Assembly: GCF_001579945.1 (NCBI RefSeq) | Contig: NZ_CP011971.1 | Span: 1,328,001 to 1,392,000, forward strand | DNA: 64,000 nucleotides | Source of the DNA: Steroidobacter denitrificans | GTDB taxonomy: Bacteria; Pseudomonadota; Gammaproteobacteria; Steroidobacterales; Steroidobacteraceae | Reading direction: 5' to 3' | In this document: positions 1 through 64,000 of the stretch, piece by piece | Layout of the letters: each line of letters begins with the position of its first letter | Numbering within the stretch: position 1 is the stretch's first letter | The notes under the pieces: generated by a model | The model's input: only the letters and a program-made list of their open reading frames with translations | Database searches by the model: none | What the model was told of the DNA's origin: nothing | Translations under genes and position numbers: made by a program

Positions 1-636
1 TCGCTGGAGCGCAAGGTACCTCTGAAGTCCGGCGGCTACCTGATCCTCGATCAGACCGAATCCATGACGACGATCGACGTGAATACCGGCGCCTATGTCG
101 GCCACCGGACCTTGGAGGAGACGATATTCCGCACCAATCTCGAAGCGGCCGTCGCGATCGCCCGCCAGCTGCGCCTGCGCAACCTCGGCGGCATCATCAT
201 CGTCGACTTCATCGACATGGAGGAGGAGGAACACCGCAAGCAGGTACTGCAGGCGCTGGAGAAGGCATTGTCCTCGGACCAGGCGAGAAACCAGATTTCG
301 TTCGTCTCGCCGCTGGGTCTGGTGGAAATGACCCGCAAGCGCACCCGCGAAAGCCTGGAACACATGCTGTGCACCGCTTGTCCAACCTGCGAGGGGCGTG
401 GATTCGTCAAGACCGTCGAGACCGTCTGTTATGAGATTTTCCGGGAGATATTGCGGCAGTCTCGCCAGTTCCAGTTCCAGGAGCTGATGGTGCTGGCGCA
501 TCAGGATGTGATCGAGCGGCTGCTGGACGAGGAGTCCGCGGCCTTGGCCGAGCTGGAGGTGCATACGGGTAAGCCGATCCGCCTGCAGACGGAAGCCTTG
601 TATCAGCAGGATCAGTACGACGTGGTGCTGATGTGA
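1..636 (+). CDS. rng: Ribonuclease G, C-terminal part (5' truncated by window)
   Basis: This is the 3' end of an RNase E/G family endoribonuclease gene. The frame is open from base 1, so the true start lies outside the window. The visible 211 residues contain the catalytic-core signature DVNTGAYVG (DVNTG loop), the GGIIIVDFIDM strand and the zinc-link region CTACPTCEGRG (CPxC), followed by the short helical tail typical of RNase G rather than the long disordered tail of RNase E. RNase G matures 16S rRNA 5' ends and cleaves some mRNAs in the cytoplasm. yhdP follows 12 bases later, the usual gammaproteobacterial order. Only the absence of the N-terminal S1 domain (off-window) limits certainty. 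Confidence 0.95.
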   Translation, partial: SLERKVPLKSGGYLILDQTESMTTIDVNTGAYVGHRTLEETIFRTNLEAAVAIARQLRLRNLGGIIIVDFIDMEEEEHRKQVLQALEKALSSDQARNQISFVSPLGLVEMTRKRTRESLEHMLCTACPTCEGRGFVKTVETVCYEIFREILRQSRQFQFQELMVLAHQDVIERLLDEESAALAELEVHTGKPIRLQTEALYQQDQYDVVLM

Positions 637-648
637 GAGCGTGACCAG

Positions 649-3600
649 GTGGCATCGCGTGCCGGCAAACGACTGAAGCGGCTGCTGGGCTGCCTGGCGG
701 CGGTACTGGTCCTGGCGGGTCTGCTGCTCGGCGCATTCGGTTTTGTCGTCGGGCGCGTGCCGGAGTATCGCGGGCAGCTGCAGGACTGGCTGAACGAGCG
801 CAGCGGTCTGGTCATCGAATTTCGGACAATCAGCGCTCGACTGCGCCTGTACGGTCCCGAACTGGTGTTCAACGATGCGGTGGTGCGGACCCCCGATCAC
901 ACCCGTGTCCTGGCAGCGGCGAGCCGCGGCAGCGTCGGCTTCGATGTATGGAATGCATTGCGCACGGGACGGCTGGCCGCCGGACGTTTCACCCTGGAGG
1001 GTCCGCGGATCGGTCTGGTGCGGACCCACAGCGGCCGGATCGAACTGCTCGGGCAAAGTGCGCTGCCGGAGCGCGGCGGATCGGGCGCCTTCGCCCTCGA
1101 CCAACTGCCGACCGGCCGCTTCCAGGTGCGGCATGCGGTTGTGAGCTTTCAAGATGAAATCACCGGTCGCGGTCCCTGGTCGCTGTCCGGGGTGAATTTC
1201 ATACTGACGCGCGACTCCGGCTCGATGCAGCTACAGGGCGCCGCTTCTTTGCCGCATTCCCTGGGTGATGGACTGACGTTCAGTGCGCACATCGCAGGGG
1301 CGCTGGAAGACTACGGCGCACTGGCAGCGACTTTTGCCCTGGAAGGCAGGAACATCGATCTGGCGGGTTGGGCAGAGCTCATGCCTGATGCCTGGCCTAC
1401 CCTGGAAGCCGGTCATGGTTCAGTGAAGTTGAGCGGGCAGACGCGCGGGGCGGCCTTGACACAGCTGTCGGCCGAGGTGGCGTTCGTTTCTGTTTCGGCC
1501 TCGATGCCGCAATGGACGATCCCTCTGCCGAGCGCCGAGCCGATGCATCAGCCGGTTCGCCTCTCGATGCCGCAGCCCTCCGGTCTGGCAGCCTCGGACC
1601 TGGGTCCCGCGGATGCCCGTCCGATGGATCCCGGACGGCCCGAACCGCCAACCGGCGTGACGGATCCGCAGCCGGCGGATGCGGATGCAGGCGATTCCAT
1701 CCCGCCTTTGCTGAGTTATACACAACTCGGCTTCACGCTGGAGCTGCAACGCGAGGCCGACGCCTGGAGCTTGTCGTTGCGCGACATCGACCTGTCGACT
1801 GCCGCTTCACCCTGGCGCGCACGGCATATCCAGACGCGCTGGTCGCAGGGCCCGGAAGGTGAATTCAGCTTTGCAGGCCGGGCCGACCATCTGATTCTGC
1901 AGAATCTCTGGCCCCTGTTGGCAGTGCTGCCCGAACGGGCGTCCCTGGCCTGGCTGCGCGCGCTGAACATGCGCGGGGATGTGCAGGATCTGGAAGTGGC
2001 CTACAGCAAGGCACAGGCGCAGGCGCCGCCGCATTACACCCTGAGCGCCCGCCTGCAGGGAGTAGGGTTCGCACCGCTCGGGCGAGCGCCGGGATTGGCG
2101 GGTTTGAGCGGCGAGCTGCAGGCCACCGAGCAGGGCGGTCAGGCAACGCTGGCGGCGCAAGACCTGCGGTTCGATCTGCCGCGGCTATTCCGCGAACCGC
2201 TCGAGGTGCAGTCGTTGACAGGGGCGCTGCTTTGGCGGCGCAACGATGCGGGTTGGATCCTTACGGGCGAGGAGTTGCATGCACAAAGTCCCGATGGCCG
2301 CGCCCAGGGGCGGATCGAACTGGCGCTGCCCGAAAACGGCGCTTCACCGCTGCTGCATATGGATCTGCAGCTGCAGGATCTGCAGGTCAGTGCCACTTCC
2401 CGCTACGTGCCGGCGGGCAAACTCACGGCGGGTACCATGGAATGGTTCGATCATGCCTTCGTAGCCGGCAGGCTGAGCAGCGGACAGGTGACCTTCCAGG
2501 GACCGGTTCGTTCGTTTCCGTTCCGTGACGGCGCCGGCAGCTTCCTGGCGCGAGGGCATGTCGAGAATGCCATCTTCAACTATCAGCCGGGGTGGACGCC
2601 GGCGCGCGATATCAGCGCCGAGGTGGAGTTTCGCAATGAATCCCTCGAAGTGCGAGCCAGCAGTGCGAATATCGATGAATTGCAGCTGAGCGAGACGCGG
2701 GCGCATGTCGCCGACCTGCAGGAACTGCACATCGTGATCCAGACGGCGGTGCAAGGCCGGTTGCAGCAGGGATTACGTTTTTTGCAGCGCAGCCCGGTCG
2801 CCGCGAATCTGGGTGCCGATTTTGCACGGCTGTCGGGGAAGGGACCGATCCGCAGTAGCGTATATCTCGATCTGCCGGTGAAGTCGTTCCAGAATCGGAT
2901 CCTCGAAGTGACCACCCGCCTGACGGATGCACAGGTCTCGATGCAAGGCGTGGCGGCGCCCGCCAGCGCGGTGACGGGATTCTTGACGCTGCGCAACAGC
3001 CAACTTGCCGCCGCCGATCTGCGCGGTCGCTGGCTGGGCGGTGATTTCGAGGTGCAGGCGCATGTCGGGGAAGGGCAGGATCCGGACACCTCCGTGCTCA
3101 CCGGCCGCGGCCACGCCGCCGCCGCACATTTGCGGACCTTGCTGGAACTGCCGGCGGCCGTCGGGATCGAGGGTGCGGCCGATTGGCAGGCGACGGCCAC
3201 GTTCCGACCGGCATCCGCGGCCGCGCCGCGCAGTTGGAGCGTGAATGTCCAATCCGATCTTGCGGGACTGGCCATCGCGTTGCCCGAACCGCTGGGCAAG
3301 CGTGCGGAGCAGCATCGCCCTTTGCAATTCGGCGTCCAACTGGTGGCGGATGATGCCGTACTGGCGCGGGGCGCGCTGGGGGAGGTGCGCTCGCTGATCC
3401 GTTTGACGCGCGCCAAGGCGAATCGAGGAACGCAGGATGGCTGGCGGCTCGATCGCGGCGGCGTGCGCGCCGACGGCATCCCCCCGGCATTGCCCGCCCA
3501 TCGGGGCCTGCGCCTGGAGGGATCACTGCGGCGTTTGGTGCTGGACGAGTGGCTGGCGCTGTCGAGCGGCGCCGGCTCCGCACCGTTGACGGATTTCCTG

Positions 3601-4752
3601 CAAGCCGCCAACCTGCGTATCGACGAGTTTGGTCTGTTCGGTTATGCATGGCATGACGTGCGCGGTCTGCTGCAGGCAACCTCTGCGGGCTGGCGCGTCG
3701 ATGTCACCGGGCCGGATGGTGCCGGACAGGTGCTCATTCCCGCCCGCTTCTCGGGTACCCAGCCGCTGCGCGCGAATCTGGAACGGCTGGTGCTGCGTAA
3801 GGCCGAGGCCGAGGCCGAGGCCGAGGATGCCGGCGCCGCGGATCGCAACGGCGATCCGCAGGCGCTGCCGAACCTGCAGTTGCATGTTTCCGATCTGCGC
3901 TGGGGCGATCGTACGATCGGCGCCCTGGATCTGAAGGCGAGCCGGGTACCGCAGGGTATCCGCTTCGATTCGATCAGTGTACGCAGCGAAGCCGCGCGTG
4001 CGGAGGGCCATGGAGCATGGCTGAGCACCGGTGAGGGGCAGCACTCGTCCTTGACGATGACGATCACCAGCACGGATGTGGAGGCGACCCTGAGCGCGTT
4101 GGGCTATGACCCGTTCATCGAGGCGCGCCACGGGCGAGTGGGCGCCAGCGTATCCTGGCCAGGAGGTTTCGGCGGCAATATTCTGGCGCGCGCCTCGGGT
4201 ACGATCTCGGTCAATGCCGAGGCGGGGCAGTTGATGAATCTGCAACCGGGCGCAGGACGGGTGCTGGGCCTGTTCAGCATTGCCGCGCTGCCACGCCGCC
4301 TGGCGCTGGATTTCAGCGATCTCACCGACAAGGGTCTGGCGTTCGATAATGTACATGGCGATTTCCAGTTGCAGGACGGCAATGCCTACACCAGCAATCT
4401 GCTGTTGAGCGGACCCGCCGTGGAAATCGGCATCGCCGGCCGCACGGGCCTGGGGACGCGCGACTATGACCAGACCGCGGTCGTGACCGGGAATCTGGGC
4501 GCGTCGCTGCCGATGGCCGGCGTACTGGCGGGCGGGCCGGCGATCGGCGCGGCGCTGCTGCTGTTCTCGCAAGTGTTCAAGGAACCCTTGAAAGGCATCA
4601 CTCGCGGCTACTATCGCATCACGGGGCCATGGGAGGAGCCGGTGGTCGAGCGGGTGGATGCCGCCGCGGCGGGCAAGGCGGATATCGTCGGCAAGGAGGG
4701 CCGGCCGTCGCTACATAGGCCGGGCGTCGAAACAGACTCGAGGAGCCGTTGA
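649..4752 (+). CDS. yhdP: YhdP-family AsmA-like envelope protein
   Basis: This 1367-residue protein starts at a GTG 12 bases after rng. One N-terminal transmembrane anchor (about residues 11-36) precedes a very long, beta-rich periplasmic region with an AsmA-like/DUF3971 pattern. In E. coli, YhdP (about 1266 residues) is one of the large AsmA-like proteins thought to carry phospholipids between inner and outer membranes. That role here is inferred from family and gene order. The protein is slightly longer than the E. coli one. Two likely reasons are a proline-rich insert near residues 285-345 and an EAEAEAEAED stretch encoded by four GAGGCC-type hexamers near 3,801-3,830. The stop lies 3 bases before the next start, suggesting one transcript from rng onward. 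Confidence 0.88.
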   Translation: MASRAGKRLKRLLGCLAAVLVLAGLLLGAFGFVVGRVPEYRGQLQDWLNERSGLVIEFRTISARLRLYGPELVFNDAVVRTPDHTRVLAAASRGSVGFDVWNALRTGRLAAGRFTLEGPRIGLVRTHSGRIELLGQSALPERGGSGAFALDQLPTGRFQVRHAVVSFQDEITGRGPWSLSGVNFILTRDSGSMQLQGAASLPHSLGDGLTFSAHIAGALEDYGALAATFALEGRNIDLAGWAELMPDAWPTLEAGHGSVKLSGQTRGAALTQLSAEVAFVSVSASMPQWTIPLPSAEPMHQPVRLSMPQPSGLAASDLGPADARPMDPGRPEPPTGVTDPQPADADAGDSIPPLLSYTQLGFTLELQREADAWSLSLRDIDLSTAASPWRARHIQTRWSQGPEGEFSFAGRADHLILQNLWPLLAVLPERASLAWLRALNMRGDVQDLEVAYSKAQAQAPPHYTLSARLQGVGFAPLGRAPGLAGLSGELQATEQGGQATLAAQDLRFDLPRLFREPLEVQSLTGALLWRRNDAGWILTGEELHAQSPDGRAQGRIELALPENGASPLLHMDLQLQDLQVSATSRYVPAGKLTAGTMEWFDHAFVAGRLSSGQVTFQGPVRSFPFRDGAGSFLARGHVENAIFNYQPGWTPARDISAEVEFRNESLEVRASSANIDELQLSETRAHVADLQELHIVIQTAVQGRLQQGLRFLQRSPVAANLGADFARLSGKGPIRSSVYLDLPVKSFQNRILEVTTRLTDAQVSMQGVAAPASAVTGFLTLRNSQLAAADLRGRWLGGDFEVQAHVGEGQDPDTSVLTGRGHAAAAHLRTLLELPAAVGIEGAADWQATATFRPASAAAPRSWSVNVQSDLAGLAIALPEPLGKRAEQHRPLQFGVQLVADDAVLARGALGEVRSLIRLTRAKANRGTQDGWRLDRGGVRADGIPPALPAHRGLRLEGSLRRLVLDEWLALSSGAGSAPLTDFLQAANLRIDEFGLFGYAWHDVRGLLQATSAGWRVDVTGPDGAGQVLIPARFSGTQPLRANLERLVLRKAEAEAEAEDAGAADRNGDPQALPNLQLHVSDLRWGDRTIGALDLKASRVPQGIRFDSISVRSEAARAEGHGAWLSTGEGQHSSLTMTITSTDVEATLSALGYDPFIEARHGRVGASVSWPGGFGGNILARASGTISVNAEAGQLMNLQPGAGRVLGLFSIAALPRRLALDFSDLTDKGLAFDNVHGDFQLQDGNAYTSNLLLSGPAVEIGIAGRTGLGTRDYDQTAVVTGNLGASLPMAGVLAGGPAIGAALLLFSQVFKEPLKGITRGYYRITGPWEEPVVERVDAAAAGKADIVGKEGRPSLHRPGVETDSRSR

Positions 4753-4755
4753 ATC

Positions 4756-5595
4756 ATGCCGCTGGCCGCTGTCATCCAGATGACCTCTGCACCCGAGGTG
4801 GCGGTGAATCTCGCCGTCGCCCGCAGGCTGCTCGAGCAGGCACGGGCACAGGGCGCAGTCATAGCCGCCTTGCCGGAAAATTTCGCGATCCTGGGCAGAC
4901 GGGAAACCGATAAGCTCGCCGTGGCGGAAGTTCCCGGAGAGGGGCCGATCCAGACGTTCCTGGAATGCTGCGCGCGCGAACTCGGCCTGTGGATTCTCGC
5001 CGGCACTGTGCCGCTGCGGCTGCGGGAAGGCAGCGCGGATAAAGTGGCCGCGGCCTCGCTGTTGTTCGATGAGCGCGGCCGCTGTGTCACGCGTTACGAC
5101 AAGATCCATTTGTTCGACGTGGAGATTCCCGAGCGTGAGGAGCGCTATCGGGAGTCGGCCACCATCATGCCGGGCAGCGAACTGGTGGTGGTTCCGACGC
5201 CCATCGGTCGCCTGGGTTTGGCGGTATGCTACGACGTGCGATTTCCCGAACTCTTCAGGGCGCTGCAGGCGCAAGGCGCCGAGGTGTTCAGCCTGCCGGC
5301 CGCCTTCACCGCCTCGACCGGCAGGGCGCATTGGAATCTGCTGGTGCGTGCCCGGGCGGTGGAAAACCTGTGCTATCTGCTGGCGCCGGCACAAAGCGGC
5401 CGGCACTTGAACGGTCGCGAGACCTGGGGGGAATCCATGATCGTGGATCCCTGGGGTCAGGTGCTGGCCCAGGTCCGGGAGGCCGGTCCGGGACTTGCAG
5501 TTGCCGAAATCGACCGCACTCTACAATGTGATCTGCGCAGGCGCTTCCCCGCATTGGCGCATCGGCGGCTGGCGCTCGAGGCGCCGCCGGCCTGA
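4756..5595 (+). CDS. Carbon-nitrogen hydrolase (Nit1/deaminated-glutathione amidase type)
   Basis: This 279-residue nitrilase-superfamily enzyme has the full catalytic triad: Glu41 (ALPENF), Lys116 (RYDKIHLFD) and Cys158 (LAVCYDVRFPE). The sequence around the triad fits the Nit1/Nit2-like branch that hydrolyses deaminated glutathione, a metabolite-repair reaction. Substrate assignment is by family resemblance only. A good GAGGAG ribosome site lies about 10 bases before the ATG. The gene follows yhdP by 3 bases and precedes tldD, the common gammaproteobacterial arrangement. Other omega-amidases have the same triad, so the exact substrate is uncertain. Confidence 0.87.
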   Translation: MPLAAVIQMTSAPEVAVNLAVARRLLEQARAQGAVIAALPENFAILGRRETDKLAVAEVPGEGPIQTFLECCARELGLWILAGTVPLRLREGSADKVAAASLLFDERGRCVTRYDKIHLFDVEIPEREERYRESATIMPGSELVVVPTPIGRLGLAVCYDVRFPELFRALQAQGAEVFSLPAAFTASTGRAHWNLLVRARAVENLCYLLAPAQSGRHLNGRETWGESMIVDPWGQVLAQVREAGPGLAVAEIDRTLQCDLRRRFPALAHRRLALEAPPA

Positions 5596-5727
5596 CGTGC
5601 TCCGAAGAAGCCGCCTTGCCGACCGCATCCGGGCGGCCGCCGAGGCCGTATCCCGGCCGCCCGGACAGTGCGCTGTCCGCTGTTCGCCTTATGTCCGTCA
5701 TCGTGATTTTCCGTATCGAGAGCCTGC

Positions 5728-7257
5728 ATGCCCAGCCAACCCTCCGTGACCGACAACGCCTTGCACCTGGACACCGTCGCGACAGCCCTGGAGCCTGCGC
5801 CGTCGTTCATCCATCCCGAGCCGCTGGAACTGGCGCGCCGATCGATTCTGGTGCCCTCGGGGCTGGATGAAGAACGGATCGCCGGGGTGCTGGGCAGCGT
5901 AATGGGCTACAGCGTCGATTATGCCGATTTGTATTTTCAGCTCAGCCGCGAGGAGTCGTGGTCCTTGGAAGACGGCATCGTCAAGGAAGGTTCCTACAGC
6001 ATCGAGCAGGGCGTGGGCGTGCGGGCGCTGGCGGGGGAGAAGACCGGCTTCGCCTATTCCGACGAGATCGTCATGCCGGCGTTGACCGAGGCATCGATGG
6101 CCGCGCGAGCCATTGCGCGCAGCGGCGCCAACACCTCCGTGCAGGCATGGCGATCCAGTACCGGGCATCGGCTGTATGGCGCGATCGATCCGCTCGAGGG
6201 CTTGAACGATACGGACAAGGTGCGTCTGCTGGAAAAAATCGATATCGAGGCCCGGCGTCAGGATCCGCGAGTGACGCAGGTCATGGCCAGCCTGTCGGGC
6301 GCGCATGAAGTCGTGCTGGTGATGGCGAGCGACGGCACGATGGCCGCCGATGTCCGGCCGCTGGTGCGCATGAATGTCGCCGTGATCGTCGAACACAAGG
6401 GCCGCCGCGAGCAGGGCTATTGCGGCAGCGGCGGACGGTACGAAGTTACGCGGTTTTTACGCGATGATCGCTGGAAGGAACTGGTTCACGAGGCGGTGCG
6501 CAGCGCACTGGTGAACCTGGAGGCCGTGCCGGCGCCGGCCGGCACGATGACGGTGGTGCTGGGGCCGGGTTGGCCGGGAGTGCTGCTGCACGAGGCGGTC
6601 GGCCACGGACTGGAGGGCGATTTCAATCGCAAGGGAACCTCGGCCTTCACCGGGCGCATCGGCGAAAGGGTGGCTTCGGAACAGTGCACCGTGGTCGACG
6701 ACGGTACCCTGACGGGACGTCGCGGCTCGCTCAATGTCGATGACGAGGGCACCCCGACGCAATGCACCACCTTGATCGAAAACGGCATACTGCGTGGATA
6801 TCTGCAGGACAAGCTCAACGCTCGTCTGATGGGGGTTGCGCCGACCGGCAACGGCCGGCGTGAATCCTTTGCGCATATGACCCTGCCGCGCATGACCAAC
6901 ACCTACATGCTTGCGGGCCGCTACGATCCCCAGGAAATCATCGGCTCGGTGCAAAAGGGATTGTATTGCAGAAATTTCGGCGGCGGCCAGGTCGACATCA
7001 CCTCCGGAAAGTTCGTGTTCTCGGCCAGCGAGGCCTATGTGATCGAAAACGGCAGGCTTGGCGCGCCGGTGCGGGGAGCGACGCTCATCGGCAATGGTCC
7101 CGATGTGCTCAGACGCGTATCCATGGTGGGCCGGGATCTGAAGCTGGATGAAGGCGTGGGCACCTGCGGCAAGGAGGGCCAGGATGTGCCCGTGGGCGTG
7201 GGCCAGCCGACCCTGCGGGTGGACGGCTTGACGGTCGGCGGCACGGGCGCGGGTTGA
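5728..7257 (+). CDS. tldD: TldD metalloprotease subunit
   Basis: This is the 509-residue zinc-dependent TldD subunit of the TldD/TldE (PmbA) protease, which trims peptides such as microcin B17 precursor and the CcdA antitoxin in E. coli. The metal-binding HExxxH motif is seen as H288-E289-A-V-G-H-293 within [13 protein letters not shown]. The C-terminal half matches the conserved TldD fold ([15 protein letters not shown]). The protein is about 28 residues longer than E. coli TldD, mostly in a poorly conserved N-terminus, so a later start is possible. Its partner gene pmbA lies separately at 11.5 kb, about 4 kb downstream. Confidence 0.95.
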
Positions 7258-7308
7258 TTTTGCTAGGATGGCCGTCGAACCATCCATTCGCGTCATCCGG
7301 CTGAAACC

Positions 7309-7530
7309 ATGTGGATCGCCCGTCCCATCTACGAGCTGTTGCCCTACATTTACATGCTGGCCGGTCTGGCCCTGTTGGGTGCGGCCTGGCTGCTTCCGGC
7401 AGGCCGGCTGCCGAGCGTGTTCATGGTGGCAGGCACGCTCGGCGTGACCGCCGGACTGGTGCTATGGCTGCGGCGGCGCGATTACCGTACACGCCAGGCG
7501 CAATATGACGCCCGGTCGCTGGATGACTGA
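7309..7530 (+). CDS. Small two-helix membrane protein, unknown
   Basis: This 73-residue ORF lies just after tldD on the same strand. It begins MWIARPIYELLPYIYML and has two hydrophobic segments (about residues 8-28 and 33-53) separated by a short turn, followed by a charged tail with RRRDYRTRQ. It looks like a small inner-membrane protein with two transmembrane helices. I do not recognise the family with confidence. Its spacing (51 bases after tldD) and convergent placement with the next gene suggest it ends the rng-tldD transcription unit. Confidence 0.65.
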   Translation: MWIARPIYELLPYIYMLAGLALLGAAWLLPAGRLPSVFMVAGTLGVTAGLVLWLRRRDYRTRQAQYDARSLDD

Positions 7531-7640
7531 GCCGAATGGTCGAGCGCTGCGGGACACCTTTCGCCGGATGAGCGGGCAGCGTCTCTGGAGTAGCCGCATT
7601 GCACGCGGAGCGGCTGCCGGGAAGCGCACGCTCAACGCAG

Positions 7641-8993
7641 CTATTCCTGCGCCGCGGATAGATCCGCCGGATCCTCGGCAGCATGAGACTCATCGCAGCG
7701 ATGTGCCGGGTTCTCCGGCAATCCCGCATCGTCCGCATCGCCGCTGCCCGGCCGCAGCAGCGGCACGGCGTCGTCCTCCCCATCGCCCAGCGGGATGCGC
7801 GTGCGTGCCATGCGATCGTCGAAGTACATGATTTCGTGCTGGCCGATCTGCACGACGTCACCGTCGTTCAGCATGCGCCGGCGGACGCGTTTGGCGCGCA
7901 CGTAGATGCCGTTGGTGCTGTTCAGATCCTCCAGCACCGAAGTATGCATGGAAGTAATGATCTGGGCGTGGTGGCGGCTGATGTATTTACTGTCTATCTG
8001 CAGGTCGTTGTCGGGCGTGCGGCCGATGATGAAACGTCCCGGTGTGAGCTCACGTTCGGCGATCGTCTGGCCGTTGACGCCGACCAGGATGCGACCGAGC
8101 ACCACGCGTCTTTCGGCCGGCATCCCGATACCGGTTCCGATGGCCGTGCCGCTGAATGCGGGCATTCGGACGGAACGATCCGCGTATTCAACCCATTGTA
8201 GTTCCTCGATCGCCGCCTGCACGTCCTCCATGCCCACAGCGTCGCGATCCTGTGCATAAGCAGCCATCATCGAGGTGTCGGCCAGCGTGTTGATCAGCCG
8301 GGGAATGCCGCCGGTGTAGCGATAAATGAGCCCGAAGGTATCGGGATCGAAGATCTGCCGGCCCTGCGAGCCTGCGACCTCGAGACGATGCTGAATGTAG
8401 GCGCTGGTGTCCGACATCGACAAAGGCGTCAGATGGAAACGCAGCCGGATGCGCTGTGCGAGTTGGATCAGAGTGGGTGAATTCAGCTTGTCATTGAGTT
8501 CGGGTTGTCCGGCTAGAATGATGCGCAGCACCTTCTCCTTGGTGGTTTCCACGCCGGAGAGCAGCCGGATTTCCTCCAGCACCTTGTTGGAGAGGTTTTG
8601 AGCCTCGTCCACGATCAGCAGCACCCGCCGTCCGTTGGCGTATTGTTCGACCAGGAATTCATTCAGTGTGGCGAGCAATTCGGCCTTCCTCATCCGGAAA
8701 GGCTGGAAGCCGAACTGCACCAGCACGCTTTGCAGGAATTCGATCGCCGACACCTGTGTCTGGTTGATTTGCGCGACGACGACATCCTTCTCCAATTCCT
8801 TCAGGAAGGTCTCGATCAAGGTCGTCTTGCCCGAGCCGATCTCGCCGGTGATGACGACGAAGCCGTCTGTAAACCAGATCGTCGACTCCATGTACGCCTT
8901 GGCACGTGCATGGTGCTTGGACAAATACAGGAATGTCGGGTCGGGAGTCAGCCGGAACGGCAACTCGTGTAGCTTGAAAAGTTCGAGGTACAT
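7641..8993 (-). CDS. ExeA-type AAA ATPase fused to an FHA domain
   Basis: This 450-residue protein has two parts. Residues 1-270 form an ExeA/GspA-like AAA ATPase starting MYLELFKLHELPF, with Walker A GEIGSGKTT (50-58), Walker B VLLIVDEAQN (about 124-133) and a sensor region ILAGQPEL. Residues about 318-392 form an FHA domain with the conserved pieces GRTPDNDLQI, SRHHAQI and LNSTNG, which bind phosphothreonine peptides. ExeA proteins help assemble secretins or act as peptidoglycan-linked ATPases. The FHA fusion suggests control by a Ser/Thr kinase, but no kinase gene is nearby. It is convergent with the small membrane protein and transcribed alone. Confidence 0.85.
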   Translation of the reverse strand: MYLELFKLHELPFRLTPDPTFLYLSKHHARAKAYMESTIWFTDGFVVITGEIGSGKTTLIETFLKELEKDVVVAQINQTQVSAIEFLQSVLVQFGFQPFRMRKAELLATLNEFLVEQYANGRRVLLIVDEAQNLSNKVLEEIRLLSGVETTKEKVLRIILAGQPELNDKLNSPTLIQLAQRIRLRFHLTPLSMSDTSAYIQHRLEVAGSQGRQIFDPDTFGLIYRYTGGIPRLINTLADTSMMAAYAQDRDAVGMEDVQAAIEELQWVEYADRSVRMPAFSGTAIGTGIGMPAERRVVLGRILVGVNGQTIAERELTPGRFIIGRTPDNDLQIDSKYISRHHAQIITSMHTSVLEDLNSTNGIYVRAKRVRRRMLNDGDVVQIGQHEIMYFDDRMARTRIPLGDGEDDAVPLLRPGSGDADDAGLPENPAHRCDESHAAEDPADLSAAQE

Positions 8994-9119
8994 GAGATGG
9001 CGGCGAACCTGTTGATCGGCGTAGCAGGTGTGGGATGGCGGCCGCAGTATGCCTGGATCGCAGCCAGTGTACGGTGAACCACGGCAGCTTTCAAAACAGG
9101 TGTTCGAGCGATGACAGCC

Positions 9120-10202
9120 TCAAGCTCTCAGCTTCAGCAGAGTCCGCAGGATACGGTCGCGCGCCTCCCGCGAAGGCAATGTCACGGTGCAGTGCCCCAA
9201 CTTGCGATTGGGCCGTGGTTCCTTGCCGTAGCTGTGAAAGTGTACACCCGATAGGCGCAGAATGTTTCCGGCGGCCGGCAGGGTGCCGATGAAGTTGACC
9301 ATGGCGCTATGGCCGACCGCCGCAGTATCACCCAGGGGCAGACCGAGCACCGCCCGGAGATGATTCTCGAACTGGCTGGTGCGGGCGCCCTCGATCGTCC
9401 AGTGCCCCGAATTATGGACTCGCGGCGCCATTTCATTGGCGATCAACTGCCCGCGCCGCACGAAAAACTCGACCGTCAGCACGCCTGCATAGTCGAAATG
9501 CCGCATCAGACGCTTGAGGTAGGTTTCTGCCTGTTTTTGCAGTGGTGCGTTGCGATAGGGTGCAGTGGTGTAGCGCAGAATGCCTGCTTCATGGGTATTG
9601 GCGCACAGGGGATAGAAGCGTGTTTCGCCCCGAGTGCTGCGCACGCCGATCAGGGAGACCTCTCGACTGAAAGCGATGAATTTCTCATAAATGAGCGGCG
9701 CCTTGCCCAACAGGCTCCAGGCCGGCTCGATATCGTCCAGGCGGCGCAGCGGATACTGGCCGCGCCCGTCGTAGCCCAGACGGCGCGTCTTGAGGATGCC
9801 CGGCAAGCCGATCCGGCGTGCCGCACGGCGTAGATCCTCGAGACCATCGACGGCGGCGAACTCGGGCGTCGGAATCTTCAGCCGGCGAAACAGGGTTTTC
9901 TCATCCAGGCGGTCCTGGGAGGCGCCAAGCGCCTCTGCCGGCGGCCACACAGGAGTACATTTTCCCAGGAGATCCATGGCCGCCATCGGCACATTCTCGA
10001 ACTCGAATGTGACCACGGCGGCATCACGTGCCAGCCGTGCGAGACATTCGCGATCATCGAACCCGCCGCTGATGAGCGGACCGACCTGTCCTCCGGGAGA
10101 ATCCTGATTCGGGTCCAGGAATTCGCACTGCAGTCCCAACGGGTAACCCGCCAGAGCCAGCATGCGACCCAGCTGACCGGCGCCCATGATGCCGACCTTC
10201 AT
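9120..10202 (-). CDS. purK: N5-carboxyaminoimidazole ribonucleotide synthase
   Basis: This 360-residue ATP-grasp enzyme carboxylates AIR to N5-CAIR with ATP and bicarbonate in purine synthesis. The start [21 protein letters not shown] is the typical PurK nucleotide-binding N-terminus. The central ATP-grasp pieces [15 protein letters not shown]-like ([16 protein letters not shown]), [11 protein letters not shown] and [14 protein letters not shown] are all present. Its ATG overlaps the purE stop by 4 bases, so PurE and PurK are probably made from one coupled message. Length is as expected, with no sign of damage. Confidence 0.97.
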
Positions 10203-10714
10203 GGAGTTGGGACGGCGCTCGTGACAGGATTTCCGGGTTCCGGCTGGGCCAGCACCCGGGCTGTCTGTTCGGTACGGAAATCCTCGAGTACCTTGAGTAT
10301 GGCCGGAGAATGGTTGGACAGGATGCTGGCCGCCAGCAGCGCTGCATTGGTCGCGCCTGCCTGACCGATGGCCAGAGTACCCACCGGGATCCCGGCCGGC
10401 ATCTGTACGATGGACAGCAGTGAATCGATACCGCTGAGCATTTTCGACTGCACGGGTACGCCCAGCACCGGCAGGCTGGTCTTGGCGGCAGCCATGCCGG
10501 GCAGATGCGCCGCGCCGCCCGCTCCGGCAATGATGACCTCCAGACCGCGCGCCCGTGCGCTGCCGGCATATTCGAACAACAGATCCGGCGTACGATGCGC
10601 CGATATCACTCGCATTTCGAAGGGGATGCCCAGACGCTGCAGCATGTCAGCGGCGGGTTTCAGGGTTTCCCAATCCGACTGGGATCCCATGATGATGCCG
10701 ACCAGAGGTTTCAT
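10199..10714 (-). CDS. purE: N5-CAIR mutase
   Basis: This 171-residue class I PurE converts N5-CAIR to CAIR. The N-terminus [14 protein letters not shown] and the motif ISAHRTPD carry the substrate-binding Ser, Asp and His residues. [22 protein letters not shown] and [14 protein letters not shown] are the standard octamer-forming segments. It sits between yjgA and purK and overlaps each by 4 bases (ATGA-type junctions), which indicates a three-gene coupled operon read leftward. PurE and PurK act in consecutive steps. Confidence 0.97.
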
Positions 10715-11223
10715 CGGGAAATTGTACCAAGCAGTTCATCGAGGGTTCGAAATAGTTCTCGTCCCGCATGCTTCGGGCCTCCTGCGGCCGCTTCCCGGCG
10801 GGCGCGCTGGATCAGCGTATTCAGGGCGGCGAGTTGCGGTTCGAGTAGTCCGGGGGCGATGCGATCCAGCGCCGTCGGTCCTTCCTGGAGCAGTTGCTCA
10901 CGGTATTGTTCGATGCGCCGGAAGCGCAGCGCCGCATGCCGTTCCCGCTCCCGTTTCGCCTGCAGCGCCTGGCGTATGGGCTCGGCGTCGATCTTGCGCA
11001 TCAGCTTGCCGATATATTGTTTCTGGCGATACAGACCGCCGTGCTTGGTGATGCGGCGTGCCAGCGCCACCGCTTCGCGCAGCGGCTCGGGCAGCGGCAA
11101 TGCATCCAGCTCGCTTTGCGGCAGCTCGATCAGGGCTTCACCCAGATTCTGCAACGCCTCGCTGTGGCGCTTGCGCTCGCCCTTGCTGGGGCGCTCATCG
11201 GCTTCTGATTCTGCTTCGTTCAT
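10711..11223 (-). CDS. darP: Ribosome-associated protein YjgA/DarP (DUF615)
   Basis: This 170-residue, highly charged, helical protein has the YjgA/DUF615 pattern: [22 protein letters not shown] near the N-terminus and [21 protein letters not shown] in the middle. In E. coli DarP (YjgA) binds late 50S precursors and promotes subunit maturation. The usual neighbour there is pmbA (tldE), and here pmbA is also the divergent neighbour across a 269-base gap. It is the first gene of the leftward yjgA-purE-purK operon, an unusual pairing with purine genes. Confidence 0.9.
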
Positions 11224-11492
11224 GAAGCTAGAGTGCGGTAGCCGCGCATCCCGTGCAAGCTGGCCTGCCGTCCGGCGTTGGCCGCCGTCTGGAGTAGTGG
11301 ATACCCCGGAGTGGATTCATCTCGCCGCGCGGAGGACGCTGCCTCGACGCCGGGAGTGGATGCCTCGGAGTGGACGCTCCTGGCTCGAGCCGGATTGGAT
11401 TTCAACGTTTGCCGGCAACTCGATGAACGGACTTCTTGCGGGCCGGGCGGACGGGAACGCCGTCATTGTCGCGGCGCTGGTAGAATTCCGCC
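11224..11492. other. Divergent intergenic region with degenerate GGAGTGG repeats
   Basis: This 269-base gap lies between divergent darP and pmbA and must hold both promoters. It contains several imperfect copies of a motif around CCGGAGTGGAT (near 11,305, 11,351 and 11,367). The copies recall the CCCGGG-containing repeats in the gaps at 14.3 and 15.4 kb. No gene is supported inside it. Confidence 0.4.
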
Positions 11493-12860
11493 ATGACTCA
11501 CTCAATCTCTACACCCGTCGCCGCCGATTCATCGGCTCCGCTTGCACGCCAGGAACTCCAGGATATCGTGGCGATGGCCATCGAGGAGGCCCGCAGCCTG
11601 GGCGCCTCGCAGGCGGAGGTCGCTGTCAGTGTGAATGCGGGACTGTCCGTGACCGCGCGCTTCGGGGCGGTCGAAACCCTGGAGTATCAACGCGATCGCG
11701 GCATGAGCGTGACGGTTTACCGCGGCATGCGCCGCGGCTCCGCCAGCACCGGCGATCTGAAGCGGCAGGCTGTGCGCGATGCCGTCGCGAAAGCGTTCAG
11801 TATTGCGGGATTTACCGCCGAGGACGACTGCGCGGGTCTACCCGATCCGGACTCCCTGGCCAAGGATATTCCCGATCTCGACCTATGCCATCCCTGGGCG
11901 ATCAGCCCGGATGCGGCCCGGGAGATGGCCGTGGCTTGTGAGGCAGCCGCGCTGGCCGCCGACCAGCGTATCGGCAACTCCGAGGGCGCCACCTTGGCCA
12001 GTCATCAGGGGCTGCGTGTGTTCGGCAATTCGCTCGGATTTATCGGCGATTATGCCAGCACCCTGCATAGCCTGAGCTGCATGGTCGTGGCGCAGGAGCA
12101 TGGCGAGATGCAGCGCGATTACTGGTACAGCTCCGTGCGCGATTGGCGTGCGCTGGAAGATGGAGAAAGCATCGGCCGGCACGCCGCACAGCGTGCCTTG
12201 CGGCGCCTGGGCGCCCGCAAGCTCGCGACACAGACTGCGCCGGTGCTCTTTGTTCCGGAAATGGCGCGCGGGCTGTTCGGACATTTCCTGGGGGCGGTAC
12301 GCGGCAGCAGCCAATACCGCCGTTCCTCCTTTCTGCTGGACAGCGCGGGCCAGCAGATCTTTCCCTCCTGGATGCATATCAGCGAACGTCCGCATCTGCC
12401 CGGCGCACTGGGCAGCGCGCCGTTCGATGCGGAGGGTGTGGCTACCCGCGATCGCGAATTGATCGACGCAGGCGTCCTGACGGGTTACATCCTGAGCACC
12501 TATTCCGCACGCAAACTCGGCTTGAAAACCACCGGCAATGCCGGCGGCGTTCATAATCTGCTCGTTCGCGGCGGCCAGGACGGCTTCGAAGTCCTGCTGC
12601 GTCGGATGGGGCGTGGCCTGGTCGTCACGGAGTTGATGGGGCAGGGTGTCAACGGCGTGACCGGTGATTATTCGCGTGGCGCCGCAGGCTTCTGGGTGGA
12701 GAATGGTGAACTCGCCTATCCGGTTCATGAAATAACGATAGCGGGCAATCTCAAGGAGATGTATCGCGGCATCGTTGCGGTGGGCGGCGATGTGGACGAG
12801 CGCGGCGGCATCCGCACCGGCTCCGTACTACTGGAGCGGATGACGATCGCCGGGGAATAA
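11493..12860 (+). CDS. pmbA: TldE/PmbA metalloprotease subunit
   Basis: This 455-residue protein is the non-metal-binding TldE (PmbA) partner of TldD. It lacks the HExxxH motif and has the expected family segments: [29 protein letters not shown]-like N-terminal beta strands, [20 protein letters not shown] in the middle, and [41 protein letters not shown]-type segments near the end. Together TldD and TldE form the heterodimeric peptidase. Length matches E. coli PmbA (about 450). It lies next to darP as in many gammaproteobacteria, while tldD is 4 kb upstream on the same strand. Confidence 0.95.
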   Translation: [455 protein letters not shown]

Positions 12861-12899
12861 CCGCCTGAGGATCCGTCGCCGAAGATCGGCAAGGCAGCT

Positions 12900-14246
12900 C
12901 TATTGCTGCTGTTTCTGCCGCGTGAGCTCTTTCACCGTGCGTCCCTCCAGGCTGTCGTGCATGGCCGCTTCGGCCTTGTTCGCGATTTCGACGGCGGGAG
13001 CGATATCGCGTACGCGGCCCAGGCGCGGTCCGGCGTCATCATGGCGCACCGCCTTGAGTACATCGACCAGTTCGATGAAGTCCGGGTCGCGCGCCGGTAC
13101 CCAGGTATCGTCCTCCGCCAGCAGCAACAGACCGGCATGCTCCAGCGCAGTGACGATCGGACCCAGCGCCGCGCCCGGCAGGTCCAGGTGTTCGGCCAGC
13201 TCGTTGATACTCCAGCGCTGTTGCGCCTTCCGGTAGTCGCCCACGACCAGGTACATGATGGATAGCGCTACTCGCTCGCGCAGGCTCGAGCTCAAGCGGA
13301 TTTCCCCGCGTCCGGGACGAAGATACTGCGGATTCTGTACATAGAACGCGAGCTGCGCGCCGACGAGAAGAATCAACCAGGATACATAGATCCAGATCAA
13401 AGCGACGATCACGATGGCGAAGCCCGCGTAGATCACCATGGTGCGTGTGCTTTCGGTGATGAACGAGGCGAACACGACCCCACCCGCGGCCCAGGCCACA
13501 CCCGCGAAGATGCCGCCGATCAGAGCCGCGGGCAGACGTACCTTCGTGTTGGGCACGAAGGCGTACATGAATGTGAACACTCCGGTGACCAGCAGGTAGG
13601 GCAGCAGCCTGCCGAGATTGACGGCGATCGTGCCGAACGGTTCATGCAGCGAAATGGCTTGCAACGCCGTGGTATTGGCCAGCGTGGCTATCAGGCCCAG
13701 TGCCGCGACGATGACTGCCGGCCCGATGACCATGACGCTCAGATATTCGCTGAAGCGCCTGCCGAAGCTGCGCGGCTGTTCGACGCGCCAGACGAAATTG
13801 AAACTTTCCTCGACCTTCTGGATCATCGAGATCACGGTGTACAGCAGAAATACCAGGCCGATCGAGCCCAGCACGCCGCCGCGTACATTGTCCACGAAGC
13901 CGATCACCTGGGTCGTCAGCTCGGCGGCGCGGTCTCCGAGCGGCTCCAGGAATCTGTACAGCACCGGCTCCAGCTCGCGGTGATAGCCCAACCCTTTCAA
14001 GACCGAGAATGACAGCGCGATCAGCGGCACGATCGATAGCAGCGTGGTGTACACCAGGCTCATGGCGCGCAGCGTGAGATCGCCGCGCAGGATGTCGCGC
14101 ACCAGTGCATAGGGATAACGCAGGATCCGCATCAGCATCCCCAGCGGCGTGCCGATCAAGGATTCCGGCGGCTCGAACAGCCAGCGTTCCAGACGTGACA
14201 GGAGCAATGCGATCATGTGTGCCGAGACTGACACGCGGGCGGTCAC
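12900..14246 (-). CDS. YihY/BrkB-family membrane protein with C-terminal winged-helix-like extension
   Basis: This 448-residue inner-membrane protein belongs to the YihY (formerly 'ribonuclease BN') family. About six transmembrane helices lie between residues 60 and 310, with the family segment LSFSVLKGLGYH and FVPNTKVRLPAALIGGIFAGV. After residue 320 comes a roughly 120-residue cytoplasmic region (SINELAEHLDLPGAALGPIVTALEHAGLL) that looks like a winged helix. YihY proteins of E. coli are about 290 residues, so this is the long form. Function is unproven in the family. It converges with pmbA across 39 bases. Confidence 0.85.
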   Translation of the reverse strand: MTARVSVSAHMIALLLSRLERWLFEPPESLIGTPLGMLMRILRYPYALVRDILRGDLTLRAMSLVYTTLLSIVPLIALSFSVLKGLGYHRELEPVLYRFLEPLGDRAAELTTQVIGFVDNVRGGVLGSIGLVFLLYTVISMIQKVEESFNFVWRVEQPRSFGRRFSEYLSVMVIGPAVIVAALGLIATLANTTALQAISLHEPFGTIAVNLGRLLPYLLVTGVFTFMYAFVPNTKVRLPAALIGGIFAGVAWAAGGVVFASFITESTRTMVIYAGFAIVIVALIWIYVSWLILLVGAQLAFYVQNPQYLRPGRGEIRLSSSLRERVALSIMYLVVGDYRKAQQRWSINELAEHLDLPGAALGPIVTALEHAGLLLLAEDDTWVPARDPDFIELVDVLKAVRHDDAGPRLGRVRDIAPAVEIANKAEAAMHDSLEGRTVKELTRQKQQQ

Positions 14247-14315
14247 AGGGCAAGCCGCCGCCGCATCGGAATGTGCTCCGGGGTGAGGGGCCCAGATTGA
14301 GTACTCAGGGCGAAT

Positions 14316-14338
14316 ACCCCGGGAGTGTGCCCCGGGGT
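14316..14338. repeat. Perfect 8-bp stem hairpin, ACCCCGGG/CCCGGGGT
   Basis: The arms ACCCCGGG (14,316-14,323) and CCCGGGGT (14,331-14,338) are exact inverted copies around a 7-base loop. The hairpin lies in the 120-base gap between the YihY gene and the histidine-kinase gene, both read leftward. There is no T-run, so it is not a classical terminator. Confidence 0.55.
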
Positions 14339-14366
14339 GTGTATCCAGGGTGTGCGCCAGGAAGCG

Positions 14367-15320
14367 CTAGGGCTCCAGCGTGAAATAGAATGTGGCGCCC
14401 CGCCCGGGCTGGGCTTCGGCCCAGATGCGCCCGCCATGCAGGCTGAGGATGCGCTGTACCGTGGCCAGGCCGATGCCATTACCGGGGAATTCCGCTTCGG
14501 CGTGCAAGCGCTGAAATGGCGAAAACAGCATTTCAGCGTAGTTCATGTCGAATCCGACACCGTTGTCACGCACGAAATAGACGGCTCCCGCGGATGTCCG
14601 TTGCACGCCGACCTCGATCTCCGGATGGCTTTCGCGGCCCGTGTACTTCCAGGCATTGTTCAACAAGTTGTCGATTGCGATGCGCAGCAGCCGCAGATCG
14701 CCATGAACGTGCATGTCGCCGGCGATGCGCACTTGCACCGGGCGATCCGGGTAGCGTTCCTGCATCGAGGCGGCCACGTCGGCGGCGAGGCCGGTGAGGT
14801 CGACCGGTCTGCGTTCGAGCGCGCTGCGGCTGATGCGCGAGAGGTTCAGCAAGTCATCGATGAGACAGGACATGCGCTGGCCGGCATCGTGGATGCGCCG
14901 CAGATAGTGCAGCGTCTGTTCGTCCAGCCCGTCTGCCGCGCTGTCCAGCAGTATCTGGCTGAAGCCGAACATGCCGCGCAGAGGAGCGCGCAGATCGTGC
15001 GATACGGCGTAGGCGAAGGACTCCGCCTCGCGGTTGGCCAGTTCCAGCCGGCGAGCGTGCTGTTCGAGATCGGAGTTCATGCGTTGCACTTCCTCCTGGG
15101 ACTGCATCAGTGCGGCCATGCTGGCGGCGTCACGACGTTGCTGACGCCGCAACAGCAGATACAGCAAAGCGGTCGATATCAGCACATATATCCACCCCTT
15201 CAAGGTCTGCCATTGCAGCCGGTCGGCGACCGGGATATCGAGCCGGGTCAGCAATCTGTCAGTGATGAAGACCCAGGTAGCGCCAAAGATGAAATAGATG
15301 AGCGTAATCGTTCGGGACAT
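14367..15320 (-). CDS. Membrane sensor histidine kinase
   Basis: This 317-residue kinase has two N-terminal hydrophobic helices (about residues 5-22 and 42-58) and a coiled coil (65-100). A HisKA domain carries the phosphoacceptor His108 in FAYAVSHDLRAPLRG. The ATP-binding domain has an N box (DNLLNNAWKYTG), a G1 box (VRDNGVGFDM) and a G2 box (GNGIGLATV). There is almost no periplasmic loop and no PAS domain, so the signal is unclear. The H-box style matches phytochrome-associated or orphan kinases. No response-regulator gene is next to it, so the partner is unknown. Confidence 0.88.
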   Translation of the reverse strand: MSRTITLIYFIFGATWVFITDRLLTRLDIPVADRLQWQTLKGWIYVLISTALLYLLLRRQQRRDAASMAALMQSQEEVQRMNSDLEQHARRLELANREAESFAYAVSHDLRAPLRGMFGFSQILLDSAADGLDEQTLHYLRRIHDAGQRMSCLIDDLLNLSRISRSALERRPVDLTGLAADVAASMQERYPDRPVQVRIAGDMHVHGDLRLLRIAIDNLLNNAWKYTGRESHPEIEVGVQRTSAGAVYFVRDNGVGFDMNYAEMLFSPFQRLHAEAEFPGNGIGLATVQRILSLHGGRIWAEAQPGRGATFYFTLEP

Positions 15321-15444
15321 GCGGTCACCTCGATTTCAATGGCCAACGTGTCGTATCGCCGGCGCCGGGTGAACTGAACATCATACCGATGCAACGCCGG
15401 GCCGGCGGAGCGTCAGGATCGAGGATATGTCCGGAATTCGGTAT

Positions 15445-15470
15445 CCCGGGATTCCACGCCCCGGGATTCC
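15445..15470. repeat. Direct repeat CCCGGGATTCC x2
   Basis: Two identical 11-base copies of CCCGGGATTCC (15,445-15,455 and 15,460-15,470) lie in the gap between the histidine kinase and purC. They resemble the CCCGGG elements at 14.3 kb. The role is unknown. Confidence 0.4.
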
Positions 15471-15535
15471 GGATGATATAACGCCGAAGGAACGCTGCTG
15501 CGGCGCTGCGCCGCGGGAATCGCCGCTGGGGATGA

Positions 15536-16462
15536 TCAGCTGGACTTTGCGGCAGGTATCGCGGCGCTCATCAGGCGGCGCAGCGCCTCTTGATACTTCC
15601 GCGCGGTTTTTTCGATGATGTCGGCGGGCAGACGCGGTCCCGGAGCACGCTTGTCCCAATCCAAGGTTTCCAGGTAGTCGCGTACGAACTGTTTATCGAA
15701 GCTCGGCGGGCTGCTGCCGGGCCGATAGGTATCCACCGGCCAGAATCGTGAAGAATCCGGCGTCAACACCTCGTCGATCAGCGTCAGCCGTCCGCCCTCG
15801 TCCAGACCGAACTCGAATTTGGTGTCGGCAATGATGATGCCGCGGGCGAGGGCGTGCTCGGCCGCAAAGCCATACAAGGCCAGGGCGGTTGCTCGGACCT
15901 GTTCGGCCAGTTGGCCGCCGATGAGTTCGATAAGGCGTTCATAACTGATGTTTTCGTCGTGATCGCCCATCGCGGCCTTGGTCGCCGGCGTGAAAATGGG
16001 CGTATCCAGCCGGTCAGCCTGACGCAGCCCGGCGGGCAGGGTGATACCGCAGACCGCCCCGGTCTCCTGGTAGTCTCGCCATCCTGAACCGATCAGGTAA
16101 CCGCGCACCACGGCCTCGATCGGCAGCGCGCGCAGGCGCTTGACGATCATGCTGCGATCGGCCAGCGCAGCACGTTCATTCGTATCCGGCACGGCCTGGG
16201 CCAGAGGCATTTCGGCCAGATGGTTCGGAACGATATGGCGGGTCTTGTCGAACCAGAAATACGAAATACGGGTCAGCATGCTGCCTTTACCCGGGATGGG
16301 ATCGGGCATGATGACGTCGAAGGCGCTCAGGCGGTCCGTCGTGACGATGAGCATGTGCCGATCGTCGATGCCGTAGATATCGCGAACTTTTCCCTGATGA
16401 ATCCGAGTCAGCCCGGAGACGTTCGACTCGAGCATGGGCGGGGAGGGCTGGGAAGCGGACAT
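15536..16462 (-). CDS. purC: SAICAR synthetase
   Basis: Phosphoribosylaminoimidazole-succinocarboxamide synthase joins aspartate to CAIR using ATP in purine synthesis. I place the start at 16,462 ([17 protein letters not shown]). The 30 upstream in-frame residues are proline/cysteine-rich and unlike the family. The 308-residue product is the longer PurC type, with the typical pieces [12 protein letters not shown] (substrate/ATP loop), [26 protein letters not shown] and [12 protein letters not shown]. It is transcribed leftward and apart from purEK. The region downstream holds a GC hairpin but no clear T-run. Confidence 0.96.
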
Positions 16463-16633
16463 GTTGCGCTCGGGCTCCGGGTGGAGAAAGAAGGATTTCG
16501 GCAATGCAGGGCCCGGCGCGCAACCCGCGGCGCACGGCCGGCGGTGCCTCACCTGCAGCCCTGCATATCGATCACGCTGATACTATAGCGGCGGCGGAAT
16601 TGTCGCAGTGGGCGAAGAGGGCTTCAAGATCGA

Positions 16634-17440
16634 ATGGTTTGGCAAGGTAAAGCATTGGGAGCATTGATCGGCGTTGCCGCCGGGGGACCGTTGGGCGCCT
16701 TGTTCGGCGCGTTCATCGGCCACCTGGTCGACACCCAGGCCGAAACCGGCTGGCGCGGCGCGCGGGCGGCCGATGAGGCGGATCATGCTCACGCTCCTCA
16801 GATTCAGGAGACGTTCTTCACCGCAACGTTCCAGGTGATGGGACATGTGGCCAAGGCCGACGGTCGCGTATCGGAGGACGAAATCCGTGCGGCGCGGGCC
16901 GTCATGAACGATTTTCGCCTCGGCGAGCGTGAAGTTCAGCGGGCGATCGACCTGTTCACGCAAGGCAAGGCGCGTGATTTTCCGCTGGCTGCGGTATTGC
17001 AGCGGTTGCGCGCGGCGTGCCGGTATCGCCCGGACTTGCGCCGCATGTTCGTGCAGATCCAGTTGCAGGCGGCGGTACTGGGCGGCAGCCTCAATACGGC
17101 GAATCGCCAGGTGCTCACCCGTGTCTGCGCAGCGCTGGGTGTTTCGGCGTATGAAATGGTGCAGATGGAGGCGTTGCTGCGCATGCAACACTCCACGCGT
17201 CGTTCGGATGCCCGACCCGGCGTGGCTCGCATCGCGGCCGCCTACGAAGTGCTGGGTGTGAAGGACAGTGCATCCGATGCGGAAGTCACCAAGGCGTACC
17301 GGCGCCTGATGAGCCGAAATCATCCGGACAAGCTGGTCGCCAAAGGTCTGCCGGAGTCCATGATGAAACTTGCCGAGGAAAAGACGCGGCAGATTCTCGC
17401 CGCCTATGAATTGCTACGCGAAACGAGAGGCATGTCATGA
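16634..17440 (+). CDS. djlA: DjlA-type membrane-anchored DnaJ co-chaperone
   Basis: This 268-residue protein has three parts. A short glycine/alanine-rich transmembrane anchor (about residues 10-35, with [16 protein letters not shown]) is followed by a central TerB-like all-helical domain (about 55-165) and a C-terminal J domain (about 200-266). The J domain has the required HPD motif in [10 protein letters not shown]. DjlA delivers clients to DnaK and affects envelope stress signalling in E. coli. The domain order and length match DjlA well. rpe follows 64 bases later on the same strand. Confidence 0.92.
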
Positions 17441-17504
17441 TCGGGAATGCAGCGTCCCGGACCGGCGGTCCGGAACTCAGGTCGAATCGCGTGCGGGAAT
17501 CGTC

Positions 17505-18194
17505 ATGATGGAGCCCTGGATTGCGCCTTCCATCTTGTCGGCCGATTTCGCCCGCTTAGGAGAAGACGTCCGCGCAGTGCTTGATGCGGGGGCCGATATG
17601 ATCCATTTCGATGTCATGGACAATCACTACGTGCCGAATCTGACGATCGGTCCGCTGGTCTGTGAAGCCCTGCGCAAGCATGGGTTCGATGCGCCGATCG
17701 ACGTGCATCTGATGGTCAAGCCGGTCGATCGGATCATTCCCGACTTCGCGCGCGCGGGCGCCACCTGGATCAGCTTTCATCCCGAGGCGAGCGAACATGT
17801 GGACCGGACCATCGAGCTGATCCGGGAGCATGGCTGCCGGCCGGGGCTGGTATTCAATCCCGCCACGCCGCTGAACTGGCTGGATCATGTGATCGACAAG
17901 ATCGACATGATCCTGTTGATGTCCGTGAATCCAGGATTCGGCGGACAGCGCTTCATTCCCTCGGCCTTGCCCAAGCTGAAGGCGGCACGACAGCGCATCC
18001 AGGCCAGTGGGCGGGAGATACGGTTGGAAATCGACGGCGGCGTAAAAACGGAAAATATCGGTGCGATTGCTCAGGCCGGCGCTGATACGTTCGTTGCAGG
18101 ATCGGCGATTTTCGGTGCTGCGGACTATCGTGCCACGATTGCGGCCATGCGTGCGCAAATCGCCGCCGTGCGGGCGGCTGGCGAGGTTGCTTGA
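17505..18194 (+). CDS. rpe: Ribulose-phosphate 3-epimerase
   Basis: This TIM-barrel enzyme interconverts ribulose-5-phosphate and xylulose-5-phosphate in the pentose phosphate pathway. Two adjacent ATG codons (17,505 and 17,508) precede [19 protein letters not shown], the family's usual N-terminus. The in-frame codons upstream do not resemble the family. Catalytic and metal residues appear in [12 protein letters not shown] (His and Asp), DVHLMV and LEIDGGV, and the phosphate-binding loop is FVAGSAIFG. Length (229-230 residues) is normal. Confidence 0.97.
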
Positions 18195-18224
18195 GCCACG
18201 TTCGATAGCATCGCGACCGTTCGA

Positions 18225-18953
18225 TCAGTCTTCCTCGTCGAGGTCGTCTCCGGTGCCGCGAGCCTGGAACGCGCGGCCGGTCGCCGTGGCGAGCGCAGGC
18301 CTGGATTTCATCTTGGGACGGGCGCCGAACACGACGATCGTCTTGCCCGTGGCGCGCAGCAGACCTTGATCCTCGAGTACCTTGAGGACTCGTCCGGCCA
18401 TCTCGCGCGAACAGCCGACCAGCCGCGACAGTTCCTGGCGGCTGACTTTGATCTGCATACCTTCCGGATGGGTCATGGCGTCCGGTTCTCCGCACAGATC
18501 CATGATGGCATGAGCCACACGGCCGGTAACATCGACGAAGGCCAGATCGCCTAGCTTGCGATTCGTGCGATCCAGGCGGGTGGCCAGCTGGGTGGCCAGT
18601 TCGAACACCAGGCCCGGGCTTTCCGCGGCCAGTTGGCGAAAGCGCGGGTAAGTCATTTCCGCCAGTTCACACTGCTGGCGTGTACGCACCCAGGCGCTGC
18701 GGGTGGGCTGCTCGTAGAACAGTCCCATTTCACCGAAGAATTGTCCCTTGTTGAGGTAGGCAAGCACCATCTCGTTGCCTTCCTCGTCTTCGATCATGAC
18801 TTCGACCGAGCCGCTCACGATGTAATAGAGCACATCGGGGAGATCGCCGGCATGAATAACGACGGTCTTGGAGGGTACCGTGCGAACACGGCAATAGCTG
18901 AGAAATCGATTGATCGCCGGAATGTCGCTCAATGGTCTCGTTCCCTCATCCAT
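18225..18953 (-). CDS. crp: CRP/Vfr-type cAMP-responsive regulator
   Basis: This 242-residue CRP-family activator has a cyclic-nucleotide-binding beta-roll (about 20-120), a dimer helix and a C-terminal helix-turn-helix (SRQELSRLVGCSREMAGRVLK). In the cAMP pocket FGEMGLF is followed by RSAW, so the Glu and the Arg-Ser pair needed for cAMP are present, as in CRP and Vfr. My recollection is that the Xanthomonas c-di-GMP-binding Clp lacks this Arg-Ser pair. The core ends VVFGAR like Vfr but continues for about 27 residues (PKMKSRPALA... DDLDEED), an unusual extension. It converges with rpe across 30 bases. A GGGG ribosome site precedes the ATG. Confidence 0.92.
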   Translation of the reverse strand: MDEGTRPLSDIPAINRFLSYCRVRTVPSKTVVIHAGDLPDVLYYIVSGSVEVMIEDEEGNEMVLAYLNKGQFFGEMGLFYEQPTRSAWVRTRQQCELAEMTYPRFRQLAAESPGLVFELATQLATRLDRTNRKLGDLAFVDVTGRVAHAIMDLCGEPDAMTHPEGMQIKVSRQELSRLVGCSREMAGRVLKVLEDQGLLRATGKTIVVFGARPKMKSRPALATATGRAFQARGTGDDLDEED

Positions 18954-19096
18954 ATCTAGACCCCTTTCCCCTTCATTAAGTGACTATTGTGCATCTTGCG
19001 GGTCAGGTGACGACGCTGCAGGGTGACGCCGTTCACGTTTTAATACAGGATACGCCATAATCGCAAGTATTCAATGTCTTGCAGCACTTTCTTCAG

Positions 19097-19768
19097 CTAC
19101 AACCAGTATGCCGTGCGGGTCATGATGCGGGCGGAATATTTCATCATTGCTCGCACAACTCCGGGCAGTGGCGCGGCACCGGTACGCAATGCGGTATCAC
19201 CATGGTGCTCCTCGTCGATGCTCATCCGGGTGATGATGGCACGTGTACGCGCATCGTTCGGAGGCAGGCGGTGCAAGTGGCCTTCCAGGTGTTCCACGAC
19301 CTGGCGCTCGGTTTCGGCGACGAAGCCGAGGCTGATACGGTCACCGGCGAGTCCCGCGAATGCGCCGATCATGAATGAGCCTGCGTACCACAACGGGTCG
19401 AGCAGGCTGGTACGGCCGTCCAATTCATCGATCCGCTGTGCGCACCAGGCTAGATGATCCGTTTCTTCCCGGGCGGCCTGCATCAGCGATGCCTGGGTCG
19501 CCGCTTGACCGGCAACGAGTGCCTGTCCCTGGTACAGCGCCTGGGCGGCGATCTCGCCCGAATGATTCACGCGCATGAGCGCGGCCGCGTGGCGCCGATC
19601 GGCCGGCCGCTCCATGGTTTCCGGGATACCCTTGGCCGGGTAGGGACGGGCGGAGACGTTCTTGCCGAATACGGTGCGCAGCGACTGGTCCAGCGAGGCG
19701 ATCAGGCGATCGATCAGGTCATCATGCCGTCCGGTCGGGATCGTGGCAGGTACAGGCGAAGTGGTCAT
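19097..19768 (-). CDS. coq7: Demethoxyubiquinone hydroxylase Coq7
   Basis: This 223-residue di-iron hydroxylase performs the 5-hydroxylation step (demethoxyubiquinone to demethylubiquinone) of ubiquinone synthesis. Iron-binding Glu/His residues are visible in NHSGEIAAQALYQGQ, REETDHLAWC, ERQVVEHLEGHLHRLP and SIDEEHHGDTAL, the duplicated ExxH pattern of the four-helix bundle. An N-terminal extension of about 40 residues with RHDDLIDRLIASLDQ is usual for bacterial Coq7. It lies next to crp on the same strand, as in several Pseudomonas/Xanthomonas-like genomes. ubiH and ubiI are elsewhere in this window. Confidence 0.94.
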   Translation of the reverse strand: MTTSPVPATIPTGRHDDLIDRLIASLDQSLRTVFGKNVSARPYPAKGIPETMERPADRRHAAALMRVNHSGEIAAQALYQGQALVAGQAATQASLMQAAREETDHLAWCAQRIDELDGRTSLLDPLWYAGSFMIGAFAGLAGDRISLGFVAETERQVVEHLEGHLHRLPPNDARTRAIITRMSIDEEHHGDTALRTGAAPLPGVVRAMMKYSARIMTRTAYWL

Positions 19769-20143
19769 AATTCTGGATTATAGGTGTACGGCCGGGCCAT
19801 GGCATATGCCGGATGACAATGCTGGAACCGGGTGGTGGCTGGGAGCCAGCGGGCCGGCTGAGAGGCCTGCTGAGAGGTCTAGGGGAATTCGATAAAATAT
19901 AGAGACAAAGAGAAGTCACGGAGGACAAAGGGTAGGGCGATAGGCGAGGCCCGTCTCAGCTGGAATGGAAGGTTTCTGACCTGCCCTCGTGGCGCCTCCC
20001 GCAGGATCTGCGGCAAGCAGCCGGGACCGGCAGGCACAATAGGCGCAAGGGGATTGGCGCAAGGGAGTTTGCAAAGGTCCGATCGCTCCTTTAGACTTGC
20101 CCGCCTTTTAGCCCCCTGGCGAAAGATTTTCCCGGAGAATTCA
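19769..20143 (+). promoter_or_regulatory. Leader/intergenic region upstream of rplM
   Basis: These 375 bases between divergent coq7 and rplM hold no supported gene. They contain two direct repeats of GGCGCAAGGG (near 20,042 and 20,056) and a duplicated TGCTGAGAGG-like tract (near 19,858-19,880). They should carry the rplM-rpsI promoter and perhaps a regulatory leader. Confidence 0.4.
20069..20097 (+). promoter_or_regulatory. Candidate sigma-70 promoter of rplM-rpsI
   Basis: TTGCAA (20,069-20,074) and TAGACT (20,092-20,097) are separated by 17 bases, close to the sigma-70 consensus. They lie about 45 bases before the rplM start. This is a pattern match only. Confidence 0.45.
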
Positions 20144-20572
20144 ATGAGAACCGTCTTTGCCAATGCGGCAACGGTGCGTCGCGATTGGTTTGTGGTCGAC
20201 GCGACGGACAAGACCCTGGGCCGCCTGGCTTCGCAGGTCGCTACGCGTCTGCGCGGCAAGCACAAGGCCGCCTATACGCCGAATGTCGATACCGGTGATC
20301 ATATAGTGATCATCAATGCGGGTAAGATCCGCGTGACCGGCCGGAAGATGACGGATAAGTTCTATCATCATCATACGGGCTATTTGGGCAATCTGAAGTC
20401 CACCAGCCTGGAGAAGCTTTTGGACAAGCATCCGGAGCGCGCGATCGAGTTCGCCGTCAAGGGAATGCTGCCCAAGAATTCCCTGGGCCGGAAGATGTTC
20501 AAGAAGCTGCACGTGTTCGCCAGCGGCGAGCATCCGCATGCAGCGCAACAGCCCAAGCCGCTCGAAATTTGA
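20144..20572 (+). CDS. rplM: 50S ribosomal protein L13
   Basis: This 142-residue large-subunit protein has the L13 N-terminus [20 protein letters not shown], the [12 protein letters not shown]-like segment [19 protein letters not shown], and the end [23 protein letters not shown] choose the ATG at 20,144 because a GGAG ribosome site lies 7 bases before it and this is the family start. An open frame extends further upstream but without resemblance. rpsI follows 65 bases later, the universal rplM-rpsI operon. Confidence 0.99.
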
Positions 20573-20637
20573 TTCGACCGGACCGCAGCGAACTGCAATA
20601 GAGTGAACCGGAACAGATAGACTAGGCTGGAACCTAT

Positions 20638-21030
20638 ATGGCGATTTCCACGAACTACGGCACCGGCCGACGCAAAACCTCCACCGCCCGTGTGTTTTTG
20701 CACAAGGGCAATGGCGACATTCGTATCAACGATCGCACGCTGGATGAATTTTTCGGCCGTAAGACCGCGCGCATGATCGTACGCCAGCCTCTGGAGGCCG
20801 TCGGCATGGCCCAGAGTTTCAACGTCGATGTGACGGTCAAGGGCGGTGGGATTACCGGCCAGGCAGGCGCTATCCGTCATGGCTTGACCCGAGCCCTCAT
20901 CGAGTACGACGAGACGCTGCGCAAGCCGCTGCGTGACGCAGGCTATGTGACCCGCGATGCACGCGAGGTCGAGCGCAAGAAGGTCGGTTTCCGCAAAGCC
21001 CGCCGCGGCACCCAGTTCTCGAAGCGCTGA
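20638..21030 (+). CDS. rpsI: 30S ribosomal protein S9
   Basis: This 130-residue small-subunit protein has the S9 signatures [14 protein letters not shown] at the start, [19 protein letters not shown] in the middle and the basic C-terminus [10 protein letters not shown] that reaches the P-site tRNA. It is the second gene of the rplM-rpsI operon. A hairpin and then tRNA-Gln follow within 33 bases. Confidence 0.99.
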
Positions 21031-21054
21031 GCCGTTTCGAGGCTGTCGAACGGC
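21031..21054 (+). other. Hairpin between rpsI and tRNA-Gln
   Basis: GCCGTTTCGA and TCGAACGGC form a 9-bp stem with one bulged T immediately after the rpsI stop. There is no U-tract, so it may be a weak or factor-dependent terminator, or a processing signal between the rpsI mRNA and the tRNA. Confidence 0.4.
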
Positions 21055-21062
21055 TTCGGTAT

Positions 21063-21136
21063 TGGGGGATCGTCTAGCGGTAGGACTACGGACTCTGACT
21101 CCGTCAACCTAGGTTCGAATCCTAGTCCCCCAGCCA
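21063..21136 (+). tRNA. tRNA-Gln (CUG anticodon)
   Basis: A complete tRNA cloverleaf is visible. The acceptor stem TGGGGGA pairs with TCCCCCA, the discriminator is G and CCA is encoded. The anticodon stem ACGGA/TCCGT encloses the loop CTCTGAC, giving anticodon CTG (reads CAG, glutamine). The T arm has GGTTCGAATCC. Its 3' half is repeated at 31.7 kb, marking it as the integration site of the island that follows. The element restored the 3' end on insertion, so the gene is intact. Confidence 0.96.
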
Positions 21137-21138
21137 AC
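21093..21138 (+). repeat. Left attachment repeat (attL), within tRNA-Gln
   Basis: This 46-base direct repeat begins CTCTGACTCCGTCAACC and ends CCCCCAGCCAAC. It overlaps the 3' half of the functional tRNA-Gln gene and is identical to 31,707-31,752. Confidence 0.92.
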
Positions 21139-21144
21139 AAAAAC

Positions 21145-21176
21145 AGCCACTTAGCGCCCGCTAGGTGGCTTTTTTG
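21145..21176 (+). terminator. Rho-independent terminator after tRNA-Gln
   Basis: AGCCACTTAGCG pairs with CGCTAGGTGGCT (12 bp, one G-T pair) and is followed by six T. It should end the tRNA transcript. It lies inside the island side of attL, so it was probably brought in by the element. Confidence 0.85.
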
Positions 21177-21361
21177 TTAGGGCGGCCCGCCCTGAGTCCG
21201 CATTGAGTCAGCACTGAGCTGGCAAAATGGGCTTTCGCCGTAGGCTCTGGCAACGAACCAGGGGCGATTTCATGGTGCGGCTCGCCGGTCGAGCAGAGCG
21301 GGTGTCCATGGCAGGACGAGGGGCGTCGTCGGCTCTGGGTCTGAGTGCAGATGCGCAGCGT

Positions 21362-21448
21362 GGAAAAGTGGCAAAAGTCGATTGGACCGGTTTTGAAAAC
21401 CGGCGTGGGCGTGAGTCCACCGTGGGTTCGAGCCCACCCCATCTGCCA
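21362..21448 (+). pseudogene. Degenerate tRNA-Ser(UGA)-like sequence
   Basis: The anticodon arm CCGGT-TTTGAAA-ACCGG (anticodon TGA), a serine-type long variable arm (GTGGGCGTGAGTCCACC), a T arm GTGGG/CCCAC and an encoded G-CCA end all look like tRNA-Ser. However, the T loop has 6 bases (TTCGAG) instead of 7. The D region (GCAAAAGTCGATTGG) has lost the usual GTGG bases. The 5' acceptor strand GGAAAAG leaves three mismatches against CCCATCT. I read it as a decayed or highly altered tRNA carried by the island. Whether it is expressed or functional cannot be judged from sequence. Confidence 0.6.
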
Positions 21449-21594
21449 GAACTATTTTGATTGTATTCGGCAAAATTTGTTGACCGAACCCAACAATGCC
21501 GACAAGCCTCGGATTTGAAGGCTGTTCCTGTCGATTATGGAAGCGAGCAGCTACACTTCTGCGATTCGACGTGACGCAGATACGAGACGATCAA

Positions 21595-22953
21595 ATGACA
21601 GGTGATAGCACCAACGGCACCCAGCGAACATACAAAGTGATCTCCCTGTTCTCTGGGGCGATGGGGCTCGACATCGGGCTACAAAGGACGGGGCGTTTCG
21701 AAGTCCTCGCCTGCGTGGAGAAGGAGAAATCCTTCTGCGACACCATCAGGGCGAACCAGCGTGCCGGACGGCTGCACTCCCAGCTACGGGTCTATGAGGG
21801 AGACATCAGCAAGTTCGATCCTCTGAAAATCCTGGACGATTGCGGATTGGCACCGGGAGACGTGGATCTGGTTGTCGGGGGGCCGCCATGCCAAGCATTC
21901 AGTACTGCGGGTCGCCGGGGAACGGTGCAGGATCCTCGCGGAACGCTGCTCTGGGAGTACCTCCGATTTATCGAAGCAATCCGGCCCCGCTTCTTCATTA
22001 TGGAGAACGTTCGTGGTCTCCTGTCGGCCGCCCTTCGCCATCGTCGTATTGCCGACCGTAACGCTAGACCGCTGGAGCCGGATGAGATGCCGGGATCGGT
22101 CGTCAGACTATTCGCTGAGGACTTGCAGAAGGCGACGGGCGGCCCCTATCACATGGACTGCTTTGAGGTGAATGCCGTCAATTACGGTGCACCCCAACTT
22201 CGAGAGCGAGCAATATTCATCGGCAACCGCTACAACACCACCGTTGACTTCCCTGATCCCACCCATGGGCCGCAGCGGCCAGACAACGTAAGAACGCTGT
22301 TTGATGAGCCTCGGCCCCTATCTCCCTGGCGCACGCTGGGCGACGCGATAGGAGACATAGATGACCCAGGGGATGTGATCATGGATTTCAGCCCCCGCAA
22401 AAAGAGCTTTCTAAGCATGGTGCCGCCAGGCTCCAACTGGCGCAGCCTGCCGGAGGAACAGCAGCGGGAATCCATGGGCCGGGCGTGGTTCGCGAAAGGC
22501 GGGCGTTCGGGATGGTGGCGCCGGCTGAGCTACGACCTTCCATGCCCTACGCTGGTCACGATGCCCAATCACGCCAGCACCGCTCTGTGCCATCCATCCG
22601 AGGTTCGTGCGCTTTCGTTGAAGGAATACGCTGCCGTTCAAGAGTTCCCCTCGGACTGGGAATTCTGTGGCACGACGCAGCAACAATACGCACAAGTCGG
22701 CAATGCGGTTCCGGTGAGGCTCGGAGAAGTGACGGGGCAGGTAGTGGCGGAACAGATGGACCGCCTCGCCGCGTCGGGCTGGCAGCCGGCGGCGGAACCT
22801 CCAGAGCATTATCGCATCGTATACGTCCAGTCGCACGTCAGGACGCGCCAGTGGTTCAAGAGGGGAGAAACCTTCGTCTGGTCAGATGGGGAAGAGAACT
22901 CGCGCGCGACCTACGACGCGCCTCAGACACTTCGCCGCGTAAGCGCCATTTAG
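21595..22953 (+). CDS. DNA (cytosine-5) methyltransferase
   Basis: This 452-residue C5 methyltransferase starts at MTGDSTNGTQ; the upstream in-frame stretch does not match the family. It has motif I (VISLFSGAMGLDIGL, SAM binding), motif IV with catalytic Cys99 in GGPPCQAFS, motif VI ENV (137-139), motif VIII QLRERAIFIG, a target-recognition region near residues 280-350, and motifs IX/X ending QVGNAVPVRLGE. It methylates cytosine in a specific DNA sequence and should protect the host from the endonuclease encoded 10 bases downstream. Spacing and shared direction indicate a type II restriction-modification pair. The specificity cannot be read from sequence. Confidence 0.95.
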   Translation: MTGDSTNGTQRTYKVISLFSGAMGLDIGLQRTGRFEVLACVEKEKSFCDTIRANQRAGRLHSQLRVYEGDISKFDPLKILDDCGLAPGDVDLVVGGPPCQAFSTAGRRGTVQDPRGTLLWEYLRFIEAIRPRFFIMENVRGLLSAALRHRRIADRNARPLEPDEMPGSVVRLFAEDLQKATGGPYHMDCFEVNAVNYGAPQLRERAIFIGNRYNTTVDFPDPTHGPQRPDNVRTLFDEPRPLSPWRTLGDAIGDIDDPGDVIMDFSPRKKSFLSMVPPGSNWRSLPEEQQRESMGRAWFAKGGRSGWWRRLSYDLPCPTLVTMPNHASTALCHPSEVRALSLKEYAAVQEFPSDWEFCGTTQQQYAQVGNAVPVRLGEVTGQVVAEQMDRLAASGWQPAAEPPEHYRIVYVQSHVRTRQWFKRGETFVWSDGEENSRATYDAPQTLRRVSAI

Positions 22954-22963
22954 GAGGACACCA

Positions 22964-24055
22964 ATGGCTTCGAAACCGCGGGCGAACCCCTTTTTCCATG
23001 CCCTCAAATCTCGGCGTCACGTCTTCAGTCCCGAAGAAATCGTTGCACTATTCAACCAAGTGGATGAAGCCCGCGTCGACACGCTGGCCGCCGCGCTGAC
23101 AGGGTACATCAGCACCAATCTCCCGATCGCCTTCGAGCGCAGAAATGGCCTCGCCGACTATAGGACGAATCCTTATGTTCTGATGACATCTGCCAGCGTG
23201 ATGAACCTTGCTGACCCGGCTCGCTTCGGCGATTTCCTGTTCAACAGCAAGCTCTATATGGCGCTGGAGACTTCCTTCGGAAAACAGATCGAAGCGGCTT
23301 TCGTCAGTCAATATCCGATCGCCGCAACTCATCGTTGGACGGATGCCCCGGAAAAATTGGCCGAATTCGCGAAACTCACCGGACTGGACCGCCAAGCTCG
23401 CGCGCAGCAGCGTCTAAGCTCAGTATGGCGGGAGATCGATCGTTCCTGTGTAGTCGGAAACCGACGCTTTCTGACATCGATCAAGAGCGGCCCGAACACC
23501 ATCAACGACACGCAGGTAGCGGGGATGACCCATGCCATCCTAACCAACTACAAGGCTTGGATGGACGACACCCGCAGCACCTACCCCAATGTCAGCGAAC
23601 TCGACATCGTGCTGGGACTGACTTACGGCACGGATCGGACGACGAACAACAAAGAGAACCAGATTCTGGTAAAGCTCCTTGAGCAAGGTTTCGAGGAAGA
23701 GGACGCGGTCAACAAGCCCGGAATCCTGATCGATCAGAGCACCAGATCGGTACGGGTGTACCGCTGCATCGGTCGCGAGTTCTGGGCGTTTGTCGGCCAA
23801 CCTGACGCTCCGGAGACAACGCAGTTTGTATTCCTTGAGATTTTGCTGGCGTTGGCGAAAGCTCTCGGCAGTGGCATCGCGGCCGCAGACATCGAGACGC
23901 GCATCAACACCAAGCTGCAGCACCTTGCCGTTGCGCTTGCGAAGCTACAGTTTCCGAGAAACAGTCTTCCGGAATGGGTGCGGGACGACTTCAGCGACGA
24001 TCAGCTTTTCTGGTTCGCTACTGCGATGACCGCATTCTATGACGAAGGAATCTAA
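22964..24055 (+). CDS. Putative type II restriction endonuclease (PmeII-like, tentative)
   Basis: This 363-residue protein follows the methyltransferase stop by 10 bases behind a strong AGGAGG ribosome site. It lacks transmembrane segments. Position and size make it the cognate endonuclease. The sequence also recalls to me the PmeII-type endonuclease family (NPFFHALKSRRHVF, RNGLADYRTNPYVLMTS, VGNRRFLTSIKSGPNTIND), but that recollection needs a search. The segment DRSCVVGNRRFLTSIKSGP is a plausible D-(x)n-(S)xK nuclease core, as is ELDIVLGLTYG nearby. If active, it would cut unmethylated incoming DNA and make the island hard to lose. Confidence 0.75.
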   Translation: MASKPRANPFFHALKSRRHVFSPEEIVALFNQVDEARVDTLAAALTGYISTNLPIAFERRNGLADYRTNPYVLMTSASVMNLADPARFGDFLFNSKLYMALETSFGKQIEAAFVSQYPIAATHRWTDAPEKLAEFAKLTGLDRQARAQQRLSSVWREIDRSCVVGNRRFLTSIKSGPNTINDTQVAGMTHAILTNYKAWMDDTRSTYPNVSELDIVLGLTYGTDRTTNNKENQILVKLLEQGFEEEDAVNKPGILIDQSTRSVRVYRCIGREFWAFVGQPDAPETTQFVFLEILLALAKALGSGIAAADIETRINTKLQHLAVALAKLQFPRNSLPEWVRDDFSDDQLFWFATAMTAFYDEGI

Positions 24056-24519
24056 CCTGAATCCTTGTGGTCGATACCCACGATGGACCGAGGACGTGGC
24101 CTTACGCTCCTCCAGGTGAGACATTGCGTGAAACCTGAAAACTGGCGTCTGAACGCACCGCCGGTCAGATGCTCCTGCGGCCCTTAGGACCGTCGGAAGA
24201 CGCGGTTTCGGTTCCGGCAAGCATCCGGTGTCTCAAAGTGATTGACACGTTCCGCACCGGCATGTGCGCCGCTACAGGCTGCGCAACGGTGCCGCCAGTA
24301 CCTAAGGCGGCAGTGTGGTGATCGTCGCCCCTGTCGCCCGCTACGTTCGCGCTGCCGGACAAACGACAGTGGGTGTCGTTGTCACACGTTGAAGGCAGCG
24401 TCAGGCAGGTAGGAGCTGCCTCGTCCCGCTGCCGCGGAGGTTGGATCTACGAGGGACTCGCCGCTATGCCACGGCTCCCGTTGGGCTAGAGCAAATCGTA
24501 ACGGCAGTATCTTCTCCGG
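24056..24519. other. Gene-free stretch within the island
   Basis: No ORF in these 464 bases has a ribosome site, family resemblance or convincing codon use. A short hairpin ACGACA/TGTCGT lies near 24,363. The region separates the restriction-modification pair from the leftward XRE gene and may be decayed sequence. Confidence 0.4.
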
Positions 24520-24759
24520 TTAACCTCGGTCCAATATCTTCCTGAGAAGGTCTGGCGCGCTGGCCCCCAGCGCGTCCGCATATTCGCAAAACTCCAGAAC
24601 ATTTAGCTGGCGCTCGCCGGATTCGATCTTTCCGACGAACGAATGGGCACGCCGCAGGACCGCCGCTAACTCCCTCTGTGTCATCCCAGCATCGTGACGA
24701 GCAGCCGCCAGGGCGGTTATCAGTGCCCGGTGCCGGGCCGTCCTTAGCTGCTTGGTCAT
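24520..24759 (-). CDS. XRE-family helix-turn-helix regulator
   Basis: This 79-residue protein is almost entirely one XRE (Cro/C1-type) DNA-binding domain: LAAARHDAGMTQRELAAVLRRAHSFVGKIESGERQLNVLEFCEYADALGAS. Size and form resemble restriction-modification controller (C) proteins and small phage/plasmid repressors. Its start lies 27 bases from a palindrome (24,786-24,801), which could be an autoregulatory operator, and it is divergent from a secreted-protein gene. It is 464 bases past the endonuclease and on the opposite strand, so control of the restriction genes is possible but unproven. Confidence 0.85.
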   Translation of the reverse strand: MTKQLRTARHRALITALAAARHDAGMTQRELAAVLRRAHSFVGKIESGERQLNVLEFCEYADALGASAPDLLRKILDRG

Positions 24760-24785
24760 CCAATCCCGTCCCCAATTCAGGAGCG

Positions 24786-24801
24786 GGTCACATTACTGAC
24801 C
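24786..24801. promoter_or_regulatory. Candidate XRE operator, GGTCA-N6-TGACC
   Basis: A perfect 5-bp inverted repeat with a 6-base spacer lies in the 116-base divergent region between the XRE gene and the secreted-protein gene. A related half-site pattern, GCGGGTCAC versus GCGGGTTAC, recurs about 41 bases further on (near 24,825). Confidence 0.45.
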
Positions 24802-24875
24802 ATTATCTATGCTCCCATTTAGGGGGCGGGTTACTATTGGACGGCTCGTCGGGAGCGCAACAAGAGATTGCGGAT

Positions 24876-25511
24876 ATGAGAGCTATTGTATTGGCTGGGC
24901 TTGTAATGGTCGGAACCGGCCAGGCTCAACAAACCTCATCGGACACGATATTTGGACTGGAATTAAACGCGCCGATCACCCTGTCCGAATGCGAAAAAAC
25001 GAAGATACTCGGAGACTACGTCTACAGGTCCATTGTTCATGATGGGATGTGCTACGAGCGCTCTTACAAGTTCAAAAAGACAAAACGCATGTACCGTGAG
25101 GGGCCTCTCGTTGACGAGCAGATAGTGGTGAAGTTCGCACACAAGAACAGACCGCCAATCGGCAACGGTTATTCATTCACGGCAATATTGAAGGGCGGAA
25201 ATCTGATTTCGGTTTTCACCCGAACAGACGGCATTGGTTCCCAAACTCAAGATCTTGCTCTGTTAGATCAAAAATTCGGGACACCGACCCGGCTGGAACG
25301 ACTGTCCCTACAGAATGGGGCGGGCGCGAAATTTGAGGGCCTGATAGCAGAGTGGGAGTTGCCTTCCGGGACTTACGTTAGGCTGGCAAGTCCGGACCTA
25401 ACGTTGGCAAGCCGCCCGAATGTTGGCTCTCTTTCCGTCATGACCGCAGACGCTCGGGCGGAACAGATAGGGAAAGAGAAGGCGGCCGATGCCGAACGGA
25501 CAAAGCTATAA
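24876..25511 (+). CDS. Predicted secreted protein of unknown function
   Basis: This 211-residue product begins with a cleavable-looking signal peptide (MRAIVLAGLVMVGTGQAQQ, predicted cut after AQA-like GQA). The start at 24,876 is chosen because it opens directly with the signal sequence. The mature part is hydrophilic, has Cys at about residues 42 and 64 (LSECEKTK, GMCYERSY) that could form a disulfide, and ends in a lysine/glutamate-rich helix. I do not recognise a family. G+C content is much lower than that of the core genes, which marks it as recently acquired. Its promoter region is shared with the XRE regulator. Confidence 0.6.
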   Translation: MRAIVLAGLVMVGTGQAQQTSSDTIFGLELNAPITLSECEKTKILGDYVYRSIVHDGMCYERSYKFKKTKRMYREGPLVDEQIVVKFAHKNRPPIGNGYSFTAILKGGNLISVFTRTDGIGSQTQDLALLDQKFGTPTRLERLSLQNGAGAKFEGLIAEWELPSGTYVRLASPDLTLASRPNVGSLSVMTADARAEQIGKEKAADAERTKL

Positions 25512-25580
25512 CCCCACCCCAAAAACGACACCGGTGCGGCAGCTAGCCCTCCACCCGTGGTGGTCGCCGGCTTTCCAGCA

Positions 25581-25925
25581 TCAGTGCACAGCCGCGAAAG
25601 GAGGCGTCCTAATGCCGCGTAGCAAGATGTCGGCTTGCTTGCGACCAAACGAGGCACGCAGACTGTCGCGGCTATTCTGCAGGTCTTCCGAAGGCGATAT
25701 CAGCCCAACAGGGAACGGCACAGTGTCATTATGCACCAGACGCCAGACCATTTCGGGCAACTGCTCATGCGCACCAATCCAGCGATAGACCAACTCCACT
25801 GCGGCCATCGCTCGCTCTTCTAAGGTGTAGTAACGTGCGTTCTTCGCAGACGCTATGCCTTCCAGCACGGGCTCGCAGTAGCTCATCAGATGGTGGTGGC
25901 GGGTAACAATTTCGATAGCGTTCAT
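25581..25925 (-). CDS. Hypothetical island protein, 114 residues
   Basis: This is a small soluble protein (MNAIEIVTRHHHLMSY...) without signal or transmembrane segments, probably mostly helical. Its ATG overlaps the stop of the DUF5681-like gene by 4 bases, so the two are translationally coupled and likely work together. It is the last gene of the leftward island block. I do not recognise a family. A gene is supported by the overlap and by its ordinary codon use. Confidence 0.6.
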   Translation of the reverse strand: MNAIEIVTRHHHLMSYCEPVLEGIASAKNARYYTLEERAMAAVELVYRWIGAHEQLPEMVWRLVHNDTVPFPVGLISPSEDLQNSRDSLRASFGRKQADILLRGIRTPPFAAVH

Positions 25926-26392
25926 GGGGTGTCCGGGGTGAGGGCGGAGGTGTCGGCGGGTAAGGAAGCATTCACAAAATCGCTGCGGGCAAAACGATTC
26001 AGCGCCTCGACAATTTCAGCTGCGTTATCGCTGGTTCTGTCTAGCAGGGCAATCTCGGCAGACTGCCGCAGCATGTGCGTGATGGCCTTGCCTTCGTCTA
26101 TGTTCAGTTCGCCGTTTGCTATCGCTATCCATACCTGATCCAGTTGCTTGGACAGGGGTAGCGAGCGATCTAGGTCGAATACAACGGGAGCGGCGATCGG
26201 CCGCAGTGTCGGTACGGCACGGTTCAGAACAAGGGCTGCGGCTTGCACGTCCCCCTCAATGGCAAGCTCAATTATCTTGGCTTGCACGGCGGGTGCGGCT
26301 TCGGTCAAGGCGCGCTGTAGAGCAGTGCGCCGATCTGGAATGCCTCTTGGTCTACCCGCAGGATTGCCTGACTGACCTTTGACGAATGGCAT
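25922..26392 (-). CDS. DUF5681-like protein
   Basis: This 156-residue protein begins MPFVKGQSGNPAGRPRG, the characteristic short motif (GQSGNPAGRP) of the DUF5681 group found in phage and island genes, often beside packaging or mobile genes. The motif is basic and may bind DNA. The rest is helical (TALQRALTEAAPAVQAKIIELA, MLRQSAEIALLDRTSDNAAEIVEAL), somewhat like small-terminase proteins, though no large terminase is present. It is coupled to the downstream 114-residue gene. A function in replication or packaging is a guess. Confidence 0.7.
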   Translation of the reverse strand: MPFVKGQSGNPAGRPRGIPDRRTALQRALTEAAPAVQAKIIELAIEGDVQAAALVLNRAVPTLRPIAAPVVFDLDRSLPLSKQLDQVWIAIANGELNIDEGKAITHMLRQSAEIALLDRTSDNAAEIVEALNRFARSDFVNASLPADTSALTPDTP

Positions 26393-26477
26393 GGCTGTTG
26401 CTCTTAGCAGTAGGAGATCAATGCTGCCATTTACACAAATCGTTTTGCGTCATAGCAAGGACCACAATGCATTGCGA

Positions 26478-26741
26478 TCACCCCGTCTCCGGCACAGCTT
26501 CACTGGACGCGGTATCCGTCCACTGACGCCGGCCTCCGTGTAGTGGTGCGGCTCCGCCGAGCACTGCTGCCGTCGCCGAAGTCTGACTGTCAGGCTGCGG
26601 GATGTCGGGCGTCGGTACCCAGCTTCCTGTGTTCCCGTGGAGCAGCCAGACCGTACCATCGTTGCAGACGGCAGCGACCATGTCAGGGTCACCAATGTGG
26701 CTGGCCAAGGCACAAGAAATTTGGACAATCTTCCGATTCAT
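26478..26741 (-). CDS. Hypothetical island protein, 87 residues
   Basis: This small protein begins MNRKIVQISCALAS and contains VAAVCNDGTVWLLHGNTGSWVPTPD, a short beta-rich stretch that looks like one repeat of a propeller-type fold. The C-terminal third is low-complexity and less protein-like. Its start overlaps the end of the preceding open frame by 4 bases. No family is recognised. Confidence rests on the conserved-looking first 55 residues and on position in the same-strand block. Confidence 0.5.
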   Translation of the reverse strand: MNRKIVQISCALASHIGDPDMVAAVCNDGTVWLLHGNTGSWVPTPDIPQPDSQTSATAAVLGGAAPLHGGRRQWTDTASSEAVPETG

Positions 26742-27052
26742 AATTTGGGTTCCTTATGGGCGTTTTGCCCGTGTTGACGCAGACTCCAGACCCACTCGAC
26801 CTGCGTCGGTGTCGAGCGAATAAAAACAATCGTTTCCTTTCCTAGGTATCCGGCGTGCGTGTTCGTGCCGCCTCGTGATGAGCCGTTTGCCCTGATTGCC
26901 CTTGCGTCCCCATGGGCCATATCCCTATAGCTGCGCTTTCCTATTGTCGTCTGGCCCAAACCAAACATGGGGAAACAAGGGCTAAGAGGGGCAACGGCAG
27001 TTTCACTTGGAACAGCCTGCGGTAGGTGAGACAAGGATAAACAGTTCGACAT
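26738..27052 (-). CDS. Doubtful 104-residue ORF after the primase gene
   Basis: The frame starts directly after the primase stop (TAAATG junction) and ends overlapping the next small gene. That spacing would suit an operon. The translation is rich in Arg, Gly and Ser (RAIRANGSSRGGTNTHAGYL) and has no recognisable domain, so the segment could equally be a non-coding spacer or RNA leader for the 87-residue gene. Apart from this frame the 311 bases hold nothing else I can support. Confidence 0.35.
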   Translation of the reverse strand: MSNCLSLSHLPQAVPSETAVAPLSPCFPMFGLGQTTIGKRSYRDMAHGDARAIRANGSSRGGTNTHAGYLGKETIVFIRSTPTQVEWVWSLRQHGQNAHKEPKL

Positions 27053-29422
27053 TTACGATGGCCTGTTCAGTTCGGCGATCAGTTGTTCGTCACTGGCATT
27101 CCGCCACACCTGTGCATCGCGTAGGCACCAGACCGTTCGGTATTTCTTTTCGGCTGGGTAGTAGAGCTTCATCTTCGCGCGCACGATGCCGCTCTTTCGT
27201 GCGATCTTCTCGAGGGACTTGAAGTGTCTCCCGGTCACGCTCGCCGCCACTGGCGTCTCGTAGTCGGGTAGCGTCCCAAAGACGTAGTGATACAGGTGGT
27301 CCGTAATAATGATCGGGTGCGGGTGGATACCCTTCAATTCCTGTGCCCGCTGCTCCTCCGGCGACGTGCTGGCCTCGATCACGGTCTGCTTGGCGTCATT
27401 CATAACGGAGCGCCTACCGTGGTTGAACTTGGAGAGGTCGCGCCGCAGAAGGTATTCGCGTACCGAGGAAATGAACTGGTCGCGCTCCTCGTACTTCCAG
27501 TCAATTAGCCGGTAGATGCCGGTGTAGTAGTCATCCGGCTTAGGCACGGATGGGTTTTTGATCGTGTTGATGCGCCGGTCGGCGGTCTGCAATGGCAGCG
27601 CCGTTTCGTAGTTGCTGAACATGAGAAATCGGCAGCAATTGCGCTCGGTTCTTTCGGCCTGGCATTTCGGATTCAGGGCGCGCACGCTCTCCGTCAGCAG
27701 TCGCTTCAAGTCCTCGCTGTGCTGCCAGCGTTCGCCCGCAGCGCCGCCCTCGTTTATCTCGTCCGTCACCGCAAGTAGCTTCCGCGACAGCCTTCCGTTG
27801 AAGCCTCGGCGGAGGGAGGCGGCAAGGTCGAAGCTCAACGCTACATAGCCTTTCAGCACCATGCCGAGCACGTCTGCCAGCCAATTGCGACCGATGCCTT
27901 GCGAGGACGTTACAAAGAGCCAGTGGTGATGAGGCAGTTCGCCGGGCCGCTGGATCATGTGTGCTAGCCAGTCGAGGAACCATTCGTACATATCCGCGTC
28001 CGGCATATTGTTCTCCACTGGGATCAAATAGCGGACGTGATCGAGAAAGGGCTTAACTCGCTGTTGCCAGTCGGCGGGCGGATCGTTGTGAATCGGTTTC
28101 CATAGGTTCAGGCAGTAGTGGCCTTCGTCGTTGCGCGCTCTCCAATCGTCTGTGCTCGGATCGAACGTGATGCCGTAGAGGTTCTTGCGGTCTGCGCACT
28201 TCATCCATGCGCTGAAGATGGGAACCTCCTTCTCCTTTCCCTTCGCGTCTGTAACCGTATAGGTGTTGTGGGCCAGCAGCGCCGCCATTACGTTCGATGG
28301 CACGCAGATGGTGGGCATGTCCAAGAACGCTACATAGGTCTTGTCCATGCTGATTGCTACTAGCGAATTGAGCATGGTTTGCAAATCCATTTCGGGCGCT
28401 TCAATATTACTGTCCTCAATGGGTTCGCCTTCCCGAAGGAATGTGAACTGGACTTCCTTCTTGTAGGCTTCGCGAGCGCGCACCTTGTCGATGGTCAGGT
28501 TCAGGTAGCGGTCGTCTTTGGTCGCCTTCGCGCGCTGGCCGAGCGCGGATTGACGGAACAGCCGCCGTACCTGTCCATTGTTCTTGGTCCAGAAGCAGAG
28601 GATCGCAACGAGCGCGAAATCGGCTTCGCTTTGGGAGCCGTAGAGGAGGGTGCCGCCGGGGGTGAGGTCCGAGTATGCTCCATTCCAAAGCGCATTGAAT
28701 TTTTCGGCATTGGCTGCGGTGCGAGCTTTAATCAATATCTCGGTGTCGCCCTCCTTCTCCGGCTCATCCTGTAACGGCGCGAGCGGAGCCGTGTGCCTAT
28801 TACCGAGACGTTCAACAACGAGATTCAGCCATTCCTGGTGTTGCTGGATCGGATAGTCGAGGATGACGTCGCCGGTACAGATCATGAATCGTTCCTGCGA
28901 ATACACCTCTACGAAATGCTTGCTGTCCTTGATGCCCTTTCCGACCTTGCCCAGGACCCAAACATGCAGACCCTTTCCGCTGCGGCTCTTCTCGGTGTAG
29001 GTTCCAAGGTTCTGGACGAGGGACCAGAAGCCTTCCATGTGATGCTGCTGCGTCCATTTGTCTTGCGGAATGGGCTTTCCTTCCTTGTCGCGCGAATCGG
29101 CATCCTTCACATCGAAATCAATGCAGGTGAACGGGTCATCTTTATGCAGGACGTATCCGATTCCGTATCCGAAGTGAGTCGCCCACTGGCAGGCAGAGTC
29201 GAACGACATCCATGTGAGTGGGTTGGTGCTGCTCGCGTCGTACAGCATGCCAGCGGCATTTACAGCGAGCGGGCGCTTGTCGAGGCCGGCTAGTACCCAT
29301 TGGGCACGCTCGCGCAGTGGGGTAGGTATGCGCGCCCAGAGTGCGCCGTGTGCGGCATTCGCAGGGCTCGTTTGCGATTCTTGGCCTTCGTTGGGTACAG
29401 TACCCATGCTTGTATTGGACAT
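27053..29422 (-). CDS. NrS-1-type primase-polymerase/SF3 helicase (DUF5906)
   Basis: This 789-residue protein has an N-terminal primase-polymerase domain. Acidic residues lie in FTCIDFDVKD (98-107), with a catalytic-loop-like SRSGKGLHVWVLG (146-158) and a final beta piece around FMICTGDVILD. The C-terminal half is a DUF5906/SF3 helicase: Walker A-like SSQGIGRNW (506-514), Walker B KLLAVTDEINEG (548-559) and the segment FLMFSNYETALPLQTADRRI with likely sensor Asn and Arg finger. Residue 512 is Arg where Walker A normally has Lys. Such fusions replicate phages and plasmid-like elements from their own origin. A GGAG site lies 6 bases before the ATG. Confidence 0.85.
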   Translation of the reverse strand: MSNTSMGTVPNEGQESQTSPANAAHGALWARIPTPLRERAQWVLAGLDKRPLAVNAAGMLYDASSTNPLTWMSFDSACQWATHFGYGIGYVLHKDDPFTCIDFDVKDADSRDKEGKPIPQDKWTQQHHMEGFWSLVQNLGTYTEKSRSGKGLHVWVLGKVGKGIKDSKHFVEVYSQERFMICTGDVILDYPIQQHQEWLNLVVERLGNRHTAPLAPLQDEPEKEGDTEILIKARTAANAEKFNALWNGAYSDLTPGGTLLYGSQSEADFALVAILCFWTKNNGQVRRLFRQSALGQRAKATKDDRYLNLTIDKVRAREAYKKEVQFTFLREGEPIEDSNIEAPEMDLQTMLNSLVAISMDKTYVAFLDMPTICVPSNVMAALLAHNTYTVTDAKGKEKEVPIFSAWMKCADRKNLYGITFDPSTDDWRARNDEGHYCLNLWKPIHNDPPADWQQRVKPFLDHVRYLIPVENNMPDADMYEWFLDWLAHMIQRPGELPHHHWLFVTSSQGIGRNWLADVLGMVLKGYVALSFDLAASLRRGFNGRLSRKLLAVTDEINEGGAAGERWQHSEDLKRLLTESVRALNPKCQAERTERNCCRFLMFSNYETALPLQTADRRINTIKNPSVPKPDDYYTGIYRLIDWKYEERDQFISSVREYLLRRDLSKFNHGRRSVMNDAKQTVIEASTSPEEQRAQELKGIHPHPIIITDHLYHYVFGTLPDYETPVAASVTGRHFKSLEKIARKSGIVRAKMKLYYPAEKKYRTVWCLRDAQVWRNASDEQLIAELNRPS

Positions 29423-29439
29423 TTTTATCTCCGTTTGCG

Positions 29440-29465
29440 AAACGCCCGGCTCTAACCGGGCGTTT
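29440..29465. terminator. Bidirectional terminator-like hairpin
   Basis: AAACGCCCGG and CCGGGCGTTT form a perfect 10-bp stem with a 6-base loop. It lies between the AlpA-like gene and the primase gene, so it may separate early and replication functions or act as an attenuator just upstream of the primase start. Confidence 0.7.
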
Positions 29466-29543
29466 TCGTGAATGAAACCAGACTCATCACTGACTCGCAG
29501 CCGACCGGCGCACTAGTGCCGGAACAAAAACATCGGCTTACGG

Positions 29544-29840
29544 TTAAAGGCGCACGGAGCGTGCGTCCGTTGCGTGCGAATCAGCGGGAGGAGGAGGCGA
29601 GGGCGGGGTGGTGGTGATGAACGACTTGGGATCGTTCATCCACTCGCGTACCTGTGGCACGAAGAACATGATGCGGGTGCTACCGGCGCGCCTGTGAATG
29701 GGCGGGAGGTTTCCGCCAGTATCCCGAAGGTTGTAAACCGTCTGAGGCTTCATTCGCTGCATGGCGGCGAATTGCTTCACGCCAATCCAGTTGTCAGGAT
29801 TGACTACTTCAGCGGCGGGGAACTGATCAAGGGTACGCAT
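29544..29840 (-). CDS. AlpA/excisionase-like DNA-binding protein
   Basis: This 98-residue protein starts at MRTLDQFPAAEV, where a GGAGG ribosome site lies 8 bases upstream; an in-frame ATG 21 codons earlier is less likely. The segment WIGVKQFAAMQRMKPQTVYNLRDTGGNLPP with RIMFFVPQVREWM is the winged-helix (MerR/AlpA/excisionase-like) pattern: a helix-turn-helix followed by a wing and a closing 'REWM'. The C-terminus is proline-rich. In P4-like and other satellites, AlpA proteins switch on the integrase and favour excision. Its place between integrase and primase fits that. Confidence 0.72.
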   Translation of the reverse strand: MRTLDQFPAAEVVNPDNWIGVKQFAAMQRMKPQTVYNLRDTGGNLPPIHRRAGSTRIMFFVPQVREWMNDPKSFITTTPPSPPPPADSHATDARSVRL

Positions 29841-29953
29841 GGCACAATCCTCCAGGCGACAGATTTCACCTCGGTCGCGGAGGGTGTCCACCAGCGGCGG
29901 CATGCGGCTGGCTGTTAAGCGTTTTAGTTACTTTACGCGAGAGTTATTTTGGT

Positions 29954-30052
29954 TCACAAGCCATGGTCAACACGACCGCGCCTGTGGGCCGGAACGGAAG
30001 CCAGTTCAGCGATCTGCTGCTGCTCGGCCTTGGTCGTCTTGGAATTGCTCAT
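29954..30052 (-). CDS. Possible 32-codon peptide gene
   Basis: A short ORF starts MSNSKTTKAEQQQIAEL and ends RRGRVDHGL, with a good GAGGTG ribosome site 5-6 bases before the ATG. It lies alone in the 325-base gap between the integrase and AlpA-like genes and reads in the same direction. No family is recognised; chance occurrence is possible. Upstream, near 30,075-30,099, the sequence can fold into a GC-rich stem. Confidence 0.35.
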   Translation of the reverse strand: MSNSKTTKAEQQQIAELASVPAHRRGRVDHGL

Positions 30053-30165
30053 ATCAACACCTCACTTGAGAATACCGGGAGGTGTTACCTCAGACCCGGC
30101 TGTGAGGGTGACCAGCGCAGAATGCGCCGTCAGAATGTTCATCGTCGGCGGAATAGGTCCGCGTG

Positions 30166-31533
30166 TCAAGCAGTCTTGGACGGAAACAGGGACACAACCT
30201 TCGGCTCATCTGCAACGGCGGCCTCTCGGGAAATCCAGTCGGCCACTTTCTGCACGGCTGCCACCAGGAAGGCCCGATTGTTGGCGTAGTGGGCACCGTG
30301 GACGTTGCCCTTCGACGAGTGGTTGAGCATCATTTCCCGCGTGTACGGGTCCACGCCCGCTTCCGTGGCGATGTCCTCATGCGTCCGGCGCAGTGCGTGG
30401 AAGTGAACGTGGTCGCCAGCAATCGCGGACAGCTCGGCAAATTGCTTCGCCGCGTTCTGGACAACGGGAACCTTCTTGCCGATGCTGGCGAAAACATAGT
30501 CCGACGCACCGCGCCGTTCTTGGCGTGCTTTGAGCAGGTCGTGGAGGACCGTGCTCATCGGTAGCACGAAATCGCGGTTGGTTCTGCGTCCGGTCTTGAT
30601 GTTCTCTTTGCGGAACGTCACCTTGCGATTCTCAAAGTCACAGTCGCGCCATTCGATCTTGGACGCCTCGCCGCGCCGCGTGCCGGTGAGCAGCATGAAG
30701 CGGATCAGGTCAGCCGTTGTGCGCTGCTTCTCCACCGTGGCCGCCGTACCCATTGCCAGAAGAGCGTTCCAGCACGCGCCGATCCTGGGCAGGGGAATTC
30801 GCGTGTCACGTTCCTGGCCCTGGTGCTTCAAGCCTTTGGACAACTCCCACATGCGGGCGACTGGATTGGAGGCTAGGATAGTCGGGTTGCCTTCTTCGTC
30901 TTCATGCGCTCGGCGTGCATGGTTAAGCACGGCTCGCAGGTAGTCCATTTGCAGGGTGGCCTCACCGGGGGAGCCCCGATCCACGATCGAGCGATACTTC
31001 TTCAAAATTTTATCGCGGGTAAGATCCTTGGCGGGCTGGTCCATCCACTCCGGCCAGTTGCGGTTGAACCCACTGCGGTAGCTTTTCTTCGTGGATTCCG
31101 CATTGCCGCTGACGGTGAGGTAGGCTTCCATGCACTCGCGCAGCGTGGTGGCCGACGCCAGCGCTTTGGCCTCGGCAGCTTTTTCGACCCGCAGTCGTTC
31201 GGCCAATTGCTCGACAGGGTTTACCCCCTGCCGCATGAGTCTGATCAGATCGCGGGCCTTCTGGCGGGCATCCCAATCGGGACTCTCGTGGTTCAGCCTC
31301 CAGCCGTCACTCATGCGGCCGATAGTCTGCACAATCTCTTTCCCATTCTTGACACGGTACCGGAGGACGAACGTGCGGACGCCTGTGGCGGAGGATAGGC
31401 GCATACCCAATCCCTTCACAGCGCCATCGCCCTTGTCCCAAAGGATGTCCTGTTCTTTCACCAGCCCGGCGTTCTTGCCTGTGGCGTATTTGCCACACTT
31501 GAACTTCTCGCATTGCGCATTTGTGATCGCCAT
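30166..31533 (-). CDS. Tyrosine-family site-specific integrase
   Basis: This 455-residue phage-type integrase has an N-terminal arm-binding domain of the DUF4102-like kind (ITNAQCEKFKCGK, GLGMRLSSATGVRTFVLRYRV), a core-binding helical domain (about 125-240) and a catalytic domain. Active-site residues are Arg286 (LLTGTRRGEASKIEW), His379 and Arg382 (FHALRRTHEDIA), His405 (MLNHSS) and Tyr416 (GAHYANNRAF). An AGGAG site precedes the ATG. The gene lies beside attR and should catalyse insertion into tRNA-Gln and, with the AlpA-like protein, excision. It looks intact. Confidence 0.95.
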   Translation of the reverse strand: MAITNAQCEKFKCGKYATGKNAGLVKEQDILWDKGDGAVKGLGMRLSSATGVRTFVLRYRVKNGKEIVQTIGRMSDGWRLNHESPDWDARQKARDLIRLMRQGVNPVEQLAERLRVEKAAEAKALASATTLRECMEAYLTVSGNAESTKKSYRSGFNRNWPEWMDQPAKDLTRDKILKKYRSIVDRGSPGEATLQMDYLRAVLNHARRAHEDEEGNPTILASNPVARMWELSKGLKHQGQERDTRIPLPRIGACWNALLAMGTAATVEKQRTTADLIRFMLLTGTRRGEASKIEWRDCDFENRKVTFRKENIKTGRRTNRDFVLPMSTVLHDLLKARQERRGASDYVFASIGKKVPVVQNAAKQFAELSAIAGDHVHFHALRRTHEDIATEAGVDPYTREMMLNHSSKGNVHGAHYANNRAFLVAAVQKVADWISREAAVADEPKVVSLFPSKTA

Positions 31534-31706
31534 AAAATCTCCTGAGTTTTGCCTGACACCGCAATAAGTCCGCAGTTGCAGACGCGGTTAGGTTAGGAAA
31601 TGCTGGCGAAAAGTAACAGCGAAATTACGTGTAAGTGTTTGATCCGAGAAGAAAAAGTAGAGCGTATTAGAAAATAGTAGCTGCTGGTAATATGACCGCG
31701 CGGACG
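31534..31706. promoter_or_regulatory. Region between integrase and attR
   Basis: This is about 170 bases of A+T-richer sequence between the integrase start and the right repeat. It should hold the integrase promoter and arm-type integrase binding sites. No gene is seen. Confidence 0.4.
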
Positions 31707-31752
31707 CTCTGACTCCGTCAACCTAGGTTCGAATCCTAGTCCCCCAGCCAAC
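31707..31752 (+). repeat. Right attachment repeat (attR)
   Basis: This is an identical 46-base copy of the tRNA-Gln 3' portion (CTCTGACTCC... CCCAGCCAAC) without the 5' half of a tRNA. It marks the right edge of the island and the original chromosome junction. Confidence 0.92.
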
Positions 31753-31759
31753 TACCCAT

Positions 31760-31845
31760 CCCGCGCCGTGTCAGGCGCGGGGGTAAGCGTCCGAAAAGTC
31801 CTAAAACAAAACTCGAAACAAAGCCCTGAAATTCAGGGCTTTTTG
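31760..31845 (+). terminator. Two hairpins right of attR, the second a rho-independent terminator
   Basis: CCCGCGCC/GGCGCGGG (31,760-31,781) forms an 8-bp stem. AAAGCCCTGAA/TTCAGGGCTTT (about 31,820-31,841) is followed by a T-rich run. The second is probably the original terminator of the tRNA-Gln gene before the island inserted. Confidence 0.75.
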
Positions 31846-31914
31846 TTTTCACGGCCTGTCCCGGGCGCTCGGTATGTCTCAACCCGGTCCTTCCTCGCGA
31901 AGGAACCAGCCGCT

Positions 31915-32574
31915 TCAGGCGGTCATGCTGACCACTCCTGTTTCGCCGCCCACGATCAGCACGTCGGCCGGCCGGGAGGCGAACAAGCCGACGGTGACCA
32001 CACCCACGATCTGATTGATCGCCTGCTCCAGCGATATCGGATCGAGGATGCTCAAGCCGTGAACATCCAGGATCTGGTTACCGTTATCGGTGAGGGTCGA
32101 TTCTCTGTAGACGGGATGACCACCCAACCTGCGTAGCGCGCGGGCGACATGAGCGCGTGCCATGGGAATCACTTCGACCGGTAGCGGGAACCGTCCCAGC
32201 ACCTCGACCAGCTTGGAGTCGTCCACGATACACACGAAGCGATGCGATGCGGCCGCAATGATCTTCTCCCGGGTCAGCGCCGCGCCACCTCCCTTGATCA
32301 GACGTAGTTGGCGATCGGACTCGTCAGCGCCGTCCACGTAGATGTCCAATTCGCCGGTCGAATTCAAGTCCAGCACCTCGATGCCATGCGTCTTCAGGCG
32401 CGCAGTGGTGGCTTCCGAACTCGATACCGCTCCCCGAATGCGCAGCTTTTGCGCAGCCAAGGCTTCGATGAAATGGTTGACGGTCGAACCGGTGCCGATG
32501 CCGATGATTTGGTCCTCCCGCACGTGGGCGAGAGCAGCCTGTGCGGCTTGCTGTTTTTTCCGGTCGGCGGTCAT
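31915..32574 (-). CDS. rpiA: Ribose-5-phosphate isomerase A
   Basis: This enzyme interconverts ribose-5-phosphate and ribulose-5-phosphate. The start at 32,574 ([18 protein letters not shown]) has a GGAG site 8 bases upstream; 33 in-frame residues further upstream do not match the family. Conserved parts are [17 protein letters not shown] (phosphate loop), YVDGADESD with the catalytic Asp, and [17 protein letters not shown] with the catalytic Glu/Lys region. The 219-residue length is normal. The C-terminus [17 protein letters not shown] is typical. It is the first core gene right of the island. Confidence 0.96.
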
Positions 32575-32631
32575 CGAAATTCTCCACAACCAGGCGCAGT
32601 GCAAAGCGTCGGTTTTTCCAGGCTCGAAAAC

Positions 32632-32659
32632 GACTGTGCCCGCTTTCGCGGGCACAGTC
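32632..32659 (-). terminator. Terminator of the lysine-rich minigene
   Basis: GACTGTGCCCGC and GCGGGCACAGTC form a perfect 12-bp stem with a 4-base loop. On the minus strand the stem is followed by CGTTTTCG. It lies 26 bases past the minigene stop and before rpiA, separating the two messages. Confidence 0.8.
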
Positions 32660-32684
32660 TTCATCAAGATCAACCAGAAGATTC

Positions 32685-32753
32685 TTACTTCTTCTTGGCG
32701 GCCTTCTTCTTGGTCGCCTTCTTCTTGGTGGTCTTCTTTGCTTTAGTTGCCAT
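32685..32753 (-). CDS. 22-residue lysine/alanine/threonine-rich peptide (histone H1-like tail)
   Basis: A complete tiny ORF begins MATKAKKTT and continues as [10 protein letters not shown]-type repeats, ending in three lysines: 13 of 22 residues are Lys. It has a GGAG site 10 bases before the ATG and its own strong terminator just downstream, so it forms a separate transcription unit. The composition is that of the C-terminal tail of bacterial histone H1-like proteins that bind DNA without sequence preference. Whether it is a real minigene or a remnant of a larger H1-like gene cannot be told; the SD and terminator favour a real gene. Confidence 0.6.
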
Positions 32754-32886
32754 GATTATCAATCTCCATATCGAGTTAGTCCGCGCGCAGTATATACATA
32801 AAATGAAAATAGCAAGCAAGAGTTGTATGGAAATTTCTACAGCAACTTCGAGCAGGTCCTCGAATCGATTTTAAAAAGCAGATCGT

Positions 32887-33348
32887 TCACAGCAGCGAGT
32901 TGATGAAATTCCATTCGGCCCTCGAAACCGGCGTGATGGATAGCCGGTTACCGCGCTTGAGGATCACCATGTTCTTCAGTTTGTCCTGGCCGTACCGACG
33001 TAGTTCCTCGAGTGCGATGACCCGATCGAATTTGGTGACGAGTTTCACATCCACCATGAACCAGCGTGGGTTGGCTGGACTGCTTTTCTCATCGAAGTGA
33101 GGGTCTTCGGAGTCGAAGGCCGTGTGGTCGGGGTAGGCCTCGCGTGTGATGCTGACGATGCCGGCGATACCCGGGACGTCGCAACTGGAATGATAGAAAA
33201 ATGCCAGGTCACCCAGGCGCATCTCCCGCATGTAATTTCGGGCTTGGAAATTACGCACACCGTCCCACGCCGTAGTGTGATTGCGTGCGCGAGCCAGGTC
33301 ATCGATGCCGAATGTTGCCGGTTCGGTCTTCATCAGCCAGTGGTTCAT
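32887..33348 (-). CDS. EVE-domain protein
   Basis: This 153-residue EVE (PUA-like) domain protein starts at MNHWLMKTEPATFGIDDL. The family signature WLMKTEP and FYHSSCDVPGIAGIVSI make the fold clear. KTEPATF-type EVE proteins are related to human THYN1 and are thought to read modified bases in DNA or RNA. It follows fau by 10 bases on the same strand, a common gammaproteobacterial pairing. An upstream in-frame extension lacks family resemblance. The ligand is unknown here. Confidence 0.9.
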   Translation of the reverse strand: MNHWLMKTEPATFGIDDLARARNHTTAWDGVRNFQARNYMREMRLGDLAFFYHSSCDVPGIAGIVSITREAYPDHTAFDSEDPHFDEKSSPANPRWFMVDVKLVTKFDRVIALEELRRYGQDKLKNMVILKRGNRLSITPVSRAEWNFINSLL

Positions 33349-33358
33349 GATCGCCCCT

Positions 33359-34024
33359 TCAGCATGGATCGCCATGCTTCGATACGGCGCGCCGCGGCGT
33401 GTGCAGACCGAGTGGGGTAACAACGCCATCCATCGGTACATCCCAAGGAGCGCTTTTCAGATGCGTCACGCGTTGGAATTCATATGCCAATCCGATCAGC
33501 CTGGGACGCCGCCACTGGCGCTGCCGGCACAGGTGATGCAGATGGCGGTCATAAAAACCCGCGCCGCTGCCTAATCGCCCGCCGTAATCATCGAAAGCGA
33601 TCAGCGGCAGCAGCACCAGATCCAGCAGGCGCACGGCGATGTCAGGAGCATGAGCGGGATCGGGTTCGCGAATGCCGTATCGGTTGGTTCGCAGCCGGGT
33701 GTCCTGGTCGAAGCGCAGAAAGCGCATGCGGCTGCGGCGGTAATGGGTGATGCATGGCAGATAGAGAGTGCAGCCGCGCTGACGCGCCCGGTGGATGATC
33801 ACCCCGGGGTCGGCTTCCGCATCATGGGGGAGATAGAGCGCGATTCGCTTGCCCGGACGCAACAGCGGTGCCAGGTGTCGAGCGAAATGCCGCGCCGCGG
33901 CAGTCCGCTGCGCCCGGGACAATTGCCGGCGGCGCGCTCGCATTTTCTGCCGCAGCTGCAGGCGTGGGTCTTGCAGGTCGGAAGGGTTCACGTGAAGGGA
34001 GGCGCCACCCGCATGTGCCGTCAT
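33359..34024 (-). CDS. fau: 5-formyltetrahydrofolate cyclo-ligase
   Basis: This enzyme (YgfA/Fau) converts 5-formyl-THF to methenyl-THF using ATP. Conserved pieces are LRQKMRARRRQLS at the N-terminus, IALYLPHDAEADP, the GAGFYDRHL motif seen as LGSGAGFYDRHLHHL, and the end region WDVPMDGVVTPLG. I prefer the start at 34,024 (MTAHAGGASL), giving 221 residues; the earlier in-frame codon at 34,105 would run into the 6S RNA region. The order zapA-6S RNA-fau is conserved in gammaproteobacteria. Confidence 0.92.
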   Translation of the reverse strand: MTAHAGGASLHVNPSDLQDPRLQLRQKMRARRRQLSRAQRTAAARHFARHLAPLLRPGKRIALYLPHDAEADPGVIIHRARQRGCTLYLPCITHYRRSRMRFLRFDQDTRLRTNRYGIREPDPAHAPDIAVRLLDLVLLPLIAFDDYGGRLGSGAGFYDRHLHHLCRQRQWRRPRLIGLAYEFQRVTHLKSAPWDVPMDGVVTPLGLHTPRRAVSKHGDPC

Positions 34025-34079
34025 GAGCCATTGCTCTCGACACGGAGCAATAAGGTGGGACACAGCCACGACAGCTAAG

Positions 34080-34250
34080 GCTTCCCGCCCAAAACGGACT
34101 TGCACACCGCCATCGCTAGGCCGAGCCCCTGGGTATTTACGTTAGGGTCGAGAGGTAACCCGACACATGTCGAACACCGCAGGCGGCGCCATATCGAATC
34201 AGACATCCCTGGGTTCCCGGTCGTTCCCCGCATCCTTGGGTGGACAGGTC
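34080..34250 (-). ncRNA. ssrS: Candidate 6S RNA
   Basis: The 401-base gap between zapA and fau is where gammaproteobacteria encode 6S RNA, read toward fau. On the minus strand a 5' segment near 34,248-34,234 (ACCTGTCCACCCAAG) can pair with TTTTGGGCGGG near the 3' end (34,090s), forming a closing stem around a long, partly paired centre with CCCAGGG and CCCAGGGG stretches. 6S RNA mimics an open promoter and sequesters sigma-70 RNA polymerase. Boundaries are approximate (within about 15 bases), and the call rests mainly on synteny plus foldability. Confidence 0.6.
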
Positions 34251-34425
34251 GGCTTGCGTCAGCCGCAGCCGTTATCGCGGCTTGTCTGCCGGTGGACCAA
34301 GCCATCATCGCAGTCATCATCGCACTTGTTGCGTCCGGCGTCGACCACACAGGGCTTGGTGCGACACATGCATCGGCCGGAGAGCCCGATCGCCGAGGAT
34401 GCTCGTCGCCAAGGACGGGCCTGAT

Positions 34426-34749
34426 TTACAGCGCCTGATGATCCTGCTCGAGAGCACCTTGATCGAGTGCGGTTTCGACCCGTTCGCGCATCTGGCGAAT
34501 GCGCCGAGCGGCTTCCAGCGGAGCCTCCTCACGAGCACGCATCTTCAGCAGCTCGTTCGATAGATTCAGGGCGGCCATGACGGCAACCCGGTCCAGTCCG
34601 ACGATGTTTCCGGTATCGCGGATCTCACGCATGCGGGCATTGAGATACTCGGCCGAGTCCAGCAGCGCTGAACGTTCCTCGGGCAGGCAGGCGACCTGGT
34701 ACTCCTTTTCGAGGATCCGAATGCTGACTCGCGACAGACGTTCCGTCAT
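34426..34749 (-). CDS. zapA: Cell division protein ZapA
   Basis: This 107-residue FtsZ-ring stabiliser has a small N-terminal beta-hairpin domain (VSIRILEKEYQVACLPEERSALLDSAEYLNARMREIR) and a C-terminal coiled coil (ALNLSNELLKMRAREE...ETALDQGALEQDH). It tethers FtsZ filaments. Its start overlaps the stop of the upstream coiled-coil gene by 4 bases. Order coiled-coil gene, zapA, 6S RNA, fau is the usual gammaproteobacterial one. Confidence 0.95.
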   Translation of the reverse strand: MTERLSRVSIRILEKEYQVACLPEERSALLDSAEYLNARMREIRDTGNIVGLDRVAVMAALNLSNELLKMRAREEAPLEAARRIRQMRERVETALDQGALEQDHQAL

Positions 34750-34979
34750 GCGCTGTGCTCCATCGCCTTCAAGCGTCCGATCATCGCCTCGACCCGGCCG
34801 CGAACCTGCTCATTCTTTTGCAACAGGGCCGCACGCTCGGCCATCATCGAATCCTGCCGCTGGCGCAGAGCGCGATTTTCTTCTTGCAGGCGAGCAGACA
34901 GCGCCACGAACTCATCGAGCCGCCGTTCCAGCTGCCTTAGCTCCTGTTCGAGATCTGCCGGTGGGTTGGCTGCGCTCAT
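34746..34979 (-). CDS. ZapB-like coiled-coil protein (TIGR02449 type)
   Basis: This 77-residue coiled coil (LEQELRQLERRLDEFVALSARLQEENRALRQRQDSMMAERAALLQ, followed by VEAMIGRLKAMEHSA) lies immediately upstream of and overlaps zapA. The small TIGR02449-type proteins next to zapA resemble ZapB, which links ZapA to the divisome and to MatP. I choose the ATG at 34,979. An earlier TTG at 35,015 is possible. The partner role is inferred from position and coiled-coil form. Confidence 0.8.
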   Translation of the reverse strand: MSAANPPADLEQELRQLERRLDEFVALSARLQEENRALRQRQDSMMAERAALLQKNEQVRGRVEAMIGRLKAMEHSA

Positions 34980-35103
34980 GCATTCGATTATGCGGTCGAG
35001 GTCCAGCAGGGTCAAACAGTGCCCGAAACCGGGACCGGGGCCGGTGTCATTCCGCTCGATCTACGGACTTGCCACGTTTGCCATGGCGCGGCCCATCCCG
35101 GGG

Positions 35104-35189
35104 GGATGTCCCGCTCCCGCTCCCGCTCCTGGTCCTTGCCGGCCGTGCCGTCGGATCCATGGCCGGCAAGGACCAGGAGCGGGACATCC
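35104..35189. repeat. Long inverted repeat, copy with CCCGCT expansion
   Basis: The 3' arm GGCCGGCAAGGACCAGGAGC... ending GGGACATCC (35,161-35,189) is complementary to a 5' arm (35,104-35,144) that begins GGATGTCCCGCTCC and ends CCTTGCCGGCC, except that the 5' arm has two extra CGCTCC hexamers. The loop is 16 bases. The order GTCCCGC, TGGT, GCC, CGTGC in the 5' arm recalls the repeats at 42.5, 46.1 and 54.2 kb, so I treat it as a diverged family member. It lies in the divergent gap between the ZapB-like gene and the UPF0149 gene. Confidence 0.75.
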
Positions 35190-35259
35190 AAACCATGAGC
35201 AGAGCTCCATTTCATCGCCGGCAGGTACCGAAACCGGCCAGGTGCTAAAATAGCCGCAA

Positions 35260-35883
35260 ATGTTATCCGTTACTTTTCCCGAGATCGTTCGCGCCCTGGA
35301 GGAGCTGAGCTGCTCGTTGGCGCCGTCCGAAGGGCATGGCTATCTATGCGGCGTGCTGTGTACCCGCGCGCACTATCCGCTGGAATGCTGGCTGGAGGAG
35401 ATGATTCCGGAACACGAAGAACGGGTTCAGGCCGATCGGCAGGCGCTGGACCTGCTGTTCACCGATACCCGGCAGACGTTGCATAGCGGTTCGATGAGTT
35501 TCGACCTGCTGCTGCCGGACGATGATGCGCCGCTGCATACGCGTGTCGCGGCTCTGTCGCAGTGGTGCCAGGGATTCCTGTATGGATTCGGGACCGGCCA
35601 GCCGGTCGGACTGGAGGCGGTGTCCGCGGATGTGAGCGAGCTGTTGCGCGATCTCACTCAGATCGGCCGCGCGATCCTCGAGCTGGAGGAGGGCAATGAG
35701 GAAGAAGAATCGGCGTACGCCGAGATCGTGGAATACGTCCGGGTGGGTGTGCAGCTGATTTATGACGAGATCGATGTCGTGAGGGAAACGCCGGCCATGG
35801 CTCGGAACGAAGCCCGAAACGACGATGATATCCGGGAGCACGGCGAGCGCGACGCCGGACTGGACCCGTCCCAGATCCATTGA
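35260..35883 (+). CDS. UPF0149 (YgfB/YecA-like) protein
   Basis: This 207-residue helical protein is of the UPF0149 family. Recognisable are the HGYLCGVLCTRA segment near residue 26, the acidic middle DDDAPLHTRVAALSQWCQGFLYGFG (about 85-108) and LEEGNEEEESAYAEIVEYVRVGVQLIYDE. YgfB in Pseudomonas affects beta-lactam tolerance through a regulator; otherwise the family is uncharacterised. It is the first gene of the rightward pepP-ubiH-ubiI block, the E. coli order (ygfB-pepP-ubiH-ubiI). The C-terminal 30 residues are an acidic, disordered tail. Confidence 0.9.
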   Translation: MLSVTFPEIVRALEELSCSLAPSEGHGYLCGVLCTRAHYPLECWLEEMIPEHEERVQADRQALDLLFTDTRQTLHSGSMSFDLLLPDDDAPLHTRVAALSQWCQGFLYGFGTGQPVGLEAVSADVSELLRDLTQIGRAILELEEGNEEEESAYAEIVEYVRVGVQLIYDEIDVVRETPAMARNEARNDDDIREHGERDAGLDPSQIH

Positions 35884-36009
35884 CCGGATCCCTTGGCCAC
35901 TCCTGGCAAGCTGCCGGTTTCAGCCGTTTCGCCTGAGCTTTCGTAATGGTGTTTCGGCGCGATATTCTGCTCTCTCGACGATGTGCTGCGATGATGCACC
36001 GAAGGACCC

Positions 36010-37314
36010 ATGCATAAAGACGAGTTTGCCCGCCGCCGCCGGCAGTTGATGAAGATGATGGGCAAGGGCGGGATTGCGATCCTGCCCGCGGTGCCCGAGA
36101 AGACGCGTAACTCCGACGTGATCTATCGCTATCGGCCCGATAGCGATTTTTTCTATCTCACCGGGTTTTCCGAACCGGAGGCCGTCGCGGTGCTCGTTCC
36201 AGGACGTGCCCAGGCCGAGTATGTGTTGTTCGTGCGCGATCGCGATCCCTTGCGGGAGACCTGGGACGGCCGTCGTGCCGGTCCCGATGGCGCGACGCGC
36301 GACTACGGCGCCGATGACGCATTTCCGATCGGCGATATCGACGACATACTGCCCGGGCTCATGGAAAACCGCTCGCGTGTCTATTACACGATGGGCCTGC
36401 ACCAGGAATTCGACCATCGCGTCGTCGGCTGGGTGAATACGCTCAAGGCTCAATCTCGCACCGGCGCGCCGCCGCCGCAGGAATTCGTCGCCCTGGATCA
36501 CCTGTTACACGACATGCGCTTGTTCAAGTCCCGGGCGGAACTGCAGGCGATGCGCCAGTCGGCCAGTATCGCCGTCGCTGCACACCTTCGGGCCATGCGG
36601 TTTGTCCGTCCCGGCTGCAAGGAATATGAAGTGATGGCGGAAATGCTGCATGAATTCCAGCGCAACAATGCCGATATCGCCTACCATCCGATCGTCGGCG
36701 GCGGCGCCAACGCATGCATCCTTCACTACCACGAAAATACCGATATCCTGAAAGACGGTGATCTGCTGTTGATCGACGCCGGCTGTGAGTTCGATCTCTA
36801 TGCCTCGGACATTACCCGGACATTTCCGGTAAATGGGCGCTTCAAGCCGGAGCAGCGCGCCGTCTACGAGGTCGTACTGGAGGCGCAGCAGGCGGCGATC
36901 GCCCAGACCCGCCCCGGCAATCACTGGAACGAGCCGCACGATGCCGCGGTGCGGACCATCACTCAGGGGCTGGTGAAGCTTGGCATCCTCAAGGGCAGGG
37001 TGCCGGCGCTGATCAAGCAAGGAGCCTATCGCAAGTTCTTTATGCATCGTACCGGGCACTGGCTGGGAATGGATGTGCACGATGTGGGTGACTACAAGGT
37101 TGCCGAGCAGTGGCGGGTGCTGGAACCGGGCATGGCTTTGACCGTCGAGCCGGGTATCTACATCCCCGCCGGGATGCGTGGCGTCGCCAAGCGTTGGTGG
37201 AATATCGGTGTGCGTATCGAGGATGATGTCGTCGTCACCCGCGAGGGCAACGAAGTGTTGACCGCCGCGCTGGCGAAGGATCCGGATGATATCGAGCGAC
37301 TGATGAACGCATGA
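36010..37314 (+). CDS. pepP: Xaa-Pro aminopeptidase P
   Basis: This 434-residue cytosolic metalloaminopeptidase removes the first residue before proline. The N-terminal domain (YRYRPDSDFFYLTGFSEPEA) and the pita-bread catalytic domain are both present. Five metal ligands are visible: two Asp in LLIDAGCEFDLYASDITRTF, His in HRTGHWLGMDVHDVGDY, Glu in LTVEPGIYIP and Glu in GVRIEDDVVV. Its last bases overlap the ubiH start by 4, so they are coupled. Confidence 0.97.
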   Translation: MHKDEFARRRRQLMKMMGKGGIAILPAVPEKTRNSDVIYRYRPDSDFFYLTGFSEPEAVAVLVPGRAQAEYVLFVRDRDPLRETWDGRRAGPDGATRDYGADDAFPIGDIDDILPGLMENRSRVYYTMGLHQEFDHRVVGWVNTLKAQSRTGAPPPQEFVALDHLLHDMRLFKSRAELQAMRQSASIAVAAHLRAMRFVRPGCKEYEVMAEMLHEFQRNNADIAYHPIVGGGANACILHYHENTDILKDGDLLLIDAGCEFDLYASDITRTFPVNGRFKPEQRAVYEVVLEAQQAAIAQTRPGNHWNEPHDAAVRTITQGLVKLGILKGRVPALIKQGAYRKFFMHRTGHWLGMDVHDVGDYKVAEQWRVLEPGMALTVEPGIYIPAGMRGVAKRWWNIGVRIEDDVVVTREGNEVLTAALAKDPDDIERLMNA

Positions 37315-38627
37315 ATAAGCCAGATACAGTGGATATCGACACTGATATCGCCATCGCCGGAGGCGGCCTGGTGGGCGCCAGTTTGGCGCTGGCCTTGACC
37401 CGGCTGTCACTGAAAGTCGTATTGGTCGAAGCCAGTCCCGCGGGGAGCGCCGGTCAGCCGAGTTTCGATGAACGTACCACCGCCCTGTCGAACGGCAGTC
37501 GCAGAATTTTCGAGTCCTTGGGCGTGTGGCCGCTCATCGAGCGTGAGGCGGCGGCCATTCGTCATATCCACGTTTCCGATCAGGGCCGCTTCGGCTTTAC
37601 GCGCATCGATGCAGCCGAGCAGGGTGTGGATGCTCTGGGCTACGTGGTGGTCAACCGGATCATGGGCGCGGCAATGTGGCGCCGCCTCGAAGAAGAAGGC
37701 GTGAGAGTGATCGCGCCGGCGCGTGTGACCGGCATGTATCTACGGGATGGGCGGCAACACATCGAGTTCAGCACTTCCGAGGGGAGCGCTTCCGGCGGGG
37801 GAGTGATCCGGGCCGGACTGGCGGTGGCCGCCGATGGCGCACAGTCCACCTTGCGCCAATGTGCCGGTGTGGGCTCGAGCCGCCGGGACTATCAACAGGT
37901 TGCCTTGATCGCCAATGTTTTTGCACAGCGATTCCATGATCATGTCGCCTATGAGCGCTTTACTCCTGCCGGTCCGCTGGCGCTGTTGCCGATGCCGGAC
38001 GGACGGATGGGGCTGGTCTGGGTAGTCGATCCGGCACAGGCCGAGGCTATGGCTCGTCTGCCCGAACCGGCCTTCCTGGCGCAGTTGCAGGAGACGTTCG
38101 GCTTTCGCCTCGGACGCTTCGTGCGCGTAGGAGTCCGGCACCTGTATCCCTTGTCGCTGACTCGTTCCGATGAGCATGTGGCGCCGCGGCTGGCGATCGT
38201 CGGCAACGCCGCCCAGTCGCTGCATCCGATCGCCGGCCAGGGTTTCAACCTGGGCCTGCGCGATGCGGCCAGCCTGGCGGAGGTGCTTGCCGATGGGCGC
38301 GCACAATATGCAGAGCCGCGGTCCGCGCCCCATCCGGAGTCGTTGCTGCCCGATCCGGAGTCGTTGCTGTCCGGTTTCGATCCGGGCGATCGAGTGATGC
38401 TCGAACGCTATCGTGAATGGCGCCGCGCGGATCGCGCCAACATCATAAGGTTCACCGATGGCCTGGTGCGCCTGTCCACGCAGCCCTTCGGGCCGGTCAA
38501 GTTGCTGCGTAACGCAGGTATGCTGGCGTTGGATCTCATGCCGGCTGCCAAGAGCATGTTGTCCCGGCTGTCGCTGGGTGCAGCCGGCCGCGTCCCGAAG
38601 CTGGCCCGAGGTGCACCGTTGCGATGA
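37311..38627 (+). CDS. ubiH: 2-octaprenyl-6-methoxyphenol hydroxylase UbiH
   Basis: This 438-residue FAD monooxygenase of ubiquinone synthesis has the dinucleotide fold IAIAGGGLVGASLALALTR, the DG motif VAADGAQSTLR and the FAD-ribityl segment VGNAAQSLHPIAGQGFNLGLRDAASLAEVL. It hydroxylates the ring at C1 (by family). Between about residues 338 and 356 there is a 7-codon tandem duplication, read as PESLLPD/PESLLSG, with 21-base units at 38,332 and 38,353 in an outer loop. It overlaps both pepP and the next gene by 4 bases, as expected for the pepP-ubiH-ubiI operon. Confidence 0.93.
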   Translation: MNKPDTVDIDTDIAIAGGGLVGASLALALTRLSLKVVLVEASPAGSAGQPSFDERTTALSNGSRRIFESLGVWPLIEREAAAIRHIHVSDQGRFGFTRIDAAEQGVDALGYVVVNRIMGAAMWRRLEEEGVRVIAPARVTGMYLRDGRQHIEFSTSEGSASGGGVIRAGLAVAADGAQSTLRQCAGVGSSRRDYQQVALIANVFAQRFHDHVAYERFTPAGPLALLPMPDGRMGLVWVVDPAQAEAMARLPEPAFLAQLQETFGFRLGRFVRVGVRHLYPLSLTRSDEHVAPRLAIVGNAAQSLHPIAGQGFNLGLRDAASLAEVLADGRAQYAEPRSAPHPESLLPDPESLLSGFDPGDRVMLERYREWRRADRANIIRFTDGLVRLSTQPFGPVKLLRNAGMLALDLMPAAKSMLSRLSLGAAGRVPKLARGAPLR

Positions 38628-39889
38628 AGCGTCCCGACTTTCATATCGTCGTGATCGGCGGCGGCATGGTGGGCGCATGCGTCGCCGCCTTGTCGGCGGC
38701 GAATCCGCAACTGACCGGCCTGCGCATTGCAATGCTGGAAGCGCAGCCTCCCACAATGCCGCCGCCGCAAGACGGGAACGCCGAGATCGATCTGCGCGTA
38801 TCCGCGTTCTCGAGAGCCGCGGAGCGCATTCTGGGCTCGGTGGGTGCCTGGCCGCTGTTGCCGGCGCAGCATATATGCGCCTATGACGACATGGTCGTTT
38901 GGGATGCGCCGCGCCAGCCGGATGATCCGGGTGTCATCCGTTTCAGTGCCGGCGCCGTTGGCGAGCCTAATCTGGGTCATATCATCGAGAATCGGCGTGT
39001 ACAGTGGGCGTTATACGAGTGCGCGCCATTTCGCGAGCAAGTGACCCTGTTGCGCGCGGAGCTGACGGGACTGGAGTTCGACAACGAGCGGGCGGTGCTG
39101 AGCCTGGGAGACGGACGCCGGATCAGCGCGATGCTGGTGATCGGCAGCGATGGAGCCGCATCCCGCAGCCGGGCGTTGGCCGGCATCGAGACCCGCGGTC
39201 GGGAGTATGATCAACAGGCCTTCGTCACGCATGTGCGTACCGAGCGTGCGCATGGATATACAGCCTGGCAGCGGTTTCTGCCCGAGGGGCCTATCGCCTT
39301 CCTGCCGCTCGCCGATGGACGTAGTTCCATTGTCTGGACGACCCGGCCTGAACAGGCGCGCGAACTGGTGGGTTGTCCTGTCGAGGAGGTATCGCGCCAG
39401 ATCGGCGCCGCCATCGGTCATGTCCTGGGCGACGTTGAACTTGCCGGACCTCGGGGTGTGTTCCCGCTGCGGTTGCAACATGCGCGCGAATATTGCCGGG
39501 AGCGTTTTGTGCTGGTCGGCGACGCCGCGCACGCAATGCATCCGCTGGCGGGCCAGGGCGTCAATCTGGGCTTCATGGATTGTGCCGCGCTGGTGCAGAT
39601 CCTGGCTGATGCATTGTCGCGCGGGGCACGTGCCGAGGCGATCGCCGAACTTCGTGTGCTGCGCCGCTACGAGCGTTGGCGCAAGAGTGAGAACACCCTG
39701 GCGTTAGGGCTCATCGATACCTTGAATCGAGTGTTCAGTAACTCGCACCCGTTGTTGTCCACCGCCCGCCGTGCCGGACTTGCCGCGGTCGAGCACAGCG
39801 GCCTGACCAAGAGATTCTTCATGGGGCGGGCGCTGGGCATGCGCGGGGAGATTCCACGTATCGCCTCGCGTTCGGCAGGATGGTCGTGA
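38624..39889 (+). CDS. ubiI: UbiI/VisC-family ubiquinone hydroxylase
   Basis: This 421-residue FAD monooxygenase is paralogous to UbiH. It has FHIVVIGGGMVGACVAAL at the start, the DG motif VIGSDGAASRSRALAG and LVGDAAHAMHPLAGQGVNLGFMDCAALVQIL near the end. In E. coli the third gene after pepP is ubiI, the C5 hydroxylase; I assign it on order and family, though UbiF-like specificity cannot be excluded. Its ATG overlaps the ubiH stop by 4 bases. With coq7 at 19 kb, this window holds three ubiquinone ring hydroxylases. Confidence 0.88.
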   Translation: MKRPDFHIVVIGGGMVGACVAALSAANPQLTGLRIAMLEAQPPTMPPPQDGNAEIDLRVSAFSRAAERILGSVGAWPLLPAQHICAYDDMVVWDAPRQPDDPGVIRFSAGAVGEPNLGHIIENRRVQWALYECAPFREQVTLLRAELTGLEFDNERAVLSLGDGRRISAMLVIGSDGAASRSRALAGIETRGREYDQQAFVTHVRTERAHGYTAWQRFLPEGPIAFLPLADGRSSIVWTTRPEQARELVGCPVEEVSRQIGAAIGHVLGDVELAGPRGVFPLRLQHAREYCRERFVLVGDAAHAMHPLAGQGVNLGFMDCAALVQILADALSRGARAEAIAELRVLRRYERWRKSENTLALGLIDTLNRVFSNSHPLLSTARRAGLAAVEHSGLTKRFFMGRALGMRGEIPRIASRSAGWS

Positions 39890-39971
39890 GCCAACCCGCC
39901 GTCCTGCCGGAGTCTTCGCGGCATACCGGCCGCGAAGATGCGTCTGCATCGTGCCTTCCCGCGTCGTTCCC

Positions 39972-41498
39972 ATGAACAATCGTCACATCCATGTGCTCTC
40001 GGCGATCCTGGTGGCAGTCAGTCTGGCGCTGTTCACGTACAAGGCGCATGTTCTGGGTCTGCCGTTGCAACCGAAGCAGGAAACGCAGGTCTGGAATATC
40101 GAGGCGGCGATCAAATTCGAGCCCGGCCCTGCTGCCGTCAAGGCGACATTGCGCATTCCCGGACTGACGCCGGGGTATGCGATTCTGGATGAGAGTTTCG
40201 TGTCCCGCGGCTTCGGACTCACGACCCGCAGCGCCCCGGCGGGGCGCGAAGCTCAGTGGACCTTGCGCGAAGCCAAGGGATCCCAGGTCCTGTACTATCG
40301 TGCGCTCGTATACCGTGATGCCTCGCGCATCGCGGAAGATACGACGCCGGCATTTCCTGAGCAGCCGCTCATGGATGACGCTTCGCGGGCGGCCATGGAG
40401 GCGTTGATCGCCGAAGTGCGCCGCCAGTCGGCGGATGTGGCGAGCTTCACGACCGGACTGTTGCGCCATATCAACATGGCGGAGCGCGATCCGTACGTCG
40501 GCGTGTTCCTGCGCCGAACCAGCACTCCCGTGGAGCGCGCGCATCTGGCGACGGTGATACTGGCAGGCGCGCAGATTCCGGCCCGCCTCGCCCATGGCGT
40601 ACTTCTGCGCAGCGAGACCGGACAGGTCCGGGTCGAGTCGCTGCTGGAGGTGCACGACGGCGTACAGTGGCTGTATTTCAATCCGCAGTCGCTGGAGCAG
40701 GGGCTACCCAGGGATTTTCTGATCTGGTGGCGCGGCGACGATCCTATCGCGGATATCGACGGCGGTACGCTGCTGGATGTGACCTTGGCAGCTCAGCAGA
40801 ATCTACTGGATTCCATGCTGATCGCCGAACGGCGGGCCGAGCGATTGGGCTCGCATTCCATCGATTTTTCTCTCTTCTCCTTGCCCATTGCGACCCAGGC
40901 GGTATACGGCGTACTGCTCATGGTGCCGATCGGCGCGCTGGTGATCATGCTGCTGCGCAATTTCATCGGCATCAAGACCTTCGGCACCTTCATGCCGGTG
41001 CTGGTCGCGCTGGCATTCCGTGAGACCCGCCTGTTGTGGGGCATCGTGCTGTTCGCGGTCATCGTCTCTCTGGGACTGTTGATCCGCTTTTACCTGGAGA
41101 GGCTCAGACTGCTGCTGGTGCCGCGCCTGACCTGCGTACTGACGGTGGTCGTGTTGCTGATGGCGGGTATCAGCGTGCTGAGTCAGAAACTGGATATTCA
41201 ACCTGGACTGTCGATCGCACTGTTCCCGATGGTGATCATTTCGATGACGATCGAGCGCATGTCGATCGTCTGGGAGGAGCGCGGCGCCTCGGAGGCGATT
41301 CAGGAGGGTATCGGCAGCCTGATCGTCGCCGCGATCTCTTATGTAGTCATGGAGATCGCCTGGCTCAAGCACTTGATGTTCGTGTTTCCGGAACTTTTGT
41401 TGTTGGTCGTTGCGGCGACCTTGTTCGCCGGACGTTACACGGGATATCGGCTGCTCGAATTGCGGCGTTTCAGGGCCTTGCTGCCCCAGGGCGGCTGA
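39972..41498 (+). CDS. Inactive transglutaminase fused to seven-helix membrane domain (UUP1-type)
   Basis: This 508-residue protein has an N-terminal membrane anchor (HVLSAILVAVSLALFTY), a periplasmic domain of the inactive-transglutaminase kind (about residues 50-290) and a C-terminal block of about seven transmembrane helices (from AVYGVLLMVPIGALVIMLLR). Such fusions are known to be paired with an ATP-grasp ligase, exactly as here: the next gene starts within this gene's stop (TGATG). The pair is thought to form a peptide-tagging or cell-surface modification module. The start is weakly supported (no good ribosome site); an upstream GTG at 39,951 is possible. Confidence 0.85.
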   Translation: MNNRHIHVLSAILVAVSLALFTYKAHVLGLPLQPKQETQVWNIEAAIKFEPGPAAVKATLRIPGLTPGYAILDESFVSRGFGLTTRSAPAGREAQWTLREAKGSQVLYYRALVYRDASRIAEDTTPAFPEQPLMDDASRAAMEALIAEVRRQSADVASFTTGLLRHINMAERDPYVGVFLRRTSTPVERAHLATVILAGAQIPARLAHGVLLRSETGQVRVESLLEVHDGVQWLYFNPQSLEQGLPRDFLIWWRGDDPIADIDGGTLLDVTLAAQQNLLDSMLIAERRAERLGSHSIDFSLFSLPIATQAVYGVLLMVPIGALVIMLLRNFIGIKTFGTFMPVLVALAFRETRLLWGIVLFAVIVSLGLLIRFYLERLRLLLVPRLTCVLTVVVLLMAGISVLSQKLDIQPGLSIALFPMVIISMTIERMSIVWEERGASEAIQEGIGSLIVAAISYVVMEIAWLKHLMFVFPELLLLVVAATLFAGRYTGYRLLELRRFRALLPQGG

Positions 41499-42490
41499 TG
41501 ATGCTGGGGCGTTACCGCAGGCTTGCACGTGCAGGAGTGCTCGGCCTGAACAAGCGCAATGGCGACTATATCCTGCGTTTCAATCCGCGCCGCCTGTATC
41601 CGCTGGTCGACGACAAGCTGAAGACCAAGCACCTGGCCTTGAAGGCGGGCATCGCCGTACCCGAACTCTACGGCGTCATGGAAACCCAGCACGAGATCCG
41701 TCGGCTGCCCGAGATAGTACGCGATCACGCGGCATTCGCACTCAAGCCGGCACATGGCAGCGCGGGCGACGGTATCGTGGTGATCGCGGGGCGCAGCGGC
41801 TCCCGTTACCGCACCGTGGGGGGCACGCTGCTGGATGAGGACGCTCTCTCCCATCACCTCTCGAATGCGATCAACGGCCAGTTCAGCCTCGGCGGCGTGC
41901 CCGATGTCGTCATCGTGGAATACATGGTTCGCTTTTCCCCTTTGTTCGAACGTATCAGCTTCCAGGGCGTGCCCGATATAAGGGTCATCGTGTTTCGCGG
42001 CTTCCCGATCATGGCGATGGTGCGCCTGCCCACACGGGATTCACATGGCAAGGCGAATCTGCATCAAGGCGCGGTCGGCGCCGGAATCGATATCGCTACC
42101 GGCGTATCGCTCGACGGCGTGGTCGGTACGGAGGTCGTGACGCACCATCCCGATACCACGCACGTGATTTCCGGACTGCAGGTTCCGGATTGGGACGTGA
42201 TCCTGGATATCGCGGCAAGATGCTATGAGCTGACGGGGCTGGGCTACATCGGCGTCGACATCGTGCTGGATCGAGATCTAGGCCCGCTGGTGCTGGAACT
42301 GAACGCGCGCCCCGGTCTGGCAATCCAGATCGCCAATCGACAGGGTTTGTTGCGGCGCCTGCAGCTATGCGAGGCGAGAGCCGATTTCAGCGCGGCGCCT
42401 CAGGCACGTGTCGCCTTCGCAAAACAATGGTTTCAGCACCCGGTCGGGCCCATGATCGAAGCGGATGAAGTCGCCGCTGCGGTGGCCTAG
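41498..42490 (+). CDS. Alpha-L-glutamate ligase-like ATP-grasp protein (RimK-related)
   Basis: This 330-residue ATP-grasp enzyme is related to RimK, which adds glutamate residues to proteins. Features include RNGDYILRFNPRRLYPLVDDKLKTK, the ATP-binding KPAHGSAGDGIVVI and the metal-binding GYIGVDIVLDRDLGPLVLELNARPGL. Translation starts in a TGATG overlap with the preceding membrane-protein gene, so the two are produced together. By family (TIGR02291-type) it probably adds amino acids to a target protein or peptide. The third partner sometimes found, a RimB-like zinc protease, is not adjacent here. Confidence 0.85.
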   Translation: MMLGRYRRLARAGVLGLNKRNGDYILRFNPRRLYPLVDDKLKTKHLALKAGIAVPELYGVMETQHEIRRLPEIVRDHAAFALKPAHGSAGDGIVVIAGRSGSRYRTVGGTLLDEDALSHHLSNAINGQFSLGGVPDVVIVEYMVRFSPLFERISFQGVPDIRVIVFRGFPIMAMVRLPTRDSHGKANLHQGAVGAGIDIATGVSLDGVVGTEVVTHHPDTTHVISGLQVPDWDVILDIAARCYELTGLGYIGVDIVLDRDLGPLVLELNARPGLAIQIANRQGLLRRLQLCEARADFSAAPQARVAFAKQWFQHPVGPMIEADEVAAAVA

Positions 42491-42537
42491 AAACCCCGTT
42501 CCGACCACTATTCAGGGCCAACGGCTATTGGCGGTGT

Positions 42538-42613
42538 GCCGGTCCCGCCCAGGGTTTCCATTGCCATGCATTTGTCTTGATGCATGGCAATGGAAACCCT
42601 GGGCGGGACCGGC
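42538..42613. repeat. Perfect 33-bp inverted repeat
   Basis: The arms 42,538-42,570 and 42,581-42,613 are exact reverse complements (33 bp) with the 10-base loop TTTGTCTTGA. It starts GCCGGTCCCGCCC and contains GGTTTCCATTGCCATGCA. It lies in the 190-base gap between the convergent ATP-grasp and phhB genes. The loop and flanking TGCA read on the minus strand as TGCATCAAGACAAATGCA, almost identical to the copies at 46.1 and 54.2 kb. Confidence 0.95.
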
Positions 42614-42680
42614 GAGTTTCCTGATGATTTTCGCAGACGGCCGAGGCGGTGGGTCTTGGAGGGCTATGCGGTGCTGAGGT

Positions 42681-43085
42681 TCAGGTGCGCGGCAGGGCGT
42701 CGATTTTGGCGGCGCAGATGAAGTCGTTTTCAGATAGCCCCTGGATCGCGTGCGTGGTGAGCACCACGCGGCAATAGTCATAGCCGATTTCCAGGTCCGG
42801 ATGATGATCCTCGGTGTTGGCGACATGCGCGATCGCATTCACGAAACTCATGGTGCGATAGAAGTCACGGAACTTCCATTCAGCTCGCAGGCCCGAGGCA
42901 TCCTGGATAAGATTCCATTTGCTGTCCAGTTGCTGCATCAAGGATGTAGCCTGTTCAGGAGTCAGCGGCGGTATACCGCCTTCGCAGGGAACGCAGTGTT
43001 TTCCGCCTAATTCGCAGGTCAGATTGCTTGCAGCGCCGCTGCCGTTCCGGTCCGGATCGTCCATGCCGGTCTGATGCTTGCTCAT
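42681..43085 (-). CDS. phhB: Pterin-4a-carbinolamine dehydratase
   Basis: This 134-residue dehydratase recycles the pterin cofactor after phenylalanine hydroxylation. The signature [21 protein letters not shown] carries the catalytic histidines, and AWKFRDFYR-like [19 protein letters not shown] precedes it. The start at 43,085 ([10 protein letters not shown]) has a strong GAGGAG site and overlaps the ispG stop by 4 bases. The N-terminus is about 15 residues longer than usual and contains CVPCEGG. No phenylalanine hydroxylase is adjacent, so it may serve another role. Confidence 0.92.
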
Positions 43086-44311
43086 GCCGATTCTCTCCTC
43101 GAATAGGTCGTTGCGATATAATCTTCGATCAGCGCCTGGAACTCTTCGGCGATGCGCTCGCCCTTGAGTGTCGGTCCTTTCGTGCCGTTGATATAGACCG
43201 GCGCGACCGGGCGCTCGCCGGTGCCGGGCAGGCTGATGCCGATGTTTGCATGCTTGCTCTCGCCGGGTCCGTTGACCACACAGCCCATGACCGCAACGGT
43301 CATTTCTTCCACGCCCACATACCGTTCGCGCCACAGAGGCATCTGCTGGCGGATGTGGCCCTGGATCTTCTGTGCCAGTTCCTGAAAATAGGTGGACGTG
43401 GTGCGTCCGCAGCCCGGACAGGCGATGACCATGGGCATGAATGAACGCAACCCCATGGTCTGCAGCATCTCCTGGGCGACGATCACTTCCTGGGTGCGAT
43501 CGCCGTTGGGTTCCGGCGTCAACGATACCCGGATCGTGTCACCGATGCCATCTTGCAGCAGCACCGCCATGCCGGCGGTCGAGGCGACGATGCCCTTGGA
43601 GCCCATGCCGGCTTCCGTCAGTCCCAGATGCAATGCGAACCGGCAGCGTGCGGCGAGATTGCGATAGACCGCAATCAGATCCTGTACGCCGCTGACCTTG
43701 CAGGAAATTACGATACGTTCGGCGGGCAATCCCAATTCCTGGGCGCGAGCCGCCGAGTCGAGGGCGGAGACGATCAGAGCCTCACGCGTCACTTGCATGG
43801 CGTCCAGCGGCTGCGGCCGGCGTGAATTCTCATCCATCAGCCGAGTCAACAAATCCTGATCGAGACTGCCCCAGTTTACGCCGATGCGTACCGGTTTTTG
43901 GTTGCGGCAGGCGATCTCGATCATTTCCGCAAATTGGGAGTCGCGCTTGCTGCCGCGCCCCACATTGCCGGGATTGATCCGGTATTTTTCCAGCCCCTCG
44001 GCGCAGGCAGGGTGCGCACGCAGCAGTTTGTGACCGTTGAAGTGAAAGTCGCCTATCAGCGGCACAGTGATTCCGGTACGCGCCAGGCGATCGCGTATGT
44101 GGGGTACGGCGGCGGCGGCCTCGGCCGTGTTGACGGTCACCCGCACCAGCTCCGAACCGGCACGAGCGAGATCTGCAACCTGACGCACCGTGGCGTCGAC
44201 GTCCGCCGTGTCGGTGTTGGTCATCGATTGCACCGCAATCGGAGCGTCTCCTCCTAGCGTGACGGAGCCGACGCGGACGGGAATGCTGGGACGGCGGGTG
44301 GAAATCGACAT
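43082..44311 (-). CDS. ispG: 4-hydroxy-3-methylbut-2-enyl-diphosphate synthase
   Basis: IspG (GcpE) carries out the penultimate MEP isoprenoid step with a [4Fe-4S] cluster. Start at 44,311 ([21 protein letters not shown]); upstream in-frame residues are Cys-rich and unlike the family. Segments [19 protein letters not shown] and [12 protein letters not shown] are typical, and cluster cysteines appear in ACPGCGRT and CVVNGPGE. Length (409) is the normal bacterial form. It is divergent from the gcv riboswitch and coupled to phhB. Confidence 0.96.
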
Positions 44312-44452
44312 GGCGGGGGACGATCCGGAAGCCTCGAGAAGGGAAAGACAGGCATTGTACCGCGCCTGCCCGACTCGGGTGCAGGGAGCGCAAAAGAGCA
44401 TCCGCGCCCGATGGATCCCGGATATGGGAGGTGCCCGTGAAACGATGGACCA

Positions 44453-44480
44453 TTGTGTTTCCTATCCGCTCGGCTACCAT
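44453..44480 (+). promoter_or_regulatory. Candidate promoter of the glycine riboswitch/gcv operon
   Basis: TTGTGT (44,453-44,458) and TACCAT (44,475-44,480) are separated by 16 bases. They end about 23 bases before the first aptamer, so transcription would start just upstream of the riboswitch. This is a pattern match only. Confidence 0.45.
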
Positions 44481-44502
44481 AGCCGAACCCATCGTCAGAC
44501 AC

Positions 44503-44800
44503 GGCCGGAGAGAGTGTCGCCGACGGGGCCGGATCGAGCGCTGCGGCGCGCTGTCCGGCCTTTGTCTGGTTCGACACCGCCGAAGGCGCAACCGCCCGGA
44601 AACGCTCAGGCAAAAGAACGGCATGTCGTTGGGGCGATTCGTCATGAATCGCCGCTCGAAGGGCTCTGGAGAGTAGTCGTGACGGTAACGCCAGGCGTTT
44701 CGTCGCGCTCACCGAAGGGGAGAGGCGAGGACCGGCCGGCATATGCCGTACGGTTCACGCCGGATCTCTCAGGTCGAAGGACAGAGGGCGGCGGATCGCG
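44503..44800 (+). promoter_or_regulatory. Tandem glycine riboswitch upstream of gcvT
   Basis: Two glycine aptamers lie head-to-tail. The first (about 44,503-44,626) has GGCCGGAGAGAG, CGCCGAAGGCGCAACCGC and the closing ACGCTCAGGCAAAAGAAC. The second (about 44,657-44,800) has CTCTGGAGAG, CACCGAAGGGGAGA and ATCTCTCAGGTCGAAGGACAGAGG. These are the conserved glycine-aptamer strings, in the usual order. Glycine binding should turn on the downstream glycine cleavage genes. The short space before the gcvT start (about 60 bases) suggests control of translation or early termination; no strong terminator stem is obvious. Confidence 0.92.
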
Positions 44801-44861
44801 CGGGCGGTCCGTGTGTCACCTTTGTCATGGGCGGTCCGCCGCCCGGCCGGAGCATTATGTG

Positions 44862-45944
44862 ATGGGATTGAAGACTCCCCTGTACGATATCCATGTCGCC
44901 GCTGGTGCCCGTCTTGTGGATTTCGGCGGCTGGGACATGCCGGTCCACTACGGTTCCCAGATCGAGGAGCATCATGCCGTCAGGCGCGATGCCGGCATGT
45001 TCGATGTATCCCATATGCTGACGGTGGATGTCGCCGGCAAGGGCGCGTGCGATTATTTGCGCAGGCTGCTGGCCAATGAGGTTTCCAGGCTGACGGAACC
45101 CGGCAGGGCATTGTACAGCTGCATGCTGAACGAAGCCGGCGGCGTGGTCGACGATCTGATCGTCTATTTCCTGGGCGACTCCAGGTATCGTGTGGTCGTC
45201 AATGCCGGCAACCGGGAGAAGGATCTTGCCTGGATGGCACAACATTCGCCGGGATTCGAAGTCGACATCCGGCCGCGCACGGATCTGGCGATGATTGCGA
45301 TACAGGGGCCGCAGGCCAGAAGCCGTGCTGCCGCTCTGATCGGGGATCATGCCGCCGCGGCGCTTGCCCTCAAGCCCTTCTCGGGCTGCGAACAGCCGCC
45401 CTATTTCATTTCCCGCACCGGCTACACCGGCGAGGACGGCTGGGAGATCATGCTGCCCGCCGCGCAGGCAGCCACATTATGGACGGCATTGCGCCAGGCC
45501 GCGATCCGGCCCTGCGGCCTCGGCGCGCGCGATACATTGCGTCTGGAGGCGGGCATGAACCTCTATGGCAACGATATGGATGAGCAGGTCTCGCCGCTGG
45601 AATCCGGGCTGGCGTGGACGGTGGCCTTCGACCCCGCCGATCGGGAATTCATCGGACGCGCAGCGCTCCAGGCGCAACGGGATGCCGGCGTGGCGCGCAA
45701 ACTCGTGGGCCTGGTGCTGCAGGAACGGGGCGTGCTGCGCAGCCATCAGAAAGTCTTGGTTCCAGGCGTCGGCGAGGGCGAGATCACCAGCGGGACATTC
45801 TCTCCCACCCTGGAGCGTTCCATCGGTCTGGCACGCGTGCCCGCTGCGACCGGTGCATCGGTCTCGGTGGAAATTCGCGGCAAGCAGCTGCCGGCGCAGG
45901 TCGTCAAGATTCCCTTCGTGCGCCACGGCAAGGCGCTGATCTGA
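44862..45944 (+). CDS. gcvT: Glycine cleavage system T protein (aminomethyltransferase)
   Basis: This 360-residue enzyme transfers the aminomethyl carbon to tetrahydrofolate and releases ammonia. The start at 44,862 ([28 protein letters not shown]) has a CGGAG site upstream; the longer in-frame extension would run through the riboswitch. Conserved parts are [22 protein letters not shown] and [14 protein letters not shown]. It is the first gene of the gcvT-gcvH-gcvPA-gcvPB cluster. A 311-base gap with a long hairpin follows before gcvH. Confidence 0.97.
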
Positions 45945-46074
45945 TCGCCCTGGCATGAACGACTTCAAGCCATGCCTTTCGGTCCCGCAAAATGCCTCTC
46001 GGGACGCCGGGGCAGCGTTCTTCAACATCTCCGCTCTCGAGGCTTCTCACGGCAAACAATCACAGGGGTCCGCA

Positions 46075-46144
46075 GGTCCCGCCCATGGTTTCCCCTGCCG
46101 TGCATCAAGAGAAATGCACGGCAGGGGAAACCATGGGCGGGGCC
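46075..46144. repeat. 31-bp near-perfect inverted repeat between gcvT and gcvH
   Basis: The arms 46,075-46,105 and 46,114-46,144 pair over 31 positions with one G-T wobble and an 8-base loop CAAGAGAA. It begins GGTCCCGCCCATGGTTTCCC and shares loop and core with the 54.2 kb copy. It lies within the glycine cleavage operon, about 110 bases before gcvH, and would form a very stable hairpin in the gcv mRNA. Confidence 0.93.
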
Positions 46145-46255
46145 TGAAGCTGCCAAGGCTCGTGAATCCTCCAGGTCGGTTTCTGAGCCGGTTTCTCCGG
46201 ATTGGTTTTCCGATCTTCCTGACATCCCAATAGTTTCAAACCAGCAGGTCAGTCC

Positions 46256-46651
46256 ATGTCCAACATTCCTTCCGATCTGAAATTCAACGAATCCCACGAG
46301 TGGGCCCGCCTCGAAAGCGACGGCAGCATCACGATCGGCATCTCCGATCATGCACAGAACGCCCTGGGCGATCTGGTATTCGTGGAAATCCCCGAGGCAG
46401 GGCGGACATTGAGCAAGGGCGAGGTCGCCGCCGTGGTCGAGTCGGTGAAGGCGGCCTCGGATGTGTACAGCCCGCTGTCGGGTGAAGTGATCGAAGCGAA
46501 CGAGTCGCTGGGCACATCGCCGGAACAGGTCAATACCGATCCCTACGGACAAGGCTGGCTGTTCAAGTTGAAGCCCTCCAACCTGGGTGAATTGTCCAGT
46601 CTGCTGGACGCGGCTGCGTACGCGAAGATCGTCGAGGCGGCGAGTCACTGA
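46256..46651 (+). CDS. gcvH: Glycine cleavage system H protein
   Basis: This 131-residue lipoyl carrier shuttles the aminomethyl group between P, T and L proteins. The lipoylated lysine is Lys65 in [19 protein letters not shown], and the hallmark YTVGITDHAQ-like strand [20 protein letters not shown] is present. Standard length. The start codon of gcvPA follows its stop within a few bases. Confidence 0.97.
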
Positions 46652-46652
46652 T

Positions 46653-48011
46653 ATGCCGTTCATCCCGCATACACCGTCCGATGTCAGCGAGATGTTGGCG
46701 GCGATCGGCGCGCCGGATATCGACGCGCTGTTCGACGAGATTCCCGCCGCTCTGCGTACCCCGCCCCCGGAAAACCTTCCGCAAGGTCTGACCGAGATGC
46801 AAATCACGCGTCTGATGCATGCGCGTGCGCAGCTCGATGGACAGCCGCTCAACTTCCTGGGTGCCGGAGCCTACGAACACCATATTCCTGCAGCGGTGTG
46901 GGCGATCGTTTCGCGCGGTGAATTCTACAGCGCCTACACGCCCTACCAGGCGGAGGCGAGCCAGGGCACCCTCCAGGTCCTGTATGAATTCCAGACCATG
47001 ATGGCGAATCTCACCGGGATGCAGGTATCCAATGCATCCTTGTACGATGGTGCATCGGCGCTTGCGGAAGCCTGCCTGATGGCGGTGCGCGCCCACCGCC
47101 AATCCCGCTCGGCGCGCATCCTGGTGCCGGCCACAGTGCATCCGGACTATCGCCATGTGGCACGGGCGATCACCACGGGACAGTCCTTGAAGTTCGATGT
47201 TCTGCCGTATGGGGAAGAGGCGGGCACGCTGGACTTATCGTCCCTGGAGCGCTACAGCGGCCAGGACATCACCGCGGTCGTTGTACAGCATCCGAATTTT
47301 TTCGGGCTGCTGGAGGATGTCGATGCGATCACCGATTGGGCCCATGCCCAGGGGGCGATGTTGATCGCCGTCGTCAATCCCGTGTCGCTCGCGATCTTCA
47401 AGCCGCCGGGGGAGTGGGGCGAAAAAGGCGCGGATATCGTCGTGGGTGAAGGTCAGCCGCTGGGCGCGCCCCTGGCTTCGGGCGGACCTTACTTCGGTTT
47501 CATGACGACCCGTATGGAATATGTGCGCCAGATGCCCGGGCGTCTCATCGGGCGCACGCTCGACCTGGACGGCAAGCCCGGCTTTTCGTTGACTTTGCAG
47601 GCGCGCGAACAGCATATCCGGCGCAGCAAGGCGACCTCGAACATTTGTACGAATCAGGGGCTGCTGGTGACAGCGGCGGCGATACATCTGTCGCTGCTGG
47701 GGGCCACGGGCCTGGAGAGTGTGGCGGCAGCCTGCCAGGCGAATACCTCGGCATTGGTCGAGGCGTTGACCGGTATCGATGGCGTCAGGCTTCGCTTCGC
47801 CGGCCCGCGCTTCCATGAAGCCGTTCTGCAACTCGATCGCCAGGTCGATGGTGTGCTGCAGGAACTGGCCCGGCGCAATATCGCCGGCGGCTTGGATTTA
47901 TCCAGGCATTTTCCCGGATTGGGCAACGCACTGCTGGTGTGCGCCACCGAAACACGCACGCCCGAGGATATCCGGACCTATGCGCACGTCCTCGCCGAGA
48001 TCCTGACATGA
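46653..48011 (+). CDS. gcvPA: Glycine dehydrogenase (decarboxylating) subunit 1
   Basis: This 452-residue N-terminal half of the two-subunit P protein starts [35 protein letters not shown]. Segments [39 protein letters not shown] and [15 protein letters not shown] are typical. With GcvPB it decarboxylates glycine. The start lies directly at the gcvH stop, and its own stop overlaps the gcvPB start (ATGA), ensuring balanced synthesis. In E. coli the two halves are one protein. Confidence 0.97.
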
Positions 48012-49501
48012 GCGCCATGCATGAACCGCTGATTTTCACCTACTCCCGCCCGGGCCGCGGCGCGCCTGCGCAGTATCCACCCCCCGTACCCCCCGAGGTG
48101 CCGGAGAAGTTTCGGCGCCGGCGGCGCGTGGTGCTGCCGGAAGTCTCGGAACTGCAGGCCGTGCGGCATTTCACCCGGCTGTCGCAGTTGAACTTCTCGA
48201 TCGACACCCACTTCTATCCGCTGGGTTCGTGCACCATGAAGTACAACCCGCGCGCCTGCAACGAACTGGCGATGCTACCGCAAATGCTGGGCCGCCATCC
48301 GCTGGCACCTGAGTCGCTCAGCCAGGGTTTTCTCGCCTGCATGCATGAACTGCAGGAAATGCTCAAGGAAGTGACCGGCATGCAGGGCGTGTCGCTTACG
48401 CCCATGGCGGGCGCGCAGGGCGAGTTTGCCGGGGTGGCGATGATCCGGGCCTACCATCAGGCGCGCGGCGATACGGCACGCGAGGAGATCATCGTGCCCG
48501 ATGCGGCGCATGGAACGAATCCGGCGACCGCGACCATGTGCGGTTGCAAGGTGATCGAGGTACGCACCCTTGAGAACGGCGATATCGATATCGAGGCGCT
48601 GAAACAGGTGGTGGGACCGAAGACGGCGGGCATCATGCTGACGAATCCCTCAACCGTGGGCGTGTTCGAACGCCGCATCCAGGAGGTCGCGAGCCTGGTA
48701 CATGGAGCAGGCGGTCTGCTGTATTACGACGGCGCCAATCTGAATGCCATCCTCGGCAAGGTGCGCCCGGGCGACATGGGTTTCGACGTGATTCACATGA
48801 ATCTGCACAAGACTTTTTCGACGCCGCACGGCGGCGGCGGACCGGGCTCGGGGGCGGTGGGCGTCGGACGGCGCCTGTTGCCGTTCATGCCGGTTCCATT
48901 CGTGGAACGCGAGGAAGTATCCGCCGGGCATGCGCAACTGCGCTATCGGTATCGGTGGATGGATGAGCGCGACCTACCTCAGACGATCGGCAGGCTGTCC
49001 GCCTTCATGGGCAATGCCGGCGTGCTGCTGCGGGCCTATGTATACATGCGCATGCTGGGCCGTGCGGGTCTGGAGCGGGTGGCCGAGTATGCGACGCTCA
49101 ACGCCAACTATTTGCTGGCGCGCCTGCAGCAGGCAGGCTTCGAGCCGGCCTATCCGCAACGCCGCGCCAGCCATGAATTCATCATCACCATGAAGCGCCA
49201 GGCGAGGGAACTGGGCGTGAATGCCATGGACTTCGCCAAGCGGCTGCTGGATTACGGCTTCCATGCGCCGACGACCTATTTTCCATTGCTGGTGCCGGAG
49301 TGCCTCCTGATCGAACCGACGGAGACGGAGTCGAAACAGGAACTGGATGCCTTCGTGGATGCCTTGATCGCGATTCAGCGGGAAGCGCAGCAGGATGCCG
49401 CGAAGGTGAAGGGCGCGCCGTATACTTTGCCGGTGCGGCGTCTGGATGACGTCCGCGCCGCAAAGCAGTTGGATCTGGCGTATCGGGAGGATCCCGGCTG
49501 A
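48008..49501 (+). CDS. gcvPB: Glycine dehydrogenase (decarboxylating) subunit 2
   Basis: This 497-residue C-terminal half of the split P protein carries the PLP lysine Lys268 in [31 protein letters not shown] and [13 protein letters not shown] are conserved. It starts at 48,008 in a 4-base overlap with gcvPA. The end EADLDRRFVDALI-like tail ([19 protein letters not shown]) is normal. gcvL (lipoamide dehydrogenase) is not in this cluster, as usual. Confidence 0.97.
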
Positions 49502-49560
49502 GATCGTTCATGATCGCGTCCTTGGAGGGCGATCCCGGACGGTCGACTCAAGAGGTAAAG

Positions 49561-49926
49561 ATGCAGGATCGTCCCAAGCGCTCGGGCATGTATCGCCTAC
49601 GGCTCGCGTTCATCAATTCCTGGCAGGGGTTCAAGGGCGCCTTTCGCTTCGAGGCGGCGTTCCGGCAGGAGGTGGCGCTTGCACTGGTGCTGATTCCTCT
49701 GGGCGCCTGGCTGGGTTCGACGCCGGTCGAAAAAGCCTTGCTGATCGCCGCGGTGTTGCTGGTGCTGATCGTGGAACTGCTCAACACGGGCATCGAGACG
49801 GTGGTGGACCGCATCGGCCTGGAGCGCCATGAACTTTCGGGACTGGCGAAGGACGTGGGTTCCATGGCGGTACTGCTATCTTTCGCCGTACTGATGGTGA
49901 TCTGGGGCTTTTTGTTGCTGGGCTGA
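49561..49926 (+). CDS. dgkA: Diacylglycerol kinase
   Basis: This 121-residue trimeric integral-membrane kinase recycles diacylglycerol to phosphatidic acid. Start at 49,561 (MQDRPKRSGMYRLRLAFINSWQG) has a GAGGT site. The family motif EAAFRQEVALA in the N-terminal region, three transmembrane helices and the catalytic ELLNTGIETVVDRIGLERHELSGLAKDVGSMAV segment are all present. Confidence 0.95.
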   Translation: MQDRPKRSGMYRLRLAFINSWQGFKGAFRFEAAFRQEVALALVLIPLGAWLGSTPVEKALLIAAVLLVLIVELLNTGIETVVDRIGLERHELSGLAKDVGSMAVLLSFAVLMVIWGFLLLG

Positions 49927-50003
49927 CATGCCGTACAAGGGTGGCGGAGGAACCGTTGTGCATTTTCCGGCTCCTATCGTTGGATCGTTTGCAGCTTCCT
50001 TGC

Positions 50004-52961
50004 ATGTATAGAACCCTCATCGTCTTCGCTCACGCCGTCATCGTGGCCGCCACGCTGGCGGCAGTGCCGTCCCGCGCCGCCGCGCCCGACATTTCGGCGC
50101 CGCCGCAGGATGCCGTGCCAGCCGCGCCGGTGCCGGTACCCGAGGATTCACGCTGGACGCGTACCCTGGAGCGGGTCGCCACGGGCGTCGTGACCATACA
50201 GGTCGATCTGGCGCGTGCCTTCGACACCGAATGGAACATTTCCAGCCAGGCGACGGGATTCGTCGTGGATGCCCGCCGCGGGTTGATTCTCACCAATCGC
50301 CATGTCGTCACGCCCGGTCCGGTAACGGCGCAGGCGGTGTTCCTGAACCGCGAGGAAGTGACGCTTTATCCGGTCTATCGCGATCCGATCCATGATTTCG
50401 GCTTCTATCGCTATGATCCTGCCAAGCTGCGGTTCATCAAACCGGCGGAGCTGAAACTGTATCCGCAAGGTGCGCAGGTCGGCCGGGAAATCCGCGTCAT
50501 CGGCAACGATGCCGGTGAGCAGCTGTCGATACTTGCCGGTACCCTGGCCCGGCTCGACCGGCAGGCGCCGAACTATGGAGTGGGCAAGTACAACGACTTC
50601 AACACGTTCTACTACCAGGCCGCCTCCAGCACCTCCGGCGGTTCCTCCGGATCGCCGGTCATCGACATCGAAGGCCGGGTGCTGGCGCTCAATGCCGGCG
50701 GCAGCAGCGCGGCGGCTTCCAGCTTCTATCTACCGCTGGATCGTGTACAGCGCGCGCTGCAGCTGATTCAGGAAGGTAAGCCCGTCGCCCGCGGGACTTT
50801 GCAGACGATATTCCGGTACACCCCTTTCGACGAGGTGCGTCGCCTGGGGCTGCAAACGGCCACGGAAAGCGCGATGCGCCGCAGCTTTCCGGACAAGACA
50901 GGCATGCTGGTGGTCGCGGAAGTGCAACCTGGAGCGGCAGCCGAGCAGATGCTGGAGCCGGGCGACGTCCTGATTCGTGTCAACAGCAGGCTGAGCGCCG
51001 ACTTCGATGCCTTGGCCAGGGCGCTGGACGGCGCGATCGGACAGCGCATCAGACTGTCGATCGAACGCGGCGGACAGGCCTTCGAGCGTGATATCGTCGT
51101 TCAGGATCTGCATGCAATCACGCCCGATCGCTTTCTGGAATTCGGCGATGCCGTCGTGCACGACCTGTCCTGGCAGCAGGCGCGGCACATCAACAAGCCG
51201 ATCCGCGGCATTTATGTTGCCAATCCCGGCTATGTGCTGGCGGCGGCGGGAATCACCCGCGGGGCCATCCTGACCTCCATCAATGGACGGGACATCGGCG
51301 GTCTCGATGAACTCGAACCGCTATTGCAGAGACTCCAGGACGGCGAGCGTGCCGCGGTGCGCTTTTTCACCCTGGAGGAGCCCAATACCACCCAGGTGCG
51401 CGTGATCCGCATGGATCGGCGCTGGTTTCCCGCGCGTTCCTGCCGGCGTGACGACGCGCGCGGCACCTGGCCCTGCGTGAGTTGGGCGCCGGATGGGCAG
51501 GCGCAGCTGCCGCAGACCGCCACGACGAGTTTCGCGAAAACAGCCGATGCGATCGTGGATCGCGTCGCACCCTCGCTGGTGCTGGTGAATTTCGACATGC
51601 CATATTCGGTATCGGGCATCAGCGAGCGGAATTACCATGGTACGGGCCTGATCGTCGATGCGCAGCGCGGCCTGGTCGTGATCGACCGCAACACGGTGCC
51701 TATCCCGCTGGGAGATGTGCGCGTGACCTTCGCGGGATCGATCGAAATTCCCGGACGTGTGAAGTACATACATCCGCTGCACAACCTGGCCGTGATTTCC
51801 TACGATCCCCGCCTGATCGGCGCTACCCCGGTGCGCGCGGCGCGCCTGCGCCCCGAGGAATTGAGCCCGGGCGAACCGGTCTGGGTGGTGGGCATGCGTC
51901 AGGACGGAAAGGTGCTGTCACGCTCGACCCAGGTCGCGTCGATCGATCCCGTGTTGTATCCGTTGACCAGGACGCTGCGATTTCGCGAAACCAACCTGGA
52001 GACCGTCAGCCTGGTCAATGCACCCGGCGATTATGACGGCGTATTGGTGAACAAGAACGGCGAGGTGCTCGCGGGTTGGGCGAGTTTCGCCTACGAAGCC
52101 GGCCGCGACCTTCGGCAGGAGAATCGCGGTATTCCGGCGGAGCTGCTGGCGCAGACCTTGTCGCTGGCGCGCGAAGGCAGCCCGTTGTACTCGCTGGAGG
52201 CTGAACTGCGGCCCGTGCCGCTGGCCAGTGCCCGCAAGCTTGGCTTGTCGGATCGGTGGGTGCGGCGTCTGGAACGGCACAGTCCCGGGCGGCGGCAGGT
52301 GCTGAGCATCGAACGACTGGTCGGCGGTTCGCCCGCCAGCGGTCTGCTGTTGCCGGGCGATCTGATCCTGGAGGTCGAAGGTGCGCTGGTCAACCGCTTC
52401 AGCGAGCTCGAGCAGGTCGTCCAGGAACGTGGCCGGAACCCGGCGGTGCATGTTGCCGGCCATCCGGATCCGCTGGAAACGCCGCCGGATAAGACTCAGG
52501 TTGAGGATGGGCGGGCGCCGATCGTGCGTGTGACCGTGCTGCGCAACGGAGCGCAGCAGACGTTCCAGGTCCCTACGGTCGCCCTGGCGGGAGGCGATCT
52601 GGACCGCATCCTGGTATGGGCGGGGGCCGTTTTGCAGAAGCCCCACCGTGCGCTGGCTGCGCAGCGCGGCATCGCCCCCGAAGGGGTATTCGTTTCGTAC
52701 TTTTCCTTCGGTTCGCCTGCGGCGCGCTACAAGCTGTGGGCCGGCCGCCGTATCGTGGAAGTCGATGGGCAGTTCGTGGCCGACCTGGACGCATTCATCG
52801 CCGCGTTGCAAGGCAAGGACGATCGGGCGTCGCTGCGGCTCAAGACCGTCGCCTGGAACGGTGCCGTCGATGTCATCACACTGCAGCTGGACAAGCGTTA
52901 CTGGCCTACTTACGAGTTGCAGGCAACCCCGCAGGGTTGGATGCGCGTGCCGTTGGATTGA
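50004..52961 (+). CDS. Double-HtrA/PDZ serine protease resembling yeast Nma111
   Basis: This 985-residue protein starts with a signal peptide (MYRTLIVFAHAVIVAATLAA...SRAAA), so it acts in the periplasm. A first trypsin-like domain has the full triad His100 (LTNRHVV), Asp131 (PIHDFGF) and Ser215 (GGSSGSP), then PDZ domains. The stretch ITPDRFLEFGDAVVHDLSWQ and RVIRMDRRWFP recalls the fungal Nma111/Ynm3 proteins (about 997 residues). A second protease-like domain (from about residue 515) has lost all three catalytic residues: Asn at the His position (VIDRNTV), Asn at the Asp position (PLHNLAV) and Asp at the Ser position (PGDYDGV). Two further PDZ-like regions follow. Function is unknown in bacteria; a periplasmic quality-control role is an inference. 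Confidence 0.88.
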   Translation: MYRTLIVFAHAVIVAATLAAVPSRAAAPDISAPPQDAVPAAPVPVPEDSRWTRTLERVATGVVTIQVDLARAFDTEWNISSQATGFVVDARRGLILTNRHVVTPGPVTAQAVFLNREEVTLYPVYRDPIHDFGFYRYDPAKLRFIKPAELKLYPQGAQVGREIRVIGNDAGEQLSILAGTLARLDRQAPNYGVGKYNDFNTFYYQAASSTSGGSSGSPVIDIEGRVLALNAGGSSAAASSFYLPLDRVQRALQLIQEGKPVARGTLQTIFRYTPFDEVRRLGLQTATESAMRRSFPDKTGMLVVAEVQPGAAAEQMLEPGDVLIRVNSRLSADFDALARALDGAIGQRIRLSIERGGQAFERDIVVQDLHAITPDRFLEFGDAVVHDLSWQQARHINKPIRGIYVANPGYVLAAAGITRGAILTSINGRDIGGLDELEPLLQRLQDGERAAVRFFTLEEPNTTQVRVIRMDRRWFPARSCRRDDARGTWPCVSWAPDGQAQLPQTATTSFAKTADAIVDRVAPSLVLVNFDMPYSVSGISERNYHGTGLIVDAQRGLVVIDRNTVPIPLGDVRVTFAGSIEIPGRVKYIHPLHNLAVISYDPRLIGATPVRAARLRPEELSPGEPVWVVGMRQDGKVLSRSTQVASIDPVLYPLTRTLRFRETNLETVSLVNAPGDYDGVLVNKNGEVLAGWASFAYEAGRDLRQENRGIPAELLAQTLSLAREGSPLYSLEAELRPVPLASARKLGLSDRWVRRLERHSPGRRQVLSIERLVGGSPASGLLLPGDLILEVEGALVNRFSELEQVVQERGRNPAVHVAGHPDPLETPPDKTQVEDGRAPIVRVTVLRNGAQQTFQVPTVALAGGDLDRILVWAGAVLQKPHRALAAQRGIAPEGVFVSYFSFGSPAARYKLWAGRRIVEVDGQFVADLDAFIAALQGKDDRASLRLKTVAWNGAVDVITLQLDKRYWPTYELQATPQGWMRVPLD

Positions 52962-53115
52962 GACGGCCGCGCGGCCCGTTTACAGGGGGCCATCGTCTTT
53001 TGGTGGCGGCGGATGGCGGATATCCGCCGTCGCACCGACGAATTTCATGGAATTGTGATCGTACCGAGGGTGTTACAGCGATTCGCCCGGGCCGGCTTGT
53101 TATGATGCATGTCCT

Positions 53116-54159
53116 ATGGCCATCGCACGAGTATCGCAAAAGGATATCCAGCATGCCGTCGAAGTCTTGCGCGCCGGTGAGCTTGTGGCGTTTCCGACGG
53201 AAACCGTCTATGGATTAGGCGCCAATGCGAATAATCCGGAAGCGGTGCGCAAGATTTTCCGCGTCAAAGGACGGCCTGCCACGCATCCGGTCATCGTCCA
53301 TGTGGATCATCCGCGCTATCTGCAGCGTTGGGTGCGCGACATGTCGCCGGAAGCCAAGAAGCTGGCGGATGCGTTCTGGCCGGGGCCGCTGACATTGGTG
53401 GCGAAGCGCGCACCGGCAGTCAGTGACGTCATCACCGGCGGGCAGGATACGGTTGCGATCCGTGTACCGAATCATCCGGTAGCGCAGCAGCTGCTCAACG
53501 CCTTCGGCGGGGGGATCGCCGCGCCGTCTGCGAATCGCTACGGTCACGTGAGCCCGACCCGCGCCGAACATGTGCGTGAGGAATTCGGCGACGACATCGG
53601 GGTTGTGCTGGATGGCGGGGATTGCAAGGTAGGGCTGGAATCCACGATCGTCACCTGTGTGGGCGATGTGCCGCGCGTATTGCGGCCAGGCAGCATCAGC
53701 ATATCGCAGCTGCGCGAGATCGTGCCGACGGTCGAGATGGGACCGGGGGCCGGCGTACCGCGCGTTCCAGGCTCGACTCTGCGGCACTACTCGCCACAGA
53801 CTCCCGTCAATGTCGTACCCAGCCGCCGGCTCGAACAGGTCATGAACGAGTTCACCAGTCGCCATGAGAAAGTGGCCGTGCTGGCGCTGCGCCCCCCCGC
53901 CACGGCCAATCGCTATATGACCTGGATCAATGCCGGCATGCGTAGCGATTTGTATGCGCGATCGCTCTATGCCCATCTGCGCACCTTGGACAAGGCCGGC
54001 GCGAAAATCATTCTGGTCGAGGAAGTACCGGAAGGTGAGAAATGGGATGCCGTGCGCGACCGGCTGAGGCGTGCCGCGACGGCCGAGAACATCGTGACCT
54101 ACGATCAGGATATCGCGGCGTGGGTGGCTGATTTCGGCGAGGATGGCGCACCCACCTGA
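53116..54159 (+). CDS. L-threonylcarbamoyladenylate synthase, Sua5 type
   Basis: This 347-residue enzyme makes threonylcarbamoyl-AMP for t6A modification of tRNA position 37. The N-terminal YrdC domain (residues about 10-200) has FPTETVYGLGANA, KGRPATHPVIVHV and the KLADAFWPGPLTLV core. A C-terminal Sua5 domain (about 235-345) is present, unlike the short TsaC of E. coli (190 residues). It is transcribed alone after the large protease. Confidence 0.95.
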   Translation: MAIARVSQKDIQHAVEVLRAGELVAFPTETVYGLGANANNPEAVRKIFRVKGRPATHPVIVHVDHPRYLQRWVRDMSPEAKKLADAFWPGPLTLVAKRAPAVSDVITGGQDTVAIRVPNHPVAQQLLNAFGGGIAAPSANRYGHVSPTRAEHVREEFGDDIGVVLDGGDCKVGLESTIVTCVGDVPRVLRPGSISISQLREIVPTVEMGPGAGVPRVPGSTLRHYSPQTPVNVVPSRRLEQVMNEFTSRHEKVAVLALRPPATANRYMTWINAGMRSDLYARSLYAHLRTLDKAGAKIILVEEVPEGEKWDAVRDRLRRAATAENIVTYDQDIAAWVADFGEDGAPT

Positions 54160-54237
54160 CCCCGCGCAACCCGACGCCGGCATCGGCAGAGACTGGGATC
54201 AAGACAAGCTTTATCGTGTTTCCAAAGGATCGTGGAG

Positions 54238-54314
54238 GCGCTCCCGCCCATGGCTTCCATCAACCGTGCATCAAGAGAAATGCACGGTTGATGGAAGCCA
54301 TGGGCGGGGAGCGC
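54238..54314. repeat. 34/35-base near-perfect inverted repeat after the Sua5 gene
   Basis: The arms 54,238-54,271 and 54,280-54,314 pair over 34 bp with one extra C-G in the 3' arm; the loop is CAAGAGAA. It begins GCGCTCCCGCCCATGGCTTC. Loop and core match the 46.1 kb copy exactly while the outer and middle arm bases differ, yet remain paired. Confidence 0.93.
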
Positions 54315-54367
54315 AACCCTGCGATGGCTTGACCAGGCGGCGGCGGGGAGGGCTCGGAGCGACTTTG

Positions 54368-54398
54368 AACCAGCCACCGGCCGATGGCTGGTTTTTTT
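54368..54398 (+). terminator. Rho-independent terminator
   Basis: AACCAGCCA pairs with TGGCTGGTT around an 8-base loop and continues in a run of T. It lies 50 bases after the long inverted repeat and probably ends the Sua5 message. The remaining gap to 54,616 holds no supported gene and should carry the decarboxylase promoter. Confidence 0.88.
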
Positions 54399-54616
54399 GA
54401 ATAAATCGGTCAGCGACGCTTGCATCGCGAAACATTTTTGTTACATTTGCGCCCGCCTGTGTAAGAGAGCACCCAGAGAAAACGCGAAAGCTGCAGGTGC
54501 CGCTCGACCAGAACTCGTGAGAGCGGTCGGATGCCGGGGAAATCCTCCGACGGCCGGACGATGGCTCTTGTTGGTTGGTTAAGTGAGTCCGCAGCTTTTT
54601 TCAGAGGTGTCTACAG

Positions 54617-55864
54617 GTGTTGCCACGCGCAGCCAAGCATGCCCATGCTTTTTCCTTTGCTCATCCCTTCGACTCCACGGCGCTGACGGCAATCGAAATT
54701 CGCAGTCTCGCGGCACGTTTCGGCTCACCCTTGTTGGTGGTCGACTGTGCTCAGGTGCGTCACCAGTACCGGGTATTGAAAGAGGCGCTGCCCGGCGTCG
54801 ATCTGCACTATGCGCTGAAGCCGCTGCCGCACGCGGCCGTGGTGTCGTGTCTGTATGACGAAGGGGCATTCTTCGATCTGGCGACGACCGGCGAGGTCGA
54901 ACTGGTCAAGGCCCAGGGTATTCCGGCCGAGCGCTGCATCCACACGCATCCGATCAAGCGTGACAGCGACATTCGCGATGCTCTGCGCTACGGCGTCACG
55001 ACCTTCGTCGCGGACAATGAGGATGAGATCCGCAAATTCGTGCGTTACCGCAAGCGCGCCGAATTGCTGCTGCGCGTATCGTTCCGCAGTCCTGATGCAG
55101 TCGTGGATCTGTCGCGCAAGTTCGGCTGCGAGCCGGGAGCGGTGCTGGGTCTGATCGAAAAGGCCCGGCGCCTGGGTATTCGCGTACGCGGTCTGTCTTT
55201 TCATGTCGGATCGCAGGCGACTGATCCGGGCAAGTACATCGAGGCTATCGATGCCTGCCGTAATTTGATCGCCGAGGCATTGCTGGCCGGTCTGCCGGCG
55301 CTGGATATCCTGGATATCGGCGGTGGCTTCCCGGTCGCCTACGGGGAGACGGTCATGTCCATCGAGGATTTCTGCCGTCCGATCCGTGCGGCGCTGGCCA
55401 CGCTGCCCAGGCATGTACGCCTGATCGCGGAGCCAGGGCGCTTCATCGCCGCGCCCGCAGGTGTCGCCGTCTCGTCCGTGATGGGCAAGGCGAAGCGTGC
55501 AGGGCGCTGGTGGTATTACCTCGACGATGGTCTGTATGGATCCTATAGCGGCCAGTTGTTCGATCACGCCAAGTATCCCGTCTCGGTGCTGAAGGATGGG
55601 GAACTGCATGAGAGCGTGCTGGCGGGGCCGACCTGTGATTCCATCGATGTGATCGACGACGACATCCTGCTGCCGCAGCTGGAGGTGGGCGACCTGGTCA
55701 TCGGACGCATGATGGGTGCATACACCTGGGCGAGTGCGACGGATTTCAATTTCTTCAAGCGCGCCAAAGTCGTCGTCATGAACGAACAGCCGGCTGATAC
55801 GCGGCGTGTCGTGCAACTGCATCGCAGGTCGGCGGGTGGCGGTTCGAGCAAACCGGCGGCCTGA
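54617..55864 (+). CDS. Fold-III ornithine/lysine-type PLP decarboxylase
   Basis: This 415-residue decarboxylase of the alanine-racemase fold makes a polyamine precursor such as putrescine (or cadaverine). Features are Lys68 in HYALKPLPH (PLP Schiff base), LSFHVGSQATD, LDIGGGFPVAYGE, IAEPGRFIAAPAG and the active-site cysteine region GPTCDSIDVID, which favour ornithine/lysine decarboxylase over diaminopimelate decarboxylase. A GTG codon at 54,617 starts the protein; an internal start is possible. It stands alone with its own upstream gap. Substrate preference cannot be set by eye. Confidence 0.9.
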   Translation: MLPRAAKHAHAFSFAHPFDSTALTAIEIRSLAARFGSPLLVVDCAQVRHQYRVLKEALPGVDLHYALKPLPHAAVVSCLYDEGAFFDLATTGEVELVKAQGIPAERCIHTHPIKRDSDIRDALRYGVTTFVADNEDEIRKFVRYRKRAELLLRVSFRSPDAVVDLSRKFGCEPGAVLGLIEKARRLGIRVRGLSFHVGSQATDPGKYIEAIDACRNLIAEALLAGLPALDILDIGGGFPVAYGETVMSIEDFCRPIRAALATLPRHVRLIAEPGRFIAAPAGVAVSSVMGKAKRAGRWWYYLDDGLYGSYSGQLFDHAKYPVSVLKDGELHESVLAGPTCDSIDVIDDDILLPQLEVGDLVIGRMMGAYTWASATDFNFFKRAKVVVMNEQPADTRRVVQLHRRSAGGGSSKPAA

Positions 55865-55976
55865 GTAGAGCCCTCATCGGCCACGCCGCGATCGTGCGCT
55901 GTATCCTGGCCCACGGCCCACCGACTTGCAGCCTTGAACCCGTCGAGCCCTCGAAGTCCAGTCGCCCGCTCGGAAT

Positions 55977-56327
55977 ATGGTCATCAGTCCAGTCGTTCGT
56001 TGTCTCGTTCTGTTGAGTTTGTCCAACGTCTTCATGACGTTCGCCTGGTATGCCCACTTGAAGGAATTGAACCGGCAACCCTGGATCGTTGCTGCGCTGC
56101 TTAGCTGGGGTATCGCCTTTCTGGAATATCTCTTCCAGGTGCCGGCCAATCGTACCGGTTATACCGTCATGAGCCTGCCGCAGCTGAAGATCCTGCAGGA
56201 GGTGATTGCGCTGACAGTGTTCGTGCCATTCGTCCTGCTGTACATGAAGCAGCCTCTCAAGCTCGACTATCTGTGGGCTTCATTGTGCATACTGGGCGCC
56301 GTGTATTTCATTTTTCGCTCGGGCTAG
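55977..56327 (+). CDS. DUF486/DMT-family small membrane protein
   Basis: This 116-residue protein has four hydrophobic segments (LVLLSLSNVFMTFAWYAHL, IVAALLSWGIAFLEYLFQVP, ILQEVIALTVFVPFVLLYM and YLWASLCILGAVYFIFR). The pattern and the segment LFQVPANRTGY are those of the DUF486 group, related to small drug/metabolite transporters. Substrate unknown. It lies between the decarboxylase and the HIT-like gene on the same strand. Confidence 0.88.
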   Translation: MVISPVVRCLVLLSLSNVFMTFAWYAHLKELNRQPWIVAALLSWGIAFLEYLFQVPANRTGYTVMSLPQLKILQEVIALTVFVPFVLLYMKQPLKLDYLWASLCILGAVYFIFRSG

Positions 56328-56355
56328 GCTCGCCTGTCCGGCTGGGAGAGCGTGC

Positions 56356-56787
56356 ATGCCGACCAACATTCATCGCCTGGTAGAGGCCTGCCGGGCCGGT
56401 ACCGAACCTGCCTGCATTGCCCGAACCGGCTGCGGCTGGGCCGTCATGGGACAGCGCCAGGTGTTGCGAGGTTATTGTCTGTTGCTGCCCGACCCGGTCG
56501 TACCTCACCTCAATGTGCTCTCGCCGGCACAGCGCAGCGCATTCATGACGGACCTGGGTACCCTGGGTGAAGCGGTGCGTGAAGCCACCGGCGCACTGCG
56601 AATCAACTATGCCATTTTCGGCAATCTCGATCCGGCATTGCATGCACATGTGCATCCGCGATTCGCGGACGAACCTGAAGCCATGCGTACCGGCCACCCC
56701 TGGCTTTACGATTGGACACAGGCCCCGGAATTCAATCCTGCCGAGCATGGCGCGCTGCGGGATCGGATCCGGCGGCACCTGCTTTGA
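56356..56787 (+). CDS. HIT-superfamily protein
   Basis: This 143-residue protein ends with HAHVHPRFADEP, a histidine-triad (HxHxH) core used by nucleotide hydrolases and transferases. The N-terminal part (GCGWAVMGQRQVLRGYCLLLP) fits the short HIT fold. A GAGAG site precedes the ATG. Its substrate is unknown. It follows the membrane protein by 28 bases, so the two could share a message. Confidence 0.82.
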   Translation: MPTNIHRLVEACRAGTEPACIARTGCGWAVMGQRQVLRGYCLLLPDPVVPHLNVLSPAQRSAFMTDLGTLGEAVREATGALRINYAIFGNLDPALHAHVHPRFADEPEAMRTGHPWLYDWTQAPEFNPAEHGALRDRIRRHLL

Positions 56788-56955
56788 GCCTGTACGACCT
56801 TCGGAGTCGGGCGGGGTGCTCGGCGCGCTTTGCGCATATGCCGGCTGGAATGGGTCTGACGCCAGAGCGGTCCGCCGAGCGAATCGGTGCGGCGCAATCC
56901 GAGGATGCGGGAACGATCATACTTCTCACGAGCCGGTGACAGCCGTCGCGGGCGT

Positions 56956-56983
56956 GTTTACAGTGCCGGTCCGGCATGTAAAC
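56956..56983. promoter_or_regulatory. Dyad GTTTACA...TGTAAAC
   Basis: GTTTACA (56,956) and TGTAAAC (ending 56,983) are inverted copies that continue inward as TGCCGG/CCGGCA with one extra base. The 28-base element lies in the 308-base gap between the HIT and TfoX-N genes and looks like a dimeric-regulator operator or hairpin. The rest of the gap holds no supported gene. Confidence 0.5.
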
Positions 56984-57095
56984 TTCGGAATCGTGCAGCC
57001 GGCGAGCTGCTGCGGTATTGCGATTTGAGGGGCGCACCCTACCAATCATTACGATGGTGCGGTCTGCAACCACACTGGAAGGGTAGTCGCTCGAT

Positions 57096-57503
57096 ATGCG
57101 GGTGAAATCGAGCCTGGTCATTTACGTCTCGGAGCAGCTGGGGTTCCTGGGACGCATCTCAAACCGAGCGATCTTCGGCGGCGTCGGTATTTTCTGCGAG
57201 GAGCGCCTGCTGGGCATCGTGTTCGAGGAAGTGCTGTATCTGCACACCGACAAAATCAACATCGCTGATTACGAATCACGCGGCATGCCGCAGTTCAAGC
57301 CCTATCCGAATGCCTTCGATCTGACCACCGATCATCACCGGGTTCCGGTGGAGGTCGTCCAGGATCCTGAACAACTCAAATCCTGGGGGCAGCGCTCCCT
57401 GACCGCCTCCATCGAGTCGGCGCGAGCCAAGCAACTGGCCGGTATCGAGCGCGTACGCCACCTGAAGCGCAAGAGAAAAAAAAAGACGCCGCATCGCGGT
57501 TGA
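57096..57503 (+). CDS. TfoX N-terminal-domain protein
   Basis: This 135-residue protein matches the TfoX/Sxy N-terminal fold: SEQLGFLGRISNRAIFGGVGIFCEERLLGIVFEEVLYLHTD, then ADYESRGMPQFKPYP and a short acidic/aromatic strand. TfoX (Sxy) activates natural competence genes together with CRP in Haemophilus and Vibrio, but proteins with only this domain are widespread and uncharacterised. The C-terminus is a lysine/arginine-rich tail (HLKRKRKKKTPHRG) that could bind nucleic acid. It converges with the DUF255 gene. Confidence 0.87.
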   Translation: MRVKSSLVIYVSEQLGFLGRISNRAIFGGVGIFCEERLLGIVFEEVLYLHTDKINIADYESRGMPQFKPYPNAFDLTTDHHRVPVEVVQDPEQLKSWGQRSLTASIESARAKQLAGIERVRHLKRKRKKKTPHRG

Positions 57504-57569
57504 GCGGCTTTTCTCCGGCGCTCTTTCCCTGTCCCGAATTTGCGTGGTCCGAGCTTGTCGCCGCGGAAT

Positions 57570-59642
57570 CTAGCGAGTCAGCGCCACCAGGCTGGCCAGT
57601 GATCGCACCGGCGCCGAGCACGTGGTCCCGCGGCAGATATAGGCCACCGTTTCGTTCATCGGCCGTTTCTGCGCCAGCGATGGCGGCAGTGCCGCGGCAT
57701 CGTCGGGGATGGCGAATACCAGCCTGCGCGGTGCGTACATCCGGGTGAACTCGTCGCGCCATCGTGCGGCTTCTGCGGCGCTGCCGCGAATGATCACCAT
57801 GTCCGGAGGCTGAAGATGTTCCGACAAAGCGATCAGCATCGCGCAGTGTCCCTGCGGATAATGCTGCAGCGGCGTCCATGCCGCACGGAGCGTACGGACC
57901 GCTGCATCCAGGTAGCGCGTCTCGCCCAGCAGCGAACCCAGCCGGGTGAACACCTGCGCCGCGATGGCGTTGCCGGCAGGCAAAGCGTCATCGGCGAAAG
58001 ACTTGGAGCGATGGATCAGCGCTTCGTGGTCGTCGGCGGTAAAAAAGAAACCGCCTGCCGCGGTGTCCTGAAAGTGCGTCAGCAGAATCTCGGCGAGTTC
58101 GATCGCAAATCGTAGATCCTCGCTGCGCCATCGGGTCTGCAGCAATTCGAGCAGGGCATCGATCAGGAACACGTGGTCGTCGAGATAGGCGGGGAAGCGG
58201 GCGCGACCATCCTTATGCGCTGCGAACAGACGGCCCTCATGCCACATATGTTCGTGAATAAAATCGATCGCCTGTGTCGCGGAATGCGTCAATTCGGGAC
58301 GTTCCAGTACGCGGGCGGTGACGGCCATGCCGGCGACAGCCAGCCCGTTCCGGGCGGCCAGGATCTTCTCATCGCGGGCCGGACGGACGCGCTGGCCGCG
58401 AGCGTCGAGCAGGATTCGGCGGGCCCGTTCGAGCCGCGCCGCGACTTCCTCTGCCGGGAGCTCCAGTTCCTGCGCGATATCTTCCTCGCCGCGCCAGGCG
58501 TGCAGGTGCCATGCGTCTTCGAAGTTGGCGTCGCGATCCAGGCCGAAACGCCGCGCGAAGACCGCGTTGACATCCTCGGGCAGCAGCGCACGTACTTGCA
58601 GTGCATCCCAGACATAGTAGCGACCCTCGTGTCCTTCGGAATCTGCATCCAGCGCCGACCAATAGCCGCCTTGCGAAGACTGCATCTCGCGCATGATCCA
58701 GTCCGCGGTCTGTGAAGCGACCTCCCGGAAGGCAGGCTCGCCGCTGGCGAGCGCGGCATTGGCATAGATCCGCAATAGCTGACCGTTGTCGTACAGCATC
58801 TTTTCGAAATGCGGAATCATCCAATATCGATCGACGCTGTAGCGGGCAAAACCGCCGCCGAGCTGGTCGTAGATGCCGCCTTCGGCCATGCGCCTGAGCG
58901 TCAGGCTGGCCATGTATAGCGAATGCAGATCCGGCGTTTCACTGCCTGCGCTGGCGCGCCATGTACGCAGCAGGAAATCGATGTTCATCGGGTGTGGAAA
59001 CTTTGGTGCGGCACCGAAGCCGCCGAACTCCGCGTCGAAGCCGGCGGCGAGCTGTTCGCGTGCCAGCGTCAGAGGTTCTTCGCTCAGCGTCTGTTCCCGG
59101 TCGGCGGGTGCGGGCTGTAAGTCCTCGAGCGCCACTTGCAGCGCCCGTCCCTGCTGCGCAATGTCGGCGCTACGGCTGTGGTAGAACTCGCTGACTCGTT
59201 GCAGCAGATCGTCGAATGCCGGCAAGCCGAAACGCGCCTCTTTGGGAAAATAGGTCCCGCCGAAAAAGGGTTGTCGCGTATCGGGAGACAGGAACATCGT
59301 GAGCGGCCAGCCGCCGCCGCGCTGGATCAGCATCTGGTGAGCCAGCTGGTAGATCCGGTCGATATCGGGGCGTTCTTCGCGGTCGACCTTGATGTTCACG
59401 AATAACTCGTTCATGAGCGCGGCAACGGCCGGATCCTCGAAGGACTCGTGCGCCATGACGTGGCACCAGTGACAGGCCGAGTAGCCGATGGAGAGCAGGA
59501 CCGGCTTGTTTTCACGGCACGCCCGCTGGAATGCCGCTTCCCCCCAGGGATACCAGTCCACGGGGTTGCCGGCGTGCTGCAGCAGGTAGGGGCTGGTCTC
59601 GTCGGCGAGACGATTGTGAGGTGTGATGATGGAAGACTGCAT
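57570..59642 (-). CDS. DUF255 thioredoxin-domain/six-hairpin protein (YyaL-type)
   Basis: This 690-residue protein has an N-terminal thioredoxin-like domain with a CxxC motif in [20 protein letters not shown], preceded by [16 protein letters not shown]. Then comes a large alpha/alpha six-hairpin domain ([18 protein letters not shown]-like [20 protein letters not shown], and [15 protein letters not shown]). The family (YyaL/SPATA20) is conserved but of uncertain function; sugar-epimerase or redox roles have been proposed. It converges with the TfoX gene and is divergent from rlmI across 39 bases. Confidence 0.93.
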
Positions 59643-59681
59643 GATATCGACGATGCTCGGATAGAATGTACGACTATAAAC

Positions 59682-60890
59682 ATGAATACTCGAGCCGACA
59701 CTGCACTTTTACCTGAATTGCGCCTGAAGCGCGGCGAGGATCGCCGCCTTTCGGCAGGCCACTTGTGGGTATTTTCGAATGAAGTCGACACGGCGCGCAC
59801 GCCGCTGCAGGACATCGAGCCCGGAACGATCTGCCGGATCCTGTCCGACCGGGACAAGTTCCTGGGCTACGCCTATGTCAATCCGCACACGCTGATCTGC
59901 GCGCGTATTCTCAGCCGCAATCCGGCCCACCTGCCGGGCAAATCCTTGCTGGTTCACCGCCTGCAGGTGGCGCAGTCGCTGCGTCGCTCGCTGTACGAGC
60001 GGCCATTCTACCGGCTGGTCTTCGGCGAATCCGATGCGCTGCCGGGGCTGGTGCTGGATCGATTCGGGGATATCGTGGTCGGCCAGGCCGCCACCGCGGG
60101 CATGGAGGCGCTGCGTCCGCAGATCGAGGCCGCCGTGCGCCAGGTGATCGATCCGGCGGCCATGCTATGGAAGAATGATATGGGCGTACGCGAGCTGGAA
60201 GGACTGCCTGCCTACGTGGAAACCGCCTTCGGCGAGGTGCCGCAGCATATCGAGGTTCCCGAAGGCGGGGTCGATTTCCATGTGTCGCTGCAGGGCGGGC
60301 AGAAGACCGGCTGGTTTTTCGACCAGGCGATGAATCGCCTGGCTCTGCGTAAGTATGTCGGCGGCGCGCGTGTCCTGGATGTGTTCAGTTATCTGGGTGC
60401 CTGGGGACTGGGGGCGGCGCGCGCCGGCGCCACGGAGGTGACCTGCGTGGATTCCTCGGCGGCGGCGCTGGAGGCGCTGCAGGAGACCGCAATCGCGAAC
60501 GCCATCAAGCCGACAGTGATCCGCGGCGATGCATTCCAGGTTCTCGAGAATCTGCATGCCGAACGGCGCCGTTTCGATGTGGTGGTGATCGATCCGCCCG
60601 CCTTCATCAAGCGCCGCAAGGATATCCCGAAGGGGACGGCGGCCTACAAGCGGCTGAATCAATTGGCGCTGCAATTGCTGGAACGCGATGGCATCCTGGT
60701 GTCCTGTTCCTGTTCCTGGCATTTGGAGCCCGACCATCTGATGGGCGCCGTACAGCGCGCTTCGCGCCATTTGAACCGGTTTACCCAGATCATCGAGGTC
60801 CGGGGCCAGGCGCCGGATCATCCACTTCATCCGGCGATCGCGGAAAGTCGCTATCTGAAAGCGTATTTTTGCCGCAGCGTGCAGGATTGA
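59682..60890 (+). CDS. rlmI: 23S rRNA m5C1962 methyltransferase RlmI
   Basis: This 402-residue SAM-dependent methyltransferase has an N-terminal PUA domain ([43 protein letters not shown]) and a Rossmann domain with [35 protein letters not shown] and the catalytic [11 protein letters not shown]. The start at 59,682 lacks a good ribosome site but agrees with the family. lgt follows 3 bases after the stop. Confidence 0.9.
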
Positions 60891-60892
60891 CC

Positions 60893-61762
60893 ATGATTCC
60901 CTATCCGTCGATCGATCCGATCATCTTCTCCATCGGCCCGCTGGCGGTTCGCTGGTATGGATTGATGTATGTCATCGGATTCGTGCTTGCGTGGTGGCTG
61001 GGGCGGCGCAGAGCGGCAGCTTCCCAGTCGACCTGGAGGCCGATCGATGTCGATGATTTGATCTTTTTCGCTGCGATCGGCGTCATTCTGGGCGGGCGTA
61101 TCGGCTGGCTGCTGTTCTATGGCGGCGAGCAGGTTCTGGCCGATCCCGTCACCATCGTGCAGATATGGAAAGGGGGCATGTCGTTTCACGGGGGGTTGAT
61201 CGGAGTGCTCCTGGCCGTCGTGATCTTTGCCCGCCGCCGTGGCCGGCGGATGGCTGATGTGGCCGACTTCCTGGCGCCGCTGCCGGGGCTGGGTATCCTG
61301 GCGGGGCGTATCGGCAATTTCATCAATGGTGAACTGTGGGGCAAGCCCACCCAGATGCCCTGGGGCTTCATCGTCGATCCGCAGAGGCTGCACCCGGTCC
61401 CGGCCGACGAAGCCTTGCGGTTGTGCAGCCGCTTCGGCATCGATCCCTGCATCCTGCGGGTGCATGCATCGCAGCTCTACGAAGGCTTGCTGGAAGGGCT
61501 GGTGTTATTCCTGATCTTGTGGGTGTATACCTCCAGACCCAGGCCCCGGCTTGCGCCGTCCGGGCTGTTTCTGCTTTGCTACGGCGTGTTCCGGTTCGCC
61601 ATCGAGTTCGTGCGCGTTCCGGACGAAAATCGTGGCTATTTGCTGTTCGACTGGCTCACCATGGGGCAAATTCTGTCTCTGCCGATGATTCTGGCGGGTG
61701 CTGCCATGATGACCGTTGCCTATCGGCGCAACGAACGCAGCGGCAACCTGCTTGCGGTGTGA
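60893..61762 (+). CDS. lgt: Prolipoprotein diacylglyceryl transferase
   Basis: This 289-residue, seven-helix inner-membrane enzyme adds diacylglycerol to lipoprotein cysteines. Start at 60,893 (MIPYPSIDPIIFSIGPLAVRWYGLMYVIGF), 3 bases after rlmI. Conserved are GGRIGWLLFYGGEQ, GGMSFHGGLIGV with the functional His, GRIGNFINGELWGKPT and HASQLYEGLLEG. thyA follows 12 bases later, the usual lgt-thyA pairing. Confidence 0.97.
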   Translation: MIPYPSIDPIIFSIGPLAVRWYGLMYVIGFVLAWWLGRRRAAASQSTWRPIDVDDLIFFAAIGVILGGRIGWLLFYGGEQVLADPVTIVQIWKGGMSFHGGLIGVLLAVVIFARRRGRRMADVADFLAPLPGLGILAGRIGNFINGELWGKPTQMPWGFIVDPQRLHPVPADEALRLCSRFGIDPCILRVHASQLYEGLLEGLVLFLILWVYTSRPRPRLAPSGLFLLCYGVFRFAIEFVRVPDENRGYLLFDWLTMGQILSLPMILAGAAMMTVAYRRNERSGNLLAV

Positions 61763-61774
61763 GCGAAGGTAGTC

Positions 61775-62569
61775 ATGCAGCAATATCTTGAATTATTGCG
61801 TCATGTTCGTGCTCGAGGGGTGCGCAAGGCCGATCGCACCGGTACCGGTACCTTGTCGGTATTCGGGTATCAGATGCGTTTCGATCTTGCCGCCGGCTTC
61901 CCGTTGATCACGACCAAGAAGCTGCATGTCAAATCGATCCTGTACGAGTTGTTGTGGTTTCTGCGCGGCGATACCAATATCGCTTATTTACGCGATCACG
62001 GCGTGTCGATCTGGGATGAGTGGGCGGACGAGCAGGGCGAACTGGGGCCGATCTACGGCCGGCAATGGCGTTCATGGGCGGCGCCGAACGGGCGGACGAT
62101 CGATCAGATCAGCCGGTCGATCGATCTGATCCGCCGTAATCCGGATTCGCGCCGTATCATCGTCAGCGCCTGGAATGTCGGCGAATTGGAATCGATGACA
62201 TTGACGCCCTGCCATGCCCTGTTCCAGTTCTGGGTGGCCGAAGGAAAATTATCCTGCCAGCTCTATCAGCGCAGCGCCGATCTGTTTCTGGGCGTGCCCT
62301 TCAATGTCGCCTCGTATGCCTTGTTGACTCATCTGTTCGCGCAGCAGTGCGACCTTGCCCCGGGTGAATTCATCTGGACGGGCGGCGATTGCCACCTTTA
62401 TCTCAATCATCTCGAACAGGCCGACGAGCAACTGGGACGCACGCCTCATGCGCCGCCCCGGCTGGCCATCCGCCGCAAGCCGCCCTCGATTTTCGAGTAC
62501 GAATACGAGGACTTCGAGTTTCTCGATTACCAGGCGCATCCGGCCATCAAGGCGCCCATTGCCGTTTAG
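61775..62569 (+). CDS. thyA: Thymidylate synthase
   Basis: This 264-residue enzyme makes dTMP from dUMP using methylene-THF. The nucleophile is Cys146 in [12 protein letters not shown], numbered as in E. coli. [31 protein letters not shown] and the dUMP-binding [23 protein letters not shown] are all intact. The folate product, dihydrofolate, is recycled by FolA encoded at 63.4 kb in the same block. Confidence 0.98.
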
Positions 62570-62634
62570 AGCATCCCTGCCGCTCACCCTTTTTTCCGGG
62601 TCATCCTTCCCTGACATCGCATCGGTAAATCTTT

Positions 62635-63417
62635 ATGCCCAGCAAAGTACGCCGCAAGTCCTCGGGTTCCTCTGCATCTCGTACAGCCTCCCGGAAGAAG
62701 CCATCCACATCCGGCACGCCGGCTCGTAACGCGGGTTCATCCGCGACGGCGCGCTCAGGCCGGCAGAAGGTGTCTGCAACGCGCAGCAAGGCGGGAAAAC
62801 AGAAGAGCACCCGCGGCTCCGCGAGCGCGAAAACCGGATCGGCTGTCTTGAAGTCGGCATCCGGACGAGTGACGAAATCCGGATCGCGCTCCGGGTCGAA
62901 GCCGGCAGCGCAATCCGCTTCGAGATCCCGGACACGCGGGCCGCAGCATGCGTTTTCTCCGCTCCTCGAGGCGCGTAATTCACCGATCCACGGACGCGGC
63001 GTATATGCCGTTGCGCCCATTCGCAAGGGTACGCGCCTGTTGGAATATCTGGGCGAGCGGATTTCGCATGCGGAAGCGGATCGCCGTTATGAGAACAAGC
63101 CCGAGGACGATGGCCACACGTTCCTGTTCATCGCCAGCACGCGTACCGTCATCGATGCCGGCAGGCAGGGCAATGACGCGCGTTTCATCAATCACAGCTG
63201 CGACCCCAACTGCGAAACGGTGATCGAGAATTCCCGAGTATTCATCGATGCCATCCGCGACATCCGCCCCGGCGAGGAATTGGGCTATGACTATCAACTG
63301 ACCTGGGAAAGCACCGACGAGCCAGCGGAACTCGCCCTGTACGCATGCCGCTGCGGCGCAAGGAGTTGCCGCGGCACGATGCTGGATCCGGAGCCGCTCG
63401 ACGCCAAGGCGTCCTGA
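62635..63417 (+). CDS. SET-domain protein-lysine methyltransferase with basic disordered N-tail
   Basis: Residues 1-104 form a low-complexity tail rich in Ser, Lys, Arg and Ala (MPSKVRRKSSGSSAS..., KSGSRSGSKP), like a histone H1 tail. Residues 105-250 form a complete SET domain: HGRGVYAVAPIRKGTRLLEYLGERIS, the SAM-binding RFINHSCDPNCE (183-194), catalytic Tyr in LGYDYQLTW and the post-SET Cys cluster CRCGARSCRG (238-246). It should methylate a lysine on a cellular protein. It lies between thyA and folA in an otherwise folate-linked block. Confidence 0.9.
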   Translation: MPSKVRRKSSGSSASRTASRKKPSTSGTPARNAGSSATARSGRQKVSATRSKAGKQKSTRGSASAKTGSAVLKSASGRVTKSGSRSGSKPAAQSASRSRTRGPQHAFSPLLEARNSPIHGRGVYAVAPIRKGTRLLEYLGERISHAEADRRYENKPEDDGHTFLFIASTRTVIDAGRQGNDARFINHSCDPNCETVIENSRVFIDAIRDIRPGEELGYDYQLTWESTDEPAELALYACRCGARSCRGTMLDPEPLDAKAS

Positions 63418-63423
63418 CGCTGT

Positions 63424-63927
63424 ATGCCGCCCAAGCCCTTGTTGTCCATCATCGTCGCGGCCGCCGAGAATGACGTCATCGGTCAGGGTAACCGGTTGCC
63501 GTGGCGGTTGCCGGATGACCTCAGGCGCTTCAAGTCCCTGAGCATGGGAAAGCCGATCATCATGGGACGCCGGACCTTCGAATCGATCGGACGCGCTTTA
63601 CCCGGGCGCACCAATATCGTGGTGTCCGGACAGCCGGGTCTCGAACTCGACGGATGTATCGTCGTGCCGTCTGTGGATGCGGCGATCGCCGCCGTGGGTT
63701 CGGCGCCGCAGGCGGTCATCGCCGGCGGCGCGCAGATCTATCGCCAAGTGCTGCCGCGCGTGGGGATGATCCACCTGACACGGGTGCATGTGCGCGTCGC
63801 CGGCGATGTGTATTTTCCCGCGCTGGTCCCGGATGAATGGCTTGAAGTTCAGCGTGAGCGGCACGCCGCGGACGAGGCTCATGCGCATGCCTTCAGTTTC
63901 ATCACGCTCGAGAGAATCCCACGGTGA
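63424..63927 (+). CDS. folA: Dihydrofolate reductase
   Basis: This 167-residue enzyme reduces dihydrofolate with NADPH. Typical pieces are IIVAAAENDVIGQGNRLPWRLPDDLRRFK at the start, PIIMGRRTFESIGRALPGRTNIVVS and VIAGGAQIYRQVLPR. The start at 63,424 follows the SET gene by 6 bases. Its stop overlaps the next gene (GTGA), so they are coupled. Confidence 0.97.
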   Translation: MPPKPLLSIIVAAAENDVIGQGNRLPWRLPDDLRRFKSLSMGKPIIMGRRTFESIGRALPGRTNIVVSGQPGLELDGCIVVPSVDAAIAAVGSAPQAVIAGGAQIYRQVLPRVGMIHLTRVHVRVAGDVYFPALVPDEWLEVQRERHAADEAHAHAFSFITLERIPR

Positions 63928-64000
63928 AACCTCGTTTCGACTGTCTGAAATGTCCCGGCTATTGCTGCAGCCATGCACGCATCGCGGTCAGCGAGCATGA
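63924..64000 (+). CDS. YkgJ-like cysteine-cluster protein, 3' truncated by window
   Basis: Only the first 25 codons are visible. A GTG start in the folA stop overlap begins MKPRFDCLKCPGYCCSHARI, the CxxCxxxCC pattern of the YkgJ/FliB-like zinc/iron cysteine-cluster proteins. The family is thought to bind a metal cluster; function is unknown. The frame runs past the window edge. Confidence 0.75.
   Translation, partial: MKPRFDCLKCPGYCCSHARIAVSEH

What the first reader, a model, noticed from the sequence alone, without database searches (positions are those of the whole stretch)
35104..54314. A dispersed family of long, nearly perfect inverted repeats with a conserved loop and co-varying arms
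Copies at 42,538-42,613 (33/33 bp), 46,075-46,144 (31 bp, one wobble) and 54,238-54,314 (34 bp, one bulge) share the loop TGCATCAAGA(G/C)AAATGCA (one copy inverted) and the CCCGCCCA-GG-TTCC core. The arm middles differ completely (CCCTGCCG, CATCAACCG, CATTGCCATG) but remain complementary. The 35.1 kb copy is a diverged member with a hexamer expansion in only one arm. Co-variation implies either selection for the hairpin or gene conversion between arms. They lack the GTAG boxes of REP elements and no transposase is nearby.
Basis: seen in the sequence. Interest (0 to 1): 0.8.

Follow-up and report, generated by a model that had tools for sequence, protein, structure and literature searches.

The report
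Dispersed hairpin repeats with self-matching arms
This bacterium carries about fifty short hairpin-shaped DNA repeats whose two arms differ widely from copy to copy yet nearly always match each other, which suggests that one arm is used as the template to rewrite the other.

Summary
The four window hairpins belong to one family with 52 copies in the 3.47 Mb genome. The family shares an outer core (about TCCCGC[T/C]CATGG), an inner GCC[A/G]TG and related loops. Arm middles differ between copies (mean cross-copy complementarity 52%) but match within a copy (94%); 29 of 30 stem pairs show changes on both sides. The family was found in none of 59 relatives, 13 of them congeners.

The evidence favours DNA-level arm copying over RNA selection. 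One-sided changes in transcription-oriented copies are 16 G·U and 17 A·C. Pairing also runs, copy by copy, past the conserved core (permutation 0 of 2000).

The elements look like REPINs: mostly intergenic, near stop codons, with half-elements and local tandem copies; one sits in frame in a protease gene. They fail REPIN/REP membership: no general GTAG tag, no REP-like fold in a single arm, and no arms beside any of three RAYT-like genes. No target duplication was found.

Verdict: a species-restricted (as far as tested), REPIN-like palindromic repeat family, probably homogenised by template switching. The mobiliser is unknown.

The parts
35104..35189 (.). Family member (genome 1363114-1363191). 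Stem 35121-35184, 27 bp, one G·T; outer arms 35104-35123/35170-35189 pair if two extra CCCGCT-type hexamers in the left arm bulge out. Lies between divergently transcribed predicted genes.
42538..42613 (-). Family member (genome 1370536-1370615). 34-bp perfect stem, loop TTGTCTTG (CAAGACAA on the minus strand). Lies between convergent predicted genes.
46073..46146 (+). Family member (genome 1374070-1374149). 33-bp stem, one T·G, loop CAAGAGAA. Lies between gcvT and gcvH (same direction; spacing 311 bp here; roughly 20-130 bp by eye in the four congener loci where it can be read).
   Evidence: gene names by reading the ORFs
54238..54314 (+). Family member (genome 1382235-1382316). 35-column stem with one bulged G, loop CAAGAGAA. 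Lies 3' of a Sua5/YrdC-like gene and upstream of a separate hairpin plus T-run terminator-like site near 54,369-54,398.
   Evidence: gene name and terminator-like site read by eye

Best explanation
The hairpins are one family of miniature palindromic repeats of about 76-80 bp, found only in this species as far as tested: outer core TCCCGC[T/C]CATGG, variable middle, inner GCC[A/G]TG, a loop of 3-20 nt, then the reverse complement. Shown: 52 copies, shared ends, covariation along the stem, mostly intergenic position, half-elements, no arms beside the RAYT-like genes. [quoted passage not shown] This turns a mutation in one arm into a paired change, sometimes overruns into the flank, and can invert the loop. 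Inferred more weakly: the family spread as a REPIN-like non-autonomous element moved in trans by an HUH (Y1) transposase that recognises the conserved ends, or by one since lost. Any effect on mRNA (3' stability, RNase III cleavage) would be a by-product.
For: 52 distinct copies in the own genome with R2; 41 already with R1 from four copies. Mean within-copy complementarity 94% against 52% between copies, highest of 2652 cross-copy values 0.917. 29 of 30 pairs with two-sided changes, 583 double-change cells against 156+/-19 shuffled, and loss of signal when slid by 1-3 columns (that alignment holds both strands of each palindrome and is model-fitted). G·U 16, A·C 17, other 12 among codirectional copies read in the transcribed direction. 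Pairing past the core fades over about six positions and is copy-specific: 10 of 52 copies with >=4 extra consecutive pairs against 1.4% between copies, permutation 0 of 2000. Half-elements and tandem modules beside hairpins fit replication errors there. A 165-bp in-frame insertion in an Rce1-like gene, absent from ten congener homologues, shows insertion into existing DNA. Literature: REPIN stems with common compensatory changes (PMC3116915, passages); template switching creates and maintains stems (PMC8794818, abstract and start of introduction) and inverts spacers (PMC8604942, abstract).
Against: No mobiliser identified. Three RAYT-like genes exist but no arms lie near them, and 11 of the 12 congeners searched have RAYT-like matches (G004 fragments only) without having the hairpins. 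No target duplication. Template switching is inferred from pattern only; no ancestor-descendant pair caught the event. The best-related pair (1119064/2657537) has 4 and 0 mismatches, so correction is not complete. Outer-arm pairing could partly reflect a longer ancestral arm. Oriented mismatch counts are small (33 G·U or A·C cells). Intergenic position near stop codons would also suit an RNA role.
Confidence: 0.6

Rival explanations
1. True REPINs: palindromic REP doublets mobilised by one of the genome's three RAYT-like transposases, with stem diversity as in Pseudomonas REPINs.
For: Same layout: conserved inverted ends, variable stem, about 76-80 bp, intergenic, single-arm remnants and tandem clusters. 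Compensatory stem changes are reported for REPINs (PMC3116915). One gene exceeds NCBI's REP_Tyr_transpos cut-off (87.1 against 80) and a second is just below (77.1). GTAG/CTAC at the ends is above the flank control.
Against: No arms within the fetched stretches (about 2-4 kb either side) of the three RAYT-like genes. GTAG/CTAC in at most 8 of 104 end windows, and single arms do not fold alone (1 of 52 with z<-2). RAYT-like matches occur in 11 of 12 congeners searched, none of which has the hairpins.
Confidence: 0.25
2. RNA-level elements: 3'-UTR hairpins kept by selection for RNA structure, for example mRNA stabilisers or RNase III processing sites.
For: Close to stop codons: median 64 bp to the upstream stop against 134 bp to the downstream start, 18 of 26 nearer the stop. 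15 convergent against 7 divergent placements. One copy lies inside the gcv gene cluster.
Against: No G·U preference (16 against 17) and no clear loop orientation relative to transcription (15 with, 10 against, 5 undecided). 0 of 104 ends have a T-run, so these are not intrinsic terminators. A 30-bp stem should not need near-perfect pairing to work (general knowledge). 7 copies lie between divergent genes. No Rfam family reaches its gathering score over the hairpins tested.
Confidence: 0.1
3. MITE of a conventional DDE insertion sequence: two long terminal inverted repeats with almost no interior, derived from several related ISs.
For: Terminal inverted repeats with conserved ends; in-frame insertion into a gene.
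Against: No excess of 4-7 bp direct repeats just outside the stems (15 of 52 against 17.5 expected at 4 bp; 0 of 52 against 1.2 at 6 bp). The arm model shows no pair of arms around a larger element; the three isolated arm-like hits are single. Independent MITEs would not be expected to keep arms matched while copies diverge.
Confidence: 0.1

Closest known systems
REPINs (REP doublets forming hairpins; Bertels and Rainey 2011, PMC3116915)
   Same: Conserved inverted ends around a diverse but complementary stem, similar size (71-bp spacing in GI), extragenic, singlet remnants, ordered tandem clusters, compensatory changes reported as common
   Different: No REP sub-palindrome or general GTAG tag, arms matched along nearly the whole length, no RAYT found with the same ends beside it, about 50 copies, one species as far as tested
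GTAG- and CGTC-tagged REP families (Di Nocera et al. 2013, PMC3733652)
   Same: Small palindromes, mostly between codirectional and convergent genes, 3' of genes, some inside genes; CGTC families likewise lack a dedicated transposase
   Different: Those units are 20-40 bp (CGTC stems 8-9 bp) with an unpaired tag; here stems of 24-36 columns in 48 of 52 copies and no tag as a family feature
Quasi-palindrome correction / template-switch mutagenesis (PMC8794818, PMC8604942)
   Same: Arm homogenisation, perfect stems, spacer inversion
   Different: Described there as a mutational process in RNA genes and yeast genes; here the pattern appears across a dispersed bacterial repeat family
Rickettsia palindromic elements
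   Same: Palindromic repeat inserted in frame in a coding gene (one clear copy here)
   Different: Sequences were not compared; here one clear case in 52, the rest mainly intergenic. This comparison is mostly recalled; only a search listing was seen

Membership tests
REPIN | Two conserved inverted ends forming a hairpin with a variable spacer/stem | tested here: met
   52 copies, conserved outer core, 94% mean within-copy complementarity
REPIN | Mainly extragenic | tested here: met
   46 of 52 without predicted ORF overlap by a simple home-made ORF caller; 6 overlaps, of which one is a clear in-gene copy
REPIN | REP sequence at each end: short palindrome with GTAG-type tag | tested here: not met
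   GTAG or CTAC in at most 8 of 104 end windows (flank control 5 of 312, so above control but not general); single-arm fold mean z 0.23, 1 of 52 below -2
REPIN | Cognate RAYT flanked by the same ends | tested here: not met
   Three RAYT-like genes found, no arm match at E up to 10 in their stretches
MITE of a DDE transposon | Target-site duplication | tested here: not met
   No excess of 4-7 bp direct repeats in the 14 nt on each side of the stem
MITE of a DDE transposon | Autonomous element with the same ends | tested here: inconclusive
   Arm model R3 on the own genome gave no pair of distant facing arms, but only 150 of 3486 first-look candidates were scored
Intrinsic terminator | T-run after the stem | tested here: not met
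   0 of 104 ends
Quasi-palindrome template-switch product | Arm homogenisation without dependence on RNA wobble or on the transcribed strand | tested here: met
   G·U 16 against A·C 17; copy-specific overrun past the core
Quasi-palindrome template-switch product | Observed conversion of an imperfect to a perfect stem in a lineage | not testable with these tools
   No second strain of the species was available
Rfam RNA families | Match at the family's gathering score | tested here: not met
   None over any of the four window hairpins; in 8 loci searched by E-value only sub-threshold miRNA models over hairpins. The other copies were not searched.

The most novel reading that the evidence does not exclude
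A self-completing palindrome: the heritable and spreading unit is a half-element (one arm plus loop), and the second arm is written by fold-back replication at each new site. Every copy is then born or re-made perfect whatever its arm sequence, and the family can grow locally without a dedicated transposase. The 1803 kb locus, with two half-element modules followed by the same half completed by its own complementary arm, is what this predicts.
Probability: 0.17. Interest if true: 0.72.

Novelty: new variant of a known kind. Interest (0 to 1): 0.47.

Why it matters
Co-variation between stem arms is usually read as proof of a selected RNA structure. This family shows strong covariation, 29 of 30 stem pairs, without a sign of selection on RNA (no wobble bias, no clear strand preference). 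It could serve as a natural control for covariation methods and as a system to measure template-switch correction in a bacterium. It also adds a REPIN-like family with no identified transposase, a situation already noted for CGTC REPs (PMC3733652).

Tried and rejected
Considered and rejected: intrinsic terminators (no T-run); known RNA family; DDE MITE with target duplication. Virus- or plasmid-borne element: the pattern scan of viral contigs gave 0 hits (same gap limit); one copy (122.7 kb) by blastn gave 0 hits in phages and one weak 75% hit in plasmids, in Embleya, with no annotated feature; its DNA was printed and not taken further.

Led nowhere: the genome contigs pattern scan returned 30 stretches; folded, none looks like a full-arm family hairpin by inspection. 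Two (L081 Rhodospirillales, L087 Reyranella) carry outer arms a few bases longer than the pattern demands but a different interior; they were not followed. The pattern's gap (42-60) excludes the short-loop copies: only 9 of the 39 own-genome stretches tested match it (two of these cover the same copy), so this scan is weak evidence of absence. The order and class scans (own genome only, among 396 and 369) scored only 11-12 candidates per genome; the 60-genome scan scored up to 78, with stricter filters. The organism's name was not obtained.

Limits: gene context rests on a simple codon-usage ORF caller trained on 22 window ORFs, not a standard gene finder. Gene names in the window (gcvT, gcvH, Sua5-like) are read by eye and were not searched against a family library. 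The loop-orientation labels come from a hand-written motif list and leave 7 of 52 undecided. A target duplication hidden inside the outer stem extension would be missed. Just outside the fading zone, within-copy pairing is below the between-copy level (0.17-0.21 against 0.27-0.28 at three positions), as expected at a stem end.
Full report
Observation. With exact stems they are 35,121-35,184 (27 bp, one G·T), 42,538-42,613 (34 bp, perfect), 46,073-46,146 (33 bp, one T·G) and 54,238-54,314 (35 columns, one bulge). The same filter found no hairpin with >=17-bp arms in 244.5 kb of congener G013 or 200 kb of G003, and six of other sequence types in 200 kb of G008, so these four in 64 kb are not chance.

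Copy number and range. The loop pattern with up to two mismatches hits nine places in the own genome and none for the reversed control. A covariance model from four copies (R1) found 41 distinct hairpins. A model from both strands of those (R2) found 52; the 104 strand matches are the two strands of 52 places. Among 60 genomes (own plus 59 relatives, 13 of them same genus) only the own genome matches. Wider scans of 396 order-level and 369 class-level genomes, own included, also give only the own genome, but scored only 11-12 candidates each. A public-genome pattern scan gave 30 stretches, none a family hairpin by inspection, but its gap limits exclude the short-loop copies. The family is therefore species-restricted as far as tested. 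Congeners are not close: GcvH is 69-77% identical in the ten congeners searched.

Anatomy. Arms read outer GTCCCGC[T/C]CATGG, a variable middle, inner GCC[A/G]TG. Loops are 3-20 nt and stems 24-36 columns in 48 of 52 copies, longer in four through weak outer extension. Loops seem to form a series from TGCATCAAGAGAAATGCA to GCCTTCGGATTCAC, in both orientations, judged by eye. In the innermost 30 columns 1422 of 1512 are Watson-Crick; 15 of 52 copies have no departure there, 31 have at most one, the worst has seven.

Covariation. Taking the 24 bases nearest the loop, a copy's own arms are 94% complementary on average, arms of different copies 52%; the highest of 2652 cross-copy values is 0.917. 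On the model-fitted alignment (86 rows, both strands, 78 distinct), 29 of 30 pairs change on both sides, 583 cells against 156+/-19 in shuffles, and the score collapses when partners slide by one to three columns. That alignment leans to its structure, so the within/between test is the cleaner one.

RNA or DNA. If RNA structure were selected, one-sided changes should be G·U when read in the transcribed direction. Among the 30 copies between codirectional genes they are 16 G·U, 17 A·C and 12 other; over all copies on the plus strand 30, 30 and 19. The loop points with transcription in 15, against it in 10 and is undecided in 5 of those 30 copies. Of 1559 Watson-Crick to Watson-Crick pair differences, 559 are transversions, which one G·U step cannot give. 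Pairing runs past the conserved core and fades over about six positions; it is copy-specific (10 of 52 with four or more extra consecutive pairs, 1.4% between copies; permutation 0 of 2000). An arm-copying process that overruns predicts this; selection on an already 30-bp stem does not readily. No T-runs follow the stems (0 of 104 ends), and the copy at 54.3 kb lies upstream of a separate terminator-like hairpin (by eye).

Surroundings. By a simple ORF caller 46 of 52 copies overlap no predicted gene; 30 lie between codirectional, 15 between convergent and 7 between divergent genes; in 26 non-overlapping codirectional cases the median distance is 64 bp to the upstream stop and 134 bp to the downstream start, 18 of 26 being nearer the stop. 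One copy (713470-713547) lies in frame in a gene matching Pfam Rce1-like. Eleven congeners match this protein; in ten the match spans the site and lacks a 55-residue stretch there, the eleventh (G005) is a fragment that does not span it. About 165 bp therefore entered this lineage: the hairpin plus roughly 40 and 50 bp of unconserved flank. The 1160929 copy overlaps the 3' end of an AI-2E transporter gene and the 273109 copy the 3' end of an aminopeptidase gene. The other three predicted overlaps were not examined.

Half-elements and local repeats. A sequence-only arm model (150 of 3486 candidates scored) found 14 extra arms within 250 bp of a full hairpin, all 14 pointing the same way as the near arm of that hairpin; several come from the same tandem array and are not independent. 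Three further arm-like hits are isolated. Start-to-start spacing is often near one element length: 81 and 81 (1803 kb), 83 (951 kb), 78 (3194 kb), 79 and 80 (2429 kb), 74 (378 kb, a loop-plus-arm copy seen), and 79 by arm positions at 679 kb. It is not so elsewhere: about 62-70 at 122, 245 and 273 kb, and 36-41 at 729 and 1455 kb (from positions). At 1803 kb two modules hold one arm, the loop and an unrelated spacer of about 36-41 nt, and the third has the same half followed by its own complementary arm. At 122.7 kb a hairpin is nested between two 33-nt half-elements that are complementary to each other. These fit replication errors at hairpins, but the module length and the origin of the spacers are not explained.

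Mobiliser. Three RAYT-like genes exist: two by Pfam Y1_Tnp (REP_Tyr_transpos 87.1 and 77.1 bits against a cut-off of 80) and a third by similarity. No arm of the family lies in the stretches fetched around them, and 11 of 12 congeners searched (G001-G012; G004 fragments only) have matches to the first of these proteins but none has the hairpins. No direct target duplication was found.

Literature. [quoted passage not shown] GTAG and CGTC REPs are described with short units; CGTC types lack a dedicated transposase (PMC3733652, abstract and sections 6 and 16). Template switching is reported to create and fix stems (PMC8794818, abstract and start of introduction) and to homogenise arms and invert spacers (PMC8604942, abstract). 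Searches for related terms listed no paper that, by title and start of abstract, describes this family; for the other listed papers only those listings were seen.

Verdict. A real, REPIN-like palindromic family of 52 detected copies, restricted to this species as far as tested, whose arm covariation is best explained by DNA copying between arms. It should not be filed as REPIN, because two defining features were tested and not met.

Noticed in passing
window 44495-44794 (+): Two Glycine riboswitch aptamers in tandem upstream of the gcvT-like gene.
   Followed up: no
window 34002-34188 (-): 6S RNA gene about 1 kb from the 35.1 kb hairpin.
   Followed up: no
L034:980-2020 (-): Rce1-like protease gene with a 55-residue in-frame insertion carrying a family hairpin; ten congener homologues lack it.
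   Followed up: yes
L170:1997-2239: Three 81-nt tandem modules; the first two hold a half-element, the third a complete hairpin.
   Followed up: partly
L032:1400-1600: Hairpin nested between two mutually complementary 33-nt half-elements of the same family.
   Followed up: partly
L136, L138, L139 (congener G008): Different palindromic repeats (CCCGCGAAAGCGGGA type and TGTGGGTCCGGCT type) in a congener.
   Followed up: no
L137:9885-9962 (congener G008): 33-bp inverted repeat built of GGTTGGC-type tandem units on both arms.
   Followed up: no
L181:2042-2965 (+): Third RAYT-like gene, not listed by the Pfam Y1_Tnp search, found by 34% identity to the first.
   Followed up: partly
L010:1462-2343 (+): RAYT-like protein with a C-terminal stretch resembling the DnaA C-terminal helix-turn-helix (29.9 bits against a cut-off of 31.5).
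   Followed up: no
L081 and L087: Palindromes in a Rhodospirillales MAG and Reyranella soli with outer arms like CCCGCTCATGAT but a different interior.
   Followed up: no
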